NCBI GenBank assembly: GCA_902798965.1 | Contig: CADBYS010000023.1 | Span: forward strand, 1-48,946 | Direction: 5' to 3' | DNA length: 48,946 bases | Source of the DNA: an uncultured Bacteroidales bacterium | Lineage (GTDB): Bacteria; Bacteroidota; Bacteroidia; Bacteroidales; Paludibacteraceae | In this document: in pieces, positions 1 through 48,946 of the stretch | Position numbering within the stretch: the first letter of the stretch is position 1 | How the letters are laid out: each line of letters opens with the position of its first letter | Translations under genes and position numbers: made by a program | The notes under the pieces: model-generated | The model's database searches: none | What the model was told of the DNA's origin: nothing | What the model saw: the letters and a program-made list of their open reading frames with translations, nothing else

Positions 1-860
1 TAGCTACATCTGCCAAACGTGCGTACATATCGTCTATTACTGTTATTACAGATGGCGGTAGCAGCAGCACAACGTATTATGCGACCTCGCCGGAGTGCGT
101 AACGCCGTGCTCGACAACCCCGACAATGTCCTTCACGAACACTTCTATGGAGTTGACAACAGATGATGAGACCTATACACAGACTGTAAACATCACAGGC
201 AAAGGTAGTGGTCAGACTGTTGCATATAGTAGTAGCGATGAGACGGTAGCTATTGTAAGCACCTCAGGTGTTGTGACGCTTCAAGGCAAAGCCGGTACGG
301 CAACCATCACCGCTTCCGTTGAAGAGGATGGCGATTACTGCGAAGCGTCTGCTTCTTATACGATTACTGTTACAGCTTGTGCACTCACAGGAATCACGCT
401 GAATACCGAAAACGTAACAACCGCCTTCACCAACGAGGACGATTTCACTTCAGCGGGTTTGGTAGTGACTGCTAACTACAGCAACTGCTCGTCTAAAGTT
501 GTTACTCCGACCAGTATCTCAACGCCGGATCTATCAACAGGCGGAGAGAAAACTGTTACGGTTACATACGAAGAGAATGGTACAACCAAGACGGAGACTT
601 ATACAATCAATGTCACAGTGATTGTATATCACACCGTTACATGGATTGCCTGTGGCGACATCGTTAAGACAGGAACCTACAGGGAAGGCGATCCGCTTGA
701 ATTGCCGTCATCGACACCTGGCGGAAATGCCGGTAAGTCGTTCGTGGGCTGGACAGCAACAGCGCACTATACAGGGGCGTCGGCGCCACCAGACCTGTTC
801 TCTACAGCGGGAGACAAGACAGTGACAGGCAACGTAACATATTATGCTGTTTATGAATAA
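1..860 (+). CDS. Secreted multi-repeat protein, C-terminal part (5' end outside window)
   Basis: The frame is open from base 3 to the TAA at 858-860, so this is the 3' end of a longer gene. The first residues (AKRAYISSITV) match a module inside the next gene (AKRAYVKSITI, near 2860-2890), so the two are paralogous in architecture. A bacterial Ig-like group 2 domain follows (about 125-390, ending near YTITVTA), then a second Ig-like domain of Big_3 type (about 390-625), then one InlB/Listeria-Bacteroides-type repeat (about 630-857) with the FVGW...YYAVY pattern. No catalytic domain is visible in this part. The protein stops right after the repeat, with no C-terminal sorting region like that of its neighbour, so it may be truncated. 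Role unknown; probably surface exposed. Confidence 0.8.
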   Translation, partial: ATSAKRAYISSITVITDGGSSSTTYYATSPECVTPCSTTPTMSFTNTSMELTTDDETYTQTVNITGKGSGQTVAYSSSDETVAIVSTSGVVTLQGKAGTATITASVEEDGDYCEASASYTITVTACALTGITLNTENVTTAFTNEDDFTSAGLVVTANYSNCSSKVVTPTSISTPDLSTGGEKTVTVTYEENGTTKTETYTINVTVIVYHTVTWIACGDIVKTGTYREGDPLELPSSTPGGNAGKSFVGWTATAHYTGASAPPDLFSTAGDKTVTGNVTYYAVYE

Positions 861-911
861 TCAAATGGAAAAGAAAAAGGAATGTGAAATGATTAAATTG
901 TAAATGGCTTT

Positions 912-3900
912 ATGAAAACGAACAAATATATTCTCACCCTCGCGCTGACAGTTTGCTGCGCTTTGGGTAACCTATATGCAATCAACAGTACGTACTATAG
1001 TTCGATTGATGGCAAGAAAGATAGCGGTCTGCGTGAGGCGCTGACTACCTTGCTTTATAACAACCACACCACCGGATTGTCGTACGACTGGACATTTGAC
1101 GGAATAGACTGGGACAATAGTGGTAATGTATATGATATATATTCCGATTGCGGTCATAAAAAGACTGACGCAACCAGTTCCTACCAATGTTGCTGCGATG
1201 CTATCAACCGTGAGCACGTTGTGCCACAATCTACTTTTGAAAGCAAATACCCGCAGTATGCCGATAGGCATCACCTGTATGTAGTGGATGGTAAGGTAAA
1301 CGGTTATCGTAGTAATTACGCCTTTGGCGAATGCTCCGGTGGAACAAAGGGTTCGTGTAACAATTCAAGCACAGTCAAGCCATCAGAAGGTACTGCCACT
1401 TGCTCCAACCACGAGTTCGGTAAATTAGGCACCTCCACGTTTACAGAGGTGAAAATATCCGATAAGGTGTATGAACCCGATGATGAGTACAAGGGAGATA
1501 TAGCCCGTGCCATCATGTACATGGTTGTACGCTATGCAACAGCCGATTACTGTAAGGTAAAATCCGGTAGCGGGACATCAGCTAATGAGTACCCCGTAAC
1601 GGCTTGGAGCGCTTCTTCCAACTGCGGATTGATGTTCAGTAGCAGTTTGAGCACCAACTACGGTCTGTCGAATTACGGCAAGGCGCTGCTGCTCAAATGG
1701 CACCGCAACGATCCTGTTTCCGCAAGGGAGATTGCCCGTAATGAAGGTGTGGCTGCCAAGCAAGGCAACCGCAACCCGTTTATCGACTATCCGTGTTTGG
1801 CGGAATACCTCTGGGGTAACAAAGCCGGCGAGACGGTTACGCTGAGTAGCCTTGTGGGTACATTCACCGACTCATGGACTACCGGTGACGGTTGTCCGTG
1901 TGGTACAGATCCCGCTATCACATTGCCGACCGGCGATATCTTCGTAGGTTCAACCGAGGCAAATAGTTCTGTCACCAAGACTATTACCGTACAAGGCGTG
2001 AACCTCACAGGTAACCTGACTCTGTCACTATCGGGAACCAATAGTTCACTCTTCTCTCTGAGCGCAACATCCATCCAGAAGACATATGCCGAGGCAGGTA
2101 CCACTGTTACCATCACCTATACCCCGACTTCGGCAGGCAACCATTCGGCAACGCTGACAATTAGTGGCGGTGGTCTGGCAAGCGATCAGACTTTTGCTTT
2201 AAGCGGCACATGTTGCAATCCGTATCTTGTTACCCTCTCTCGTAACGGAATTACTGAGACGTTTGGTGCTTGTGGTACGTTTACCTTGCCCACTGCCGAG
2301 GACGAATCAGATGCTTGCGATGGTTGGGAGTTCGCCGGTTGGCTGGATAGCAATACCTCATTCTCCGAGGGCACAACCACTGCTCCGACGTTCGTTACTT
2401 CGGTTTCGAGCGCAACAACGCTCTACGCTGTTTACGGAAAGGGCAGCGGAAGTGGTGGAAGCAGCGCAAGCGCGTCTGTCACGTTCTTAACAACAGGCAC
2501 GACATCAGATGACGGAACAGACAACTCGCAAAATATTGCATCGAATCTTGTTGATCAGGCATCAGGTATATCAACATACAGTGGTAGCAAGTTGTATAAA
2601 GGAAAGGCTGGTATGAAAATGGGTGCAAGTGGCTCGGCAGGATCAATAACGTTGAATTTGTCTTCTGCCGTCACAACAAAGACCGTGACCATTGTTGCAA
2701 CAAAGTATGGTTCTGATACCGGCACATTGAGCGTAACTGCCAATGGCTCTACTGCAATCGGCTCTGCTCAAACACCACAGACATCAGAAAGCACACTGAC
2801 TTTCACCACTGATGCCGCTGTGGCAATTAGTTCGTTGACTGTAGCGACAAGCACCAAACGTGCGTACGTCAAGTCTATCACTATTGGCGGCAGCACCTCT
2901 ACCACCACCTATAAGAAGTTGCCGTGTACGACCTACACCATCAGTTATGAGGATGAAGACGGTATAGCTACCGGTGGTTCCTATCAGGCAAGTGAAACAA
3001 CTGCTCTGGCAGGTACAACCATTTCACTGGACTACGACGAGGCTATGGGTTATGAGTTTACCGGTTGGACGGTAACGAACGCTTCGACATCGGAGGCAAT
3101 CGCCGTGACGAACGGTCAGTTTACTATGCCCGAGGCAAACGTAACCGTCAAGGCGAACTTCACTGCGCTCTGCTCCAAGCTGAGTGCGCCGGACGTTACA
3201 GCTACGCCCGGTGACGGACAGATTACGCTGACATGGGAGGATGTGACCGGTGCAGACCATTACACCGTAAGCATCGGCACCGGCGCGGGTTACACCACAG
3301 AGTGCGGTGGCGAGGCTTCTATTGCTGACATTTCACACTCTGGCACGACGAACACCTGTGTGATTTCCGGTCTGACTAACGGCTTGGCATATACCACCTA
3401 CGTTGTGGCAAATGGCATCAGTTCTGTTTGCGACAGCGATGCGGATGAAGACACGGCGACACCAACAGCTAATACCCACATCGTCACATTCACACCGTCA
3501 CCGACGGGAGCAACAGTGACCGTCAATGACGAAAGCACCTCGCCGCTGAGTGTGAACTATAACACAACGGTAACAGTGGTTGTAACACCTGATGCACACT
3601 ACACGCTTACTACGTTCACCGTCACCGGTGAAAGCGGCTCTGTAGTTGTCAGCGGCGAAGGCAACACACGTACGTTCACTATGCCTGACGAGGATGTGAC
3701 GATAGCGGTAACAATGACCGAGGATACGAAGTACACCGTTAACTGGTACGTCAACAATGGTTCTGCAACGTCCGAGACGAACTACGCCGGCGAAGCGCTG
3801 GAGGGTGTACCTGAGCCGGATATTGACTGCTACGGCAAAGTCTTCCAAGGGTGGACTACAACAGCTGACTACAGCAGCGAGGATACTGCCCCGAACGATC

Positions 3901-6677
3901 TCTTCAAAGAATTGACAGGCAAGACTATGCCGGTAGGCGGAGCAAACTACTATGCTGTGTTTGCGATGGTAGAGGAGATTGAACCGGTTATAACAGATAA
4001 TTATCAGAAGATAACTTCCACCTCGGAACTTACGACCGGTAAGTATTTGATAGTAGGCTACAATAATGGCTACAATGCCATGAGTACCACATGGAAGGAT
4101 ACGTATTATCTTGACTCTAAGACTGTAACGCCGAGTAATGATGTTATAACCACAACAGATGGTGCGATAATATGGAATATTACGGTTAGCAATGATCAAG
4201 TATCTATTCATAACGAAACGGAAGGGTACTTGTATATTGTACAAAGCGGATCGTACTATAACATAAAGTTAGGCGACAATACCACCGACAACAAGTTTAC
4301 GTACAGCGTAAATGAGGGTAACTGGCTGTTCACCTCTGTAACTTATACCAGCCGTGTGTTAGAGTATTATACAAAAAATACCCGCTGGGCATATTATACA
4401 GCCGCTGATGCACCGGTATATCTGTATAAGCAACAGTGTAGCGAAGGTTCAACCACTATCAGCAACTACGCGACAACTTGTAGCGCGCCGGCGGATGTGA
4501 CAGTTACGTTCGACGCGAACGGCGGTGAGGGCACAATGGCTGATCAGGTTATGGACTACAACACAGCTACAGCACTGACTGCAAACTCATTCACACGTAC
4601 CGGTTACAGTTTCGCCGGTTGGGCAACAAGTGCTACCGGCAGCAAGGCTTATGACGACGAGGAGCCCGTAACACTGACTAAGAATATGACACTCTATGCC
4701 CTCTGGTCGAAGAACAACTACAACGTTATCTTCACTCCGAGCATAACAGGCGCAACTATCACTGTTAACGACGCATCTACCTCGCCACAAAGCGTTGAGT
4801 TTGAAAGCACGGTAAGTATCGCTATCGAACCTGACGAGGCTTATATGGTAAGTAGCGTTACGGCAACAGGTGGCGTAACACCGAGTGGCTCTGGCAATAA
4901 CTGGTCGTTCACAATGCCGGCAAGCGATGTGACGGTTACGGTTACGTTGGTAGACCGACCGACTTACACCATCCGCTTCATTGACAACGGCTCCATAATC
5001 AAGACACAGACTGTTTATTATGGTGCATCAGCAAGCAAACCGGAAGATCCTACGCATTGCGAGGGTAATACCTTCGTTGGCTGGGCGAATGCACCCCTTG
5101 CTGAGGATAGCGATACAAAGCCCGCGTTGGTTACCAACTTCACAGCAACCCAAGACCAAGACTACTATGCAGTGTTCTGTTATTGCGATAGTAAAGGTAG
5201 TGGAAGTACGAATGTTACCTTCAACTTCGGATATGCGGATTGGGGCAAAGATGCAGCATTCTCAAGCTCTACATACGACGAGGTGTCACAAAAAGACGCA
5301 GGTATAACAGTAACCTATACTCGAAACGCCGGCAGTCTTTATGCAAATACAACTTCTCTTCGTTTCTACAAGAGCAATGAACTTACATTCAATGCCGGAG
5401 ATAAAACAATAACAGCCATATCATTTACAGGTTCTGTTGGTCAAACAGATATTACGACTAATGTGAATACATGCACGAATAATAATAGCAATTCACTATC
5501 TTGGGCAGGCGAAGCAACATCTATTACGTTCACGCGCCCAAGTAATGCGTCATCTTACGCAACACTAACAAGCGCAACTGTTACCATTGACGGAATCATC
5601 TACTACACCACCGCACCGGATTGCGAGGCACCGATAGTGACAGTGGATACGATGCTTGTAGCAGAGTACGGCGGTGCACGTGTGGCACTGGCGCATGATA
5701 ATACAAACACCGTTGCTGCACTGCCGCTAATGTACTTTGGCGGAAATTACTTTATCCCGAACATTGACAAGAACGGCAATACAGTCTCAGCGCCGGAAAA
5801 GGCAACGCTCACGTGGCAAGTGGCTGAGCGCACGGATGGTTATTACATCAAGTCCGGCGACAAGTTCCTTGCGGCAACCGCAAATGGATTCACGCTGACT
5901 GACCAAAGGTTCTTGTGGTCAAAGGACGGCGGTACACGCCTTGCTTACGATGCAACTACCGAGAAGTTTGTTGCTGATCAGCAGGGAGAATTACCGGGTA
6001 TTACACCTGTCAATATACCGAGCTCTATCAGTCTGACGGAACTCAAAAGCCAACGCGATCTCACTAAAGGTAATTTCGGCACGATCTGTCTGCCGCACGC
6101 CGTAGCTCTGCCGTTCACATGGGGCGTAAGGGTTTATAGCATCGAGGCAAAGAAGATGAATGACAAAGACGAACTCACTGGCATCTATATTGTTGAAGAG
6201 ACAGAGATGCTTACTGCCGGAAAGCCGTACCTGATTGAGGCAAAGGAAACACAGATGACTATGTGGTATCCGACCGGCGCAGAGACTGTGACCGAAACTG
6301 TTTCAGCTCTCGGATTAGTCGGCAACCTTAGCACAACGTCTGTATATGTTCCTGTAGGTTGCTATGGTATTTCCAATAACAAATTGCGTCGTGTAGCAGC
6401 AGAGAAAACGGCTACCATCGGACAATATAAGGCTTACATTGACCTAACGGGTGTGCCGGTGGAAGGCGTAGGAATCTCGATGCATTCGAAGTACAAAGTA
6501 CTATACACTGCCGAAGGCGAGAATGTAGCCACCGACACGGAACAGCTATTCGATGCAACAGGTATCAACTGGAATGAGCCGGTTTATAACATTCTTGGCA
6601 TACGCGTTGACAGGAATTGCACAGGCGTGCTGATACAGAACGGCAAGAAGTTCCTCGTGACGCATCCACGCCCATAA
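912..6677 (+). CDS. Large secreted endonuclease I family protein with multiple InlB-type and Ig/FN3-like modules
   Basis: This 1921-residue protein starts with a signal peptide (residues 1-23, MKTNKYILTLAL..., cut after LYA). Residues about 28-305 look like the endonuclease I/NucM (Endonuclease_1) fold: REHVVPQS near residue 100, DRHHLYVVDGKVNGYRSNY near 118-136 and NRNPFIDYP near 287. These are the metal and catalytic signatures of that family, so it probably degrades extracellular DNA or RNA. A long stalk follows: a beta-sandwich (about 340-435), several InlB-type repeats with GW and YYAVF signatures, an FN3 domain (about 751-850), a YLIVGYNN-type domain (about 1015-1170), a Flg_new repeat (about 1185-1265) and more beta modules. 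The C-terminus (residues about 1885-1921, PVYNILGIRVD...GVLIQNGKKFLV) resembles Bacteroidetes C-terminal sorting or anchor regions, possibly type IX. Terminator directly downstream. Confidence 0.85.
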   Translation: MKTNKYILTLALTVCCALGNLYAINSTYYSSIDGKKDSGLREALTTLLYNNHTTGLSYDWTFDGIDWDNSGNVYDIYSDCGHKKTDATSSYQCCCDAINREHVVPQSTFESKYPQYADRHHLYVVDGKVNGYRSNYAFGECSGGTKGSCNNSSTVKPSEGTATCSNHEFGKLGTSTFTEVKISDKVYEPDDEYKGDIARAIMYMVVRYATADYCKVKSGSGTSANEYPVTAWSASSNCGLMFSSSLSTNYGLSNYGKALLLKWHRNDPVSAREIARNEGVAAKQGNRNPFIDYPCLAEYLWGNKAGETVTLSSLVGTFTDSWTTGDGCPCGTDPAITLPTGDIFVGSTEANSSVTKTITVQGVNLTGNLTLSLSGTNSSLFSLSATSIQKTYAEAGTTVTITYTPTSAGNHSATLTISGGGLASDQTFALSGTCCNPYLVTLSRNGITETFGACGTFTLPTAEDESDACDGWEFAGWLDSNTSFSEGTTTAPTFVTSVSSATTLYAVYGKGSGSGGSSASASVTFLTTGTTSDDGTDNSQNIASNLVDQASGISTYSGSKLYKGKAGMKMGASGSAGSITLNLSSAVTTKTVTIVATKYGSDTGTLSVTANGSTAIGSAQTPQTSESTLTFTTDAAVAISSLTVATSTKRAYVKSITIGGSTSTTTYKKLPCTTYTISYEDEDGIATGGSYQASETTALAGTTISLDYDEAMGYEFTGWTVTNASTSEAIAVTNGQFTMPEANVTVKANFTALCSKLSAPDVTATPGDGQITLTWEDVTGADHYTVSIGTGAGYTTECGGEASIADISHSGTTNTCVISGLTNGLAYTTYVVANGISSVCDSDADEDTATPTANTHIVTFTPSPTGATVTVNDESTSPLSVNYNTTVTVVVTPDAHYTLTTFTVTGESGSVVVSGEGNTRTFTMPDEDVTIAVTMTEDTKYTVNWYVNNGSATSETNYAGEALEGVPEPDIDCYGKVFQGWTTTADYSSEDTAPNDLFKELTGKTMPVGGANYYAVFAMVEEIEPVITDNYQKITSTSELTTGKYLIVGYNNGYNAMSTTWKDTYYLDSKTVTPSNDVITTTDGAIIWNITVSNDQVSIHNETEGYLYIVQSGSYYNIKLGDNTTDNKFTYSVNEGNWLFTSVTYTSRVLEYYTKNTRWAYYTAADAPVYLYKQQCSEGSTTISNYATTCSAPADVTVTFDANGGEGTMADQVMDYNTATALTANSFTRTGYSFAGWATSATGSKAYDDEEPVTLTKNMTLYALWSKNNYNVIFTPSITGATITVNDASTSPQSVEFESTVSIAIEPDEAYMVSSVTATGGVTPSGSGNNWSFTMPASDVTVTVTLVDRPTYTIRFIDNGSIIKTQTVYYGASASKPEDPTHCEGNTFVGWANAPLAEDSDTKPALVTNFTATQDQDYYAVFCYCDSKGSGSTNVTFNFGYADWGKDAAFSSSTYDEVSQKDAGITVTYTRNAGSLYANTTSLRFYKSNELTFNAGDKTITAISFTGSVGQTDITTNVNTCTNNNSNSLSWAGEATSITFTRPSNASSYATLTSATVTIDGIIYYTTAPDCEAPIVTVDTMLVAEYGGARVALAHDNTNTVAALPLMYFGGNYFIPNIDKNGNTVSAPEKATLTWQVAERTDGYYIKSGDKFLAATANGFTLTDQRFLWSKDGGTRLAYDATTEKFVADQQGELPGITPVNIPSSISLTELKSQRDLTKGNFGTICLPHAVALPFTWGVRVYSIEAKKMNDKDELTGIYIVEETEMLTAGKPYLIEAKETQMTMWYPTGAETVTETVSALGLVGNLSTTSVYVPVGCYGISNNKLRRVAAEKTATIGQYKAYIDLTGVPVEGVGISMHSKYKVLYTAEGENVATDTEQLFDATGINWNEPVYNILGIRVDRNCTGVLIQNGKKFLVTHPRP

Positions 6678-6687
6678 GGGTGCATAG

Positions 6688-6728
6688 AAAATACGTGCCG
6701 CGGTCATAAGCCACGGCACGTATTTTTT
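6688..6728. terminator. Strong bidirectional intrinsic terminator
   Basis: A 13-bp perfect inverted repeat (AAAATACGTGCCG at 6688-6700, CGGCACGTATTTT at 6714-6726) encloses a 13-nt loop and runs into a T tract (6723-6728). The A run on the left arm gives a T tract on the other strand. It lies between the convergent ends of the secreted nuclease gene and yifB, so it should stop both. Confidence 0.9.
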
Positions 6729-6745
6729 ATAATCATGTCTCAGAA

Positions 6746-8350
6746 TTATTCTCCCCAGTCAGCCCTATCAAGTTGCCGGAACTGGATGGCTTGCAGCAGA
6801 TGTTGCACCTGCAAGGTTTCCGATATAGGCATCTCAGGATGTGCTACTGCATCAAGGTCGGCAATCGTTCGCGCTACTTTCAGTATGCGGTCGTAGGCAC
6901 GTGCCGACAGTCCGTACATTTCCATAGCCATCCGCAACTGTTGCTCGGCCTGAGCATCGAGTTTGCAATACTTGCGCACCATGGTCGGAGTCATCTGCGC
7001 GTTGCAGTGCACCGATGTACCACGGAATCGCTCCGTTTGTATGGCACGCGCCTTGAGCACTCGTTCACGGATAGCGGCTGACGGCTCTCCATCCGCCTTA
7101 CTCCTCAAATCATCGTACCCTACAGCATCGATGTGGCATTGGATATCAATTCGATCAAGAAGCGGACCACTGATACGCCCCATATACCGGTGCCGCTGAG
7201 CAGGGGTGCAGGTGCACGGGCGCTTCACATCCCCATAGTGTCCGCACGGACAGGGGTTCATAGCTGCCACCAGCATGAAGTGCGCCGGGTAATCCACCGA
7301 CAGTTTGTTGCGCGCCACGGTTATATGTCCGTCCTCCAGCGGCTGACGCAGCACCTCCAGTGCCGAGCGCTTAAACTCAGCTAATTCGTCAAGAAACAGC
7401 ACGCCATTATGGGCTAAACTGACCTCACCGGGCTGCGGATTTGTGCCGCCACCCACGAGGGTAACATCTGTAATCGTGTGGTGGGGTGAGCGGAAAGGAC
7501 GTTGCACGATAAGGGAGGTTAGGCCGCTGCCGCTGTTAGATGTCAAACCGCTACGCTGCTGGACTGTCTTACGCAGTTTGCCGGAAACGGAATAGATCTT
7601 CGTCGTCTCCAGTGCCTCGCTCAGGGTCATGGGCGGAAGGATGGTAGGAATACGCTTCGCCATCATCGACTTGCCTGCTCCCGGCGGGCCTATCATAATC
7701 AGGTTATGTCCGCCAGCCGCAGCTACCTCTATAGCACGGCGCACCTCATGTTGCCCGCGCACTTCCGAAAAATCGATGTCAGCGGGAAAAGCGTACGTTG
7801 CCAGCAGTCCCTCGGCATCCACGTGGGTAGGATGCCACTCCTGTGTGCCGTTCAGGAAACTGATCACATCCGTCAAGTGCTCAAATCCATACACCTCTAT
7901 TCCATCCACCACAGCGGCTTCTGTCGCATTCTCTTGCGGCACAATCACCCCGCGGAAACCATTGTTCTTGGCAGCCAAGGCTATGGGCAGACAGCCATGC
8001 ACAGGCCGCAGATGCCCGTCCAGCGACAACTCGCCTACTATCAGGAACTGCGACAACAGTTTGCTTTGTACCAGTTCCGTGGCTGCCAGCTGGCCGATAG
8101 CCAACGTCAGGTCAAACGCCGCACCTTCCTTCTTTAAGTCGGCGGGCGACATGTTAATCGTGTATTGGCGCTGCGGCATACGGATGCCGGAGATCATAAT
8201 GGCTGATTCAATACGCTCATGTCCCTCCTTAACGGCTACATCAGGCAAGCCCACCAGAGTAAAGTCGTAACCCGGTGTGGCGTGTACTTCCACCGTAACA
8301 ATCACGGCATCAATACCCACTGATGTGGCAGAATACGTATTAATCAGCAT
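6746..8350 (-). CDS. YifB/ComM-family Mg chelatase-like AAA+ ATPase
   Basis: About 534 residues, the usual size of the YifB/ComM family. The N-terminus (MLINTYSATSVGIDA) matches the family's ParE/S5-like first domain. A Walker A motif GPPGAGKS and the Mg-chelatase core (RPFRSPHHTITDVTLVGGG, FLDELAEF, NPCPCGHYGD with paired cysteines) follow. In proteobacteria ComM is a helicase that helps branch migration during natural transformation; that role is likely but unproven in Bacteroidetes, and dprA in the same window fits it. A longer frame starts at a TTG at 8362; the ATG at 8350 matches the family start better. It overlaps the end of phoH by 11 nt, so the genes are probably translationally coupled. 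Confidence 0.92.
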   Translation of the reverse strand: MLINTYSATSVGIDAVIVTVEVHATPGYDFTLVGLPDVAVKEGHERIESAIMISGIRMPQRQYTINMSPADLKKEGAAFDLTLAIGQLAATELVQSKLLSQFLIVGELSLDGHLRPVHGCLPIALAAKNNGFRGVIVPQENATEAAVVDGIEVYGFEHLTDVISFLNGTQEWHPTHVDAEGLLATYAFPADIDFSEVRGQHEVRRAIEVAAAGGHNLIMIGPPGAGKSMMAKRIPTILPPMTLSEALETTKIYSVSGKLRKTVQQRSGLTSNSGSGLTSLIVQRPFRSPHHTITDVTLVGGGTNPQPGEVSLAHNGVLFLDELAEFKRSALEVLRQPLEDGHITVARNKLSVDYPAHFMLVAAMNPCPCGHYGDVKRPCTCTPAQRHRYMGRISGPLLDRIDIQCHIDAVGYDDLRSKADGEPSAAIRERVLKARAIQTERFRGTSVHCNAQMTPTMVRKYCKLDAQAEQQLRMAMEMYGLSARAYDRILKVARTIADLDAVAHPEMPISETLQVQHLLQAIQFRQLDRADWGE

Positions 8351-9266
8351 AAGCTTTGACAATATGCGTTACCAGATGGTGACGAACGATATCTTTCTGA
8401 TTGAACTCCACAATCTGTATGCCCTTGATGTTGCCCAGACGGTTCAGCGCATCCGACAGTCCCGAACGTTGCGAACCGGGCAGGTCGATCTGCGTCAGGT
8501 CACCCGTTACAATCATCTTACTGCCCAAGCCCATTCGGGTCAGGAACATCTTCAGTTGCAGCACGGTAGCGTTCTGAGCCTCGTCGAGGATAACCACGGC
8601 ATCCGACAACGTACGTCCGCGCATGAACGCCAGCGGGGCAATCTGTATCGTGCCGCGCTCCATGTATTCCTGTAACTTGTTCGGGGGCAACATGTCTTGC
8701 AAGGCATCGTACAAGGGCTGCAGATAGGGATCGATCTTCTCCTTCATATCGCCCGGCAAGAATCCTAACTTCTCCCCGGCTTCCACAGCGGGACGTGACA
8801 GGATAATACGTTTCACCTCCTTGTTCTTTAGCGCCTTGACAGCAAGAGCAATAGCCGTGTAGGTCTTACCGCTACCTGCGGGTCCGACGGCAAACAACAG
8901 ATCATTGTGCTGAAATCCCTCGACCAGACGTTGCTGGTTGAGCGTGCGAGCCAGGATAGGTTTGCCGCCCATACCATGCAGAATCAGATGTTCGTGCGTC
9001 ACGCTCTCCGGCGACGAGCCATGGATCAGTTCCAGAATCTTCGCCTCGTTGAGCGAACCATTGCGCATACATACCTGTTGACAGCGCTCCACGATATCCG
9101 TAAATCGCTTGACAGCCGCATCCGGACCGGACACCTTGATCCGATATCCGCGAGCCACCACCCGCACTTCCGGATGCTGGTTGCTCAGGCAAAGTATGTT
9201 CGCATTGTTCACGCCATAGAAGGCGAGTGTGTCAATGGCATCATTCAGGACAATAACTGATTCCAT
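8340..9266 (-). CDS. phoH: PhoH-like ATPase
   Basis: 308 residues. The N-terminal third looks like the KH-like segment of PhoH/YbeZ proteins (RGYRIKVSGPDAAVKRF near residues 40-55). The ATPase core has Walker A GPAGSGKT (128-135), LSRPAVEAGEKLGFLPGD (about 156-173) and Walker B VVILDEAQNAT. The family is linked to RNA metabolism and often neighbours ybeY; its exact reaction is unsettled. It overlaps the upstream HsdR-N-like gene by 22 nt and yifB by about 11 nt, so the three form one coupled minus-strand unit downstream of glnS. Confidence 0.93.
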   Translation of the reverse strand: MESVIVLNDAIDTLAFYGVNNANILCLSNQHPEVRVVARGYRIKVSGPDAAVKRFTDIVERCQQVCMRNGSLNEAKILELIHGSSPESVTHEHLILHGMGGKPILARTLNQQRLVEGFQHNDLLFAVGPAGSGKTYTAIALAVKALKNKEVKRIILSRPAVEAGEKLGFLPGDMKEKIDPYLQPLYDALQDMLPPNKLQEYMERGTIQIAPLAFMRGRTLSDAVVILDEAQNATVLQLKMFLTRMGLGSKMIVTGDLTQIDLPGSQRSGLSDALNRLGNIKGIQIVEFNQKDIVRHHLVTHIVKAYAD

Positions 9267-9652
9267 GTAGGTATTTGGGTTAAAAATGATATGTTTCTAT
9301 CCGCATCAATCTGCGCAACAACGGTCTGCTTACCGTTCGAGAGAATGAGATAAGGCGCATGCACCGTGGTGTTATATACCGCTGCCTGATCGAGCACCGC
9401 TTGGGTGATAGCCACCTGTTCGGCCTTGAACTCCAGCAACATCAACGGTTGCAAAGCCGGCGAATACACCACGGCATCGCAACGTTTCTCGACACCCGCG
9501 CCCACCTTTATCGGCACTTCTACTCCGATGAGCGACTGCGGGTAAGCGTACTGCTCTACCAGGGCGCGCAAGCAACTTTGGCGCACTGCCTCCTCCGGCG
9601 TAGCTGCCACCCACTTGCGGCGAAACGGACAATATAATTGACGATCGGACAA
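9245..9652 (-). CDS. Small type I restriction HsdR N-terminal-domain-like protein
   Basis: 135 residues. The pattern RCDAVVYSP...LMLLEFKAEQV followed by Q-A-A-V-Y-N resembles the PD-(D/E)XK nuclease fold of the HsdR N-terminal domain family (HSDR_N_2), with D, E and K of the EFK motif present. There are no helicase domains and no hsdM or hsdS nearby, so it is not a restriction system by itself; stand-alone copies are common in Bacteroidetes and their role is unknown. No ATG fits: the first usable start is a TTG at 9652, after a short tandem-repeat stretch. A start further upstream at a non-standard codon cannot be excluded. The 3' end overlaps phoH by 22 nt. Confidence 0.8.
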   Translation of the reverse strand: MSDRQLYCPFRRKWVAATPEEAVRQSCLRALVEQYAYPQSLIGVEVPIKVGAGVEKRCDAVVYSPALQPLMLLEFKAEQVAITQAVLDQAAVYNTTVHAPYLILSNGKQTVVAQIDADRNISFLTQIPTWNQLLS

Positions 9653-9690
9653 TTGACGATTGACGATTGATTGACAATTGCTGTCAATTG
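9641..9690 (-). repeat. Short tandem repeat array (about 7-bp period) at the glnS/HsdR-N junction
   Basis: Read on the minus strand just after the glnS stop, near-identical units AATCGTC, AATCGTC, AATTGTC follow one another, flanked by diverged copies (GTCAATC, GATCGTCAATT). The array ends at or within the TTG start of the downstream gene. It belongs to a set of similar arrays with different unit sequences at other gene junctions in this window (13703, 15677, 20243, 31879, 40811, 42091). Confidence 0.75.
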
Positions 9691-9692
9691 AA

Positions 9693-11387
9693 CTATTTCA
9701 AATAATTATCTTTGAGCGAGCAGGTGCGGTTCAGTACCAGCTTGTCGGCCGTAGTATCCGGATCAACCACAAAGTATCCCTGCTTGAGGAGCTGGTAGTG
9801 GTTCTCTTGCTCTACGCCATTGACCATCACCGGCTCGTGCAGCTCGCTGCGCAGCGATCCTTCGACCTTGATATTTTTTACGACCAGACTTTCGGGGTTA
9901 AGCATATCGCGGAAGTCACCTTCCTCAGCTGCGGGATTCTCTACGGCAAACAAGCGATCATACAAACGTGCTTCGGCATCAAGCGCCGAGCGGCACTCTA
10001 CCCAGTTGATGGTAGCTTTCGTCTTGCGATTGCCGCCTTCGGTGCCGGACTTGGAGTTCGGGTCGTAGGTGGCATATACCGTGGTGATATTGCCCTCGGC
10101 ATCCTTCTCGCACCCGGTGGCTTGGATGATATAGCTGCTCTTGAGGCGCACCTCACGCCCACCCGGGCTGAGGCGGAAGAACTTGTTGTCAGCCTCCTCC
10201 AGGAAGTCGCCACGCTCAATCCATAACTCTTTGCCAAACTGCATCTCGCGTGTGCCGAGCTCCTCATGGCCGTCGATATTGTCGGCAATGATCGTCTCGC
10301 CTTCACCCTCGTAGTTGGTGATGACCAATTTCACGGGATCGAAGATAGCGCATATACGCGGAGCTGTCTCTTTCAGATTCTCGCGTATGGTGTGCTCCAG
10401 CAAGCCTACATCGATCATTCCCTCCACCTTAGTATAACCGATGCGGTCGATGAACTCACGAATAGCCTTGGCGGTATAACCGCGGCGACGCAGACCGCAT
10501 ACAGTCGGCATACGCGGATCGTCCCAGCCGGCTACCAGACCTTCCTTCACCAGCTGCAGCATCTTACGCTTGGACATCACGGTGTAGGTGATGTTCAGGC
10601 GGTTGAACTCATACTGGTGCGGACGGTACTCGCCCTGCGGAACGAACTGATCGATGAAATAGTCATACAACGGACGGTGCACCACAAACTCCAAGGTACA
10701 TATACTGTGCGTCACACCCTCGAAATAATCGCTCTGACCGTGAGCGAAGTCGTACATAGGATAAACGTTCCACGTATGACCCGTGCGGTGATGCGGATGC
10801 GAGGTAATGATACGGTACATGATAGGATCGCGGAAGTGCATGTTCGGGTTGGCCATATCAATCTTAGCACGCAACACCATCTTTCCCTCGGGAATCTCCC
10901 CGTTCTGCATAGCTTGGAACAGACGCAGATTCTCCTCTACCGGGCGGTCTCTGTAAGGCGATGCCACACCCGCCTCGGTGGGTGTACCTTTCTGCTCGGC
11001 AATCTGCTCGGCGGTCTGCTCATCCACATACGCCTTGCCCTCCTTGATGAAGCGGATGGCCAGGTCGTAGAGCTGCTGGAAATAGTCGGAGGCATAGTAT
11101 ATATGTCCCCACTTGAAACCCAACCACGCTATATCGCGTTCGATAGAGTCAACATACTCCACGTCCTCCTTCACGGGATTCGTGTCATCGAAGCGCAGGT
11201 TACATACGCCGTTATAGCGCTCGGCGATTCCAAAATCCAGACATACGGCCTTCACATGACCAATATGCAGATAGCCGTTAGGCTCGGGCGGGAAACGCGT
11301 CTGTATACGACCGTTGTTCACTCCCTCGGCGAGGTCTTTCTCTACGATTTGCTCAATGAAATTGAGGCTCCTTTCTTGCTCTTCCAT
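9693..11387 (-). CDS. glnS: Glutaminyl-tRNA synthetase
   Basis: 564 residues, normal for bacterial GlnRS. It charges tRNA-Gln with glutamine in the cytoplasm. The class I signatures are both present: the HIGH-type motif PEPNGYLHIGHVKAV near residue 32 and the KMSKS-type motif VMSKRKM near residue 270. The C-terminal anticodon-binding beta barrels are present (…HWVECRS-like NWVECRSALDAEARLYDRLF, then a final domain ending in CSLKDNYLK). A direct GlnRS suggests the cell need not use the Glu-tRNA(Gln) amidotransferase route for this tRNA. The start MEEQERSLNFIEQIV is usual for Bacteroidetes GlnRS. About 38 bp separate it from the unknown gene upstream, and no promoter of the consensus type is visible there. 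Confidence 0.97.
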   Translation of the reverse strand: MEEQERSLNFIEQIVEKDLAEGVNNGRIQTRFPPEPNGYLHIGHVKAVCLDFGIAERYNGVCNLRFDDTNPVKEDVEYVDSIERDIAWLGFKWGHIYYASDYFQQLYDLAIRFIKEGKAYVDEQTAEQIAEQKGTPTEAGVASPYRDRPVEENLRLFQAMQNGEIPEGKMVLRAKIDMANPNMHFRDPIMYRIITSHPHHRTGHTWNVYPMYDFAHGQSDYFEGVTHSICTLEFVVHRPLYDYFIDQFVPQGEYRPHQYEFNRLNITYTVMSKRKMLQLVKEGLVAGWDDPRMPTVCGLRRRGYTAKAIREFIDRIGYTKVEGMIDVGLLEHTIRENLKETAPRICAIFDPVKLVITNYEGEGETIIADNIDGHEELGTREMQFGKELWIERGDFLEEADNKFFRLSPGGREVRLKSSYIIQATGCEKDAEGNITTVYATYDPNSKSGTEGGNRKTKATINWVECRSALDAEARLYDRLFAVENPAAEEGDFRDMLNPESLVVKNIKVEGSLRSELHEPVMVNGVEQENHYQLLKQGYFVVDPDTTADKLVLNRTCSLKDNYLK

Positions 11388-11425
11388 ATATGTGCAATAT
11401 TTTTAAAAATCTATATTATTACAAA

Positions 11426-12307
11426 TCAATCCATATCACAGAATGTGTTCCATGGAATGATGTTAGGATTGGTGAAATCAACGTTATTCTTTTCGTCAGG
11501 GAATATTACTATTCGCGGATAACTCCAAAGGTCAAAATACGGAAAGTCTGCCAATTCATTGACAAAATTTTTACGCACGTAATCAACAAACTCCTGCTCA
11601 TGTTTATTAAGATACTCTTCTCGTAATTCTTCCAGGTTGTTTCTGTCCGTACCACGCCATGCAATCTGTATATTGAAGGATTCCGCTGTTACGGTATATT
11701 GCGAAACTCCTTTTCCGTACTTCCAAGATGTATGTTTTTGCACACTGAACAGATGCATCGGATAATCTTTATGAAACTCGCGCAGCAAGGCTCTGCATTG
11801 CGGCATCAACAAGACAAGATTATCTTCCGATTTGTTCTCCACACACCGGCAGCAAGCGTTCATAACCGACACTAATTCTTTGCAAAGTCCAGTTTTAGGA
11901 GACCAGCAATAAGCAGAATGAGAAACCGTCTTGAAAATAAAATAATCGCCATCATCTCCCAAAAATTCGTACATGTATGAGGCTGTGTTTACAGCTGATG
12001 CTATCAAGCTGTTAATTATTTGCGCCACACTATCAGCCACCGGCATTCGATATGTTTTTAATTTTGCATCCGGATGATACCAAGTATTTTCTTCTGCCTT
12101 AATGAGCACAAATTCTATGGGCTCTCTTGTACATGCCAATACGTATCCTGCGTCAAAAGAAGGGGCAACCGTATAAACAAATGCCGGATATTTAGGAATC
12201 AAATCTGTTGCGACACCTGTCTCTGAAGAAGTAGGGACGAGTCCATCTTGTGCCACCATGTGCGTCACTACTAATACAGCAATTATAATAAATATTGTCT
12301 TTCGCAT
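11426..12307 (-). CDS. Hypothetical exported protein
   Basis: About 293 residues. A clear signal peptide (MRKTIFIIIAVLVVTHMVAQ) is followed by a mature protein of mixed alpha/beta character with no motif recognised. Two cysteines sit close together in CCRCVENKSED near the middle. The ATG at 12307 gives a clean signal peptide; an ATG at 12319 would add four residues. It lies 20 bp after the preceding gene and 38 bp before glnS and may be co-transcribed with them. Composition is AT-richer than glnS, which suggests an accessory gene within a housekeeping run. Function unknown. Confidence 0.7.
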   Translation of the reverse strand: MRKTIFIIIAVLVVTHMVAQDGLVPTSSETGVATDLIPKYPAFVYTVAPSFDAGYVLACTREPIEFVLIKAEENTWYHPDAKLKTYRMPVADSVAQIINSLIASAVNTASYMYEFLGDDGDYFIFKTVSHSAYCWSPKTGLCKELVSVMNACCRCVENKSEDNLVLLMPQCRALLREFHKDYPMHLFSVQKHTSWKYGKGVSQYTVTAESFNIQIAWRGTDRNNLEELREEYLNKHEQEFVDYVRKNFVNELADFPYFDLWSYPRIVIFPDEKNNVDFTNPNIIPWNTFCDMD

Positions 12308-12327
12308 ATCAAGTTGCATTTAATAAC

Positions 12328-12756
12328 CTAATTATCTTTTGCGATATTATGTCGTAACTGGTTGTAGATGACGGCATAGACGAAGCGGTCGAACTGGGTG
12401 TAGACTTTCTGCCTGCCTGTTTTCTTGAGGACAGGTGCTTCGGGGTCGGGCTTGCCGGTGCTGAGCTGGTGGTCGAAACGGGTACGGAAATCGGCAAGTT
12501 CGGGGTCTTGCGCAGCAAACATCGCATTGGTGCGTGCTTGCGCCTGAGCCATGATGTCCATGTTGCGTTTCTCGTCACCGCGGGGAGGTTTCTTCTTGAA
12601 ATCACGCTTATCCACCTGCATGTAGGCATGTTCGTCATCCAGAACGACCCGGCCGCGCGAGTCGTACCGCCGCGTCTTGCGGTAGATGATGTCGTCTTTG
12701 CGGTTGAGTTTGCCCGCCAAAGCCTCAAAGAGTGATGCCAAACCGAATTTTGCCAT
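12328..12756 (-). CDS. Hypothetical Bacteroidales protein, basic
   Basis: 142 residues, start MAKFGLASLFEALAGKL. It is rich in Lys and Arg, with a KKKPPRGDEKRN segment near residue 55 and a C-terminal QFDRFVYAVIYNQLR segment. It resembles small uncharacterised proteins of Bacteroides species that begin MAKYG or MAKFG and share a PDPEAP...K segment; this is memory of the family, not a search. There is no signal peptide or membrane segment. A second long frame overlaps it (12309-12728) and was judged a shadow. Upstream lies a four-copy 11-bp direct repeat (12826-12869) that could regulate it. Function unknown. Confidence 0.6.
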   Translation of the reverse strand: MAKFGLASLFEALAGKLNRKDDIIYRKTRRYDSRGRVVLDDEHAYMQVDKRDFKKKPPRGDEKRNMDIMAQAQARTNAMFAAQDPELADFRTRFDHQLSTGKPDPEAPVLKKTGRQKVYTQFDRFVYAVIYNQLRHNIAKDN

Positions 12757-12825
12757 GTTGCCAGCGGTTGTTTTGGGTTGTCTTGTTGTGTCCTGACTAT
12801 AGTCTGCTTGCGTGCCGGTGAGGTT

Positions 12826-12869
12826 TATAACCTAGGTATAACCTACGTATAACCGGGGTATAACCTAGG
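12826..12869. repeat. Four head-to-tail 11-bp repeats, unit TATAACCTAGG
   Basis: Exact 11-bp period: TATAACCTAGG (12826), TATAACCTACG (12837), TATAACCGGGG (12848), TATAACCTAGG (12859). The unit contains the palindrome CCTAGG. The array lies 70-113 bp upstream of the minus-strand gene starting at 12756 and about 57 bp past the end of lpxA. A period near one helical turn would put each unit on the same face of DNA, as in a regulator or iteron-like binding array. No protein is known to bind it. Confidence 0.85.
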
Positions 12870-12925
12870 GGGAGTCCGAGAAAAGCCTTTCCCAGTACTG
12901 ATACAATCCTCTATTTACACCTTGT

Positions 12926-13702
12926 TTACATCGTGCCGCGTATCACCCCTCGCGGTGAACTGGTGATAAAACTCACTATCGCGTCGCGTTCGGGCGATGC
13001 AGGCAGCGTTTCGTTGATCTGCTGCAGTGCCTGCGATACGTTCAGGCCTGACATATATACGAGGCGGTACGTATCCTGAATAGCTCCTATCTGTTCACGT
13101 GTGAACCCGCGCCTGCCCAGACCTACGCTGTTGATACCGCAGAACGATACCGGCTCGCGGGCCGCAATCACGTAGGGCGGTATATCCTTGTTCACCTTCG
13201 TACCGCCTTGCGTCATCGAGTGTGCGCCTACATGCGTGAACTGATGCACCAGCGAACCGCCGCCAAGAATAGCGTACTCGTCCACCACGACCTCACCGGC
13301 TAATTGTGTGGCATTGGACATGATGATGTGGTCATGCAGCAGGCAGTCATGTGCCACGTGGGAGTACGCCATTATTAGGCAGTGGCTGCCCACCACGGTC
13401 TGTCCCTTGCTGGCCGTGCCGCGATGCACTGTGGCACACTCGCGGATGACCGTGTTATCGCCGATGATAGCGAGGGTGTCTTCGCCACGGAACTTCAGAT
13501 CCTGAGGTATAGCCCCGACCACTGCTGAGGGGAAGATTGTACAATCAGCACCTATACGTGCACCATACAAGACCGAGGCGTTCGCCATGACCTTGGTGCG
13601 GGCACCTATCTCTACGTTGGCTTCAATATATGCGAACGGACCGATCTCGGCTGTCGGGTCGATGATGGCCTTGGGATCAACACATGCTAAGGGATGTATC
13701 AT
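12926..13702 (-). CDS. lpxA: UDP-N-acetylglucosamine acyltransferase
   Basis: 258 residues, the standard length. LpxA makes the first transfer of lipid A synthesis, moving a 3-hydroxyacyl chain from acyl carrier protein to UDP-GlcNAc in the cytoplasm. The first two thirds are hexapeptide repeats of a left-handed beta helix (IDPTAEIGPFAYIEANVEIG and so on). The catalytic histidine region AYSHVAHDC near residue 120 is intact, and GGTKVNKDIPPYVIA is the usual C-terminal signature. It is the third gene of the lpxD-lpxC-lpxA set, 35 bp after lpxC. Confidence 0.96.
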   Translation of the reverse strand: MIHPLACVDPKAIIDPTAEIGPFAYIEANVEIGARTKVMANASVLYGARIGADCTIFPSAVVGAIPQDLKFRGEDTLAIIGDNTVIRECATVHRGTASKGQTVVGSHCLIMAYSHVAHDCLLHDHIIMSNATQLAGEVVVDEYAILGGGSLVHQFTHVGAHSMTQGGTKVNKDIPPYVIAAREPVSFCGINSVGLGRRGFTREQIGAIQDTYRLVYMSGLNVSQALQQINETLPASPERDAIVSFITSSPRGVIRGTM

Positions 13703-13737
13703 AACATTTACAATTTTGCCATTTACAATTTATTCAT
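13703..13737 (-). repeat. Short tandem repeat in the lpxC-lpxA junction
   Basis: The whole 35-bp spacer, read on the minus strand from the lpxC stop, consists of repeated units AATTGTA / AATGGCA, then AATTGTA / AATGTT, so a 14 to 15-bp block made of 7-mers occurs twice. It lies exactly where other Bacteroidetes carry the FabZ part of an LpxC-FabZ fusion. Confidence 0.65.
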
Positions 13738-14646
13738 TTAGATCTGCTTGGGGTAGATCTTGTTGCGGAGTTGGCGGGCACACGAAGTGTTGAAAGTGTG
13801 TCCGGGTTTTTCAGCTATCACGCGTGCCTGCAGACGGCAACCTACGAGCGACAAATCTCCGATTACATCGAGCAGCTTGTGTCGCGCCGGCTCGTTGTGG
13901 AAGTGAATGGGCGAGAGGTAGCCAAGTTTGGTGGCATCCAGTCGCGGTTGCCCGAGCTTGTCGGTCAGGTAGTCAATACCCTCCTGCGACATCGGCGTCT
14001 CGTAGATAACCAGCGCGTTCTTCAGGTCGCCGCCTTTGATCAGTCCGAGACGCAGCAGCGGCTCTATCTCCCGAACGAAACAGAACGTGCGAGCAGAGGC
14101 TATCTCGCGCTCGTAATCCTTCAGATCCTTGAGCTCAGCGTGCTGATGATTGAGAATCTGCGACGGGTAACTCACCTCTACTTCCACTTCATACTTTTCG
14201 TTTGGCAAGAGCAGCAATCGGTTGCCATGCTCGGAGATATATTCGATGGGTTCGTTTACAACGTACACCTCGACTTCGGCATCCTGTTCAGTTATCCCCG
14301 CCTGCCGGATGGCATGTACGAACGGCATAGCGCTACCGTCGAGTATCGGCATCTCCGGACCATCCACTTCAATCAGGCAGTTGTCTATACCCAATGCATA
14401 CAGGGCAGATAGCGAGTGCTCTACGGTGGAAATACGCCAACTGCCATGCTCCAGCACCGTGCCGCGTTCGGTAGCAGACACGTAATCGGCATACGCATGG
14501 TGCGTTGGCTTGTCCGGCAGATCTGTGCGGCACAGACGGATACCGTAGTTCGCCTCAGCCGGCAGGAATCGGGCATGTATATACACGCCGGTGTGCAAAC
14601 CTTTGCCTTCGAGCGTGAACGGTTGAGCTATAGTGTGTTGCTTCAT
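13738..14646 (-). CDS. lpxC: UDP-3-O-acyl-N-acetylglucosamine deacetylase, unfused form
   Basis: 302 residues. LpxC is the zinc-dependent deacetylase that commits UDP-acyl-GlcNAc to lipid A. The zinc ligands are visible: [10 protein letters not shown] (His after Glu), [10 protein letters not shown] (His and Asp) and KPGHTFNTS (His). LDGSAMPFV is the substrate-loop signature. In many Bacteroidetes this gene is fused to fabZ and encodes about 460 residues; here it ends at NKIYPKQI with no dehydratase domain, and lpxA begins 35 bp later. Its start overlaps the lpxD stop by 4 nt (ATGA), so the two are translationally coupled. Confidence 0.96.
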
Positions 14647-15671
14647 TCCTGTTGTTTCTTTTTGATGGTTTGTACGTCGCGCTGGAGGTCGGGCAGATAC
14701 TTGAATACTACGGATGAACGCCGCCAGAGCATAGCATCGATAGCCGGTGAGCCTTGGTACTGACCGGGTTGACGGATAGAACCCGCCACGCCGGCCTGTG
14801 CGCCGCAGATCACGTTATCCACTAATGTCACGCTGTTCGCCACGCCGACCTGACCGGCGAGGATGCAGTGCTTGCCTACTGTACTTGAACCGGCTATACC
14901 GACCTGCGAGCACAGGAAGGTCGATTCGCCTACCTGCACGTTGTGCGCCACTTGAACCAGATTGTCAATCTTGACATTTTTGGATATATGCGTCTCGCCC
15001 ATCATCGCGCGGTCAATCGTCGTGTTGGCACCTATCTCCACGTCATCGTCAATGACCACCGTACCGATCTGCGGAATTTTGTGGTTCACGCCTTCGGCAT
15101 CCGGCTCAAAACCGAATCCGTCAGCACCGATCACGCACCCTGCGTGGATGATGCAATTGCGTCCAACCTTGCAGTGGTCGTAGATCTTCACGCCCGAGTA
15201 GATGATCGTGTTGTCGCCAATCGAAACATGATCGCCGATATATGCCTGCGGGTAGATTTGTACGCCACGACCGATCTTGACGTTCTGACCTATATACGCA
15301 AACGCTCCGACATAAACATCCTCGGGCAGCGTTATGCCTCCCGCAACAAACGACGGTTGCTCGATACCTTTCTTCCGCGGGCGAAGGAACTCCGAAACGC
15401 CCTGCAGCAGCCGTCCCATTGCCTGACGGGCGTTATCTACGAGGATGAGCGTCGCGCCAACGGTCAGGGAAACATCGTATAAGGAACGCGTCAGCAGAAC
15501 GACTGAGGCTCCGGTTGTTGCCAGTGCCGACAAGAACTTCTCGTCTGTAACGTAGGACAATGTGCCGAACTTACCCTGCTCAATCGGACTGACGTCATGA
15601 ATCTGCACAGAGGCATCGCCAATCACTTCTCCGCCGACAAAGGCTGCTATTTGTTGCGCTGTAAATTGCAT
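14643..15671 (-). CDS. lpxD: UDP-3-O-acylglucosamine N-acyltransferase
   Basis: About 342 residues. LpxD adds the second acyl chain to the glucosamine nitrogen. The N-terminal domain [18 protein letters not shown] matches LpxD, and the rest is a left-handed beta helix of hexapeptide repeats, with [10 protein letters not shown] near residue 245 holding the catalytic His. The helical C-terminus ends in a lysine-rich tail. The frame extends to a TTG at 15683, but two adjacent ATGs (15674 and 15671) after AAAGGA are the likely start. It is first of the lpx genes, preceded by a heptamer array and the HD protein gene. Confidence 0.95.
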
Positions 15672-15676
15672 CATTC

Positions 15677-15704
15677 CTTTCAATTTTCAATTTTCACCTT
15701 TCAC
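15677..15704 (-). repeat. Four tandem heptamers between the HD gene and lpxD
   Basis: On the plus strand the units are CTTTCAA, TTTTCAA, TTTTCAC, CTTTCAC (15677-15704), followed by CTTACTG. On the coding strand they begin one base after the stop codon of the HD gene and end at the lpxD start region. The unit and the flanking CTTACT are nearly identical to the array at 40811-40838, 25 kb away. Confidence 0.85.
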
Positions 15705-15705
15705 C

Positions 15706-16926
15706 TTACTGCATGTAGAACAGGTATAGTTTCTTCGGCTTATACGTCAATGTCTGCAGGTTCAGCATATCGGAAGCATCGGCAATATTGCGGACTGTTC
15801 CGTCGTTGTACAAAATGTCGATGCTATCGTCTTTTTCTGAATACGTATTCGATGTCGATACATGCTCCACAAAGAAGTACTCCGCCTCGCTCTTCGATAT
15901 GCCGAATCGTGTGGCGTATTGCTGTTGCAAGGTGTTGCGCTCATCAACCGTCAGTGGTTCTTGCAGCAACTTGCCCTTGAACAGCCTGCGGTTCACAAAC
16001 GCCTCTGCCAGCAGCCGCAGCGTCGTGTCCTCGTGTGCCTGCCAGGCCTTGATAGCCGACAGTATATCCGCATCGTCCAGCAAGGCGTACTGCGCTAATG
16101 CAAAACTGTCTTGCGCAAACGCATCGCCGGTTATATGCCGGTAGAGGAAGTAGTGCAACGCCGGCGGACAGAATAGTTCAACACCCTCATGCGCCAGTTG
16201 TTTGGCGCGGTCGAGGATCTTGATCAGCAGCTGTTCGGCTGCAACGGATGTCTTGTGCAGATACACCTGCCAGTACATCAACCGCCGCGCAATCAGGAAC
16301 TTCTCCACCGAATAGATACCTTTCGCCTCAATCACCAGCCGGTCATCCACCACGTTCAGCATCTTGATCAGTCGCGCTGAGGCGACACTGCCTTCCGTCA
16401 CGCCCGTGAAGAACGAGTCGCGGCAGAGGTAGTCCATCCGATCCATATCGAACTGCGATGAGATCAACTGGTGCAGAAAATGCTTGTGATACTTATTTCG
16501 GAAGATTGCAATAGCCGTATCCAGCGCGCCGTTCATTTCCCGATTGATCTGTTCCATCATAATCAGCGACACCTCTTCGTGCGTGATGCCCTCAATCAGG
16601 GTGTGCTCCATCACATGCGAGAACGGAGCATGACCGATGTCGTGCAGCAGAATGGCTACCATCGCTCCGTCAGCTTCCTCGGGAGTTATCTCAACGCCTT
16701 TCTGCCTTAGCGAAGCGATGGCATCGCTCATCAAGTGCATCGCACCTATCGAGTGAAGGAATCGGCTGTGTTGCGCACCGGGATAAACGACATACGACAA
16801 ACCAAGTTGTCGTATGCGGTTCAAACGTTGCACATAAGGATGTTGCAGCACGTCATAGATGAACTCGTTGGGGATATTGATAAACCCAAACACCGGGTCG
16901 TTGATGATCTTTCGCTTATTAGCCAT
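15706..16926 (-). CDS. HD-domain phosphohydrolase (dGTPase-like)
   Basis: 406 residues. The HD signature is complete: QLGLSYVVYPGAQHSRFLHSIG (first His) and AILLHDIGHAPFSHVMEHT (HD pair), then a later Asp in SSQFDMDRMDYLCRDSFFTG. This pattern matches the HD hydrolases related to dGTP triphosphohydrolase (YdhJ/SAMHD1-like branch), which cut dNTPs or other phosphate esters with a metal; the substrate here is unknown. The start MANKRKIINDPVFGFI is the common one in Bacteroidetes. It lies 22 bp after sigA and precedes lpxD. Confidence 0.9.
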   Translation of the reverse strand: MANKRKIINDPVFGFINIPNEFIYDVLQHPYVQRLNRIRQLGLSYVVYPGAQHSRFLHSIGAMHLMSDAIASLRQKGVEITPEEADGAMVAILLHDIGHAPFSHVMEHTLIEGITHEEVSLIMMEQINREMNGALDTAIAIFRNKYHKHFLHQLISSQFDMDRMDYLCRDSFFTGVTEGSVASARLIKMLNVVDDRLVIEAKGIYSVEKFLIARRLMYWQVYLHKTSVAAEQLLIKILDRAKQLAHEGVELFCPPALHYFLYRHITGDAFAQDSFALAQYALLDDADILSAIKAWQAHEDTTLRLLAEAFVNRRLFKGKLLQEPLTVDERNTLQQQYATRFGISKSEAEYFFVEHVSTSNTYSEKDDSIDILYNDGTVRNIADASDMLNLQTLTYKPKKLYLFYMQ

Positions 16927-16948
16927 AGGCTGATATCTGATTTCTTAC

Positions 16949-17818
16949 TTACCCCAAATATGTTCTCAGAACTTTGCTTCGTGAGTTCTGCGCCAAGCTA
17001 TGCAGCGCCTTTTCCTTAATCTGACGCACACGTTCACGCGTGAGGCCTTCCTCCTCGCCTATCTCTTCGAGCGTGCGTTCCTGCTTGAATCCTTCACCCA
17101 GACCGAAGAACTTACGCAATATACGTTGCTCACGTTCGCTCAATGTATCCAGCGCACGGTCAATCTCCTGAGTCAACGATTCGCCCATCAAGCCTCGGTC
17201 GGCACGAGGAGAGTCCTGATTCTCCATCACATCGATCAGACTGTTGTCCTCACCGTCCACGAACGGCGCATCCATACTCACATGACGACCTTGCATACGC
17301 AAGATCTCAGCAATCTTATCCATCGGCATCTCCAGCTCCTCCGCCAACTCCTCGGCCGACGGACGACGCTCGTACTCCTGCTCAAAACGGGAATAAGCCT
17401 TCTGAATCTTATTGAGCGAACCTACCTGGTTCAATGGCAGACGAACAATACGCGCCTGCTCAGCCAAAGCCTGGAGAATTGCTTGGCGAATCCACCATAC
17501 GGCGTAGGAAATGAACTTGAAACCACGCGTTTCATCGAACTTCTCAGCAGCCTTAATCAAACCGAAGTTGCCTTCGTTTATCAAGTCCGGCAGACTCAAG
17601 CCCTGGTTCTGGTATTGCTTGGCTACCGAAACCACGAAACGCAAATTGGCATTTACCAGACGCTCACGAGCTGCCATGTCACCGTTACGGATACGACCTG
17701 CCAACTCCACCTCTTCTTCTACCGACACAAGGTCTTCACGACCAATCTCCTGCAGAAACTTATCCAACGACTGCGATTCGCGGTTGGTTATAGATTTTGT
17801 AATTTTTAACTGACGCAT
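16949..17818 (-). CDS. rpoD: Primary RNA polymerase sigma factor (sigma-70 type)
   Basis: 289 residues from the ATG at 17818 ([19 protein letters not shown]), the usual Bacteroidetes start; a longer frame begins at a GTG at 17890 but would run close to the tRNA. It directs RNA polymerase to housekeeping promoters. Region 1.2 ([16 protein letters not shown]), region 2 ([35 protein letters not shown]), region 3 and region 4.2 ([13 protein letters not shown], helix-turn-helix) are all present. The long region 1.1 of proteobacterial RpoD is absent, as usual in this phylum. The TTTG/TAnnTTTG promoters in this window are what this factor should recognise. Confidence 0.96.
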
Positions 17819-17895
17819 ATATGCACTATTCAGTATCTTTTGAATATTTAGGTTTGTGTGTATTTTGCTGTTTGGGGCGCGACTATTCACGCGAG

Positions 17896-17969
17896 TGATT
17901 CGGCCGGGATTCGAACCCGGGACCCACAGCTTAGAAGGCTGTTGCTCTATCCAACTGAGCTACCGAACC
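17896..17969 (-). tRNA. tRNA-Arg (anticodon UCU)
   Basis: On the minus strand the cloverleaf reads: acceptor GGTTCGG pairing with CCGAATC (one G-U), D arm GCTC...GAGC, anticodon stem ACAGC/GCTGT with loop CTTCTAA (anticodon TCT at its centre), and T arm CCGGG-TTCGAAT-CCCGG. The discriminator is A and no CCA is encoded. It reads AGA codons. It lies between trxA and sigA, only 11 bp from the trxA stop. Confidence 0.97.
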
Positions 17970-17980
17970 ATTGCCTCATC

Positions 17981-18295
17981 TTACAGCAACGCTTCTACCA
18001 TCGGCTGAATACGCGGCTTAGGCGTGTAACCTACACTACGGTTAACCAACTCACCGTTCTTGAAGAACAAAACGGTAGGGATGTTCATGATGCCAAACTG
18101 CTCACATGTATCAGGATTGGCATCCACATCCAACTTGCCTACCACTACTTTGCCATCATAATCCTCTGCCAGACCATCCATCACCGGATGCATCATCTTG
18201 CAAGGTCCGCACCATTGAGCCCAGCAGTCTAATACTACCGGCTTGCCTGCTGCCAACAACTCTTTCAGGTTGGCGTCTGTTACTTCGTATACCAT
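17981..18295 (-). CDS. trxA: Thioredoxin
   Basis: 104 residues from the ATG at 18295 (MVYEVTDANLKELLAAG). The active site WCGPC is at residues 28-32, followed by the cis-proline loop IPTVLFF. It reduces protein disulfides in the cytoplasm and has no signal peptide. The open frame continues 42 codons upstream, but that part has no thioredoxin features and the ATG at 18295 gives the family's usual length. The gene lies just upstream of tRNA-Arg and sigA on the same strand. Confidence 0.95.
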   Translation of the reverse strand: MVYEVTDANLKELLAAGKPVVLDCWAQWCGPCKMMHPVMDGLAEDYDGKVVVGKLDVDANPDTCEQFGIMNIPTVLFFKNGELVNRSVGYTPKPRIQPMVEALL

Positions 18296-18515
18296 AATAT
18301 TTTTGCTTTTTATTCTGTTATATGCAACGGCAACACTGCCGCCCTTCCTGTGCGGCGTTGCTACTGTCTTAAAATTCGGCATTTTCGCCTTAATTTTAGT
18401 AACAAAAATCATGCCTAACACGTCAGACTGACATGTTTATATCCACATTTTTCGAATATTATGGCTTTTTCGGTTGTTTTTTGTCACTCCTATGTTGCAA
18501 GACTACGGCTTGTTG
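18296..18515 (-). other. Intergenic region upstream of trxA with a hairpin
   Basis: No gene is visible. A hairpin can form between GCAACG (18324-18329) and CGTTGC (18356-18361), with an inner CCGC/GCGG stem (18339-18342/18352-18355); it would lie in the trxA leader. No exact TTTG-N20-TAnnTTTG promoter was found here; a GATTTTTG near 18407-18414 on the minus strand is a weak candidate. Confidence 0.35.
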
Positions 18516-20237
18516 TTATTCTGCCGGAATGATATCTTCCACTTTCATCTGCAGCGATGTGACACCGTTGTAGGTATTCTCTTCAAGGCTGTAGCACACA
18601 TCCACGGCATTGCCGTTTTGGATATACGGCGCCATGTCGCCCTTGCCGAACGCTATGCCGCTGATGGCCATATGGCGGTCGGTGAGATCGAGCTTGAGAT
18701 GTTCGCCGAGCTTCCCCACGCGACGCGTGTAGCGGTTATTGATCAGTGCGCGCGTAACGAACTTGGGATGCGGATTCTGCGGTCCGAAAGGTTCGAGATG
18801 TTTCAACAGGTTGTAGAACTGCTTGTCGATATTACTCAGTTCTATCTCATCCTCGATGCGCAGCACGGGTACTTGCTGCTCGTCGGTGATATGTGCAGCC
18901 ACATACTCCTCAAACCGACGCTTGAACTCGGGCAGATTAGCCGGTAGCATACTCAGCCCGGCAGCAAACATATGTCCGCCGAAGTTAGTGAGCAGATCGC
19001 GGCAGGAATCGATGGCGGTATAGATATCAAATCCTCCTACGCTGCGTGCCGAACCGGCGATGAGACCGTCGTCGGTGTCAGCGAGAACAATAGTAGGTCG
19101 GTAGTAGTTCTCCGTGAGGCGTGAAGCCACTATACCCAGCACGCCACGATGCCATGTCGGACCGTACACCACATTCGTGTGCAAGGTAGCATTGTCGGGG
19201 TCGGCTTCAAGTTGCTGCAAGGCTTCGTGGGTAATCGTTTCGTCCTTCTCCTTGCGCTCGCTATTGAACGACTCAATGGTCTGCGCAATCTCCGTTGCTA
19301 CCGTGGCATCATTGCTTATAAGCAATTCCACCGCCGCTCGTCCGGATTTGATACGTCCGCAGGCATTGAGTCGCGGACCAATACGGTACACAAGATCGGA
19401 CATATTAACAGTCTGTCCTTCCAGACCGTTCATACGCAATAATCCCTGCAATCCTACCGAGGGATGTTTGCTTATCTGCTCTATGCCGAAGTAGGCCAGC
19501 ACGCGGTTCTCGCCCACCAGCGGCACTATATCGGATGCGATAGACATAGCCAGCAGTTCGAGCAACGGAGTGAGCGCCTGCTCAAACGACATGTGATGTG
19601 TCTGAGCATATGCCTGTGCCAGCTTGAATCCCACGCCGCACCCCGACAGTTCCTTGAACGGATAAGGATCGTCCGGCTGCTTGCTGTCCAGCACCGCTAC
19701 GGCTTGCGGTATATCGGTGCCGGGCATATGATGGTCGCAGATGATGAAGTCTATACCGCGCATGCGGGCATACTCCACCTTATCGGCCGACTTAATACCG
19801 CAGTCCAGGGCGATAATAAGGCTGCAACCGTTGGCCTGGGCATAATCCACACCGCGGAACGATATACCGTAACCCTCGGTGTACCGGTCGGGGATATAAT
19901 AATCGATATTCGTATAGAACGAACTGAGGAACCGGTACATCAGCGCCACGGCTGTTGTGCCATCCACATCATAATCGCCGTAGATAAGTATTTTCTCGTT
20001 GCGCTCGATAGCATCGGACAACCGTCGTTCTGCCTCGCGCATACCGAGCATAAGCATCGGATCATGCAACTGATTCATATTAGGATGCACGAATGCCGAA
20101 GCCTGTTCGCGGTTGGTGATCCCTCTGCGCACCAGCAGAGCCGCAGCCATAGGATGGATATGCAGTTCGTCGGCCAAGCGGTCGCGAAGTGCCAGCTGCT
20201 CGTCGGTAAGGGATTGTATCTGCCAGGAATATTTCAT
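18516..20237 (-). CDS. recJ: Single-stranded-DNA-specific 5'-3' exonuclease RecJ
   Basis: 573 residues. RecJ degrades single-stranded DNA 5' to 3' in recombination and mismatch repair. The DHH-family motifs are in order: YGDYDVDGTTAVA (motif I, near residue 87), LDCGIKS (motif II), ICDHHMPG (motif III, the DHH), then GCGVGFKLAQA and the DHHA1 part with GGHMFAAGLSM. The C-terminal OB-like domain ends in MKVEDIIPAE. Start MKYSWQIQSLTDEQ. It is the last gene of the nfeD-floA-amidase-recJ run, 54 bp after the amidase gene. Confidence 0.96.
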   Translation of the reverse strand: MKYSWQIQSLTDEQLALRDRLADELHIHPMAAALLVRRGITNREQASAFVHPNMNQLHDPMLMLGMREAERRLSDAIERNEKILIYGDYDVDGTTAVALMYRFLSSFYTNIDYYIPDRYTEGYGISFRGVDYAQANGCSLIIALDCGIKSADKVEYARMRGIDFIICDHHMPGTDIPQAVAVLDSKQPDDPYPFKELSGCGVGFKLAQAYAQTHHMSFEQALTPLLELLAMSIASDIVPLVGENRVLAYFGIEQISKHPSVGLQGLLRMNGLEGQTVNMSDLVYRIGPRLNACGRIKSGRAAVELLISNDATVATEIAQTIESFNSERKEKDETITHEALQQLEADPDNATLHTNVVYGPTWHRGVLGIVASRLTENYYRPTIVLADTDDGLIAGSARSVGGFDIYTAIDSCRDLLTNFGGHMFAAGLSMLPANLPEFKRRFEEYVAAHITDEQQVPVLRIEDEIELSNIDKQFYNLLKHLEPFGPQNPHPKFVTRALINNRYTRRVGKLGEHLKLDLTDRHMAISGIAFGKGDMAPYIQNGNAVDVCYSLEENTYNGVTSLQMKVEDIIPAE

Positions 20238-20242
20238 GGTTA

Positions 20243-20270
20243 GTCGATAGTCAATAGTCGAAAGTCAAAA
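20243..20270 (-). repeat. Four tandem heptamers between the amidase gene and recJ
   Basis: On the plus strand the units are GTCGATA, GTCAATA, GTCGAAA, GTCAAAA (20243-20270). They differ only at the A/G and T/A positions and end five bases before the recJ start codon on the minus strand. Confidence 0.85.
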
Positions 20271-20291
20271 GCTATTAGTAGTGTGTCAAAA

Positions 20292-21071
20292 TTATTTTAA
20301 GCGAACGAGCTTGCGGTCGGTATCACGCCACAGGGGTAACGCTTCGCGGTAGTGCTTCAATACGGGCATGGACAGGTCGGCAATGCGCGTGCCTTGCTCA
20401 TTGTCCTGAAAACCTAACAACTCCTTGAGTCGCGTATCATAAGCTACGGAGTGACCGTTGTAATGCCATCCTGCCCCATCGTCGCCCACGAGGTTAGCCG
20501 CCACAATGTAACACTGGTTCTCCACAGCGCGCGCAGCCACCAGCACATCCCACATGGCTATACGTGCTTCCGGCCAGTTGGCGCTAACAAGGATAAGGTC
20601 GTAATCATCGCCCCAGACGTTGCGTGCCCACACAGGAAAACGCACATCATAACAGATGAGCATCAGGATCTTCACGCCCTGATAGGTGAAGATAGTACGC
20701 CGGTCGCCGGGCGTGAAGAAACGGTCTTCACCTCCGGTAGCATACAAGTGCCGTTTGTCGGTGAACTGCGGTGCGGCGTTGGGCGAGAGCAGGAACCCGC
20801 GGTTGAACAGCTTGCCGCTGTCGCTGCAGATGAACGTGCCGGCAATAGCCACTCCGCTCTTGTCAGCCACTTGCTGCATGGTACGGATGGTATAGCCGTC
20901 AACCGGCTCTGCGAGCTGCGGACGATCCACACAGAACCCGGTACTGAACATCTCCGGCAGCAACGCCACATCGGCCTCACCGGCCAATGCAGCGATGCGC
21001 TCAGCGGCTGCGCTGACGTTAGCGCGCACATCTCCCCATACGATAGGATACTGTAATACCGCTACTCTCAT
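20292..21071 (-). CDS. Carbon-nitrogen hydrolase, omega-amidase (YafV-like)
   Basis: 259 residues, one nitrilase-fold domain. The catalytic Glu-Lys-Cys triad is visible: E40 in [11 protein letters not shown]106 in FTDKRHLY and C140 in [16 protein letters not shown] is typical of the YafV branch, which hydrolyses 2-oxoglutaramate or 2-oxosuccinamate, clearing transamination by-products; that substrate is inferred from the family. Its start overlaps the floA stop by 4 nt (ATGA), so translation is probably coupled. Confidence 0.9.
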
Positions 21072-22030
21072 TTCTTGGGTTTGCTGATAGTCTCGCGCAT
21101 AGCGGTATCGGCCTGCATGTTCTGCATGCGGTAGTAATCCATGATGCCGAGATTGCCGTTACGGAACGCTTCCGCCATAGCCTGCGGCACGAGTGCCTCG
21201 GCCTCGATCACCTTGGCGCGTGCCTCCTGAGCCTTGGCCTTCATCTCCTGCTCGTTGGCGATAGCCATTGCACGACGTTCCTCAGCCTTGGCTTGCGCAA
21301 TGTTCTTGTCGGCTTCAGCCTGATCCATCTGCAGCTGGGCACCGATATTCTTGCCCACATCGATATCGGCTATATCGATACTGAGAATCTCAAATGCCGT
21401 ACCGTCGTCCAGACCCTTGGAGAGCACGAGCTTGCTGATACTGTCGGGGTTCTCGAGCACCTGCTTATGGCTCTCGGCACTACCGATTGAGCTTACTATA
21501 CCCTCGCCTACACGTGCCAGGATCGTATCCTCGCCGGCACCGCCTACGAGTTGGCGTATGTTGGCACGTACAGTAACACGTGCCTTGGCAATCAGCTGTA
21601 TACCATCCTTGGCAACCGCGGTTACGGGAGGCGTATCGATCACCTTGGGATTGACGGACATCTGTACCGCCTCGAACACGTCACGACCTGCCAGGTCGAT
21701 AGCCGTAGCCATACCGAACGGCAACTGAATACCTGCCTTACTGGCACTAACCAAAGCATGAACAACACGCTCTATATGTCCGCCGGCCAGATAGTGAGCC
21801 TCCAGACCGTCGCGCTTCACATCTTCCAGTCCGGCCTTGTGTGCCTCAATCAGACAGTTGACAATCTTTGCAGGCGGTACACGGCGAATACGCATCAGGA
21901 ACAACTGCACGAGCGATATACGCACACCGCTCACCTGTGCATTAATCCACAACAGGAAAGGTACGTAGTGGAAAAAGATAATCACCGCAATGGCGATCAG
22001 TACGATCAGTACGATTTGTAACACTTCCAT
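21068..22030 (-). CDS. floA: Flotillin-like protein FloA
   Basis: 320 residues, UPF0365/FloA family. An N-terminal hydrophobic segment (residues about 4-28) anchors it in the inner membrane, an SPFH-like region follows, and the C-terminal third is an Ala/Glu/Lys-rich coiled coil ([18 protein letters not shown]). These proteins form membrane microdomains and help organise membrane protein complexes. The neighbouring nfeD-like gene is the usual operon partner of flotillins, which supports the call. It lies 42 bp after the nfeD-like gene. Confidence 0.95.
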
Positions 22031-22072
22031 AATCTTGTATTTTATAAGTTAAACAATTGGCAGTACGGATAT

Positions 22073-22456
22073 TTACGCTTCAGCGGGTGTTTCCTCCTTG
22101 CTATCGGCAAGCTGCTCTGCCTCTTTCTGCTTTTCAGCATCGTGCTGCAAGCGTGCAATCTTGCCGCCGGGAGGAGCTAACTCCACCTTGTCGTCGATAG
22201 TAGCGTCGAGTCCTATCTTTTCGATGGCACGACTCTTGTAGAAAGCATACACAGCTATTGCCGTGGTAAACAATAAGGCAAAAAACGTGATATGACCGGC
22301 CGTAGCACCGATAGCCATGTAAGCATACACGACTGCGCCGATCATACATCCGCCTCCTGCCACTCCCGCTATTCCGAACCCGGGAATGAGGAAAAGTTCC
22401 AAAACCAGCAACAGGATGCCGGCCAGGGACAGTAGGATGAGAATTACGATATTCAT
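22073..22456 (-). CDS. NfeD-like membrane protein lacking the usual OB-fold domain
   Basis: 127 residues. The N-terminal part has three or so hydrophobic segments (ILLSLAGILLLVLELFLIPG, then a glycine-rich segment, then HITFFALLFTTAIAVYAFY) as in short NfeD proteins. Bacteroides homologues then carry an OB-fold of about 60 residues. Here the soluble tail is instead a short charged stretch (DAEKQKEAEQLADSKEE) ending at residue 127. NfeD partners with flotillins; floA follows directly. It is the first gene after the minus-strand promoter at 22493-22524. Confidence 0.85.
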   Translation of the reverse strand: MNIVILILLSLAGILLLVLELFLIPGFGIAGVAGGGCMIGAVVYAYMAIGATAGHITFFALLFTTAIAVYAFYKSRAIEKIGLDATIDDKVELAPPGGKIARLQHDAEKQKEAEQLADSKEETPAEA

Positions 22457-22492
22457 ATGTGTTGTTGATAGGGTTATTGCAAAAATCGCCTA

Positions 22493-22524
22493 CAAAGTTA
22501 CAACAAATATTGCACATTTCCAAA
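22493..22524 (-). promoter_or_regulatory. Bacteroidetes-type promoter for nfeD-floA-amidase-recJ
   Basis: On the minus strand, TTTG (22524-22521), a 20-nt spacer and TAACTTTG (22500-22493) match the Bacteroidetes -33/-7 consensus exactly. The likely transcription start is about 30 bases before the nfeD-like start codon. Confidence 0.85.
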
Positions 22525-22558
22525 TTTTCGGCAAACAAAATAAAAAAAACGCTCACAA

Positions 22559-22590
22559 TTTGCAAAATTGAAAAATTTATTGTATCTTTG
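22559..22590 (+). promoter_or_regulatory. Bacteroidetes-type promoter for topA
   Basis: TTTG (22559-22562), a 20-nt spacer and TATCTTTG (22583-22590) match the Bacteroidetes -33/-7 consensus. The topA ATG follows at 22633. The divergent nfeD promoter lies 34 bp upstream. Confidence 0.88.
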
Positions 22591-22632
22591 TGGCCGTTTT
22601 TTATGATAATCGCAAAAAAAGCGAAGTTTGGA

Positions 22633-24957
22633 ATGAGTAAAAATTTAGTTATTGTAGAGTCACCGGCTAAGGCCAAAACGATTGAGAAGTTTTTAGGAAC
22701 TGATTACCATGTACTGTCATCGCAGGGACATATCCGCGATATTGAAGGCGTAGGCAAGCACAATATCGGTATCGATTTTGCGCACGACTATGCGCCGAAC
22801 TATGTATTGGAGTCGTCGAAGATGCATCTGATCGATACGCTCCGCAAGGAAGCCGGCAAGGCTGAGACTGTCTGGCTCGCCTCCGATGAGGACCGCGAGG
22901 GAGAAGCCATAGCCTGGCACTTGAAGGAAGTGCTGGGTCTGAAACCCGAACACACCCACCGCATAGCTTTCCATGAGATAACGGAGTCGGCTATCAAAGA
23001 TGCTATTGCTCACCCGCGGGATATAGACTACAATCTGGTCAACGCCCAGCAGGCTCGCCGCGTGCTGGATCGTATAGTAGGTTTTGAACTTAGTCCCGTA
23101 CTGTGGCGCAAGGTTTCTGCCGGACTCAGTGCAGGGCGCGTACAGTCCGTGGCCGTACGTCTGGTGGTGGAACGCGAACGCGAGATAGAGCAGTTCGTGC
23201 CTACAGCGCAGTACAAGGTTTCTGCCGATTTTATCGGTCAAGACCAACAGGGCAATCCGGCCACTCTGCATACCGAACTCAATCACCGCTTCGCTACGGA
23301 AGAGGAGGCTCGACAGTTCTTGAGCGAGTGCACCAACTCGCAGTTCGTTATTCGTTCTATTCAGAAACGTCCCGTACACCGTTCACCGGCTCCTCCGTTC
23401 ACCACCTCGCTGCTGCAACAGGAGGCAGCTCGCAAACTGCACTTCCCCGTATCGAAAACGATGCGATTGGCGCAATCATTGTACGAGGCAGGACGTATCA
23501 CCTATATGCGTACGGACTCCGTTAACCTGTCGTCGCTGGCGCTGAGTACCGCCAAGAAGCAGATTATCGATACCTATGGCGAGAACTACCACAAAGCACG
23601 GCACTACCATACTACCAGCAAGGGAGCGCAGGAAGCCCACGAGGCTATACGCCCCACGTATATCCAGAACGCCTCAGCCGGCAACAACGAGGATGAGCGC
23701 AAGCTGTACGACCTGATCCGCAAACGCACCCTCGCCTCACAGATGGCGGATGCCGAACTGGAGCAGACACGCATAGAGATCAGTGCCGGCACATCGACAT
23801 ATCTGTTCGTAGCCAGCGGCGAAGTGATGCTGTTCGACGGCTTCACACGTGCGTACGTACAATCCTTAGATGATGACGAGCAGCAGGAATCAACAGGTTT
23901 GATGCCCGCCATGACGGAAGGAGCAAACGTGACGATTGACAAATGTATGGCACGCGAGAGTTTCACGGTTGCACCTACACGATACAACGAGGCAACACTG
24001 GTCAAGAAGATGGAGGAACTGGAGATCGGTCGTCCGTCAACCTACGCCACAATCATCGAGACTATCCAGGCACGCGACTACGTGCAGCGCGGAAACGTAC
24101 CCGGGCACAAACGTACGTACAAAACGCTCACCCTGGGCAAGAACGGCACGATTAGCGAGAAGAAACAGCAGGAGAACGTAGGTGCCGAGTCGCAACGACT
24201 GCTGCCTACCGACCTGGGACGGATCACCAACGATTTCCTTGTCGAGCAGTTCCCCGCCATACTCAGCTATGACTTTACCGCCAACGAGGAGCAGAACTTC
24301 GACAAGATTGCCGAAGGCAAAGCCAACTGGACAAAGGTGGTGGATGCTTTCTACAAGACTTTCCATCCGCTTATCAGCAAGGTACCTTCCGGCAAGATTG
24401 CCGGGCGCAGCCTGGGTATAGACCCGCAATCGGGCGAAGAGGTGATAGCCCGCATCACAAAGAACGGCGCGTGCGTGCAGATAGGTAATGCCGAAAACGA
24501 CAAACCACGTTTTGCCTCGCTGCAGAAAGATCAATCCATCTTCACCATCACGCTCGATGAAGCCTTGCAACTATTCGATAAAGCGCTGCCTATCACCCTG
24601 GGCGAACATGAGGGTGAAGAAGTGGTGGTGGCCGACGGCAAGTTCGGACCGTATGTTCGCTTGGGTAAGACCTTTGCCTCCCTGCCGAAAGGTGCTGACC
24701 CCTTCAGCCTGACACTTGAAGAAGCTATAGCACTCGTGGAGCAGAAACAGAACGCCTCGCTGCCCATACACGAATGGGGCGAGATTAAAGTGCTGCGCGG
24801 ACGGTTTGGCGCCTACATCAAGCAGGGCGAGACGAACTACCGCATACCCCGATCCACCGATGTGGAACATATGACGCTCGAGGATGCACAAGCTATCATC
24901 AACGCCGCGCCTGACGAGACACCCAAAGCGCGATTCACACGCAGGAAAAGCAAATAA
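22633..24957 (+). CDS. topA: DNA topoisomerase I (type IA)
   Basis: 774 residues from the ATG at 22633 (MSKNLVIVESPAKAKTIEKFL); the longer open frame upstream crosses the promoter and is not coding. The enzyme relaxes negative supercoils by a transient 5'-phosphotyrosyl break. The Toprim domain has ESPAKAKT and DEDREGEAIAWH, and the active-site region is ITYMRTDSVNLS (Tyr before MRTDS). Zinc fingers are replaced by Toprim C-terminal repeats such as VADGKFGPYVRLGKT and LRGRFGAYIKQGETNYRIP, common in this phylum. It heads the plus-strand run topA-yraN-mnmG-apt-uvrC-tsaE and has its own promoter. Confidence 0.97.
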   Translation: MSKNLVIVESPAKAKTIEKFLGTDYHVLSSQGHIRDIEGVGKHNIGIDFAHDYAPNYVLESSKMHLIDTLRKEAGKAETVWLASDEDREGEAIAWHLKEVLGLKPEHTHRIAFHEITESAIKDAIAHPRDIDYNLVNAQQARRVLDRIVGFELSPVLWRKVSAGLSAGRVQSVAVRLVVEREREIEQFVPTAQYKVSADFIGQDQQGNPATLHTELNHRFATEEEARQFLSECTNSQFVIRSIQKRPVHRSPAPPFTTSLLQQEAARKLHFPVSKTMRLAQSLYEAGRITYMRTDSVNLSSLALSTAKKQIIDTYGENYHKARHYHTTSKGAQEAHEAIRPTYIQNASAGNNEDERKLYDLIRKRTLASQMADAELEQTRIEISAGTSTYLFVASGEVMLFDGFTRAYVQSLDDDEQQESTGLMPAMTEGANVTIDKCMARESFTVAPTRYNEATLVKKMEELEIGRPSTYATIIETIQARDYVQRGNVPGHKRTYKTLTLGKNGTISEKKQQENVGAESQRLLPTDLGRITNDFLVEQFPAILSYDFTANEEQNFDKIAEGKANWTKVVDAFYKTFHPLISKVPSGKIAGRSLGIDPQSGEEVIARITKNGACVQIGNAENDKPRFASLQKDQSIFTITLDEALQLFDKALPITLGEHEGEEVVVADGKFGPYVRLGKTFASLPKGADPFSLTLEEAIALVEQKQNASLPIHEWGEIKVLRGRFGAYIKQGETNYRIPRSTDVEHMTLEDAQAIINAAPDETPKARFTRRKSK

Positions 24958-24966
24958 CCCCACTCC

Positions 24967-25392
24967 ATGGCGTTTCACAATGATATAGGACATTTTGGCG
25001 AAGAGGCAACATGCCGGTACCTGCAAGATCGCGGGTACAAGATTGTGGAACGCAACTGGCGACTTGGGAACATTGAGATAGATATCATCGCCGAGAACGA
25101 TGAGTATGTGGCGTTTGTGGAAGTGAAGACCCGCACAACACGCTTTGCCGATGTCAACCCCGAGCAATATGTGGATGAACACAAGAAGAAGTTCATGACA
25201 GTTGCCGGAAACGGGTACATGAAGCACAATCAGATAACCAAACTGCTGCGGTTTGATATCAGTGGTGTGCTGTGGAACAAAGATACGAATCAGGTAGAAG
25301 AGATCCGGTACTACGAAAATGCTTTTCGCCCCAAAGTGCGAGATATCCATAATGGCACTTTCAACGGACAATGGAAATGGCATCGAAGATAA
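24967..25392 (+). CDS. YraN/UPF0102 family endonuclease-like protein
   Basis: 141 residues, normal for UPF0102. The restriction-endonuclease-like core is intact: GHFGEEATCRYL, NWRLGNIEIDIIAEN (the E and D) and VAFVEVKTRT (the EVK). This places it among Holliday-junction-resolvase-fold proteins; the biological role is not established. It begins 9 bp after topA and 38 bp before mnmG on the same strand. Confidence 0.92.
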   Translation: MAFHNDIGHFGEEATCRYLQDRGYKIVERNWRLGNIEIDIIAENDEYVAFVEVKTRTTRFADVNPEQYVDEHKKKFMTVAGNGYMKHNQITKLLRFDISGVLWNKDTNQVEEIRYYENAFRPKVRDIHNGTFNGQWKWHRR

Positions 25393-25430
25393 GCAGCATC
25401 GAGAATAATCTGAATAGCTATATACAGTAA

Positions 25431-27341
25431 ATGGCTGATTTTGAATATGATATTATTGCTGTAGGCGCAGGACATGCGGGATGTGAAGCAGCTTCGGCAG
25501 CAGCACGTATGGGTAGTCGTACGCTACTGATCACCATGGATATGAATACCATCGGTCAGATGAGCTGCAACCCTGCTGTAGGCGGCATAGCCAAGGGACA
25601 GATAGTGCGCGAGATCGACGCGATGGGCGGACAGATGGGTATAGTGACAGATCGTTCAGCCATACAGTTCAGAATGCTCAACAAGAGCAAAGGTGCTGCC
25701 ATGTGGAGTCCGCGCAGTCAGAGCGACCGCAAGCAGTTCATTCAGCAATGGATCAAAACCCTCAGTTCAACCGACAATCTGCATATCTGGCAAGACGAAG
25801 TAGTAAGTTTACTACTTGATAATCAAAATAATACAACTAACTCTTCATCATTTACACATACCGTCACGGGCGTTGTAACGCGTCTGGGGGTAACCTTCAA
25901 GGCACGTGCCGTGGTACTAACCAACGGAACGTTCTTATCGGGATTATTGCATTTTGGCAGGACACAGATACCGGGCGGTCGCATCGCCGAAAAAGCGAGT
26001 ATCGGTCTTACTGAGCAACTGGTAGCAACGGGATTCATATCGCAACGGATGAAGACCGGTACTCCTGCCCGACTCGACAGACGCAGCATTGACTTTTCAG
26101 TATTGCAGGAACAACCCGGTGACAACACGGAGGAGAAGTTCAGCTACCTGCCTCAGGTACGACGCTGCCTGAAGCAGATGAGCTGCTTCATCACCTACAC
26201 CAACCCCACTACGCACGATATACTTCGTCGCGGGTTGCCTGACTCGCCGCTCTATAACGGACAGATACAAAGTATCGGTCCCCGTTATTGCCCGAGCATA
26301 GAAACAAAGATTGTCACCTTTGCCGACAAGGATCAACACCAGCTCTTCCTGGAACCGGAAGGCGTGGACTCCAACGAGTATTACGTCAACGGTTTCAGTT
26401 CATCCATGCCGTGGCAGATCCAACTCGAAGCCCTGCACAGCGTACGAGGCTTGGAGCATTGCGTGATGTATCGTCCGGGGTATGCTATCGAGTACGACTA
26501 CTTCGATCCCACGCAACTCTATCCTACTCTGGAGACCAAGCTCATACATAACCTGTTTTTTGCAGGACAGATCAACGGCACAACGGGCTACGAGGAAGCA
26601 GCCGGACAAGGACTGATAGCAGGCATCAATGCCCATCAGAACTGTATAGGCGCTGAGCCGCTGGTGCTCAGCCGTGACGAGAGTTATATAGGCGTGCTGA
26701 TAGATGATCTGACACACAAGGGGGTGGATGAACCGTATCGAATGTTCACCTCCCGCGCCGAGTACCGCATACTGCTGCGCCAGGATAATGCTGATGAACG
26801 CCTTACCGAAAAGTCCTACAGCTTGGGTTTGGCTGACGCTGATCGCTATCGCTTATACACTACCAAACGCGAGGCGATAGAGCATATAACCGGGCACTTG
26901 GCAACTACTGCCTGCACTACCCCTGCCTATCGCGCACTGCTGGAGCAGCAGGGCTATGCCGCAAGTTCGGCTCACGGCTCACTGCGGGATATGTTAGCAA
27001 GACCTAATATTACTTTACGGAATATATTGGCTATTGACAACAGCCTACAAGAGATACTGAGTAACCTGCCCGACCGCCGGGACGAGATACTCGACAGCAC
27101 AGAGATCAACATCAAGTATAGCGGCTACATAGCCCGCGAGCGGATGGCAGCCGACAAACTCCGCCGACTGGATACAATCAAAATCCCTGCTACGTTCAAC
27201 TACAACGAGTTGCAGTCGCTATCCACCGAGGCACGACAAAAACTAACCCGGCTGCGTCCGGCTACCATTGGCGACGCTATGCGCATACCGGGAGTGAGTC
27301 CCAACGATATAAATGTGCTGCTGGTGTTGATGGGTAGATAA
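25431..27341 (+). CDS. mnmG: tRNA uridine-34 5-carboxymethylaminomethyl synthesis enzyme MnmG (GidA)
   Basis: 636 residues. With MnmE it adds the cmnm5 group to U34 of certain tRNAs, using FAD, folate and glycine. The FAD dinucleotide motif is GAGHAGCEAASAA near residue 12; CNPAVGGIAKGQIVREIDAMGG and the GidA signature FFAGQINGTTGYEEAAGQG are intact. The C-terminal helical domain ends in RIPGVSPNDINVLLV. The gene often lies near the chromosome origin, and a parS-like site follows its stop codon by two bases. Confidence 0.97.
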   Translation: MADFEYDIIAVGAGHAGCEAASAAARMGSRTLLITMDMNTIGQMSCNPAVGGIAKGQIVREIDAMGGQMGIVTDRSAIQFRMLNKSKGAAMWSPRSQSDRKQFIQQWIKTLSSTDNLHIWQDEVVSLLLDNQNNTTNSSSFTHTVTGVVTRLGVTFKARAVVLTNGTFLSGLLHFGRTQIPGGRIAEKASIGLTEQLVATGFISQRMKTGTPARLDRRSIDFSVLQEQPGDNTEEKFSYLPQVRRCLKQMSCFITYTNPTTHDILRRGLPDSPLYNGQIQSIGPRYCPSIETKIVTFADKDQHQLFLEPEGVDSNEYYVNGFSSSMPWQIQLEALHSVRGLEHCVMYRPGYAIEYDYFDPTQLYPTLETKLIHNLFFAGQINGTTGYEEAAGQGLIAGINAHQNCIGAEPLVLSRDESYIGVLIDDLTHKGVDEPYRMFTSRAEYRILLRQDNADERLTEKSYSLGLADADRYRLYTTKREAIEHITGHLATTACTTPAYRALLEQQGYAASSAHGSLRDMLARPNITLRNILAIDNSLQEILSNLPDRRDEILDSTEINIKYSGYIARERMAADKLRRLDTIKIPATFNYNELQSLSTEARQKLTRLRPATIGDAMRIPGVSPNDINVLLVLMGR

Positions 27342-27343
27342 AA

Positions 27344-27359
27344 TGTTTCACGTGGAACA
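27344..27359. promoter_or_regulatory. parS-like ParB-binding site
   Basis: TGTTTCACGTGGAACA is a 16-bp near-palindrome matching the bacterial parS consensus TGTTTCACGTGAAACA at 15 of 16 positions. It starts three bases after the mnmG stop and overlaps a possible alternative apt start. No second CACGTG site with these flanks was seen in the window. Confidence 0.75.
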
Positions 27360-27372
27360 AAATACAAAACAT

Positions 27373-27912
27373 ATGACTATAGAGCAACTGAAAAAGGACG
27401 TCAGGAACGTACCTGACTTTCCGAAAAAAGGTATCCAATTCAAGGATATCACAACTATCATCAACAACCATGAGGAGCTGTGCTTCATGCGCGACGAGAT
27501 TGCTGCGCTTTACAAGGGCAAAGGCATAACCAAAGTGGTAGGCGTAGAGAGCCGCGGATTCATTCTGGCTCCTGCCGTTGCTATGGAGATAGGTGCAGGA
27601 TTCGTGCCTATCCGCAAGCACAACAAACTGCCGGCCGAGACGATTGAAATACGCTATGCCAAGGAGTACGGTGACGATACCATACAAATACATAAGGATG
27701 CACTCACAGCAGATGATGTAGTGCTAATTCACGATGATATACTGGCTACCGGCGGCTCGATGGCTGCAGCAATTGATTTGGTGCGCAAATTAGGTGTACA
27801 GAAAGTATATGTCAACTGCATCATCGAACTGGAGGGCTTGAACGGACGCCGGTTCCTGGCTGATAAAAATGTGAATATAGATTGCCTGATGAGCATCGAG
27901 GTGGATGAATAA
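27373..27912 (+). CDS. apt: Adenine phosphoribosyltransferase
   Basis: About 179 residues from the ATG at 27373 (MTIEQLKKDVRNVPDFPKKG). It salvages adenine to AMP with PRPP. The core VVGVESRGFILAPAVA and the PRPP loop VVLIHDDILATGGSM are intact. An in-frame ATG at 27343 would add ten residues (MFHVEQNTKH), but these are encoded by the parS-like site and do not resemble the family, so the later start is preferred. It lies just after mnmG and 6 bp before uvrC. Confidence 0.95.
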   Translation: MTIEQLKKDVRNVPDFPKKGIQFKDITTIINNHEELCFMRDEIAALYKGKGITKVVGVESRGFILAPAVAMEIGAGFVPIRKHNKLPAETIEIRYAKEYGDDTIQIHKDALTADDVVLIHDDILATGGSMAAAIDLVRKLGVQKVYVNCIIELEGLNGRRFLADKNVNIDCLMSIEVDE

Positions 27913-27918
27913 CTGCCG

Positions 27919-29739
27919 ATGGCTGCCAAGCAGGAACATATTGCCTCCATACTGCAACGCCTACCCGAACAACCGGGCGTGTATCAATACCTCAACAAGG
28001 AAGGTACAGTAATCTATGTAGGTAAAGCCAAGAACCTGAAGCGGCGGGTGAGCAGCTACTTCAACAAAGATGTAGCTTCACTCAAAACACGGCAACTGGT
28101 AGCGCACATTGCGGATATAAAGTATGTAGTGGTAGGTAGCGAGCAGGATGCGTTCCTGCTTGAAAACAACCTGATCAAGCAATACCAACCGCACTACAAT
28201 ATTCTGCTCAAGGACGGCAAGAGCTATCCGTATATCTGCATAACAAAGGAAGCCTACCCGCGCATATTCAAAACGCGGCAAAAAGAACGGCGTGGTGCGG
28301 AGTACTTTGGTCCATATAGTTTCTCGAACGCTGCAGATACAGTACTGGAACTGATACATCAACTCTACCCTCTCCGTACCTGTAACACACCCATGACGCA
28401 GGAGGGAGTGGATAAGGGTAAATACAAGGTTTGCCTGAAGTATCATATCAAGAAGTGCTGCGGTATATGCGAGCAACGCATACCTACAGCGGAATATGAT
28501 GCCTACATTCAATCAGCCAAGAAGATCATACGCGGTGATGCGCACGAGATAAGCCGGCAACTGATGGACAGAATGCAGGAGTTGGCAGCAGACTACCGCT
28601 ACGAGGAGGCAGAGAAAGTAAAACAGCAATATCTGCTCGTAGAGAAATTCAGAAGCAAGACCGTTGTTACCAATACTACAATCAGCAATCTGGATGTATT
28701 CGGCTATGAGGAACAGAAGGATTTGGCATATATAAGTATGCTACATGTTCATAACGGAAGCATCGTACAGGGACGAACGCTCGAATTCAAGCACAGATTG
28801 GATGAAAGTAGGGAAGAAGTGTTAGCGTATGGCATCACATCCTTGCGTGAACTGTTAGGCAGCAATACCAAAGAGATACTTGTGCCCTTCATACCGGATT
28901 TTGTAGGAGAGGATATACGTATCAACATAGCAGGTTCGGGTGATAGAAAGAAACTGCTGGAATTGGCGGCACAGAATGTACGGCAATACAAAGCGGATAG
29001 ATTGAAGCAAGCGGACAAACTCAATCCGGATCAACGGGCAATACGTATCCTGACCGAATTACAGAAAACAATAGGATTGCCGATATTACCGATGACGATT
29101 GATGCCTTCGATAACTCAAGCATCCAGGGAACAAGTGCGGTTTCCGCCTGCGTGGTATTCAAGAAAGCCAAACCAAGCAAGGGCGACTACAAGCGATTCG
29201 AGGTAAAAGAAGTGGTTGGTCAGGACGATTACGCCACAATGCGCGAAGTAGTAAGACGACGGTATCAACGGATGATTGACAATGGCGAAGAGTTACCTAA
29301 CCTCATCATAGCTGACGGTGGTATCGGACAAATGCATGCAATACGCGAGGCTGTAGAGGATCAGTTGGGATTGCACATTCCTATAGCAGGATTAAAGAAA
29401 GATGACAAACACCGCACGCAAACCCTACTCTATGGCTTCCCTCCCATGGAGTTTGGAATGAGTGTGACAAGCGAGACCTTCCGACTACTCACACATATAC
29501 AGGATGAGGTGCACCGATTTGCCATCAGTTACCACAAAAAGAAGCGCAGTAAACTGCAAATAAGCAGTGAACTCGATGATATTCAAGGAGTTGGCACAGT
29601 TACCAAGCAAAAAATACTGCAACATTTCGGTTCTGTGAAGCGCGCTGGTTCGGCTGAAAAACAAGAATGGATTGATTTGCTCGGAAACAAAAGAGGCTCA
29701 ATGGTTTACGAGTATTTTCAATCAAAAATAAGTCGCTGA
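27919..29739 (+). CDS. uvrC: Excinuclease ABC subunit C
   Basis: 606 residues. UvrC makes both incisions in nucleotide excision repair with UvrA and UvrB. The GIY-YIG domain (residues about 17-95, PGVYQYLNKEGTVIYVGKAKNLKRR) makes the 3' cut; a UVR motif (about 205-240) binds UvrB; an RNase H-like domain (DAFDNSSIQGTSAVSACVVF, IADGGIGQMHA) makes the 5' cut; helix-hairpin-helix motifs (DDIQGVGTVTKQKILQHF) close the protein. It starts 6 bp after apt. Confidence 0.97.
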   Translation: MAAKQEHIASILQRLPEQPGVYQYLNKEGTVIYVGKAKNLKRRVSSYFNKDVASLKTRQLVAHIADIKYVVVGSEQDAFLLENNLIKQYQPHYNILLKDGKSYPYICITKEAYPRIFKTRQKERRGAEYFGPYSFSNAADTVLELIHQLYPLRTCNTPMTQEGVDKGKYKVCLKYHIKKCCGICEQRIPTAEYDAYIQSAKKIIRGDAHEISRQLMDRMQELAADYRYEEAEKVKQQYLLVEKFRSKTVVTNTTISNLDVFGYEEQKDLAYISMLHVHNGSIVQGRTLEFKHRLDESREEVLAYGITSLRELLGSNTKEILVPFIPDFVGEDIRINIAGSGDRKKLLELAAQNVRQYKADRLKQADKLNPDQRAIRILTELQKTIGLPILPMTIDAFDNSSIQGTSAVSACVVFKKAKPSKGDYKRFEVKEVVGQDDYATMREVVRRRYQRMIDNGEELPNLIIADGGIGQMHAIREAVEDQLGLHIPIAGLKKDDKHRTQTLLYGFPPMEFGMSVTSETFRLLTHIQDEVHRFAISYHKKKRSKLQISSELDDIQGVGTVTKQKILQHFGSVKRAGSAEKQEWIDLLGNKRGSMVYEYFQSKISR

Positions 29740-29761
29740 GAATTGAATATTAATAAGGAAT

Positions 29762-30217
29762 ATGTACAAATACACAATAAAAAAAGACGAAAATCAAGGC
29801 ATTTTGCTACTCAATGAGCAAGGTGAACAGGTCAGTCCCTTGAAACTGCTCGAAATAAGCCAACCGCACAGGGTGTATGCCTTCGATGGTCAGATGGGTG
29901 CAGGCAAGACTACATTCATCAAACAACTGTGTGAAGCGATGGGAACAAATGATGTAGTGAACAGTCCAACGTTTGCCATCGTCAATGTATATGATGTGCA
30001 GCAACCCTATCAGGGTGAGGTGTATCACTTCGACTGTTACCGACTCAAAGATATACGCGAGGCGATGGACTTTGGAGCGGAGGAATATCTGTATTCCGGC
30101 AACTACTGTTTCATCGAGTGGCCGGACATACTGCAACCCATATTGCCGAACGATACCTTATATATACATATTAAATTATTGCCAAACGGCGACAGATTAT
30201 TAACAATGCAGTGTTGA
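29762..30217 (+). CDS. tsaE: tRNA threonylcarbamoyladenosine ATPase TsaE
   Basis: 151 residues. TsaE is the small ATPase that assists TsaB/TsaD in making t6A37 of ANN-decoding tRNAs. Walker A is GQMGAGKTT (residues 43-51), then SPTFAIVNVY, HFDCYRL and FIEWPD, all family signatures. The N-terminal 35 or so residues before the P-loop are in the usual range. A Sua5/TsaC domain for the same pathway is encoded at 37.8 kb. It lies 22 bp after uvrC and is followed by a 200-bp AT-rich gap. Confidence 0.94.
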   Translation: MYKYTIKKDENQGILLLNEQGEQVSPLKLLEISQPHRVYAFDGQMGAGKTTFIKQLCEAMGTNDVVNSPTFAIVNVYDVQQPYQGEVYHFDCYRLKDIREAMDFGAEEYLYSGNYCFIEWPDILQPILPNDTLYIHIKLLPNGDRLLTMQC

Positions 30218-30221
30218 AAGA

Positions 30222-30371
30222 TGTTGATAACTCGTTGAAAAGTACAGTAGCCGTGTTGATGGACTACGAAAGACAAAAAAGTTTCGAATAATTTATACAG
30301 CAACACAGCAATTATAACAAAATTACCTATTTGTATGTCAGTAAATTATAAAAGTTATCAACATATCAACA
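30222..30371. other. AT-rich intergenic region with a cluster of TTATCAACA boxes
   Basis: The gap between tsaE and pepD holds TGTTGATAA (30222-30230), TGTTGATGG (30254-30262), TTATCAACA (30355-30363) and ATATCAACA (30363-30371): two exact copies of one 9-mer in opposite orientation and two near copies. The 9-mer differs by one base from the classic DnaA box TTATCCACA. It may be a DnaA-binding cluster or a local regulatory site for pepD. No consensus promoter was found for pepD. Confidence 0.4.
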
Positions 30372-30417
30372 TCGTATATATAACATAGGATTTTTTAACT
30401 AAAAAATTATATATATT

Positions 30418-31875
30418 ATGAAAGACTTACAACCCAGCGGCTTATGGCAGAATTTTGCCAAGCTGACACAGATCCCCCGTCCTTCGGGCAAGAAAGAGGA
30501 GATTTCCCAGTTTCTGTTTGCGTATGGCAAGAGTCTCGGATTAGAGACCTTGACTGATTCCATCGGCAATGTGCTTATTCGCAAGCCTGCTTATCCAGGC
30601 TACGAGGATCATCCGGGCGTTATACTGCAGGGACATATGGATATGGTTCCTCAGAAGAACTCGGATAAGGTGTTCGATTTCGAAAAGGATCCTATCGAGG
30701 CGTATGTAGAGGACAACAAGCAGTGGGTGACAGCTAACGGCACGACGCTTGGTGCGGATAATGGTATAGGTGTAGCTACGGCTATGGCTATCCTGGCTGA
30801 CAAGAACGTGGTTCATCCTCCTCTCGAGGCTTTCTTTACCGTAGATGAGGAGACGGGTATGTACGGCGCGTTCGCTCTGGAGGGCGGCTGGCTGCAAGGC
30901 AAGACGCTGCTTAATCTGGATTCGGAGACGGAAGGTGAACTGTATATGGGTTGCGCCGGCGGTGTGGATACTACGGCTACGTTCCGTTACGTTCCGGTAG
31001 CGGTTGAGGAAGGCGACATAGCGTTCCGCGTACGCCTGTCAGGCTGCAAGGGAGGCCACTCAGGCTGCGATATCCATCTGCAGCGTGCCAATGCCAACAA
31101 ACTGCTCTTCCGCTTCCTCAAGGAGGCTGTAACGAACTATGAGGCACGTCTGGCCAAGGTGGAAGGCGGATCACTGAGAAACGCTATACCGCGCGAGGCA
31201 GAAGCTATCATCACCGTGCCGGCTGACGCTTATGACGACATCATGAACCTGGTGGATGACTTCGAGACGCTGTTTGTAAGCGAATTTGAGGGCGTAGAAG
31301 ACGCTATCAGCCTCACAGCTGAACAAGTATCCTGCCCCAAGGTGGAAATGCCTGAGGATGTACAGGATTTTCTGATTCACGCTATTACTGTTTGTCCGCA
31401 CGGTGTATATAGGATGATGGTCGAGATGCCGGATATAGTGGAGACCTCCAACAACCTGGCAATGATTGAGTTTGCCGAGGATGGTGAGGAGCATGTTGTC
31501 CGCGTATATTGCCTGACGCGTTCGGCTGTGGAGAGCCGCAAGAACGAGCTGCGTGAGGTGATTCATTCTGCTTTCTCTATTGCAGGTGCTGATGTCGAGT
31601 TCTCGGGCGATTATCCCGGCTGGAAGCCGAACATTAACAGTCCGATCATGCACAAGATGAAGGCTATCTACGAGCGTGAGTTCCATGCCGAGCCGCGTAT
31701 AGTGATTATCCATGCCGGACTGGAGTGCGGTATCATAGGCCGCAACTATCCGGGTATGGATATGATATCATTCGGCCCGACGATCGAGCACCCGCACAGT
31801 CCCGATGAGCGCGTGAATATTGCTACGGTACAAAAGTTCTACGACTTCCTGCTGGCAACGCTCAAAGAGCTGTAA
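30418..31875 (+). CDS. pepD: Aminoacyl-histidine dipeptidase (M20 family, PepD)
   Basis: 485 residues, the size of PepD. It is a cytosolic di-zinc dipeptidase with broad specificity, including carnosine-like Xaa-His. The metal ligands are visible: LQGHMDMVPQ (His, Asp), GADNGIGVATA (bridging Asp), VDEETGMYGA (catalytic and metal Glu), LDSETEG (Asp) and GPTIEHPHSPDE (His). The start MKDLQPSGLWQNFAKLTQIPRPS is standard. It stands alone on the plus strand, closed by a heptamer array and a terminator. Confidence 0.96.
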   Translation: MKDLQPSGLWQNFAKLTQIPRPSGKKEEISQFLFAYGKSLGLETLTDSIGNVLIRKPAYPGYEDHPGVILQGHMDMVPQKNSDKVFDFEKDPIEAYVEDNKQWVTANGTTLGADNGIGVATAMAILADKNVVHPPLEAFFTVDEETGMYGAFALEGGWLQGKTLLNLDSETEGELYMGCAGGVDTTATFRYVPVAVEEGDIAFRVRLSGCKGGHSGCDIHLQRANANKLLFRFLKEAVTNYEARLAKVEGGSLRNAIPREAEAIITVPADAYDDIMNLVDDFETLFVSEFEGVEDAISLTAEQVSCPKVEMPEDVQDFLIHAITVCPHGVYRMMVEMPDIVETSNNLAMIEFAEDGEEHVVRVYCLTRSAVESRKNELREVIHSAFSIAGADVEFSGDYPGWKPNINSPIMHKMKAIYEREFHAEPRIVIIHAGLECGIIGRNYPGMDMISFGPTIEHPHSPDERVNIATVQKFYDFLLATLKEL

Positions 31876-31878
31876 GCG

Positions 31879-31906
31879 ATCAGCTGTCAGCAATCAGCAA
31901 TCAGAT
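31879..31906 (+). repeat. Four tandem heptamers after the pepD stop
   Basis: Units ATCAGCT, GTCAGCA, ATCAGCA, ATCAGAT run from 31879 to 31906, starting three bases after the pepD TAA and ending six bases before the terminator stem. Confidence 0.85.
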
Positions 31907-31911
31907 ATGAT

Positions 31912-31940
31912 AAAGGCTGCTCAATCGGGCAGCCTTTATT
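31912..31940. terminator. Bidirectional intrinsic terminator between pepD and parC
   Basis: AAAGGCTGC (31912-31920) pairs with GCAGCCTTT (31929-31937) around an 8-nt loop, followed by a T-rich stretch (TTTATTATT). It lies between convergent genes. Confidence 0.88.
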
Positions 31941-31970
31941 ATTGGTAGAAATATTTAGTAATATCACTTA

Positions 31971-34589
31971 TCAGAGGTCGAGCGATAACTGTTCCGCTTC
32001 ATTGTTGTTGGTGATGGTGAACGGAACGCCTTGCACGGTGGTTGTGGGTGTATCGGCATTATCCTCGGTCTTTTCCTTTTCCGGTTCGGAGTTATTTTCT
32101 TTCTCCTCCGGTTCCGGTTCAGGCGGCTCGGGCGTTATATCCACAATATTGGCTATGTCGTAGTTGCTGAGTCGTTTGCCGCGTGCCTTGGCGGACTTGA
32201 CATCAATAAATTCTGCCATCACTACGTCCAGAGCGGGACGGTTCTCGTCGGCAAACTGCAGTTGGAATACTGCCTCTTCCCTGTCGGACAGGACGACGAT
32301 GCGATGTCCGCTGTCTTCACCCAGTATGGATTGCGGTTTGGCCAGTGCATCCGACAAGGTGAAACGTTTGCCGTAGTAGAACTGCAGTTCCTCGTTCCAC
32401 ATTGCCAGCGACCAAATCTTCTCGGGTTGCCATTTCTCTATACGCAGTATGTTGTTCTCGAAGTGCGCTGTGGGATCGAAGTTATTGAGGTAGTAATTGC
32501 CGTCGGTAGTGATGACGAGGATGCGGTCGTCGTCCTCAAACTCTCCGAGGTACATACCCTGGTTATCGTAGTTGACGCGCAGCACATCCTGATCGAACCA
32601 AACTTTCCGTCCGCCCAAGGTAGAATGACCTTTCTGCTTAAGGGTGATGGACTTGATCTCGAACTTCGTGAGCACATTACCCATGGCATTACGGTTCTTG
32701 ACCGCCAGTTCTGACAAGTCCTTGAGTACCTCAACTTTCTTGAGGTGCAGCTGCGGTTTCAGTGCTACGCGTATGATTTCTGCCTCGCCGTTGGGATTGG
32801 CGGTGAAATATACGATCTTCGAGCCGGGTTTGCCTTGTGTGAGGTCATACTCCTTGTCGCGTGTCACGCCCGTGACGTGGAAGCGTTTCATGTAGTATAT
32901 ACCTCCCTTGCCGTCGCGATACACGACGTTATAGATGGTGCGTACGTCATCTTTCTTGAAGATGGCTATATGCAGAATATCTGTACCAATAAATACTTTC
33001 TCGGCTACGCGGGTGATCTTGTACTTACCATCCTTGTGGAAGACGATGATATCATCGATATCCGAGCAGTTGAACAGGAACTCGTCCTTCTTGAGTCCGG
33101 TACCCACAAATCCGTCGGCGTAGTTGATGTACAGTTTTTCGTTTGCCTCAACGATGGTCTTGACATTGATGCTTGCGAAGTTACGCACCTCCGTCTTGCG
33201 CGGGTAGCGTGCGCCGTACTTCTGCTTGAGCATCTCAAACCACGAGATCGTATATTCGGTCAGGTGATTCAGGTCGTAAATGGTCGCCTTGATCTTCTTG
33301 TCCAGATCCTTCATCAGCTCGTCGGCTTTCTTGGCATCGAACTTCGTGATGCGGATCATGCGGATGTCGAACAGCCGCTCTATATCCTCGGTTCTAACCT
33401 CACGGATCAGTTTGGCCTTGAAGGGCTCGAGGGCGTTATCAACAAACTGAATCAGTTTCTCCTTGCTCGGTGCCTGCTCGTAGCCTTGCTCCTTGTAGAT
33501 GCGGTTCTCGATGAAGATCTTCTCCAGCGAGGTATAGAAGTACTGCTCCTCAAGTTCGGCTTTCTGTATCTCCAGTTCCTGGCGCAGCAGGTCTTTGGTG
33601 TTGTCGGTGGAGAGCTTGAGCAGCGTGGATACGTTGGTGAAGATAGGTTTCTTGTCCTGTATCACGCAGCAGTTGGGCGATATCGATACCTCGCAGTCGG
33701 TGAAGGCATACAGTGCATCGATCGTCTTGTCGGACGATGCGCCGGGTGCCAGCTGTACCACTATCTTCGCCTCCTCGGCGGTGAAGTCATCAACTTTCTT
33801 TATCTTTATCTTCCCGCGTTCCTGTGCCTTGAGGATGGTATCAATGATCTTCGAGGTCGTTGTACCGAACGGCACTTGGCTGATGATCAGTGTCTTGTTG
33901 TCATCCGCCTTGCTGATACGCGAGCGGATCTTGATTACCCCACCCCGTTCTCCGTCGTTGTACTTGCTCACATCCACCTCGCCTCCTGTAGGGAAGTCGG
34001 GATACAGGGTGAACTCCTCGCCGCGCAGGTAGGCGAGCGAGGCATCGCACAGCTCTACGAAGTTATGCGGCAGTATCTTTGAGTTCAATCCTACTGCTAT
34101 ACCTTCCACTCCCTGAGCGAGCAGCAGCGGGAACTTCACGGGCAGATGTACCGGCTCCTTTTTGCGTCCGTCGTACGATGCCATCCAGTGTGTTGTCTTG
34201 GGGTTGAACACCGTTTCCAGCGCGAACTTCGACAGTCGTGCTTCGATGTATCGCGGAGCAGCTGCTCCGTCGCCGGTGAGGATATTTCCCCAGTTTCCTT
34301 GGCAATCGATCAGCAGGTCTTTCTGCCCGAGCTGCACCAGTGCATCGCCGATGGAGGCATCACCGTGCGGGTGATACTGCATCGTTTGTCCTACGATGTT
34401 GGCCACCTTGTTGTACTTGCCGTCATCTACAGCCTTCATGGCGTGCAATATACGGCGTTGCACGGGTTTCAGACCATCCTCTATTGCGGGGACGGCACGT
34501 TCCAGAATGACATACGAGGCATAGTCCAAGAACCAATCTTGGTACATGCCTGTCAAGTGATATTTGACGGAGTCGGTAAAGTCAGCCAT
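31971..34589 (-). CDS. parC: DNA topoisomerase IV subunit A (GyrA/ParC family)
   Basis: 872 residues. Start MADFTDSVKYHLTGMYQDWF, then the quinolone-determining region (YHPHGDASIGDALVQ) and the catalytic tyrosine Y114 in AAAPRYIEARL. A coiled-coil tower and a C-terminal beta-pinwheel follow. The motif around Y114 and the FALETVFNPKTT segment fit the ParC-like branch of Bacteroidetes better than GyrA, which usually has GAMRYTEARM. The C-terminus carries a long acidic low-complexity tail (PEPPEPEPEEKE...), probably disordered. It is preceded by a 55-residue membrane protein gene 8 bp upstream that shares the promoter at 34810. Confidence 0.9.
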   Translation of the reverse strand: MADFTDSVKYHLTGMYQDWFLDYASYVILERAVPAIEDGLKPVQRRILHAMKAVDDGKYNKVANIVGQTMQYHPHGDASIGDALVQLGQKDLLIDCQGNWGNILTGDGAAAPRYIEARLSKFALETVFNPKTTHWMASYDGRKKEPVHLPVKFPLLLAQGVEGIAVGLNSKILPHNFVELCDASLAYLRGEEFTLYPDFPTGGEVDVSKYNDGERGGVIKIRSRISKADDNKTLIISQVPFGTTTSKIIDTILKAQERGKIKIKKVDDFTAEEAKIVVQLAPGASSDKTIDALYAFTDCEVSISPNCCVIQDKKPIFTNVSTLLKLSTDNTKDLLRQELEIQKAELEEQYFYTSLEKIFIENRIYKEQGYEQAPSKEKLIQFVDNALEPFKAKLIREVRTEDIERLFDIRMIRITKFDAKKADELMKDLDKKIKATIYDLNHLTEYTISWFEMLKQKYGARYPRKTEVRNFASINVKTIVEANEKLYINYADGFVGTGLKKDEFLFNCSDIDDIIVFHKDGKYKITRVAEKVFIGTDILHIAIFKKDDVRTIYNVVYRDGKGGIYYMKRFHVTGVTRDKEYDLTQGKPGSKIVYFTANPNGEAEIIRVALKPQLHLKKVEVLKDLSELAVKNRNAMGNVLTKFEIKSITLKQKGHSTLGGRKVWFDQDVLRVNYDNQGMYLGEFEDDDRILVITTDGNYYLNNFDPTAHFENNILRIEKWQPEKIWSLAMWNEELQFYYGKRFTLSDALAKPQSILGEDSGHRIVVLSDREEAVFQLQFADENRPALDVVMAEFIDVKSAKARGKRLSNYDIANIVDITPEPPEPEPEEKENNSEPEKEKTEDNADTPTTTVQGVPFTITNNNEAEQLSLDL

Positions 34590-34597
34590 GAATCGAT

Positions 34598-34765
34598 TTA
34601 ATCGATACGCTTGTTAATGGCAATATACACAATGATACCGACAAACTCAAGCGCAAGGCTTGCTATGAGTAATCCGTTGCTGGGTACGCTGAAATAGTAC
34701 ACACACAGGCAGATTACGCCACACAGAAAGATGATCAATCCGAGGTTTTTAAGTAATGAATTCAT
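34598..34765 (-). CDS. Small membrane protein, 55 residues
   Basis: A short frame starting ATG at 34765 (MNSLLKNLGLIIFL) and ending TAA at 34598-34600. It holds two hydrophobic segments (GLIIFLCGVICLCVYYF and LLIASLALEFVGIIVYIAI) with a short polar turn, and ends NKRID, so it should be a two-helix inner-membrane hairpin. It sits between a perfect promoter and parC, 8 bp before the parC start, which makes it very likely expressed. Function unknown; the position suggests only co-transcription. Confidence 0.8.
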   Translation of the reverse strand: MNSLLKNLGLIIFLCGVICLCVYYFSVPSNGLLIASLALEFVGIIVYIAINKRID

Positions 34766-34809
34766 ATCTGATATGATTTAAGAAAATTCTATTTTTTGCT
34801 CACAGCCTA

Positions 34810-34841
34810 CAAAGTTAATACTTTTTTTTCAATTTTGCAAA
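34810..34841 (-). promoter_or_regulatory. Bacteroidetes-type promoter for the small membrane protein and parC
   Basis: On the minus strand, TTTG (34841-34838), a 20-nt spacer and TAACTTTG (34817-34810). The first start codon is 45 bases downstream. Confidence 0.87.
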
Positions 34842-34881
34842 TATTTTAGGCATTTTTTTTCAAAAAAATTCATTTTTTCGC

Positions 34882-35961
34882 TCAAAGTGCCATAAATTTG
34901 CCTCCTGGAAGGGATTTTATGCATTTTTTCATCTCCAAGTACATCAGTTCGGTGATAACGTCGGAGTACGCTATTTGTGTCTCCTCCACCAGTTCGTTGA
35001 TGAGCATTCCTTCGTCCGCCTCGCGCAGCAACATGAGTATGGTGTGTTGTTGCGTGGAGAGGTTGAGTTCGACGTCGCTGTTTAGTCCCGGCAGTGTCTG
35101 CTGCACAGGTTTGCGGTCGTTATCCCATAGCATGGCTTGTATCAGGTCGTCGGGGTGCTGAATGAGCGATGCTTTGTGGTCGCGTATCAGGGCGTTGCAC
35201 CCTGCCGAGCTGTCGTCGTTGATACGTCCCGGAACAGCAAACACCGGTCGGTTGTAGTCGAAAGCCATCGATGCGGTGATCAGCGCGCCTCCGCGTGCGC
35301 GCGATTCCATAACTATAGTACATTCCGCCAATCCTGCCACGATGCGGTTGCGGGCTACGAAGTTCTGCTTCTCGGGCGTTGTTTCGGTCATATATTCCGT
35401 CAGTATACCTCCGTTCTCCAGTGCGCGGATAGCTTCCGGTCGGTGTAGAGGCGGGTATATGCGATCCAAGCCGTGTGCGGGGATGATCAGGGTGGGTATA
35501 CCTGCTTCCAGGGCTGCACGGTGTGCGGCTATATCGATGCCGTACGCCAAGCCCGAGATGATGGTCAGTTTGGGCAGTTTGTTGGCCAGCTCGAGCACCA
35601 GGTCGCGGGTGTTGATTTTCCCTCGCTCGGTGGCTTGCCGCGTGCCTACGATGGATATGAAGTGCCCGTCCGTGAGGTTGATGTTGCCCTTGGCGTAAAG
35701 TAGTACAGGCGCGTCAGGACATTGTGCCAATAATCTTGGGTAATTATCGTCCTTGAGGAAGTAGGTATTGATGTGATGCTTGTTGATGAACTCCTGTTCG
35801 CGTTTGGCGCGATCGAGTGCCTGCTGTTTGCCGGTCATCTGTATGCGTTCCCACGCCTCTTGGGGCGTGGGGCAGACCTTGAGCAGTTCGCGCAGTTTGC
35901 GGCTGCGGTTGAGGAACAGTTGCGTCAGGGCAATGGTATACGTTAGTTGGTCACTGTTCAT
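34882..35961 (-). CDS. dprA: DNA-protecting protein DprA
   Basis: About 359 residues from the ATG at 35961 (MNSDQLTYTIALTQL). DprA loads RecA onto incoming single-stranded DNA during transformation. The Rossmann-like core is visible: FISIVGTRQATERGK, TIISGLAYGIDIAAHRAAL, GGILTEYMTETTPEKQNFVARNRIVAGL and SRARGGALITA, with the small C-terminal winged-helix domain. The frame extends to 36006, but the later ATG gives the usual start. It overlaps the VanZ-like gene by 11 nt. Confidence 0.95.
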   Translation of the reverse strand: MNSDQLTYTIALTQLFLNRSRKLRELLKVCPTPQEAWERIQMTGKQQALDRAKREQEFINKHHINTYFLKDDNYPRLLAQCPDAPVLLYAKGNINLTDGHFISIVGTRQATERGKINTRDLVLELANKLPKLTIISGLAYGIDIAAHRAALEAGIPTLIIPAHGLDRIYPPLHRPEAIRALENGGILTEYMTETTPEKQNFVARNRIVAGLAECTIVMESRARGGALITASMAFDYNRPVFAVPGRINDDSSAGCNALIRDHKASLIQHPDDLIQAMLWDNDRKPVQQTLPGLNSDVELNLSTQQHTILMLLREADEGMLINELVEETQIAYSDVITELMYLEMKKCIKSLPGGKFMAL

Positions 35962-36394
35962 CGTTGGCGGGGTGTCGGTGGTTATACCATAGTTGGAACA
36001 GCACAAACAGCAGCACGCCTACCATAGCGCCTATTCCGTCGGCGAGCCAGTCAGCCCACTCGCCTTGCCGTGGCGGAAAGTGCGGTTGGATAAGTTCGAT
36101 CAGTCCACCGTAGATCAAGGGTATTGCGATAGCTGTCAGATAGAGTATGTGAACAGGGAGATGCACACGTCGTCCGTCACAGCACATACACAGTGCCAGC
36201 ACCATATATGCTACCATGTGTCCCCACTTGTCTGCCAGCGGAATATCGCCCATAACCGGCACAGGCACTTCTTTCACAAGGCTCAGCCATGTGATACCCG
36301 CTACTACAATTGCAGATGGCAGATAGGCAATATGAAATTTATTTTGGACGATCGGACAGGTGTATTTTGATTCCGTAACACAAGTCGCCTGCAT
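35951..36394 (-). CDS. VanZ-like membrane protein
   Basis: About 147 residues with four hydrophobic segments (YLPSAIVVAGITWLSL, WGHMVAYMVLALCMC, YLTAIAIPLIYGGLIEL, IGAMVGVLLFVLFQL). The ADKWGHMVAY segment and the ELIQPHFPPRQGEWADWLADGIGA segment are typical of VanZ-family proteins. Function in Gram-negatives is unknown. The start is uncertain: the ATG at 36394 overlaps the end of upp by 56 nt, and no ATG lies between there and the first membrane segment, so a non-ATG start near 36335 is possible. It overlaps dprA by 11 nt. Confidence 0.8.
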   Translation of the reverse strand: MQATCVTESKYTCPIVQNKFHIAYLPSAIVVAGITWLSLVKEVPVPVMGDIPLADKWGHMVAYMVLALCMCCDGRRVHLPVHILYLTAIAIPLIYGGLIELIQPHFPPRQGEWADWLADGIGAMVGVLLFVLFQLWYNHRHPANDEQ

Positions 36395-37016
36395 CACCCA
36401 GACCCGGAACGATATATTTCTTGTCGTTCAGGATAGGATCAATTGCTGCGCACCAGAGAGTAACATCAGGGCTGTCATTGAGTTCGCGGCGCATATACTC
36501 GATAGATTTCGGCGTAGCAATCACACTGCATAGATGCGTGTGAGCAGGCTTGCCGTGGCGTAGCAGAGCAAGGTAGCCCACTTCCATTGACATGCCCGTA
36601 GCCAACATCGGGTCAACCAGAATAAGTGTCTTATCGACTATCGACGGCGCGGCCATATACTCAGCTACGATCTCCAGTTCGCCCTTGTCATTTACCCGGC
36701 GGTAGGCACTGAGGAACGCGTTTTCCGCACGGTCGAAGATGTTCAGAAATCCCTGGTGCAGAGGCAATCCGGCACGCAGAATGGTACCTATCACAATACG
36801 GTCGGTGATCTGCGGTACTACGGCAGTACCAAGCGGGGTGGTTACTTCTTGCGGTGCGTAGTTCAAGCGCTTGCTCACCTCAACCGCCATGATTTCACCG
36901 ATACGCTCAATGTTACGACGGAACCGAAGAGGATCACGCTGAATATTCACATCGCGAATCTCGCGCATGAACTGGTTGAGAACACTGTTGTTCTCTGATA
37001 AGTTGATCACTTGCAT
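36339..37016 (-). CDS. upp: Uracil phosphoribosyltransferase
   Basis: 225 residues. It salvages uracil to UMP with PRPP in the cytoplasm. The PRPP loop LILVDPMLATGMSM and the C-terminal uracil-binding segment YIVPGLGDAGDLCYG are intact. The length and the N-terminus (MQVINLSENNSVLNQFMREIRD) fit the Bacteroidetes type. It follows the coiled-coil secreted gene by 28 bp and runs into the VanZ-like and dprA genes. Confidence 0.96.
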   Translation of the reverse strand: MQVINLSENNSVLNQFMREIRDVNIQRDPLRFRRNIERIGEIMAVEVSKRLNYAPQEVTTPLGTAVVPQITDRIVIGTILRAGLPLHQGFLNIFDRAENAFLSAYRRVNDKGELEIVAEYMAAPSIVDKTLILVDPMLATGMSMEVGYLALLRHGKPAHTHLCSVIATPKSIEYMRRELNDSPDVTLWCAAIDPILNDKKYIVPGLGDAGDLCYGIKIHLSDRPK

Positions 37017-37044
37017 AGTATATGAGTTTACTTGGTGCGGGGTA

Positions 37045-37683
37045 TTACTTTTGCGCCTTTACGTTTTTCGTTTCGGCCTTGATGATGTCGCGGCGTGACT
37101 TGAGCGTAGCTTCCAATTGCTTGATGTCGGTCTCCTTGTTCGTCAGCTCGTTGTTGAATACCATCAGGTCGGTACGTATCAGTTGAATCTGCTGCGGGTG
37201 GTTAGCCAGTTGCGTCTGGCGATTGGCTGTGGCATTGATGGCAGCATCCAGGCCGCGGCGTTGCAGTTGCAGTTGCTCCACTGCCTTGTCGCGCGTCTCC
37301 AGGTTGAGATCGGTGATCTTGTTGAGCTGAGTGAGCTGCTTGTCGGCATTCTCCTTGAGTTTGGTGAGCTCATCGATCTCCTTCTTCGACATCTCTTGCA
37401 GTTTCTTGAACGATGCCTCGGCCTTGTCGATGTACGATGTCATCGATTTCAGATATTCCTTCTCGGTCTTGAACTGGCTCTGGGCATCCTTCAGCATCTT
37501 CGTATCGTCCTTGAGCAGTTTGTCCAGTCGTTGCAGCTCGAGCAGGTACGATTGTCCGGAATACTGTGCACGCAATTCGTCAAGATTAACCTCCGTGATG
37601 TGCAGATTGAGCGGAGTAACATGTTGCGCTGACATCGACATGGTCAGCATGGCAACGATGGCCAGAATGAATGTTTTTTTCAT
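37045..37683 (-). CDS. Exported coiled-coil protein of unknown function
   Basis: 212 residues. A signal peptide (MKKTFILAIVAMLTMSMSAQ) precedes an almost continuous coiled coil rich in Lys, Glu, Leu and Gln (about residues 45-210, for example LLELQRLDKLLKDDTKML). No catalytic motif is seen. It is probably a periplasmic structural or chaperone-like protein; an OmpH/Skp relation is possible but not supported by clear signature residues. It has its own perfect promoter (37747-37778), overlapping the divergent one for the exonuclease-Sua5 gene. Confidence 0.8.
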   Translation of the reverse strand: MKKTFILAIVAMLTMSMSAQHVTPLNLHITEVNLDELRAQYSGQSYLLELQRLDKLLKDDTKMLKDAQSQFKTEKEYLKSMTSYIDKAEASFKKLQEMSKKEIDELTKLKENADKQLTQLNKITDLNLETRDKAVEQLQLQRRGLDAAINATANRQTQLANHPQQIQLIRTDLMVFNNELTNKETDIKQLEATLKSRRDIIKAETKNVKAQK

Positions 37684-37746
37684 TTTTTTGGTATTTAAAA
37701 GTATATTTATTTCGCAGGTTGCACGATATTTTTCGATTTGACGCTA

Positions 37747-37778
37747 CAAAGATACAAAAAAATTTGTAAATTTGCAAA
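37747..37778 (-). promoter_or_regulatory. Bacteroidetes-type promoter for the coiled-coil secreted protein and upp
   Basis: On the minus strand, TTTG (37778-37775), a 20-nt spacer and TATCTTTG (37754-37747). It shares 16 bp with the divergent promoter at 37763-37794. Confidence 0.88.
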
Positions 37779-37794
37779 AAATTTTGTAACTTTG
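37763..37794 (+). promoter_or_regulatory. Bacteroidetes-type promoter for the exonuclease-Sua5 gene
   Basis: TTTG (37763-37766), a 20-nt spacer and TAACTTTG (37787-37794). The ATG follows at 37823. The site overlaps the divergent promoter by 16 bp. Confidence 0.88.
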
Positions 37795-37822
37795 TGTGCT
37801 TTTATTGAATAATTGCCGAATA

Positions 37823-39073
37823 ATGGAACACACAAAGCAATTTTTGCCCCATATTTCGAAAGAATTGGTGAATTTGATGCCCCTTTCTCAGTTCGAGGGT
37901 GACACGATCATCATCGACCATCCGGATCAGGTGGCCGAAGCAGTGGCTTATCTGAGTCAGTATAGTCAGTTGGGTATCGATACGGAGTCCCGTCCGTCGT
38001 TCACCCGCGGCACGCACTACCCTACTGCTTTGGTTCAGGTCGCCACCGACGAGCGTTGCTATCTCTTCCGCCTGAATAAGATAGGTATGCCTGCTGAGTT
38101 GGCGGATCTGTTCAGTAATCCGAAGATATGCAAGGTGGGTCTGGCGTTCCGGGATGATCTCAACGGCCTGCGCCGCTTGCACGACTTCAAGCCGCAGAAC
38201 TGTGTGGATCTGCAGTCGATGGTGGCGAAGTACGGCATATTGGAGTTGGGCTTGCAACGGATCTATGCTATCATTTTCGGCAAGAAGATTTCCAAATCGC
38301 AGCAGCTGACCAACTGGGAGGCAGAGACCTTGAGCCAGGAACAGGCACGTTATGCCTCGACGGACGCGTGGGCTACACTGCGTATATACGAGGCGCTGCA
38401 GCAGACCAAGATGTTACCCAAGCGCGAAGTGGAGCGGCTGGTACATGCCGAGCGTGAGTCGCAGGTGCAGCACCAGCTGGAGATCAATATGCACAAGGAT
38501 ATCGACCAGGCTATTGAGGTACTGCGGCAGGGTGGGGTGATCCTGTACCCGACGGATACGGTGTGGGGTATGGGTTGCGATGCCACGAACGCAGTGGCGG
38601 TGAGCAAGCTGTTCCGACTCAAGCAAAGAGATAAGGGCAAGGCAGTGCTTGTGCTCGTGGATTCGGCGGAGCGCGTAGCGGAATATATCCCTGATATACC
38701 CGACGCTGCGGCTAACCTGCTGGAGGTTACGAAACCCGAGGAGGGTGTAGCCCCCAAGGCGCTGACAATCATCTATCCCAAGGCACAACATGTGGCGGAA
38801 GAGATACTGGCAGAGGACGGCAGTTTGGGTATACGCGTCACGTACGAGAAGTTCTCGAACATGCTCTGCCGGCAGCTGGGCAAACCGCTCGTATCCACCT
38901 CGGCTAATTATGCGGGTAAGGCTACACCCAAGGCGTTCTGCGAGATCGACGGTCAGCTGCTCAAATCGGTGGATTATGTATGCCACTCCCGTCGCGGCGA
39001 GAACCAACCGGCCAAGCCGAGCAGTATCATCAAGGTAGGAGAACAAAACCAAATAACCATCATTCGCCCATGA
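37823..39073 (+). CDS. Fusion of a DEDD 3'-5' exonuclease and a Sua5/YrdC (TsaC) domain
   Basis: 416 residues from the ATG at 37823. Residues about 25-195 are an RNase D-like DEDDy exonuclease: LGIDTESRP (D53, E55), LAFRDDLNGL (D111) and ARYASTDAW (Y177, D181). A short charged linker (about 198-222) leads to a Sua5/YrdC domain (about 223-416): GGVILYPTDTVWGMGCDA, KQRDKGKAVLVLV, LGIRVTYEKF and KPLVSTSANYAG. The second domain makes threonylcarbamoyl-AMP for t6A; the first probably trims RNA or DNA. An internal ATG (38489) at the domain border may be the ancestral Sua5 start. The stop overlaps the next start by 4 nt. Confidence 0.93.
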   Translation: MEHTKQFLPHISKELVNLMPLSQFEGDTIIIDHPDQVAEAVAYLSQYSQLGIDTESRPSFTRGTHYPTALVQVATDERCYLFRLNKIGMPAELADLFSNPKICKVGLAFRDDLNGLRRLHDFKPQNCVDLQSMVAKYGILELGLQRIYAIIFGKKISKSQQLTNWEAETLSQEQARYASTDAWATLRIYEALQQTKMLPKREVERLVHAERESQVQHQLEINMHKDIDQAIEVLRQGGVILYPTDTVWGMGCDATNAVAVSKLFRLKQRDKGKAVLVLVDSAERVAEYIPDIPDAAANLLEVTKPEEGVAPKALTIIYPKAQHVAEEILAEDGSLGIRVTYEKFSNMLCRQLGKPLVSTSANYAGKATPKAFCEIDGQLLKSVDYVCHSRRGENQPAKPSSIIKVGEQNQITIIRP

Positions 39074-40341
39074 CGCAACGAAGAAAACTCCAATTGGCTT
39101 ATGTAGCGGCAGATTTCTTGTCGGCGGAAGTGGTGTGGCTGTGTTTCCTGCTGTTCCGTTGGCTGGTGTACGAGGGTAAGATGTTCAGCGTGGATACGGT
39201 GCTTATCCCGGCATTCAACTTCTATACGCCGCTGATCCTGTACCCTATAGGCTGCCTTATCATCTACTATCTGTCGGGTTACTACCTGCGCGTGCAGCGC
39301 AAGCGTCTGTCGCACGAGTTGATGGCTACGTTCATCTCGTCGATCGTCATCGCGCTGGGTGCGTTCTTCATCATCATCATCGACGATCAGGTCGAGAGTT
39401 ATCACCGTTATGTGGTGTCGATGGGTATATTGTGGTTGCTGCAGTTTAGCGTCAGTTACGCGCTGCGGCTGCTGCTCACCCTGCATATACGCCGGCATGC
39501 ACGCCCTGCAGCGTCGGTGACTATACATGGCGAGGAGGAAGTAAAGGATCTGAAGGTGAACAAGGGCGACATGGTAGTAGTGGATCTGCCGGCTACGGCG
39601 GACGAGAATGTGCTGTACCGCATCATTCAGCACCTGTATCCGCTGGATGTGGAGATAGCTGTGGTGCCCAAATTGTACGATATGCTTACCGGTGCGGCTA
39701 AAATCCCCGAGCTGAGCGGTAATCCGCTGGTGATGATCACCGAGCAGCATGCTTCGGATTCGGAGTTGTGCATCAAGCGGGCGTTTGATGTGGTGACGGC
39801 AGTGCTGGTGCTGGTACTTTTATCGCCGTTGTATGCTTTGCTGTGGGTGCTGGTGTATAGTTCGTCGAAGGGATCGGCGTTCTACAGCCAGGAGCGTATA
39901 GGTTTGCACGGTAAGCCGTTTGCTATCTATAAGTTCCGCACCATGGTTCAGGATGCCGAGGACGCTATGCCGCAACTCTCCACCGACGATGATCCGCGTG
40001 TGACGCCGGTAGGACGATTCATGCGCAAGTACCGCCTGGACGAACTGCCGCAGATGTGGAACATACTGCGTGGCGATATGTCCATCGTGGGGCCGCGACC
40101 CGAGCGGGAGTTTTTCATTAAGCAGATTGTCGAGCAAGCGCCGTATTACTGCCTGCTCTATAAGATTCGTCCGGGAATGACCAGCTGGGGACCTATCCGT
40201 GTGGGATATACCGATACCTTGCAGAAGATGATCGACCGCCTGAACTACGATATCGTGTATATGGAGAATATGTCCATCCGTCTGGATATCAAGATTCTGT
40301 TTTTCACGATCGGAGTGATATTGGATGGAAAAGGAAAATAA
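39070..40341 (+). CDS. Polyprenyl-phosphate sugar (hexose-1-phosphate) transferase
   Basis: 423 residues. Four membrane helices in the first 140 residues, a soluble middle part and a fifth membrane segment ([20 protein letters not shown]) precede the bacterial sugar transferase domain: [37 protein letters not shown] and [10 protein letters not shown]. Such enzymes start O-antigen, capsule or exopolysaccharide repeat units by moving a sugar phosphate to undecaprenyl phosphate at the inner membrane; the sugar cannot be read from sequence. The start ATG overlaps the previous stop (ATGA). No other glycan genes adjoin it, so it may act as a dispersed initiating enzyme. Confidence 0.92.
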
Positions 40342-40565
40342 TAATTTTTGACCAACAATATTCATCGTAATGAGTTCATTGTAATTTATTTATGTTTATT
40401 GCTGATTGTGTCTGTTACTCGAAGAGTTGTGGATTTGGCGGATAAGGCTATCGACAAATAAGTCTTATTTGGGCGAGAGGCTTATACGACGAATACACAA
40501 GTTCGGTACGAACTACAGACACCATCAGGGTTTATGTAGGTTTATTTTCGTAAATAATATACATT
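40342..40565 (+). other. Intergenic region before xseB
   Basis: No gene, RNA gene, terminator or consensus promoter was recognised in these 224 bases on either strand. Confidence 0.4.
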
Positions 40566-40757
40566 ATGGATAATTTGACGTACGATCAGGCGATCAAACG
40601 CGTGGAAGAGATAGTGCGCGAGCTGGAGCAAACCGAAGCATTGTCGGTTGCCGATTACAAGCAGAAAGCCAAACAGGCAAGCGAGCTGCTCAACTTCTGC
40701 CGGGCGCAACTGGTGGATATGGAGCGCGAACTGGCTACCGATAGCGAGCGTGAGTAA
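40566..40757 (+). CDS. xseB: Exodeoxyribonuclease VII small subunit
   Basis: 63 residues, the usual size. LTYDQAIKRVEEIVRELEQTE and the following helix (KQAKQASELLNFCRAQL-like KAKQASELLNFCRAQL) match XseB, which forms the helical stalk of exonuclease VII together with XseA. The large subunit gene xseA, usually adjacent, is not in the window on either side within view, so the pair is split or xseA lies elsewhere. Confidence 0.93.
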   Translation: MDNLTYDQAIKRVEEIVRELEQTEALSVADYKQKAKQASELLNFCRAQLVDMERELATDSERE

Positions 40758-40784
40758 CAGAGTAGGGTAATGCGTACATCTGTG

Positions 40785-40805
40785 CGCGGCATTTTCGATG
40801 CCGCG
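40785..40805. terminator. Hairpin after xseB, possible terminator
   Basis: CGCGGCAT (40785-40792) pairs with ATGCCGCG (40798-40805) around TTTCG. The following sequence is pyrimidine-rich but has no clean T run. It lies between convergent genes. Confidence 0.5.
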
Positions 40806-40810
40806 TCTCC

Positions 40811-40838
40811 CTTTCACCTTTCACCTTTCACTTTTCAC
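40811..40838. repeat. Four tandem heptamers between xseB and the ATPase gene
   Basis: CTTTCAC three times, then TTTTCAC (40811-40838), followed by CTTACTA. Read on the minus strand the array follows the ATPase gene's stop. Nearly the same as the array at 15677-15704. Confidence 0.88.
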
Positions 40839-40842
40839 CTTA

Positions 40843-42090
40843 CTACAGCCATTCCGAGGCTGGTAGCACATGGATCGTACATCCTTCCCATTCTATTGTT
40901 CGTTTCTCACTGTAGGTTAGCACATACAAATCGTTGCAATGCAATTCTTGAGAGGCTTCAACCAAAGCGCTACATTCGCGACGGATTGTCTTGTCAGATG
41001 TCATCTCATAGCTGACTTGAACCAGTTGTTTCACGCGATTATTTTCGCGCAGCACAAAATCTATTTCTTTATCATTGCGCGTTCTATAATAGAACATTGT
41101 TTTTTCCGGATTGTAACCTTTCCGCAACAGGTTGACAAAGACTTGATTTTCCAATAGTCGCCCTAAGTTATCACTGGTTGAGAATGCTTTTGCCGCCACA
41201 AACCCATTATCCACCACATAGATCTTGCGCGGTGCCTTGTTCATCAGTTTGAGTTTGTTGTTATAACGCGGCAGGTAATAGAACAAGAAAGGCTCATGCA
41301 GGTAGCCCATAAACTTCTGCGTAGTGGCTACACTACCGATGTTGAGCGCGTTAGCTATGTCATTAGCGCTTAACTGATTGCAGAAATTCGTCAGCAGATA
41401 TAGCGCCATGTTATTTATATCTTCCGTCTTGCGGATTTTATGACGTTTCACCACATCCTTCCAGATGATGGAGTCAAAGAGTGTGCTAAGGTAACTTGAT
41501 GCCAACGAGCGTGCAGTCACCGTTTCCGGATACCCACCCAAGCGAAGGTAGTCATCCTCCAGAACGATAGCTTCATTGTGCTGCTCCCGTAAGATGGCTT
41601 TCCGGTCCAAATGGTGCCATTCAAAGAACTCCGTCAAACTAAATGGCAGCATCTCTATTGGCAGATACTTACCGGTAAGTACGGTGGCCATTTCGCTTGA
41701 TAGCATATTGGCATTGCTACCGGTGATGATCATGTTCTTACCTTGTCGGAAAAGCTCGGTCACCCATACATCCCAATGAGGCAGATTTTGTACTTCGTCA
41801 AGCAACAAATAGTCGTATCCGGGATACACCTCATCGAGTAGGCGCATCACGAGATCTGCATTCCAGTTGTCCAATAACTCCTGTTTGTCAAAATTAAGAT
41901 ACGCAAAGTTCTTCTGACGTAGCATTAGCAATGCCTGCGTGGACTTACCTACGCGTCTTGGACCCGTTATTAACTTGATAAGATGACTACTGAGCAAGTC
42001 GTCCGTATTGAAGTTGGTATGACGACCGATGTAGTTTTGCGCTAACAGATCATCGCGCTCTTTGCGTTGCGAAAGAAGAATGGTTTTCAT
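40843..42090 (-). CDS. AAA ATPase with DUF4143 domain
   Basis: 415 residues. The ATPase part has Walker A GPRRVGKST (residues 43-51) and Walker B YDYLLLDEVQNLPHW, then a sensor-like ITGSNANML. The C-terminal DUF4143 part has a restriction-endonuclease-like pattern (RNDKEIDFVLRENNRVKQLVQVSYE). Such proteins are widespread in Bacteroidetes, often in variable regions; the role is not known. It has its own perfect promoter at 42169-42200 and a repeat stretch just before its start codon. It marks the beginning of the accessory region. Confidence 0.92.
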   Translation of the reverse strand: MKTILLSQRKERDDLLAQNYIGRHTNFNTDDLLSSHLIKLITGPRRVGKSTQALLMLRQKNFAYLNFDKQELLDNWNADLVMRLLDEVYPGYDYLLLDEVQNLPHWDVWVTELFRQGKNMIITGSNANMLSSEMATVLTGKYLPIEMLPFSLTEFFEWHHLDRKAILREQHNEAIVLEDDYLRLGGYPETVTARSLASSYLSTLFDSIIWKDVVKRHKIRKTEDINNMALYLLTNFCNQLSANDIANALNIGSVATTQKFMGYLHEPFLFYYLPRYNNKLKLMNKAPRKIYVVDNGFVAAKAFSTSDNLGRLLENQVFVNLLRKGYNPEKTMFYYRTRNDKEIDFVLRENNRVKQLVQVSYEMTSDKTIRRECSALVEASQELHCNDLYVLTYSEKRTIEWEGCTIHVLPASEWL

Positions 42091-42114
42091 ATTAACCGTT
42101 TAACGATTTAACTA
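42091..42114 (-). repeat. Three tandem 8-bp repeats in the ATPase leader
   Basis: On the plus strand TTAAC recurs at 42092, 42100 and 42108 inside 8-bp units. On the coding strand the units GTTAAATC, GTTAAACG, GTTAATAT run straight into the start codon, so they lie in the translation-initiation region. Confidence 0.75.
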
Positions 42115-42168
42115 ATAATCGTGCCCTTTAGGGCTAAGAATTTAACGTGCATGGCACTAATTCCGCTG

Positions 42169-42200
42169 CAAAGATACTACTTTTTATTCAATTATGCAAA
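42169..42200 (-). promoter_or_regulatory. Bacteroidetes-type promoter for the DUF4143 ATPase
   Basis: On the minus strand, TTTG (42200-42197), a 20-nt spacer and TATCTTTG (42176-42169). The start codon is about 80 bases downstream, leaving a leader that includes the 8-bp repeats. Confidence 0.87.
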
Positions 42201-42332
42201 TGTATTGAACAAAAAATATACTTTTTTATTCAGTATGGCATGTTTATTGCACAAAAGATACCAATTGAAACGCCAATATTCTATCTCTATCCGATATTTG
42301 AATGTATCAAAAACACAATGAGATCATACCCA

Positions 42333-42416
42333 CTAACAGCTAAACAGCCCGATTAGCAGATAAATGTACAAAACAATCTCAGCGATAGAGAGCAGTACAG
42401 CAAAGATATATTCCAT
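42333..42416 (-). CDS. Possible 27-residue membrane peptide
   Basis: A short frame, ATG at 42416 and TAG at 42333-42335, encodes MEYIFAVLLS... ending LIGLFSC, almost entirely hydrophobic and long enough for one helix. No clear ribosome binding site or promoter precedes it. It could be a real small membrane peptide or chance. Confidence 0.35.
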   Translation of the reverse strand: MEYIFAVLLSIAEIVLYIYLLIGLFSC

Positions 42417-42505
42417 AATCGTATAATGTTATAGGTGTTTTGATACTTTTGTAATCAATATGTGGCAATTGGAAGACTTAATAATAGCAAGATAGAGTAA
42501 AATAG

Positions 42506-42667
42506 TTATTCGTGCCAGCTGCTCTTGTGCTTGCTCTTGCGAGTGTATTGCTTTTTGGAGCGGGCTACGGTATGGCGGAAACTCACAAGCTTGCCATGCA
42601 TCGCGATTTCCTCTTCCCGGCGATCACGACGCATGGCTTTTAATATCTGTAATTCCGTTTTTGTCAT
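42506..42667 (-). CDS. Small basic protein of Bacteroidales type, 53 residues
   Basis: ATG at 42667, TAA at 42506-42508. The protein begins MTKTELQILKAMRRD, continues REEEIAMHGKLVSF and ends in a Lys/Arg-rich tail (SKKQYTRKSKHKSSWHE). The pattern MRR..REEEI..HGK followed by SKK.Y.RK recalls a small conserved Bacteroides family of unknown role (from memory, not searched). Its basic character suggests nucleic acid or ribosome binding. It lies downstream of the AAA remnant on the same strand. Confidence 0.7.
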   Translation of the reverse strand: MTKTELQILKAMRRDRREEEIAMHGKLVSFRHTVARSKKQYTRKSKHKSSWHE

Positions 42668-42714
42668 GGCTCTGCAACAATAAGAAGGTTTTATCTGTTT
42701 TATGCTTCATAGGC

Positions 42715-42946
42715 CTAGAATCCGACAACACGTCTGCTGTGTAGCATCCCTTTTTCTTCTGCACACAATTTGCGAATCGTATCCAAATAATCATCTGTTT
42801 CGCCATTCAGAATCGTTTCTACAGTATATTTTCGTGCAATGTTCTCTATTTGCCCACCGGTTAAGTGATATTGCTCAGCAAGTGCCAGCGCTTGTTCATC
42901 CGTTAGACGTGGAAGCATGGCTTGCCAGATATGTCTGCATTCGGCC
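42715..42946 (-). pseudogene. Remnant of an AAA+ ATPase C-terminus
   Basis: In the frame ending TAG at 42715 the protein reads AECRHIWQAMLPRL, DEQALALAEQYHLTGGQIENIARKYTVE and ends HSRRVVGF. This is the lid part of an AAA+ ATPase (RxxIW...LP, SGGQIENIAR-type, RRIGF-type end). No Walker motifs are upstream: the frame runs instead into the 60-bp repeats of another gene. The junction is near 42940-42946. It is therefore a 3' fragment left after a deletion or recombination. Confidence 0.8.
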
Positions 42947-43198
42947 GCGGTAGATATGCTCGCCATCCCAGGTGTAGAGTATATCACTGTTGTAGGTGCT
43001 GCGACCGCTGTATATATACTTCCCGTCCCAGGTATAGAGTATATCGCTGGTGTATGTTGAGCGGCCTGTGTACAAAGATTTCCCGTCGAACGTATAGAGC
43101 ACGTCGCTGCTATACGAGGAGTTGCCTTTGTAGAATTGTACTTGTGCCATAGCTGTCACACTTAAAAAAGTTAATATTATGAGTGTTAGTCGTTTCAT
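42896..43198 (-). pseudogene. Exported 20-residue-repeat protein, C-terminus lost at a junction
   Basis: Signal peptide MKRLTLIILTFLSVTAMAQ, then units of 20 residues (STYTSDILYTWDGKYIYSGR type) in three copies, ending GEHIYRGR. The last 14 residues before the stop at 42896 (MQTYLASHASTSNG) are an out-of-frame reading of the AAA remnant, so the natural C-terminus is gone. The repeats recall the 4-fold beta-flower type of small Bacteroidetes proteins, recognised only by pattern. The product may still be exported. Follows the TIGR04076-like gene by 7 bp. Confidence 0.75.
42961..43140 (-). repeat. Three 60-bp in-frame repeats
   Basis: The blocks starting at 42961, 43021 and 43081 align with an exact 60-bp period (GTAGAGTATATCACTG, ATAGAGTATATCGCTG, ATAGAGCACGTCGCTG). 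Each encodes one 20-residue unit. The two 3' copies are closer to each other than to the 5' one. Confidence 0.85.
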
Positions 43199-43205
43199 GT
43201 GTCAC

Positions 43206-43511
43206 TTATTCTATTGCTTCAATATAGAAACTGAATGGTCGAAAACCATCGTTGCAGCTGATCATAGCACTCATAGGGTTCTGCATCCATCCGTCGTAGA
43301 AGTTGCCTTTGCCTTTGGATAGTGCCTCCACAAACTCGCGCATGCTTCCCCATGCAGCCGGACATAACCCTTCCGGACATTGTCCGTCGATGCTTATCCA
43401 TTGCTGCCCTTCTCGAACGGTGCATGCATGCTCGATGGGGTTCTCGTACCTGACAATAAGGTCGTTATGAACCACCTGCCGCATCGCCGTAATTCGCACT
43501 TTCCGTTTCAT
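43206..43511 (-). CDS. TIGR04076-like small protein
   Basis: 101 residues. The pattern KVRITAMRQ...QCPEGLCPAAWGSMREFVEALSKG...WM...AMISCNDGFRPFSFYIEAI matches the small TIGR04076 family, with its conserved Cys residues and the DGFRP motif. The biochemical role of the family is unknown. No signal peptide. It is followed 7 bp later by the repeat-protein gene on the same strand. Confidence 0.8.
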   Translation of the reverse strand: MKRKVRITAMRQVVHNDLIVRYENPIEHACTVREGQQWISIDGQCPEGLCPAAWGSMREFVEALSKGKGNFYDGWMQNPMSAMISCNDGFRPFSFYIEAIE

Positions 43512-43546
43512 CGCTTTATTGTTTTATCTGTTATTGGCCTGTTGTA

Positions 43547-44305
43547 TTATTCGTATCCGATTATGCTTACTTTTACCGACAATTTTTTTTCGCGAGCCGA
43601 TTTGTCGCGATAGATAGTGGACTTGCATCTTTTGCCGGAAGGAAGCGTTTCTTGCAAGCTTATATGTGCTTTCTGCTTATGAATTAAAGAGTCATTCATA
43701 TAATAATTGACCCACAATGCAATATGCTTAATAATGTCGGGAGTTTGGTTAGAAATATCAAACGTGATGCTGTTTCGTGTGATTGATTGAATCTCCAAAT
43801 TTAACTCAGGATTGACAGTATATGTTAACATCGTCAGAGCCTTATATAGTGCTAGGCTTATATCATCGGCTTCTGTTTCTCCGCGCCCTTCAGCTTCAAC
43901 AGTTGCCAATAGTTCATGAGTTTTGCAACTTGTTATTTGAATAACAATTTTGCTCGCAGACGCGAGCGCTCCTTTTTGGCGGGATCCCGCATTACCGTAC
44001 GAAAAAATCATTGTCTCATCTGCTAATTCCGGAACAATGGAAGGTAAGATTACATATCCCTGCTTTATGAGATAACCGGCTATGATCTCTCCCGGATTTA
44101 CGGTCTTCGTGCCATCGCTGATTACCATATATCCAATAACTGCACCGGAACCGGAACTCGAAGTTACAGAACCTGTCGGGATGATGTATGCATATTTGTA
44201 CGGACGCAAATCACCCATAACTTTTATTTTTGGTGCGTTTATATTTCCTGCCATCGCTCCCGTAGCCATCATTGCCGCAGCGAGGAAAATGAATAATCGT
44301 TTCAT
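43547..44305 (-). CDS. Hypothetical exported protein
   Basis: 252 residues. Signal peptide MKRLFIFLAAAMMATGAMAG. The mature part has a conserved-looking beta/alpha segment (YKYAYIIPTGSVTSSSG, ETMIFSYGNAGSR, KIVIQITSCKTHELLATVEAEGRGETEADDI) and a C-terminal beta-rich half. The IVIQI...T.ELLATVEAEG pattern resembles outer-membrane or periplasmic proteins that contain a lipoprotein-associated LptE/CsgG-like fold, but no family was fixed. The DNA of its signal peptide is about 84% identical to that of the lipoprotein gene at 45576. AT-richer than the core genes. Confidence 0.65.
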   Translation of the reverse strand: MKRLFIFLAAAMMATGAMAGNINAPKIKVMGDLRPYKYAYIIPTGSVTSSSGSGAVIGYMVISDGTKTVNPGEIIAGYLIKQGYVILPSIVPELADETMIFSYGNAGSRQKGALASASKIVIQITSCKTHELLATVEAEGRGETEADDISLALYKALTMLTYTVNPELNLEIQSITRNSITFDISNQTPDIIKHIALWVNYYMNDSLIHKQKAHISLQETLPSGKRCKSTIYRDKSAREKKLSVKVSIIGYE

Positions 44306-44316
44306 GGGGTATGATT

Positions 44317-45141
44317 TTATAGTATTATATATTCACATAATTTTCGACATGTCTGTTCGTATTCATCAGTATAGGCTCTGAGTTTCTCATCATGAGTTAA
44401 TGTGCTTTCTTTTGATAAAATCTTTGTCATCTTCTCTATACCTTCATCGCATATTTGTTTTATTGTTGTTTGGCATTGCGGATAATCCCTACAAGCAGCT
44501 GTGTAATAAAGTTGTAAATATTCATGCATTACAACAGCGTATTGCTCAGGGTGTAATCGGTTAATAGGAATGAATGTCTTGTAAATGATAATATTGCGGT
44601 TTTCTTTACTCCTTTTTCCAAGACATAAGCCATCGAAATTCAATAGTGATTCGTTTGATAATTCCGGATCAATCTTTTGCAACTCTTTATCGCTGGCATG
44701 CTTTTCTCCTAATGAAATGGCATAAGCATTCCTCATTAGTAAATAAATTACTCTATCTTCCTTGAATTCTTCATCTTCAATAAACCGTTCGGCATATCTT
44801 TTCAAAAAGTGCGGCTGAAACACGCTAATAATTAACGTATCGCCTAAAGTGTAAATATCTTTTCCAATAGCCGGCACAATAATTTCTTTTCCATCTTTTT
44901 GTTCAACTTCACAGAAAACGGTTATTTCTGGCTTATCCCACAATGAATGCTTCTTAACTATAGTAAAATAGTAGTATGCATTATGACTACGGGGATGTTC
45001 CCATTCATAAACATGCCTAACGGGATATCTTGAGCTCTTGCGTGCAAGTTTGCCTATAGCAGGTTTAACATTCTGCCTATAGCGCGCCAATACATCGCCA
45101 AAATCATTTCTGATCTCGCGATATATCTCTTCGTATGTCAT
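44317..45141 (-). CDS. Hypothetical cytoplasmic protein
   Basis: About 274 residues from the ATG at 45141 (MTYEEIYREIRNDFGDVL); a longer frame starts at 45156. There is no signal peptide. The middle part has EEFKEDRVIYLLMRNAYAISLGEKH and QYAVVMHEYLQLYYTA; the MHE could be part of a zinc-type motif but is not the HExxH of metalloproteases. No family was recognised. AT-rich, in a cluster of small unknown genes. Confidence 0.6.
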   Translation of the reverse strand: MTYEEIYREIRNDFGDVLARYRQNVKPAIGKLARKSSRYPVRHVYEWEHPRSHNAYYYFTIVKKHSLWDKPEITVFCEVEQKDGKEIIVPAIGKDIYTLGDTLIISVFQPHFLKRYAERFIEDEEFKEDRVIYLLMRNAYAISLGEKHASDKELQKIDPELSNESLLNFDGLCLGKRSKENRNIIIYKTFIPINRLHPEQYAVVMHEYLQLYYTAACRDYPQCQTTIKQICDEGIEKMTKILSKESTLTHDEKLRAYTDEYEQTCRKLCEYIIL

Positions 45142-45204
45142 GGATGCGATGAGCATACGTCAATTAGGATGTTTTAGTTTAAATCTTCTCTCAAAAACAT
45201 AATG

Positions 45205-45576
45205 CTATTTTACTCTGTAATATCTTGCTCCTGTAGTACTTAACAAGCAATCCGTTTCTGGCAAATATGTAAAAGCAGAGAGCAGTTCTCCTTTATATTC
45301 ATCCAGCCAATAGTCGTTGAAATCGTGACGTACTTCCACATTATCACCTCGGATTGTGTATGTCAGATGAACCCATGATTTACTTTCTCCTCGAAGCACA
45401 GCCGATAATGTAGCTGAACCAGATGGGGAAAAATAAAAAGTTTCCCAGTTCTTAGAATCATACACAGCCTTATATGAGTGCCCTATAATTGTCTTCGCAT
45501 CGCGATTTTGGTTCTCGCAACTTGTAAAAAGAACAGCCATCATAGCCGCAGCGAGAATTATGAATATTCGTTTCAT
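45205..45576 (-). CDS. Hypothetical lipoprotein
   Basis: 123 residues. Signal peptide MKRIFIILAAAMMAVLFTSC with lipobox ending at C20, so a lipid-anchored protein. The mature part (about 100 residues, beta-rich, for example NWETFYFSPSGSATLSAVLRG) resembles lipocalin-like or DUF-type small Bacteroidetes lipoproteins without clear assignment. It lies 18 bp after the next lipoprotein gene on the same strand. Confidence 0.7.
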   Translation of the reverse strand: MKRIFIILAAAMMAVLFTSCENQNRDAKTIIGHSYKAVYDSKNWETFYFSPSGSATLSAVLRGESKSWVHLTYTIRGDNVEVRHDFNDYWLDEYKGELLSAFTYLPETDCLLSTTGARYYRVK

Positions 45577-45594
45577 AGGTTATTGTGTTATCAA

Positions 45595-45975
45595 CTATTT
45601 CATAATGAAATAGACCATATTGCCGGTTCGTGTAACGATTAATCCGTGATCAGTCAACGCCAACCATGATGATTCCTTTGTGGCTTCGTATTCGCCAAAT
45701 CCATTGCTTATAAACCATTTCTTGATAGTAGCCTCATCCCAACGATGCTTGCCTTCGTTTGTCAGACTCTTGCTTATTTCCTTCCATTGATCGTTTGAAA
45801 TGGGAACTCTAATATAATGACCATCATCAAGTGTCACATTGAGTGAACTCTGAAAGTCAGAATAGGTTTCCGTATCCGTCCACACAGTGTATTTTTCTTC
45901 ACTGCATGATTGGAACGTAATGGCAGTTACAAGAAGAATGCTTAATGTAACTAAAAAAGATAAAAATCGTTTCAT
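45595..45975 (-). CDS. Hypothetical lipoprotein
   Basis: 126 residues. Signal peptide with lipobox FQSC (cysteine at position 24). The mature part is small and mixed (HRWDEATIKKWFISNGFGEYEATKESSWL) and no family was recognised. It probably forms an operon with the lipoprotein gene at 45205-45576. No consensus promoter was seen in the 163 bp upstream. Confidence 0.65.
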   Translation of the reverse strand: MKRFLSFLVTLSILLVTAITFQSCSEEKYTVWTDTETYSDFQSSLNVTLDDGHYIRVPISNDQWKEISKSLTNEGKHRWDEATIKKWFISNGFGEYEATKESSWLALTDHGLIVTRTGNMVYFIMK

Positions 45976-46138
45976 GGATATATTGTGTTTTGTTTGTTGC
46001 TATCAGCTAAATAATTATAAGACAAGGAGCATCATAAATATTCTTTTTTGTGTTCCACACTTTAGGCCATATGTCAGCATTTCTCCATGCATAATGCATT
46101 TTGCTAGTATATTGATTCACGCAGAGGGATTAATAAAG

Positions 46139-47449
46139 TCATTTACTTTTCGCCTCTTTTTCTTTTGCTAATCTCAAGTCCCATAACGTTTTACCTTGGT
46201 ATGTGAAAAATTTAGGTCCTTGATATGCACCTGATGGCGTTCTCTTTTCTTGAGGCAAATATTTGAGCACAAACTGATTCAGGGAATATTCTTTCCCGTT
46301 ATATTCAATTGTATTATCTGAAATCACACGTACATCAAAACCAGTTGATTCGAAGATTAGCTTATCACCCACCTTCAAATCTATCATAGAGAATTTGAAT
46401 GGAGTCCGCTTTGGTTTATCTGATGTGCTTTGGTTCGCAGATTTGTCAAAATTATTGTCAATAAACTCCAACAAAGGTTTGTACTCATCTTGAGATAGTC
46501 GAATAGCACCTTGAGGAGCCATTTTTAACCCATTAGCGAGCAATTTCTGCAATGATAGACGTTTGTCTTTAACAGTTCCGGTTAGTTTGACACGCACAAA
46601 CAATCCTCCCTGTGCACCAAAATCTTTATTAGACTCTCCATCTTTCTTTGCAAATTGGTCTTCCTCATTGATGATTTTGGATGCGGAGAAGGGTAATTGA
46701 CTATCCACTACTTCAAAACGATATATGATGGCTTTATCAGGGAGGGAACTATAAATATATCCTCTATCTCCCTTGCTAATGCGTTTTATATTGTTAGATA
46801 TGCGCCAATATACTTCTCCGTATTTGCGGAAACATGCACTCAGATCAAATCTCTTCGGACTTGAAGGGAGCAACCATACATTACTCTGCGAAGCCGGAAC
46901 ATCTTCGATTGGTGTTTCTTGTTGAACCACTTCCTGTTGCGGTATCTCATTCGTGCTAACAGCCGTTTTTAGGAATATATCAAATCCGGCGGCACAAATA
47001 TAGTTCTTTGCTTCTTCAAAGATTGGTTCAAGCGTGTAGATTTGATTCTTCTTCAATGGCGGTTGTTGAGGAACTTGTTTGTTTTCTGACAGATCATAGT
47101 AACCTAATTCTTTTAACGCTTCGTATGTCTTAGCCTCCAGCCATCTTACTTCGGTAGTGGATAATGTATCTCCGGTAGAGTGAAATACGATGGCCTCTGT
47201 CCAAAAGTCTTTCGCCTCGTGGTTTTTTAAACGCTTAATAGAGTCATCCGTCTCGCCGACATATAGTTGACGCTTATCTCGATTAATCAAGATATATAAA
47301 GCCGGTTTACTCAATTCAGAAGATCGCTCCGCTACAAATTTCTTATCGGCTCTGTCTATCACAAACAATTCGGTTACTTGAGTCTCGCAACTGATAACTC
47401 GCGAAACCAAAGTATTGTCAGGAACCAAAATTTGAAATACTTTTGTCAT
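46139..47449 (-). CDS. GIY-YIG nuclease with EVE-like and RAMA-like domains
   Basis: 436 residues. Residues about 48-110 are a GIY-YIG nuclease: KPALYILINRDKRQLYVGETDD, then a Lys/Arg helix and a Glu in EVRWLEAKTYE. Residues about 190-330 look like an EVE/PUA-like fold: NVWLLPSSPKRFDL, W in VYWRISNNIK, KGDRGYIYSS, IIYRFEVVDSQLPF. Residues about 350-426 fit the RAMA (or DUF4357) pattern: DLKVGDKLIFE, YNGKEYSLNQFVLKYL, FTYQGKTLWDLR. EVE and RAMA domains are associated with recognition of modified nucleic acids, so this may be a nuclease directed at modified DNA; this is inference. A palindrome lies 30 bp upstream. Confidence 0.85.
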   Translation of the reverse strand: MTKVFQILVPDNTLVSRVISCETQVTELFVIDRADKKFVAERSSELSKPALYILINRDKRQLYVGETDDSIKRLKNHEAKDFWTEAIVFHSTGDTLSTTEVRWLEAKTYEALKELGYYDLSENKQVPQQPPLKKNQIYTLEPIFEEAKNYICAAGFDIFLKTAVSTNEIPQQEVVQQETPIEDVPASQSNVWLLPSSPKRFDLSACFRKYGEVYWRISNNIKRISKGDRGYIYSSLPDKAIIYRFEVVDSQLPFSASKIINEEDQFAKKDGESNKDFGAQGGLFVRVKLTGTVKDKRLSLQKLLANGLKMAPQGAIRLSQDEYKPLLEFIDNNFDKSANQSTSDKPKRTPFKFSMIDLKVGDKLIFESTGFDVRVISDNTIEYNGKEYSLNQFVLKYLPQEKRTPSGAYQGPKFFTYQGKTLWDLRLAKEKEAKSK

Positions 47450-47478
47450 ATCTTAGTATTAGTTTTTATCGTTCAATT

Positions 47479-47496
47479 TGTGCGACGTGTCGCACA
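47479..47496. promoter_or_regulatory. Near-perfect palindrome TGTGCGAC-GT-GTCGCACA upstream of the GIY-YIG gene
   Basis: Two 8-bp arms separated by 2 bp. It lies 30-47 bp before the start codon of the minus-strand gene at 47449, where an operator would sit. Nearby are further hairpins (GCGT/ACGC around 47525-47545, GCC/GGC around 47570-47590). No recognisable gene occupies 47450-47604. Confidence 0.7.
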
Positions 47497-47604
47497 TTTT
47501 CCAAGTGTCCACGACAAAACAAGCGTCAATAAACGCCTTTTATGTCACCCTATATTACGTCTTGGGCTGCCGACGCGCCGAAAACTTGGCGAGAGTAATA
47601 CTCC

Positions 47605-48111
47605 TTACTTTTCTTGATGAGTATATCTTTCCGGCACATGACTGATGAACTTCTGATAATATGTCAGAACTTTGTCATGCAACGGGTGGTCATGACGTAA
47701 TAGAATACCGGTATAGTATTTTGTATCTTTAAACGTAACCGAATCACTATACAAGGTCATCTCATGGTTGCGCGCATAGTCATAAAACCATAAATGATAC
47801 AATCGGTCACGCGCTGCTTGACGTTGGTCTGTAGGATCACAAATGTACAACATTACGGTAGGCTCTTGGTTAAAGAACTCTTCCAGAATGAGTGTAACGA
47901 CATCCAATATTTTTGGATCGTATGTCCCGTGCTCATGTTCTATGTTATCAATAAAGAACAAGTATGAGCCATCACCCATGAAGTATGTGTACTTGTAGAA
48001 TCCGACCTTGTATTGTATGTGCTGATCGGTCACAAAACCAAAAGCCATATCGTTGATCTGAACCAACTGATATGGTGAGTGCTGATTGAGTTTTTCTGCT
48101 GAAAGTTTCAT
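47605..48111 (-). CDS. DUF6169-like protein
   Basis: 168 residues from the ATG at 48111 (MKLSAEKLNQHSPYQLV). The pattern YQLVQINDMAFGFVTDQHIQYKVGF, DVVTLILEEFF and YICDPTDQRQAARDRLYHLWFYDY fits the DUF6169 family of Bacteroidetes, recognised by pattern. Such genes often occur with a small upstream gene. The start codon overlaps the stop of the 47-residue gene upstream (ATGA). Function unknown; a toxin or immunity role is only speculation. Confidence 0.8.
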   Translation of the reverse strand: MKLSAEKLNQHSPYQLVQINDMAFGFVTDQHIQYKVGFYKYTYFMGDGSYLFFIDNIEHEHGTYDPKILDVVTLILEEFFNQEPTVMLYICDPTDQRQAARDRLYHLWFYDYARNHEMTLYSDSVTFKDTKYYTGILLRHDHPLHDKVLTYYQKFISHVPERYTHQEK

Positions 48112-48251
48112 ACCGCCATTTGTGCTTCTTGTTGACGAATCTGCTCGCGCCATTTCTCGCGGGCATCAATCATCTGTTGAAACGCATTGGCATACTCATC
48201 AGGGCTGTTGTAATGTACAAAAACATCCTCCATATTCGTCATATATTTCAT
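48108..48251 (-). CDS. Small protein paired with the DUF6169 gene, 47 residues
   Basis: ATG at 48251, TGA at 48108-48110 overlapping the DUF6169 start. Begins MKYMTNMEDVFVHY; the second half is a charged helix (MIDAREKWREQIRQQE) ending QMAV. The ATGA overlap and a promoter-like site just upstream support real expression. Small acidic/charged partner proteins are typical of toxin-antitoxin pairs, but nothing here proves that. Confidence 0.7.
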   Translation of the reverse strand: MKYMTNMEDVFVHYNSPDEYANAFQQMIDAREKWREQIRQQEAQMAV

Positions 48252-48260
48252 TTCCGCCTA

Positions 48261-48292
48261 CAAAGTTACTAAAAATTTTTCAAATATGCAAG
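48261..48292 (-). promoter_or_regulatory. Bacteroidetes-type promoter for the small protein-DUF6169 pair
   Basis: TAACTTTG (48268-48261 on the minus strand) with CTTG, one base off TTTG, at the correct 20-nt distance. The start codon is only 9 bases from the -7 box, so the mRNA would be almost leaderless. Confidence 0.55.
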
Positions 48293-48502
48293 AGTAGGGG
48301 GCAGAATTTTGAAAAAATGAGGGAGAATTTTTGTTTTTTAGTCCAAAATTGCCCAAAATCATACAAAAATTATTGCGATGGGGTTTTAGTAAATTAAAAA
48401 CATACGATGGATTACGCGCGTCGCGTTCGGCAAATTGTGTTAACGCTTTACCGTCTCGGAGAGGACGATTTGTTTTATGGTCGCAATCTGCGATCTTAAA
48501 GT
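48293..48502. other. Intergenic region with a GC-rich island
   Basis: The first part is AT-rich. From about 48405 to 48497 a GC-rich island contains small hairpins (TCGCA-ATC-TGCGA at 48481-48493, CGTC/GACG at 48452-48467). No coding gene was supported; it may be a structured element or a remnant. Confidence 0.4.
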
Positions 48503-48866
48503 TTATCTCACTTGTTTCAGTATATCTTCCGGGTTGGTGCCGATCTGGGTGATGGCACAAAGTTTCTTACCCATATCCTTCAGCGAGTGCCCGTAATGAT
48601 AAACCGTGTCATCGACAATCAGCCAGCGGTCGTGCGAGGCTTTTGCCCATTTGTGCGTGTTGATCGGTTGTTTGCCTTTGGACGCGTTATGTACATCGCG
48701 CAAGGTCTTATGTTGTTAATGTGGCGAGTAATAACAGTTCTGTCCTTTTGGAATAATTCTGCCATCTGTTGTTGCGTTAGCCACACAGTTTCATCTGTCC
48801 CTCTTTGGGACTATCTATCGCCCCTCGCACTTCATTAATTGCTTCATTAAATGTTACTTTTGCCAT
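48503..48866 (-). pseudogene. Degraded RhuM-type gene
   Basis: Three reading-frame fragments lie in order on the minus strand. A 29-residue start frame (48866-48777, MAKVTFNEAINEV). A RhuM DNA-binding N-terminus in another frame (about 48795-48709, ETVWLTQQQMAELFQKDRTV, then RHINNI). Then a third frame (48703-48503) with HKWAKASHDRWLIVDDTVY and HYGHSLKDMGKKL, a segment common in the C-terminal part of RhuM/ORF6N-type proteins. The middle of a normal protein is missing. This is a frameshifted and deleted remnant; RhuM genes often travel with mobile or restriction-related regions. Confidence 0.75.
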
Positions 48867-48946
48867 AATCTTTGAAATTAGTTTAATTCGTTTAATTAGT
48901 GAACCTAAAACATGTTCACCGGAATAGTTTTAATAGTTTTTGATTG

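Follow-up and report, generated by a model that had tools for sequence, protein, structure and literature searches.

The question raised by this locus is what the short arrays of seven-base units lying between its genes are, and how they came to be there. The window, that is the whole 48,946-nucleotide stretch of DNA that was analysed, belongs to a member of the Paludibacteraceae (Bacteroidales). The original prediction, that many gene boundaries in it are marked by heptamer arrays with junction-specific units, was partly confirmed. Array boundaries were taken from the rows given by Tandem Repeats Finder (TRF) over the full window, and the arrays and their neighbouring genes are as follows.

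9637..9670, no strand assigned: heptamer array, unit ATTGACG (family AATCGTC), TRF; between glnS and the next downstream gene
9693-11387, minus strand: glnS (NCBIfam name)
12926-13702, minus strand: lpxA
13705..13740, no strand assigned: 15-bp (7+8) tandem duplication, no clean heptamer array, TRF; between lpxA and the lpxC-like gene
13738-14646, minus strand: lpxC-like gene
14643-15683, minus strand: lpxD
15676..15707, minus strand: heptamer array CTTTCA/TTTCAAT, TRF, with a lag-7 run of 12; between lpxD and the gene at 15706-16926 (minus strand)
18516-20237, minus strand: recJ
20241..20271, plus strand: four-unit array of the AGTCRAW family, TRF (two rows); between recJ and the amidohydrolase-like gene
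20292-21071, minus strand: amidohydrolase-like gene
30418-31875, plus strand: beta-Ala-His dipeptidase gene, its stop codon overlapped by the ATCAGCA-family array
31868..31904, plus strand: heptamer array of the ATCAGCA family, TRF, period 14 from 31868 and period 7 from 31875 (31875-31904)
40786..40804, no strand assigned: REP-like palindrome GCGGCATTTTCGATGCCGC, adjoining the 40810 array, its core identical to six palindromes around a RAYT-like gene elsewhere in the genome
40810..40841, minus strand: heptamer array of the RGTGAAA (CCTTTCA) family, TRF, 92% matches and 4.6 copies; directly past the stop of the 415-aa gene
40843-42090, minus strand: 415-aa gene, called an ATPase in the original prediction

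Five of the six junctions first named carry period-7 arrays by TRF, and the copy number of 4.0-4.7 in the best period-7 row at these five agrees with the four units described as usual. The sixth, at 13703, is a 15-bp duplication, with period 15 (85% matches, score 51) outscoring period 7 (71% matches, score 31) over 13705-13740. Given that the TAA stop of the dipeptidase gene lies inside the 31868-31904 array, as delimited by the period-14 row, the array supplies the stop of that gene. The claim that the units differ completely did not hold, as CTTTCA is common to the sites at 15677 and 40811 and the units at five of the six sites were found elsewhere too (that of 15677 in part only); the AATCGTC family, for example, occurs three times in 435 kb of this genome, the array at 9637..9670 included.

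Period-7 arrays are not a product of chance, and perfect or near-perfect head-to-tail units of 7 nt exceed expectation. Three exact lag-7 runs of at least 12 were counted in the window, and 386.6 kb taken from this genome contained 35, with none in Markov-2 copies. Other periods in the same 386.6 kb gave one run each (4, 5, 6, 9 and 12), five (8), four (11) or none (10 and 13); the 21 runs of period 14 and eight of period 15 are partly harmonics. Within 42.3 kb of intergenic DNA, 18 period-7 runs were present, whereas 20 dinucleotide shuffles averaged 0.05.

The arrays are placed unevenly with respect to genes, although the gene and spacer counts given here are approximate, having been obtained from our own open reading frame and dicodon scoring and not from a standard gene finder. 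Between same-strand genes, 15 of 27 arrays overlapped the end of the upstream gene or lay within 5 bp of it, where uniform placement would give 6.7, and five of the same 27 lay within 5 bp of a start codon. Arrays outside genes also favoured the gene strand (20 versus 5, P 0.004, two ambiguous arrays dropped). This enrichment speaks against a frequency after stop codons set by composition alone, one of two outcomes that the original prediction had listed against itself; the other, a single mobile unit shared by all arrays, is at odds with the differing units of those sampled. The marking of gene boundaries stands as an enrichment, but boundaries are only one type of site, since 26 of 62 sampled arrays fall in called genes. 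Arrays inside genes are many and had been overlooked. In-frame arrays were found in ligA, ileS, murC, mutY and folC, and the genes that carry arrays have unrelated functions. When aligned with the solved LigA, IleS, MurC and MutY proteins, the array residues fell wholly or partly in gaps, with the exception of one LigA array that aligns to the E. coli protein gap-free.

Across the genome a handful of units recur, which rules out units specific to each junction. The pattern AGTCGAAAGTCGAAAG has 180 matches and CCTTTCACCTTTCA, which represents the array at 40810, has 42, with none for either reversed control (overlapping matches within one array were counted separately), while units occurring once only make up 9 of the 62 sampled arrays. 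The AGTCRAA unit forms arrays four or more units long at 90 places, 84 of which, by exact pattern, contain exactly four. In a sample not selected by copy number, four units was also the mode of AGWCRAA arrays, both in spacers (10/20) and in sense within genes (11/16); as four is the mode in spacers too, frame constraint was rejected as the sole cause. Any preference of RGTGAAA arrays for four units is weak at most (5/15 in spacers). The AGTCRAA element also has fixed ends, consisting of four units followed by AG and then usually C, to give 30-31 bp. Among the 57 of the 90 places covered by orientation and context counts, the following base is C in 44, and 32 of the four-unit arrays are in reading frames, 31 of these in sense, with all three codon phases represented. 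The A variant is non-randomly placed, at unit 2 in 29 of 46 single-A arrays; this bias is clear for arrays in genes (P 0.004) but not for the others (P 0.11), and codon choice may thus play a part.

Comparison of orthologous sites among relatives (Bacteroidales, Paludibacteraceae) revealed different words at one place. The best-match LigA loci were taken from 55 of 163 genomes with a DNA match, and of the 53 that could be parsed, all from the same genus, 18 carried heptamer arrays of eight different units in a single loop, 12 carried other inserts that are not strict arrays, and 23 carried none. By alignment, this loop had no insert in any of 28 sequences from other parts of the order (28 of 29 loci taken, from 117 genomes with a match). 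The IleS loop is filled by AGACAAA in genome G000 and by AGTCGAA in G007, and one intergenic junction compared across three species has arrays of AGTCRAA, ACTGAAA or AGTTGAA; sites within genes are likewise filled differently between species. Different units with the same geometry, proposed for the junctions of this genome, apply not within it but to orthologous sites across sister species. Turnover is not fast everywhere, given that G001 and G000, with proteins 93-96% identical, carry an identical IleS array. The arrays are concentrated in the genus, with 24 lag-7 runs in 20 same-genus stretches (303 kb, including about 7 kb of N with three stretches wholly N, which the runs exclude; runs in eight stretches) against a single run in the 400 kb sampled from 20 genomes of the order outside it. 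One LigA-loop word, GTTACGG, is also abundant in the genomes of its carriers: it had 6-32 genome-wide matches in LigA carriers, all five at six or more, compared with 4 of 48 non-carriers at six or more (Fisher P 4e-5), where the LigA array itself contributes two of six matches in G026 and three of six in G084, and the worn array of G139 is counted among the carriers and that of G166 is not.

Alongside the observed period-7 excess, unit families, fixed ends, in-frame arrays, differences in filler between species and recurrence of an array-palindrome composite described below, the arrays are probably short non-autonomous elements that are copied whole, persist where they are tolerated and are often exchanged for others, with words that differ between species. 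The body of such an element would be a tandem heptamer array whose ends are fixed, comprising four units and two further bases in the family studied best, and the element would be copied whole to new sites within one genome. Copies would be retained where harm is small, at 3' gene ends, in spacers and in protein loops, the last if length and orientation leave the frame open and stop-free (30 bp being 10 codons). Sites that tolerate filler may be emptied and refilled over time, leaving different words at the same place in sister species. We infer that copying is the mechanism and tolerance the reason for placement, and likewise the order in which arrays were gained and lost; no insertion event was caught among the nearest relatives found, which are about 80% identical in ligA DNA and include none at strain level. 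The sites compared gave no clean empty one flanked by a target duplication, the spacers of G007 and G001 being too diverged. Coding tolerance does not account for the gene-strand bias of the arrays outside genes. In a stronger and more tentative form, the arrays may be a new class of mobile element whose body is wholly a short heptamer array. Such an element would spread in fixed blocks of four units, use other words in other species, and remodel both gene ends and the surface loops of essential enzymes throughout the genus.

Slippage in place, which had been suggested for the junctions, is an unlikely alternative in which DNA polymerase would slip by seven bases and arrays would grow from local seeds wherever tolerated, without copying between places. 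Heptamers are described as the commonest long-unit repeats in many bacterial genomes, with a polymerase-footprint cause proposed (Mrazek 2007, as reported in PMC4679880 and PMC4692102), and the range of two to ten units per array is consistent with growth of this kind. However, slippage alone fails to explain why a few units recur many times or how a composite with a non-heptamer palindrome was copied, and the fixed ends, the four-unit mode and the IleS array shared by G001 and G000 also argue against it. The composite, a 67-bp array-palindrome-array, is present at three places with unrelated flanks (C21, in ligA; C8, 66/67 identical; C24, 59/62) and again in the sister genome G001 (62/67 identical), and the homology ends at, or a few bases from, the ends of the arrays.

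If the arrays are indeed copied as units, a RAYT-type HUH protein is the sole candidate found for the copying enzyme, and this assignment is unproven. That REP-associated tyrosine transposase-like proteins move the arrays or the composites is doubtful, somewhat more so than slippage. Two proteins have weak Y1_Tnp matches (Pfam, 23.7 and 20.6 bits against a cut-off of 23), and one RAYT-like gene is flanked by three palindromes on either side, a form seen only once more in 435 kb, in the palindrome beside the window array at 40810. Palindromes of other sequence lie inside the composite arrays and, in sister species, occupy the same loops. Despite this, the composite palindrome (GGGGTCCCC...) is unlike that flanking the RAYT-like gene, and simple arrays have no palindrome and, by eye, no inverted ends.

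A selected signal is improbable. In this reading, comparable to a suggestion made for TAACTGA repeats, the arrays would be bound by protein or function in RNA where genes end, controlling termination or translation, for example. Their excess on the gene strand and near gene ends would suit it, but units at one site differ between species, which equally rules out a shared structural role at junctions, and over two fifths of the sampled arrays lie inside genes of unrelated function. An all-frame stop signal was rejected: although one strand of RGTGAAA arrays reads TGA in all frames, AGTCRAA and AGACAAA arrays are stop-free on both strands and common in genes. Templated filling by a reverse transcriptase, also raised by the original prediction, is disfavoured and was set aside since RVT_1 has no match in this genome, which is recorded as 90% complete. 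An artefact of metagenome assembly is highly improbable, for although the records of the named relatives come from uncultured organisms or metagenomes, the frames remain open and many independent assemblies show the same or different arrays at one site.

The heptamers of the Nostoc trnL P6b loop belong to the STRR repeats. In that intron loop two seven-base repeat classes are described, one of which repeatedly replaced the other at the same place (PMC4476775). The arrays here resemble them in lying inside functional genes and in the replacement of one heptamer class by another at one place (LigA, IleS and a junction); those repeats, as described there, form an RNA stem in an intron, whereas the present ones are translated in conserved enzymes, with eight units known at one site. 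The host also differs from that of the cyanobacterial heptamer repeats, being of the Bacteroidales. TAACTGA direct repeats are reported from Beggiatoaceae, cyanobacteria and five Bacteroidetes, where some spacers bearing them also contain other heptamer repeats (MacGregor 2015, PMC4679880). They share with the present arrays a build of few units and a mostly intergenic position, with some within or overlapping open reading frames. According to the same report, they differ in that one unit is found across organisms, related heptamers are rarely repeated in the main genome, and most lie upstream of start codons, whereas here the ends of upstream genes predominate; TAACTGA is absent from all 62 sampled arrays. 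Rickettsia palindromic elements are likewise short, dispersed and in frame in unrelated genes, metabolic ones in their case (Ogata 2000, 2002, cited in PMC10969869), but are described as palindromes of about 150 bp, unlike direct repeats of about 30 bp with many units. The GGGNATC heptamers of Xanthomonas and Nostoc (Rehm 2015, PMC4692102) are similarly a genome-wide family near gene ends that varies in length and sequence between relatives; unlike the present arrays, they are by that account G-rich, quadruplex-forming, 89-93% intergenic in two Xanthomonas genomes and of one conserved unit type.

In-frame heptamer arrays in conserved bacterial enzymes were not found described in the titles and abstracts listed by searches of open-access literature, a scope outside which most subscription papers fall. 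That sister species fill the same sites with different words suggests that the arrays of this rumen-bacterial group are a type of small, spreading DNA element not described before. They connect two puzzles, the excess of seven-base repeats in bacteria and selfish DNA within protein genes, in one genus, whose 178 species genomes allow the same sites to be compared for insertion, exchange and loss. They also form a natural record of loops that tolerate foreign peptides in a ligase, a tRNA synthetase and cell-wall enzymes.

An 8-bp version of the arrays had further been placed at 42091, where TRF gives no row; its nearest row is a 42-bp repeat (42181-42260). The stretch at 42091 consists, by eye, of irregular units of 7-8 bp.

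Within the 42.3 kb of intergenic DNA sampled from 435.5 kb of the window's own genome (assembly of 2.85 Mb in 51 contigs, the window being contig 23), 18 exact lag-7 runs of at least 12 were present, whereas 20 dinucleotide shuffles averaged 0.05. Periods 5, 6, 8 and 9 gave 0–3 runs in the same sample, and called genes in the 435.5 kb held another 16 lag-7 runs of at least 12. Across 386.6 kb of stretches of this genome, period 7 accounted for 35 runs, period 8 for five, period 11 for four and period 9 for one; the 21 and 8 runs at periods 14 and 15 are in part harmonics. A sample of 20 stretches from the same genus (303 kb in all, three of them entirely N) contained 24 period-7 runs, located in 8 stretches and with units that vary by species. 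In 400 kb from 20 genomes of the rest of the order (19 from other families, one from another genus of the same family), one run was of period 7, four of period 8 and three of period 6. At present sampling, the phenomenon seems to centre on the genus.

The proposal that each junction has its own unit did not hold, as the 62 arrays identified in 435 kb share few units and thus form families.

Units among the 62 arrays, in canonical rotation
AAAGTCG: 18
AAAAGAC: 11
AAAGGTG: 9
AAAAGTG: 5
AATCAGC: 4
AAAAGTC: 3
AATCGTC: 3
Units occurring once: nine

Genome-wide, the pattern AGTCGAAAGTCGAAAG matched 180 times and CCTTTCACCTTTCA 42 times, with no matches for either reversed control. Within the genus, 26 of 41 genomes contained AGTCGAAAGTCGAAAG, the window's own being among the 41; of the other 40, 28 had 0–2 matches and five had 33–74.

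Array density was 8.5 per 10 kb outside called genes against 0.66 within. Proximity to gene ends was recovered: 15 of 27 arrays in same-strand spacers either overlap the end of the upstream gene or come within 5 bp of it, where 6.7 were expected, and the stop codon is at times supplied by the array (window 31868). For 20 of 25 spacer arrays the purine-rich strand coincided with that of the gene, two ambiguous cases having been dropped. Within the window, five of the six sites originally named are period-7 arrays by Tandem Repeats Finder; the sixth is better described as a duplication, and the program reported no array for the supposed 8-bp version at 42091.

9641, 15677, 20243, 31879, 40811: period-7 arrays
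13703: 15-bp duplication
12826–12869: 11-bp unit TATAACCTAGG in four copies, upstream of gene 12328–12756 (Tandem Repeats Finder)
40843–42090: gene for a 415-aa protein, originally called an ATPase
42181–42260: 42-bp direct repeat (Tandem Repeats Finder) upstream of the 415-aa gene; it contains a GAATAAAAAGT-type motif

The neighbours include ordinary genes (glnS, lpxA, lpxC-like, lpxD, recJ, amidohydrolase-like, beta-Ala-His dipeptidase and gyrase/topoisomerase IV A subunit). The 415-aa protein matched no NCBIfam family at 1e-20 and has ten relatives, 84–93% identical, in Bacteroidales/Paludibacteraceae genomes, several of rumen origin by record title. By eye, the 42181–42260 stretch is preserved, unlike the remaining spacer, in the nine sister loci that included upstream sequence, and it resembles a promoter or operator repeat.

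Called genes contain 26 of the 62 arrays. The best NCBIfam matches of nine array-bearing proteins were ligA, murC, mutY, folC, a FabF-like synthase, an RluA-family pseudouridine synthase, indolepyruvate oxidoreductase alpha subunit, glycine C-acetyltransferase and a cellobiose 2-epimerase-like protein, five of which, including murC, fell under the curated cut-off; ileS was identified from its match to solved isoleucyl-tRNA synthetases. When aligned to solved homologues, array residues lie wholly or partly in gaps for LigA (10 residues of loop 1 and a stretch separating two aligned segments), IleS, MurC and MutY. The third LigA array aligned gap-free, and the aligned part of FolC does not include its array. 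Context was scored for 57 of the 90 places with at least four AGTCRAA units: 31 are sense in a frame, using all three codon phases, one is antisense and 25 are outside genes. RGTGAAA arrays carry stops on one strand, and genes hold them on the other strand only (2 of 2). In a deer metagenome-assembled genome (L027, 6245–6545), an in-frame AGTCGAA array was read by eye shortly before a C-terminal tail, which we take to resemble a type IX secretion sorting domain.

The same site can hold different units across species. The LigA loop following GSD, parsed in 53 of 55 genomes, contained a strict period-7 array in 18, other inserts in 12 (one a REP-like palindrome, some resembling worn arrays) and was short in 23. 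Manual reading gave eight units, a pair of them one base apart (AGTCRAA, GGTTACG, GGACAAA, GGCGAAA, GTCAGCC, GTGAGCG, AGACAAA and AAGTACC). In the order-level control the loop was short in 28 of 28 aligned sequences (27 from other families, one from another genus of the family). Before AWTTTPWTLP of IleS (29 of 30 loci parsed), the own genome carries AGACAAA and an 88% identical relative, G007, AGTCGAA; other IleS loops hold arrays of ATTGCCA, CGAATGG, AAAATTA or AAATGGT type (the AAATGGT type being of mixed 7/8 period) or REP-like palindromes, or are short. One intergenic site holds an AGTCRAA, an ACTGAAA or an AGTTGAA array, depending on which of three species is examined. In sister species these loops of LigA and IleS, and others, are also occupied by REP-like palindromes with LPRREG/GEGRGE-type peptides (L041, L054, L055, L084, L199, L216, L222, L223). 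In ileS of sister genome G001 (L221, contig C23), ~129 bp (43 codons) are missing up to a few bases before the array; either misassembly or a genuine deletion adjoining it may account for this. Earlier work describes a heptamer excess (Mrazek 2007, as cited in PMC4679880 and PMC4692102), spacers of some Bacteroidetes with repeats of TAACTGA and of other heptamers (PMC4679880), a change from one heptamer class to another in Nostoc trnL (PMC4476775) and in-frame selfish DNA in Rickettsia (review PMC10969869). What seems new is the combination: heptamer arrays translated as part of conserved enzymes, in many units that differ at the same sites.

The ends of the AGTCRAA element are fixed, and it mostly consists of four units: by exact pattern, 84 of the 90 places with at least four have exactly four, and four was also the modal copy number of AGWCRAA in DNA sampled without regard to copy number. 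The variant pattern GAGG was over-represented (29 of 84 against 8.9 expected). The position of the A variant was significant in gene arrays only, so codon choice may contribute to it. Species carrying a GTTACGG array in LigA are rich in GTTACGG genome-wide. A 67-bp array–palindrome–array composite occurs in ligA, on contigs C8 (66/67) and C24 (59/62) of the own genome and in G001 (62/67), and BLAST aligned nothing between the flanks of these copies except a chance-sized match. Of all the observations, these copies with unrelated flanks point most strongly to arrays being copied as units.

No reverse transcriptase family matched in the own genome. Two RAYT-like proteins are candidate agents only, so labelled because of weak Y1_Tnp matches and, for one protein, flanking palindromes. 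A RAYT-like gene at L005:658-1689 (own genome C1:80658-81692) has three palindromes TCGGCATCNNAAATGCCGA on each side at 36-bp spacing. A palindrome with the same core, at window 40786–40804, directly adjoins a heptamer array.
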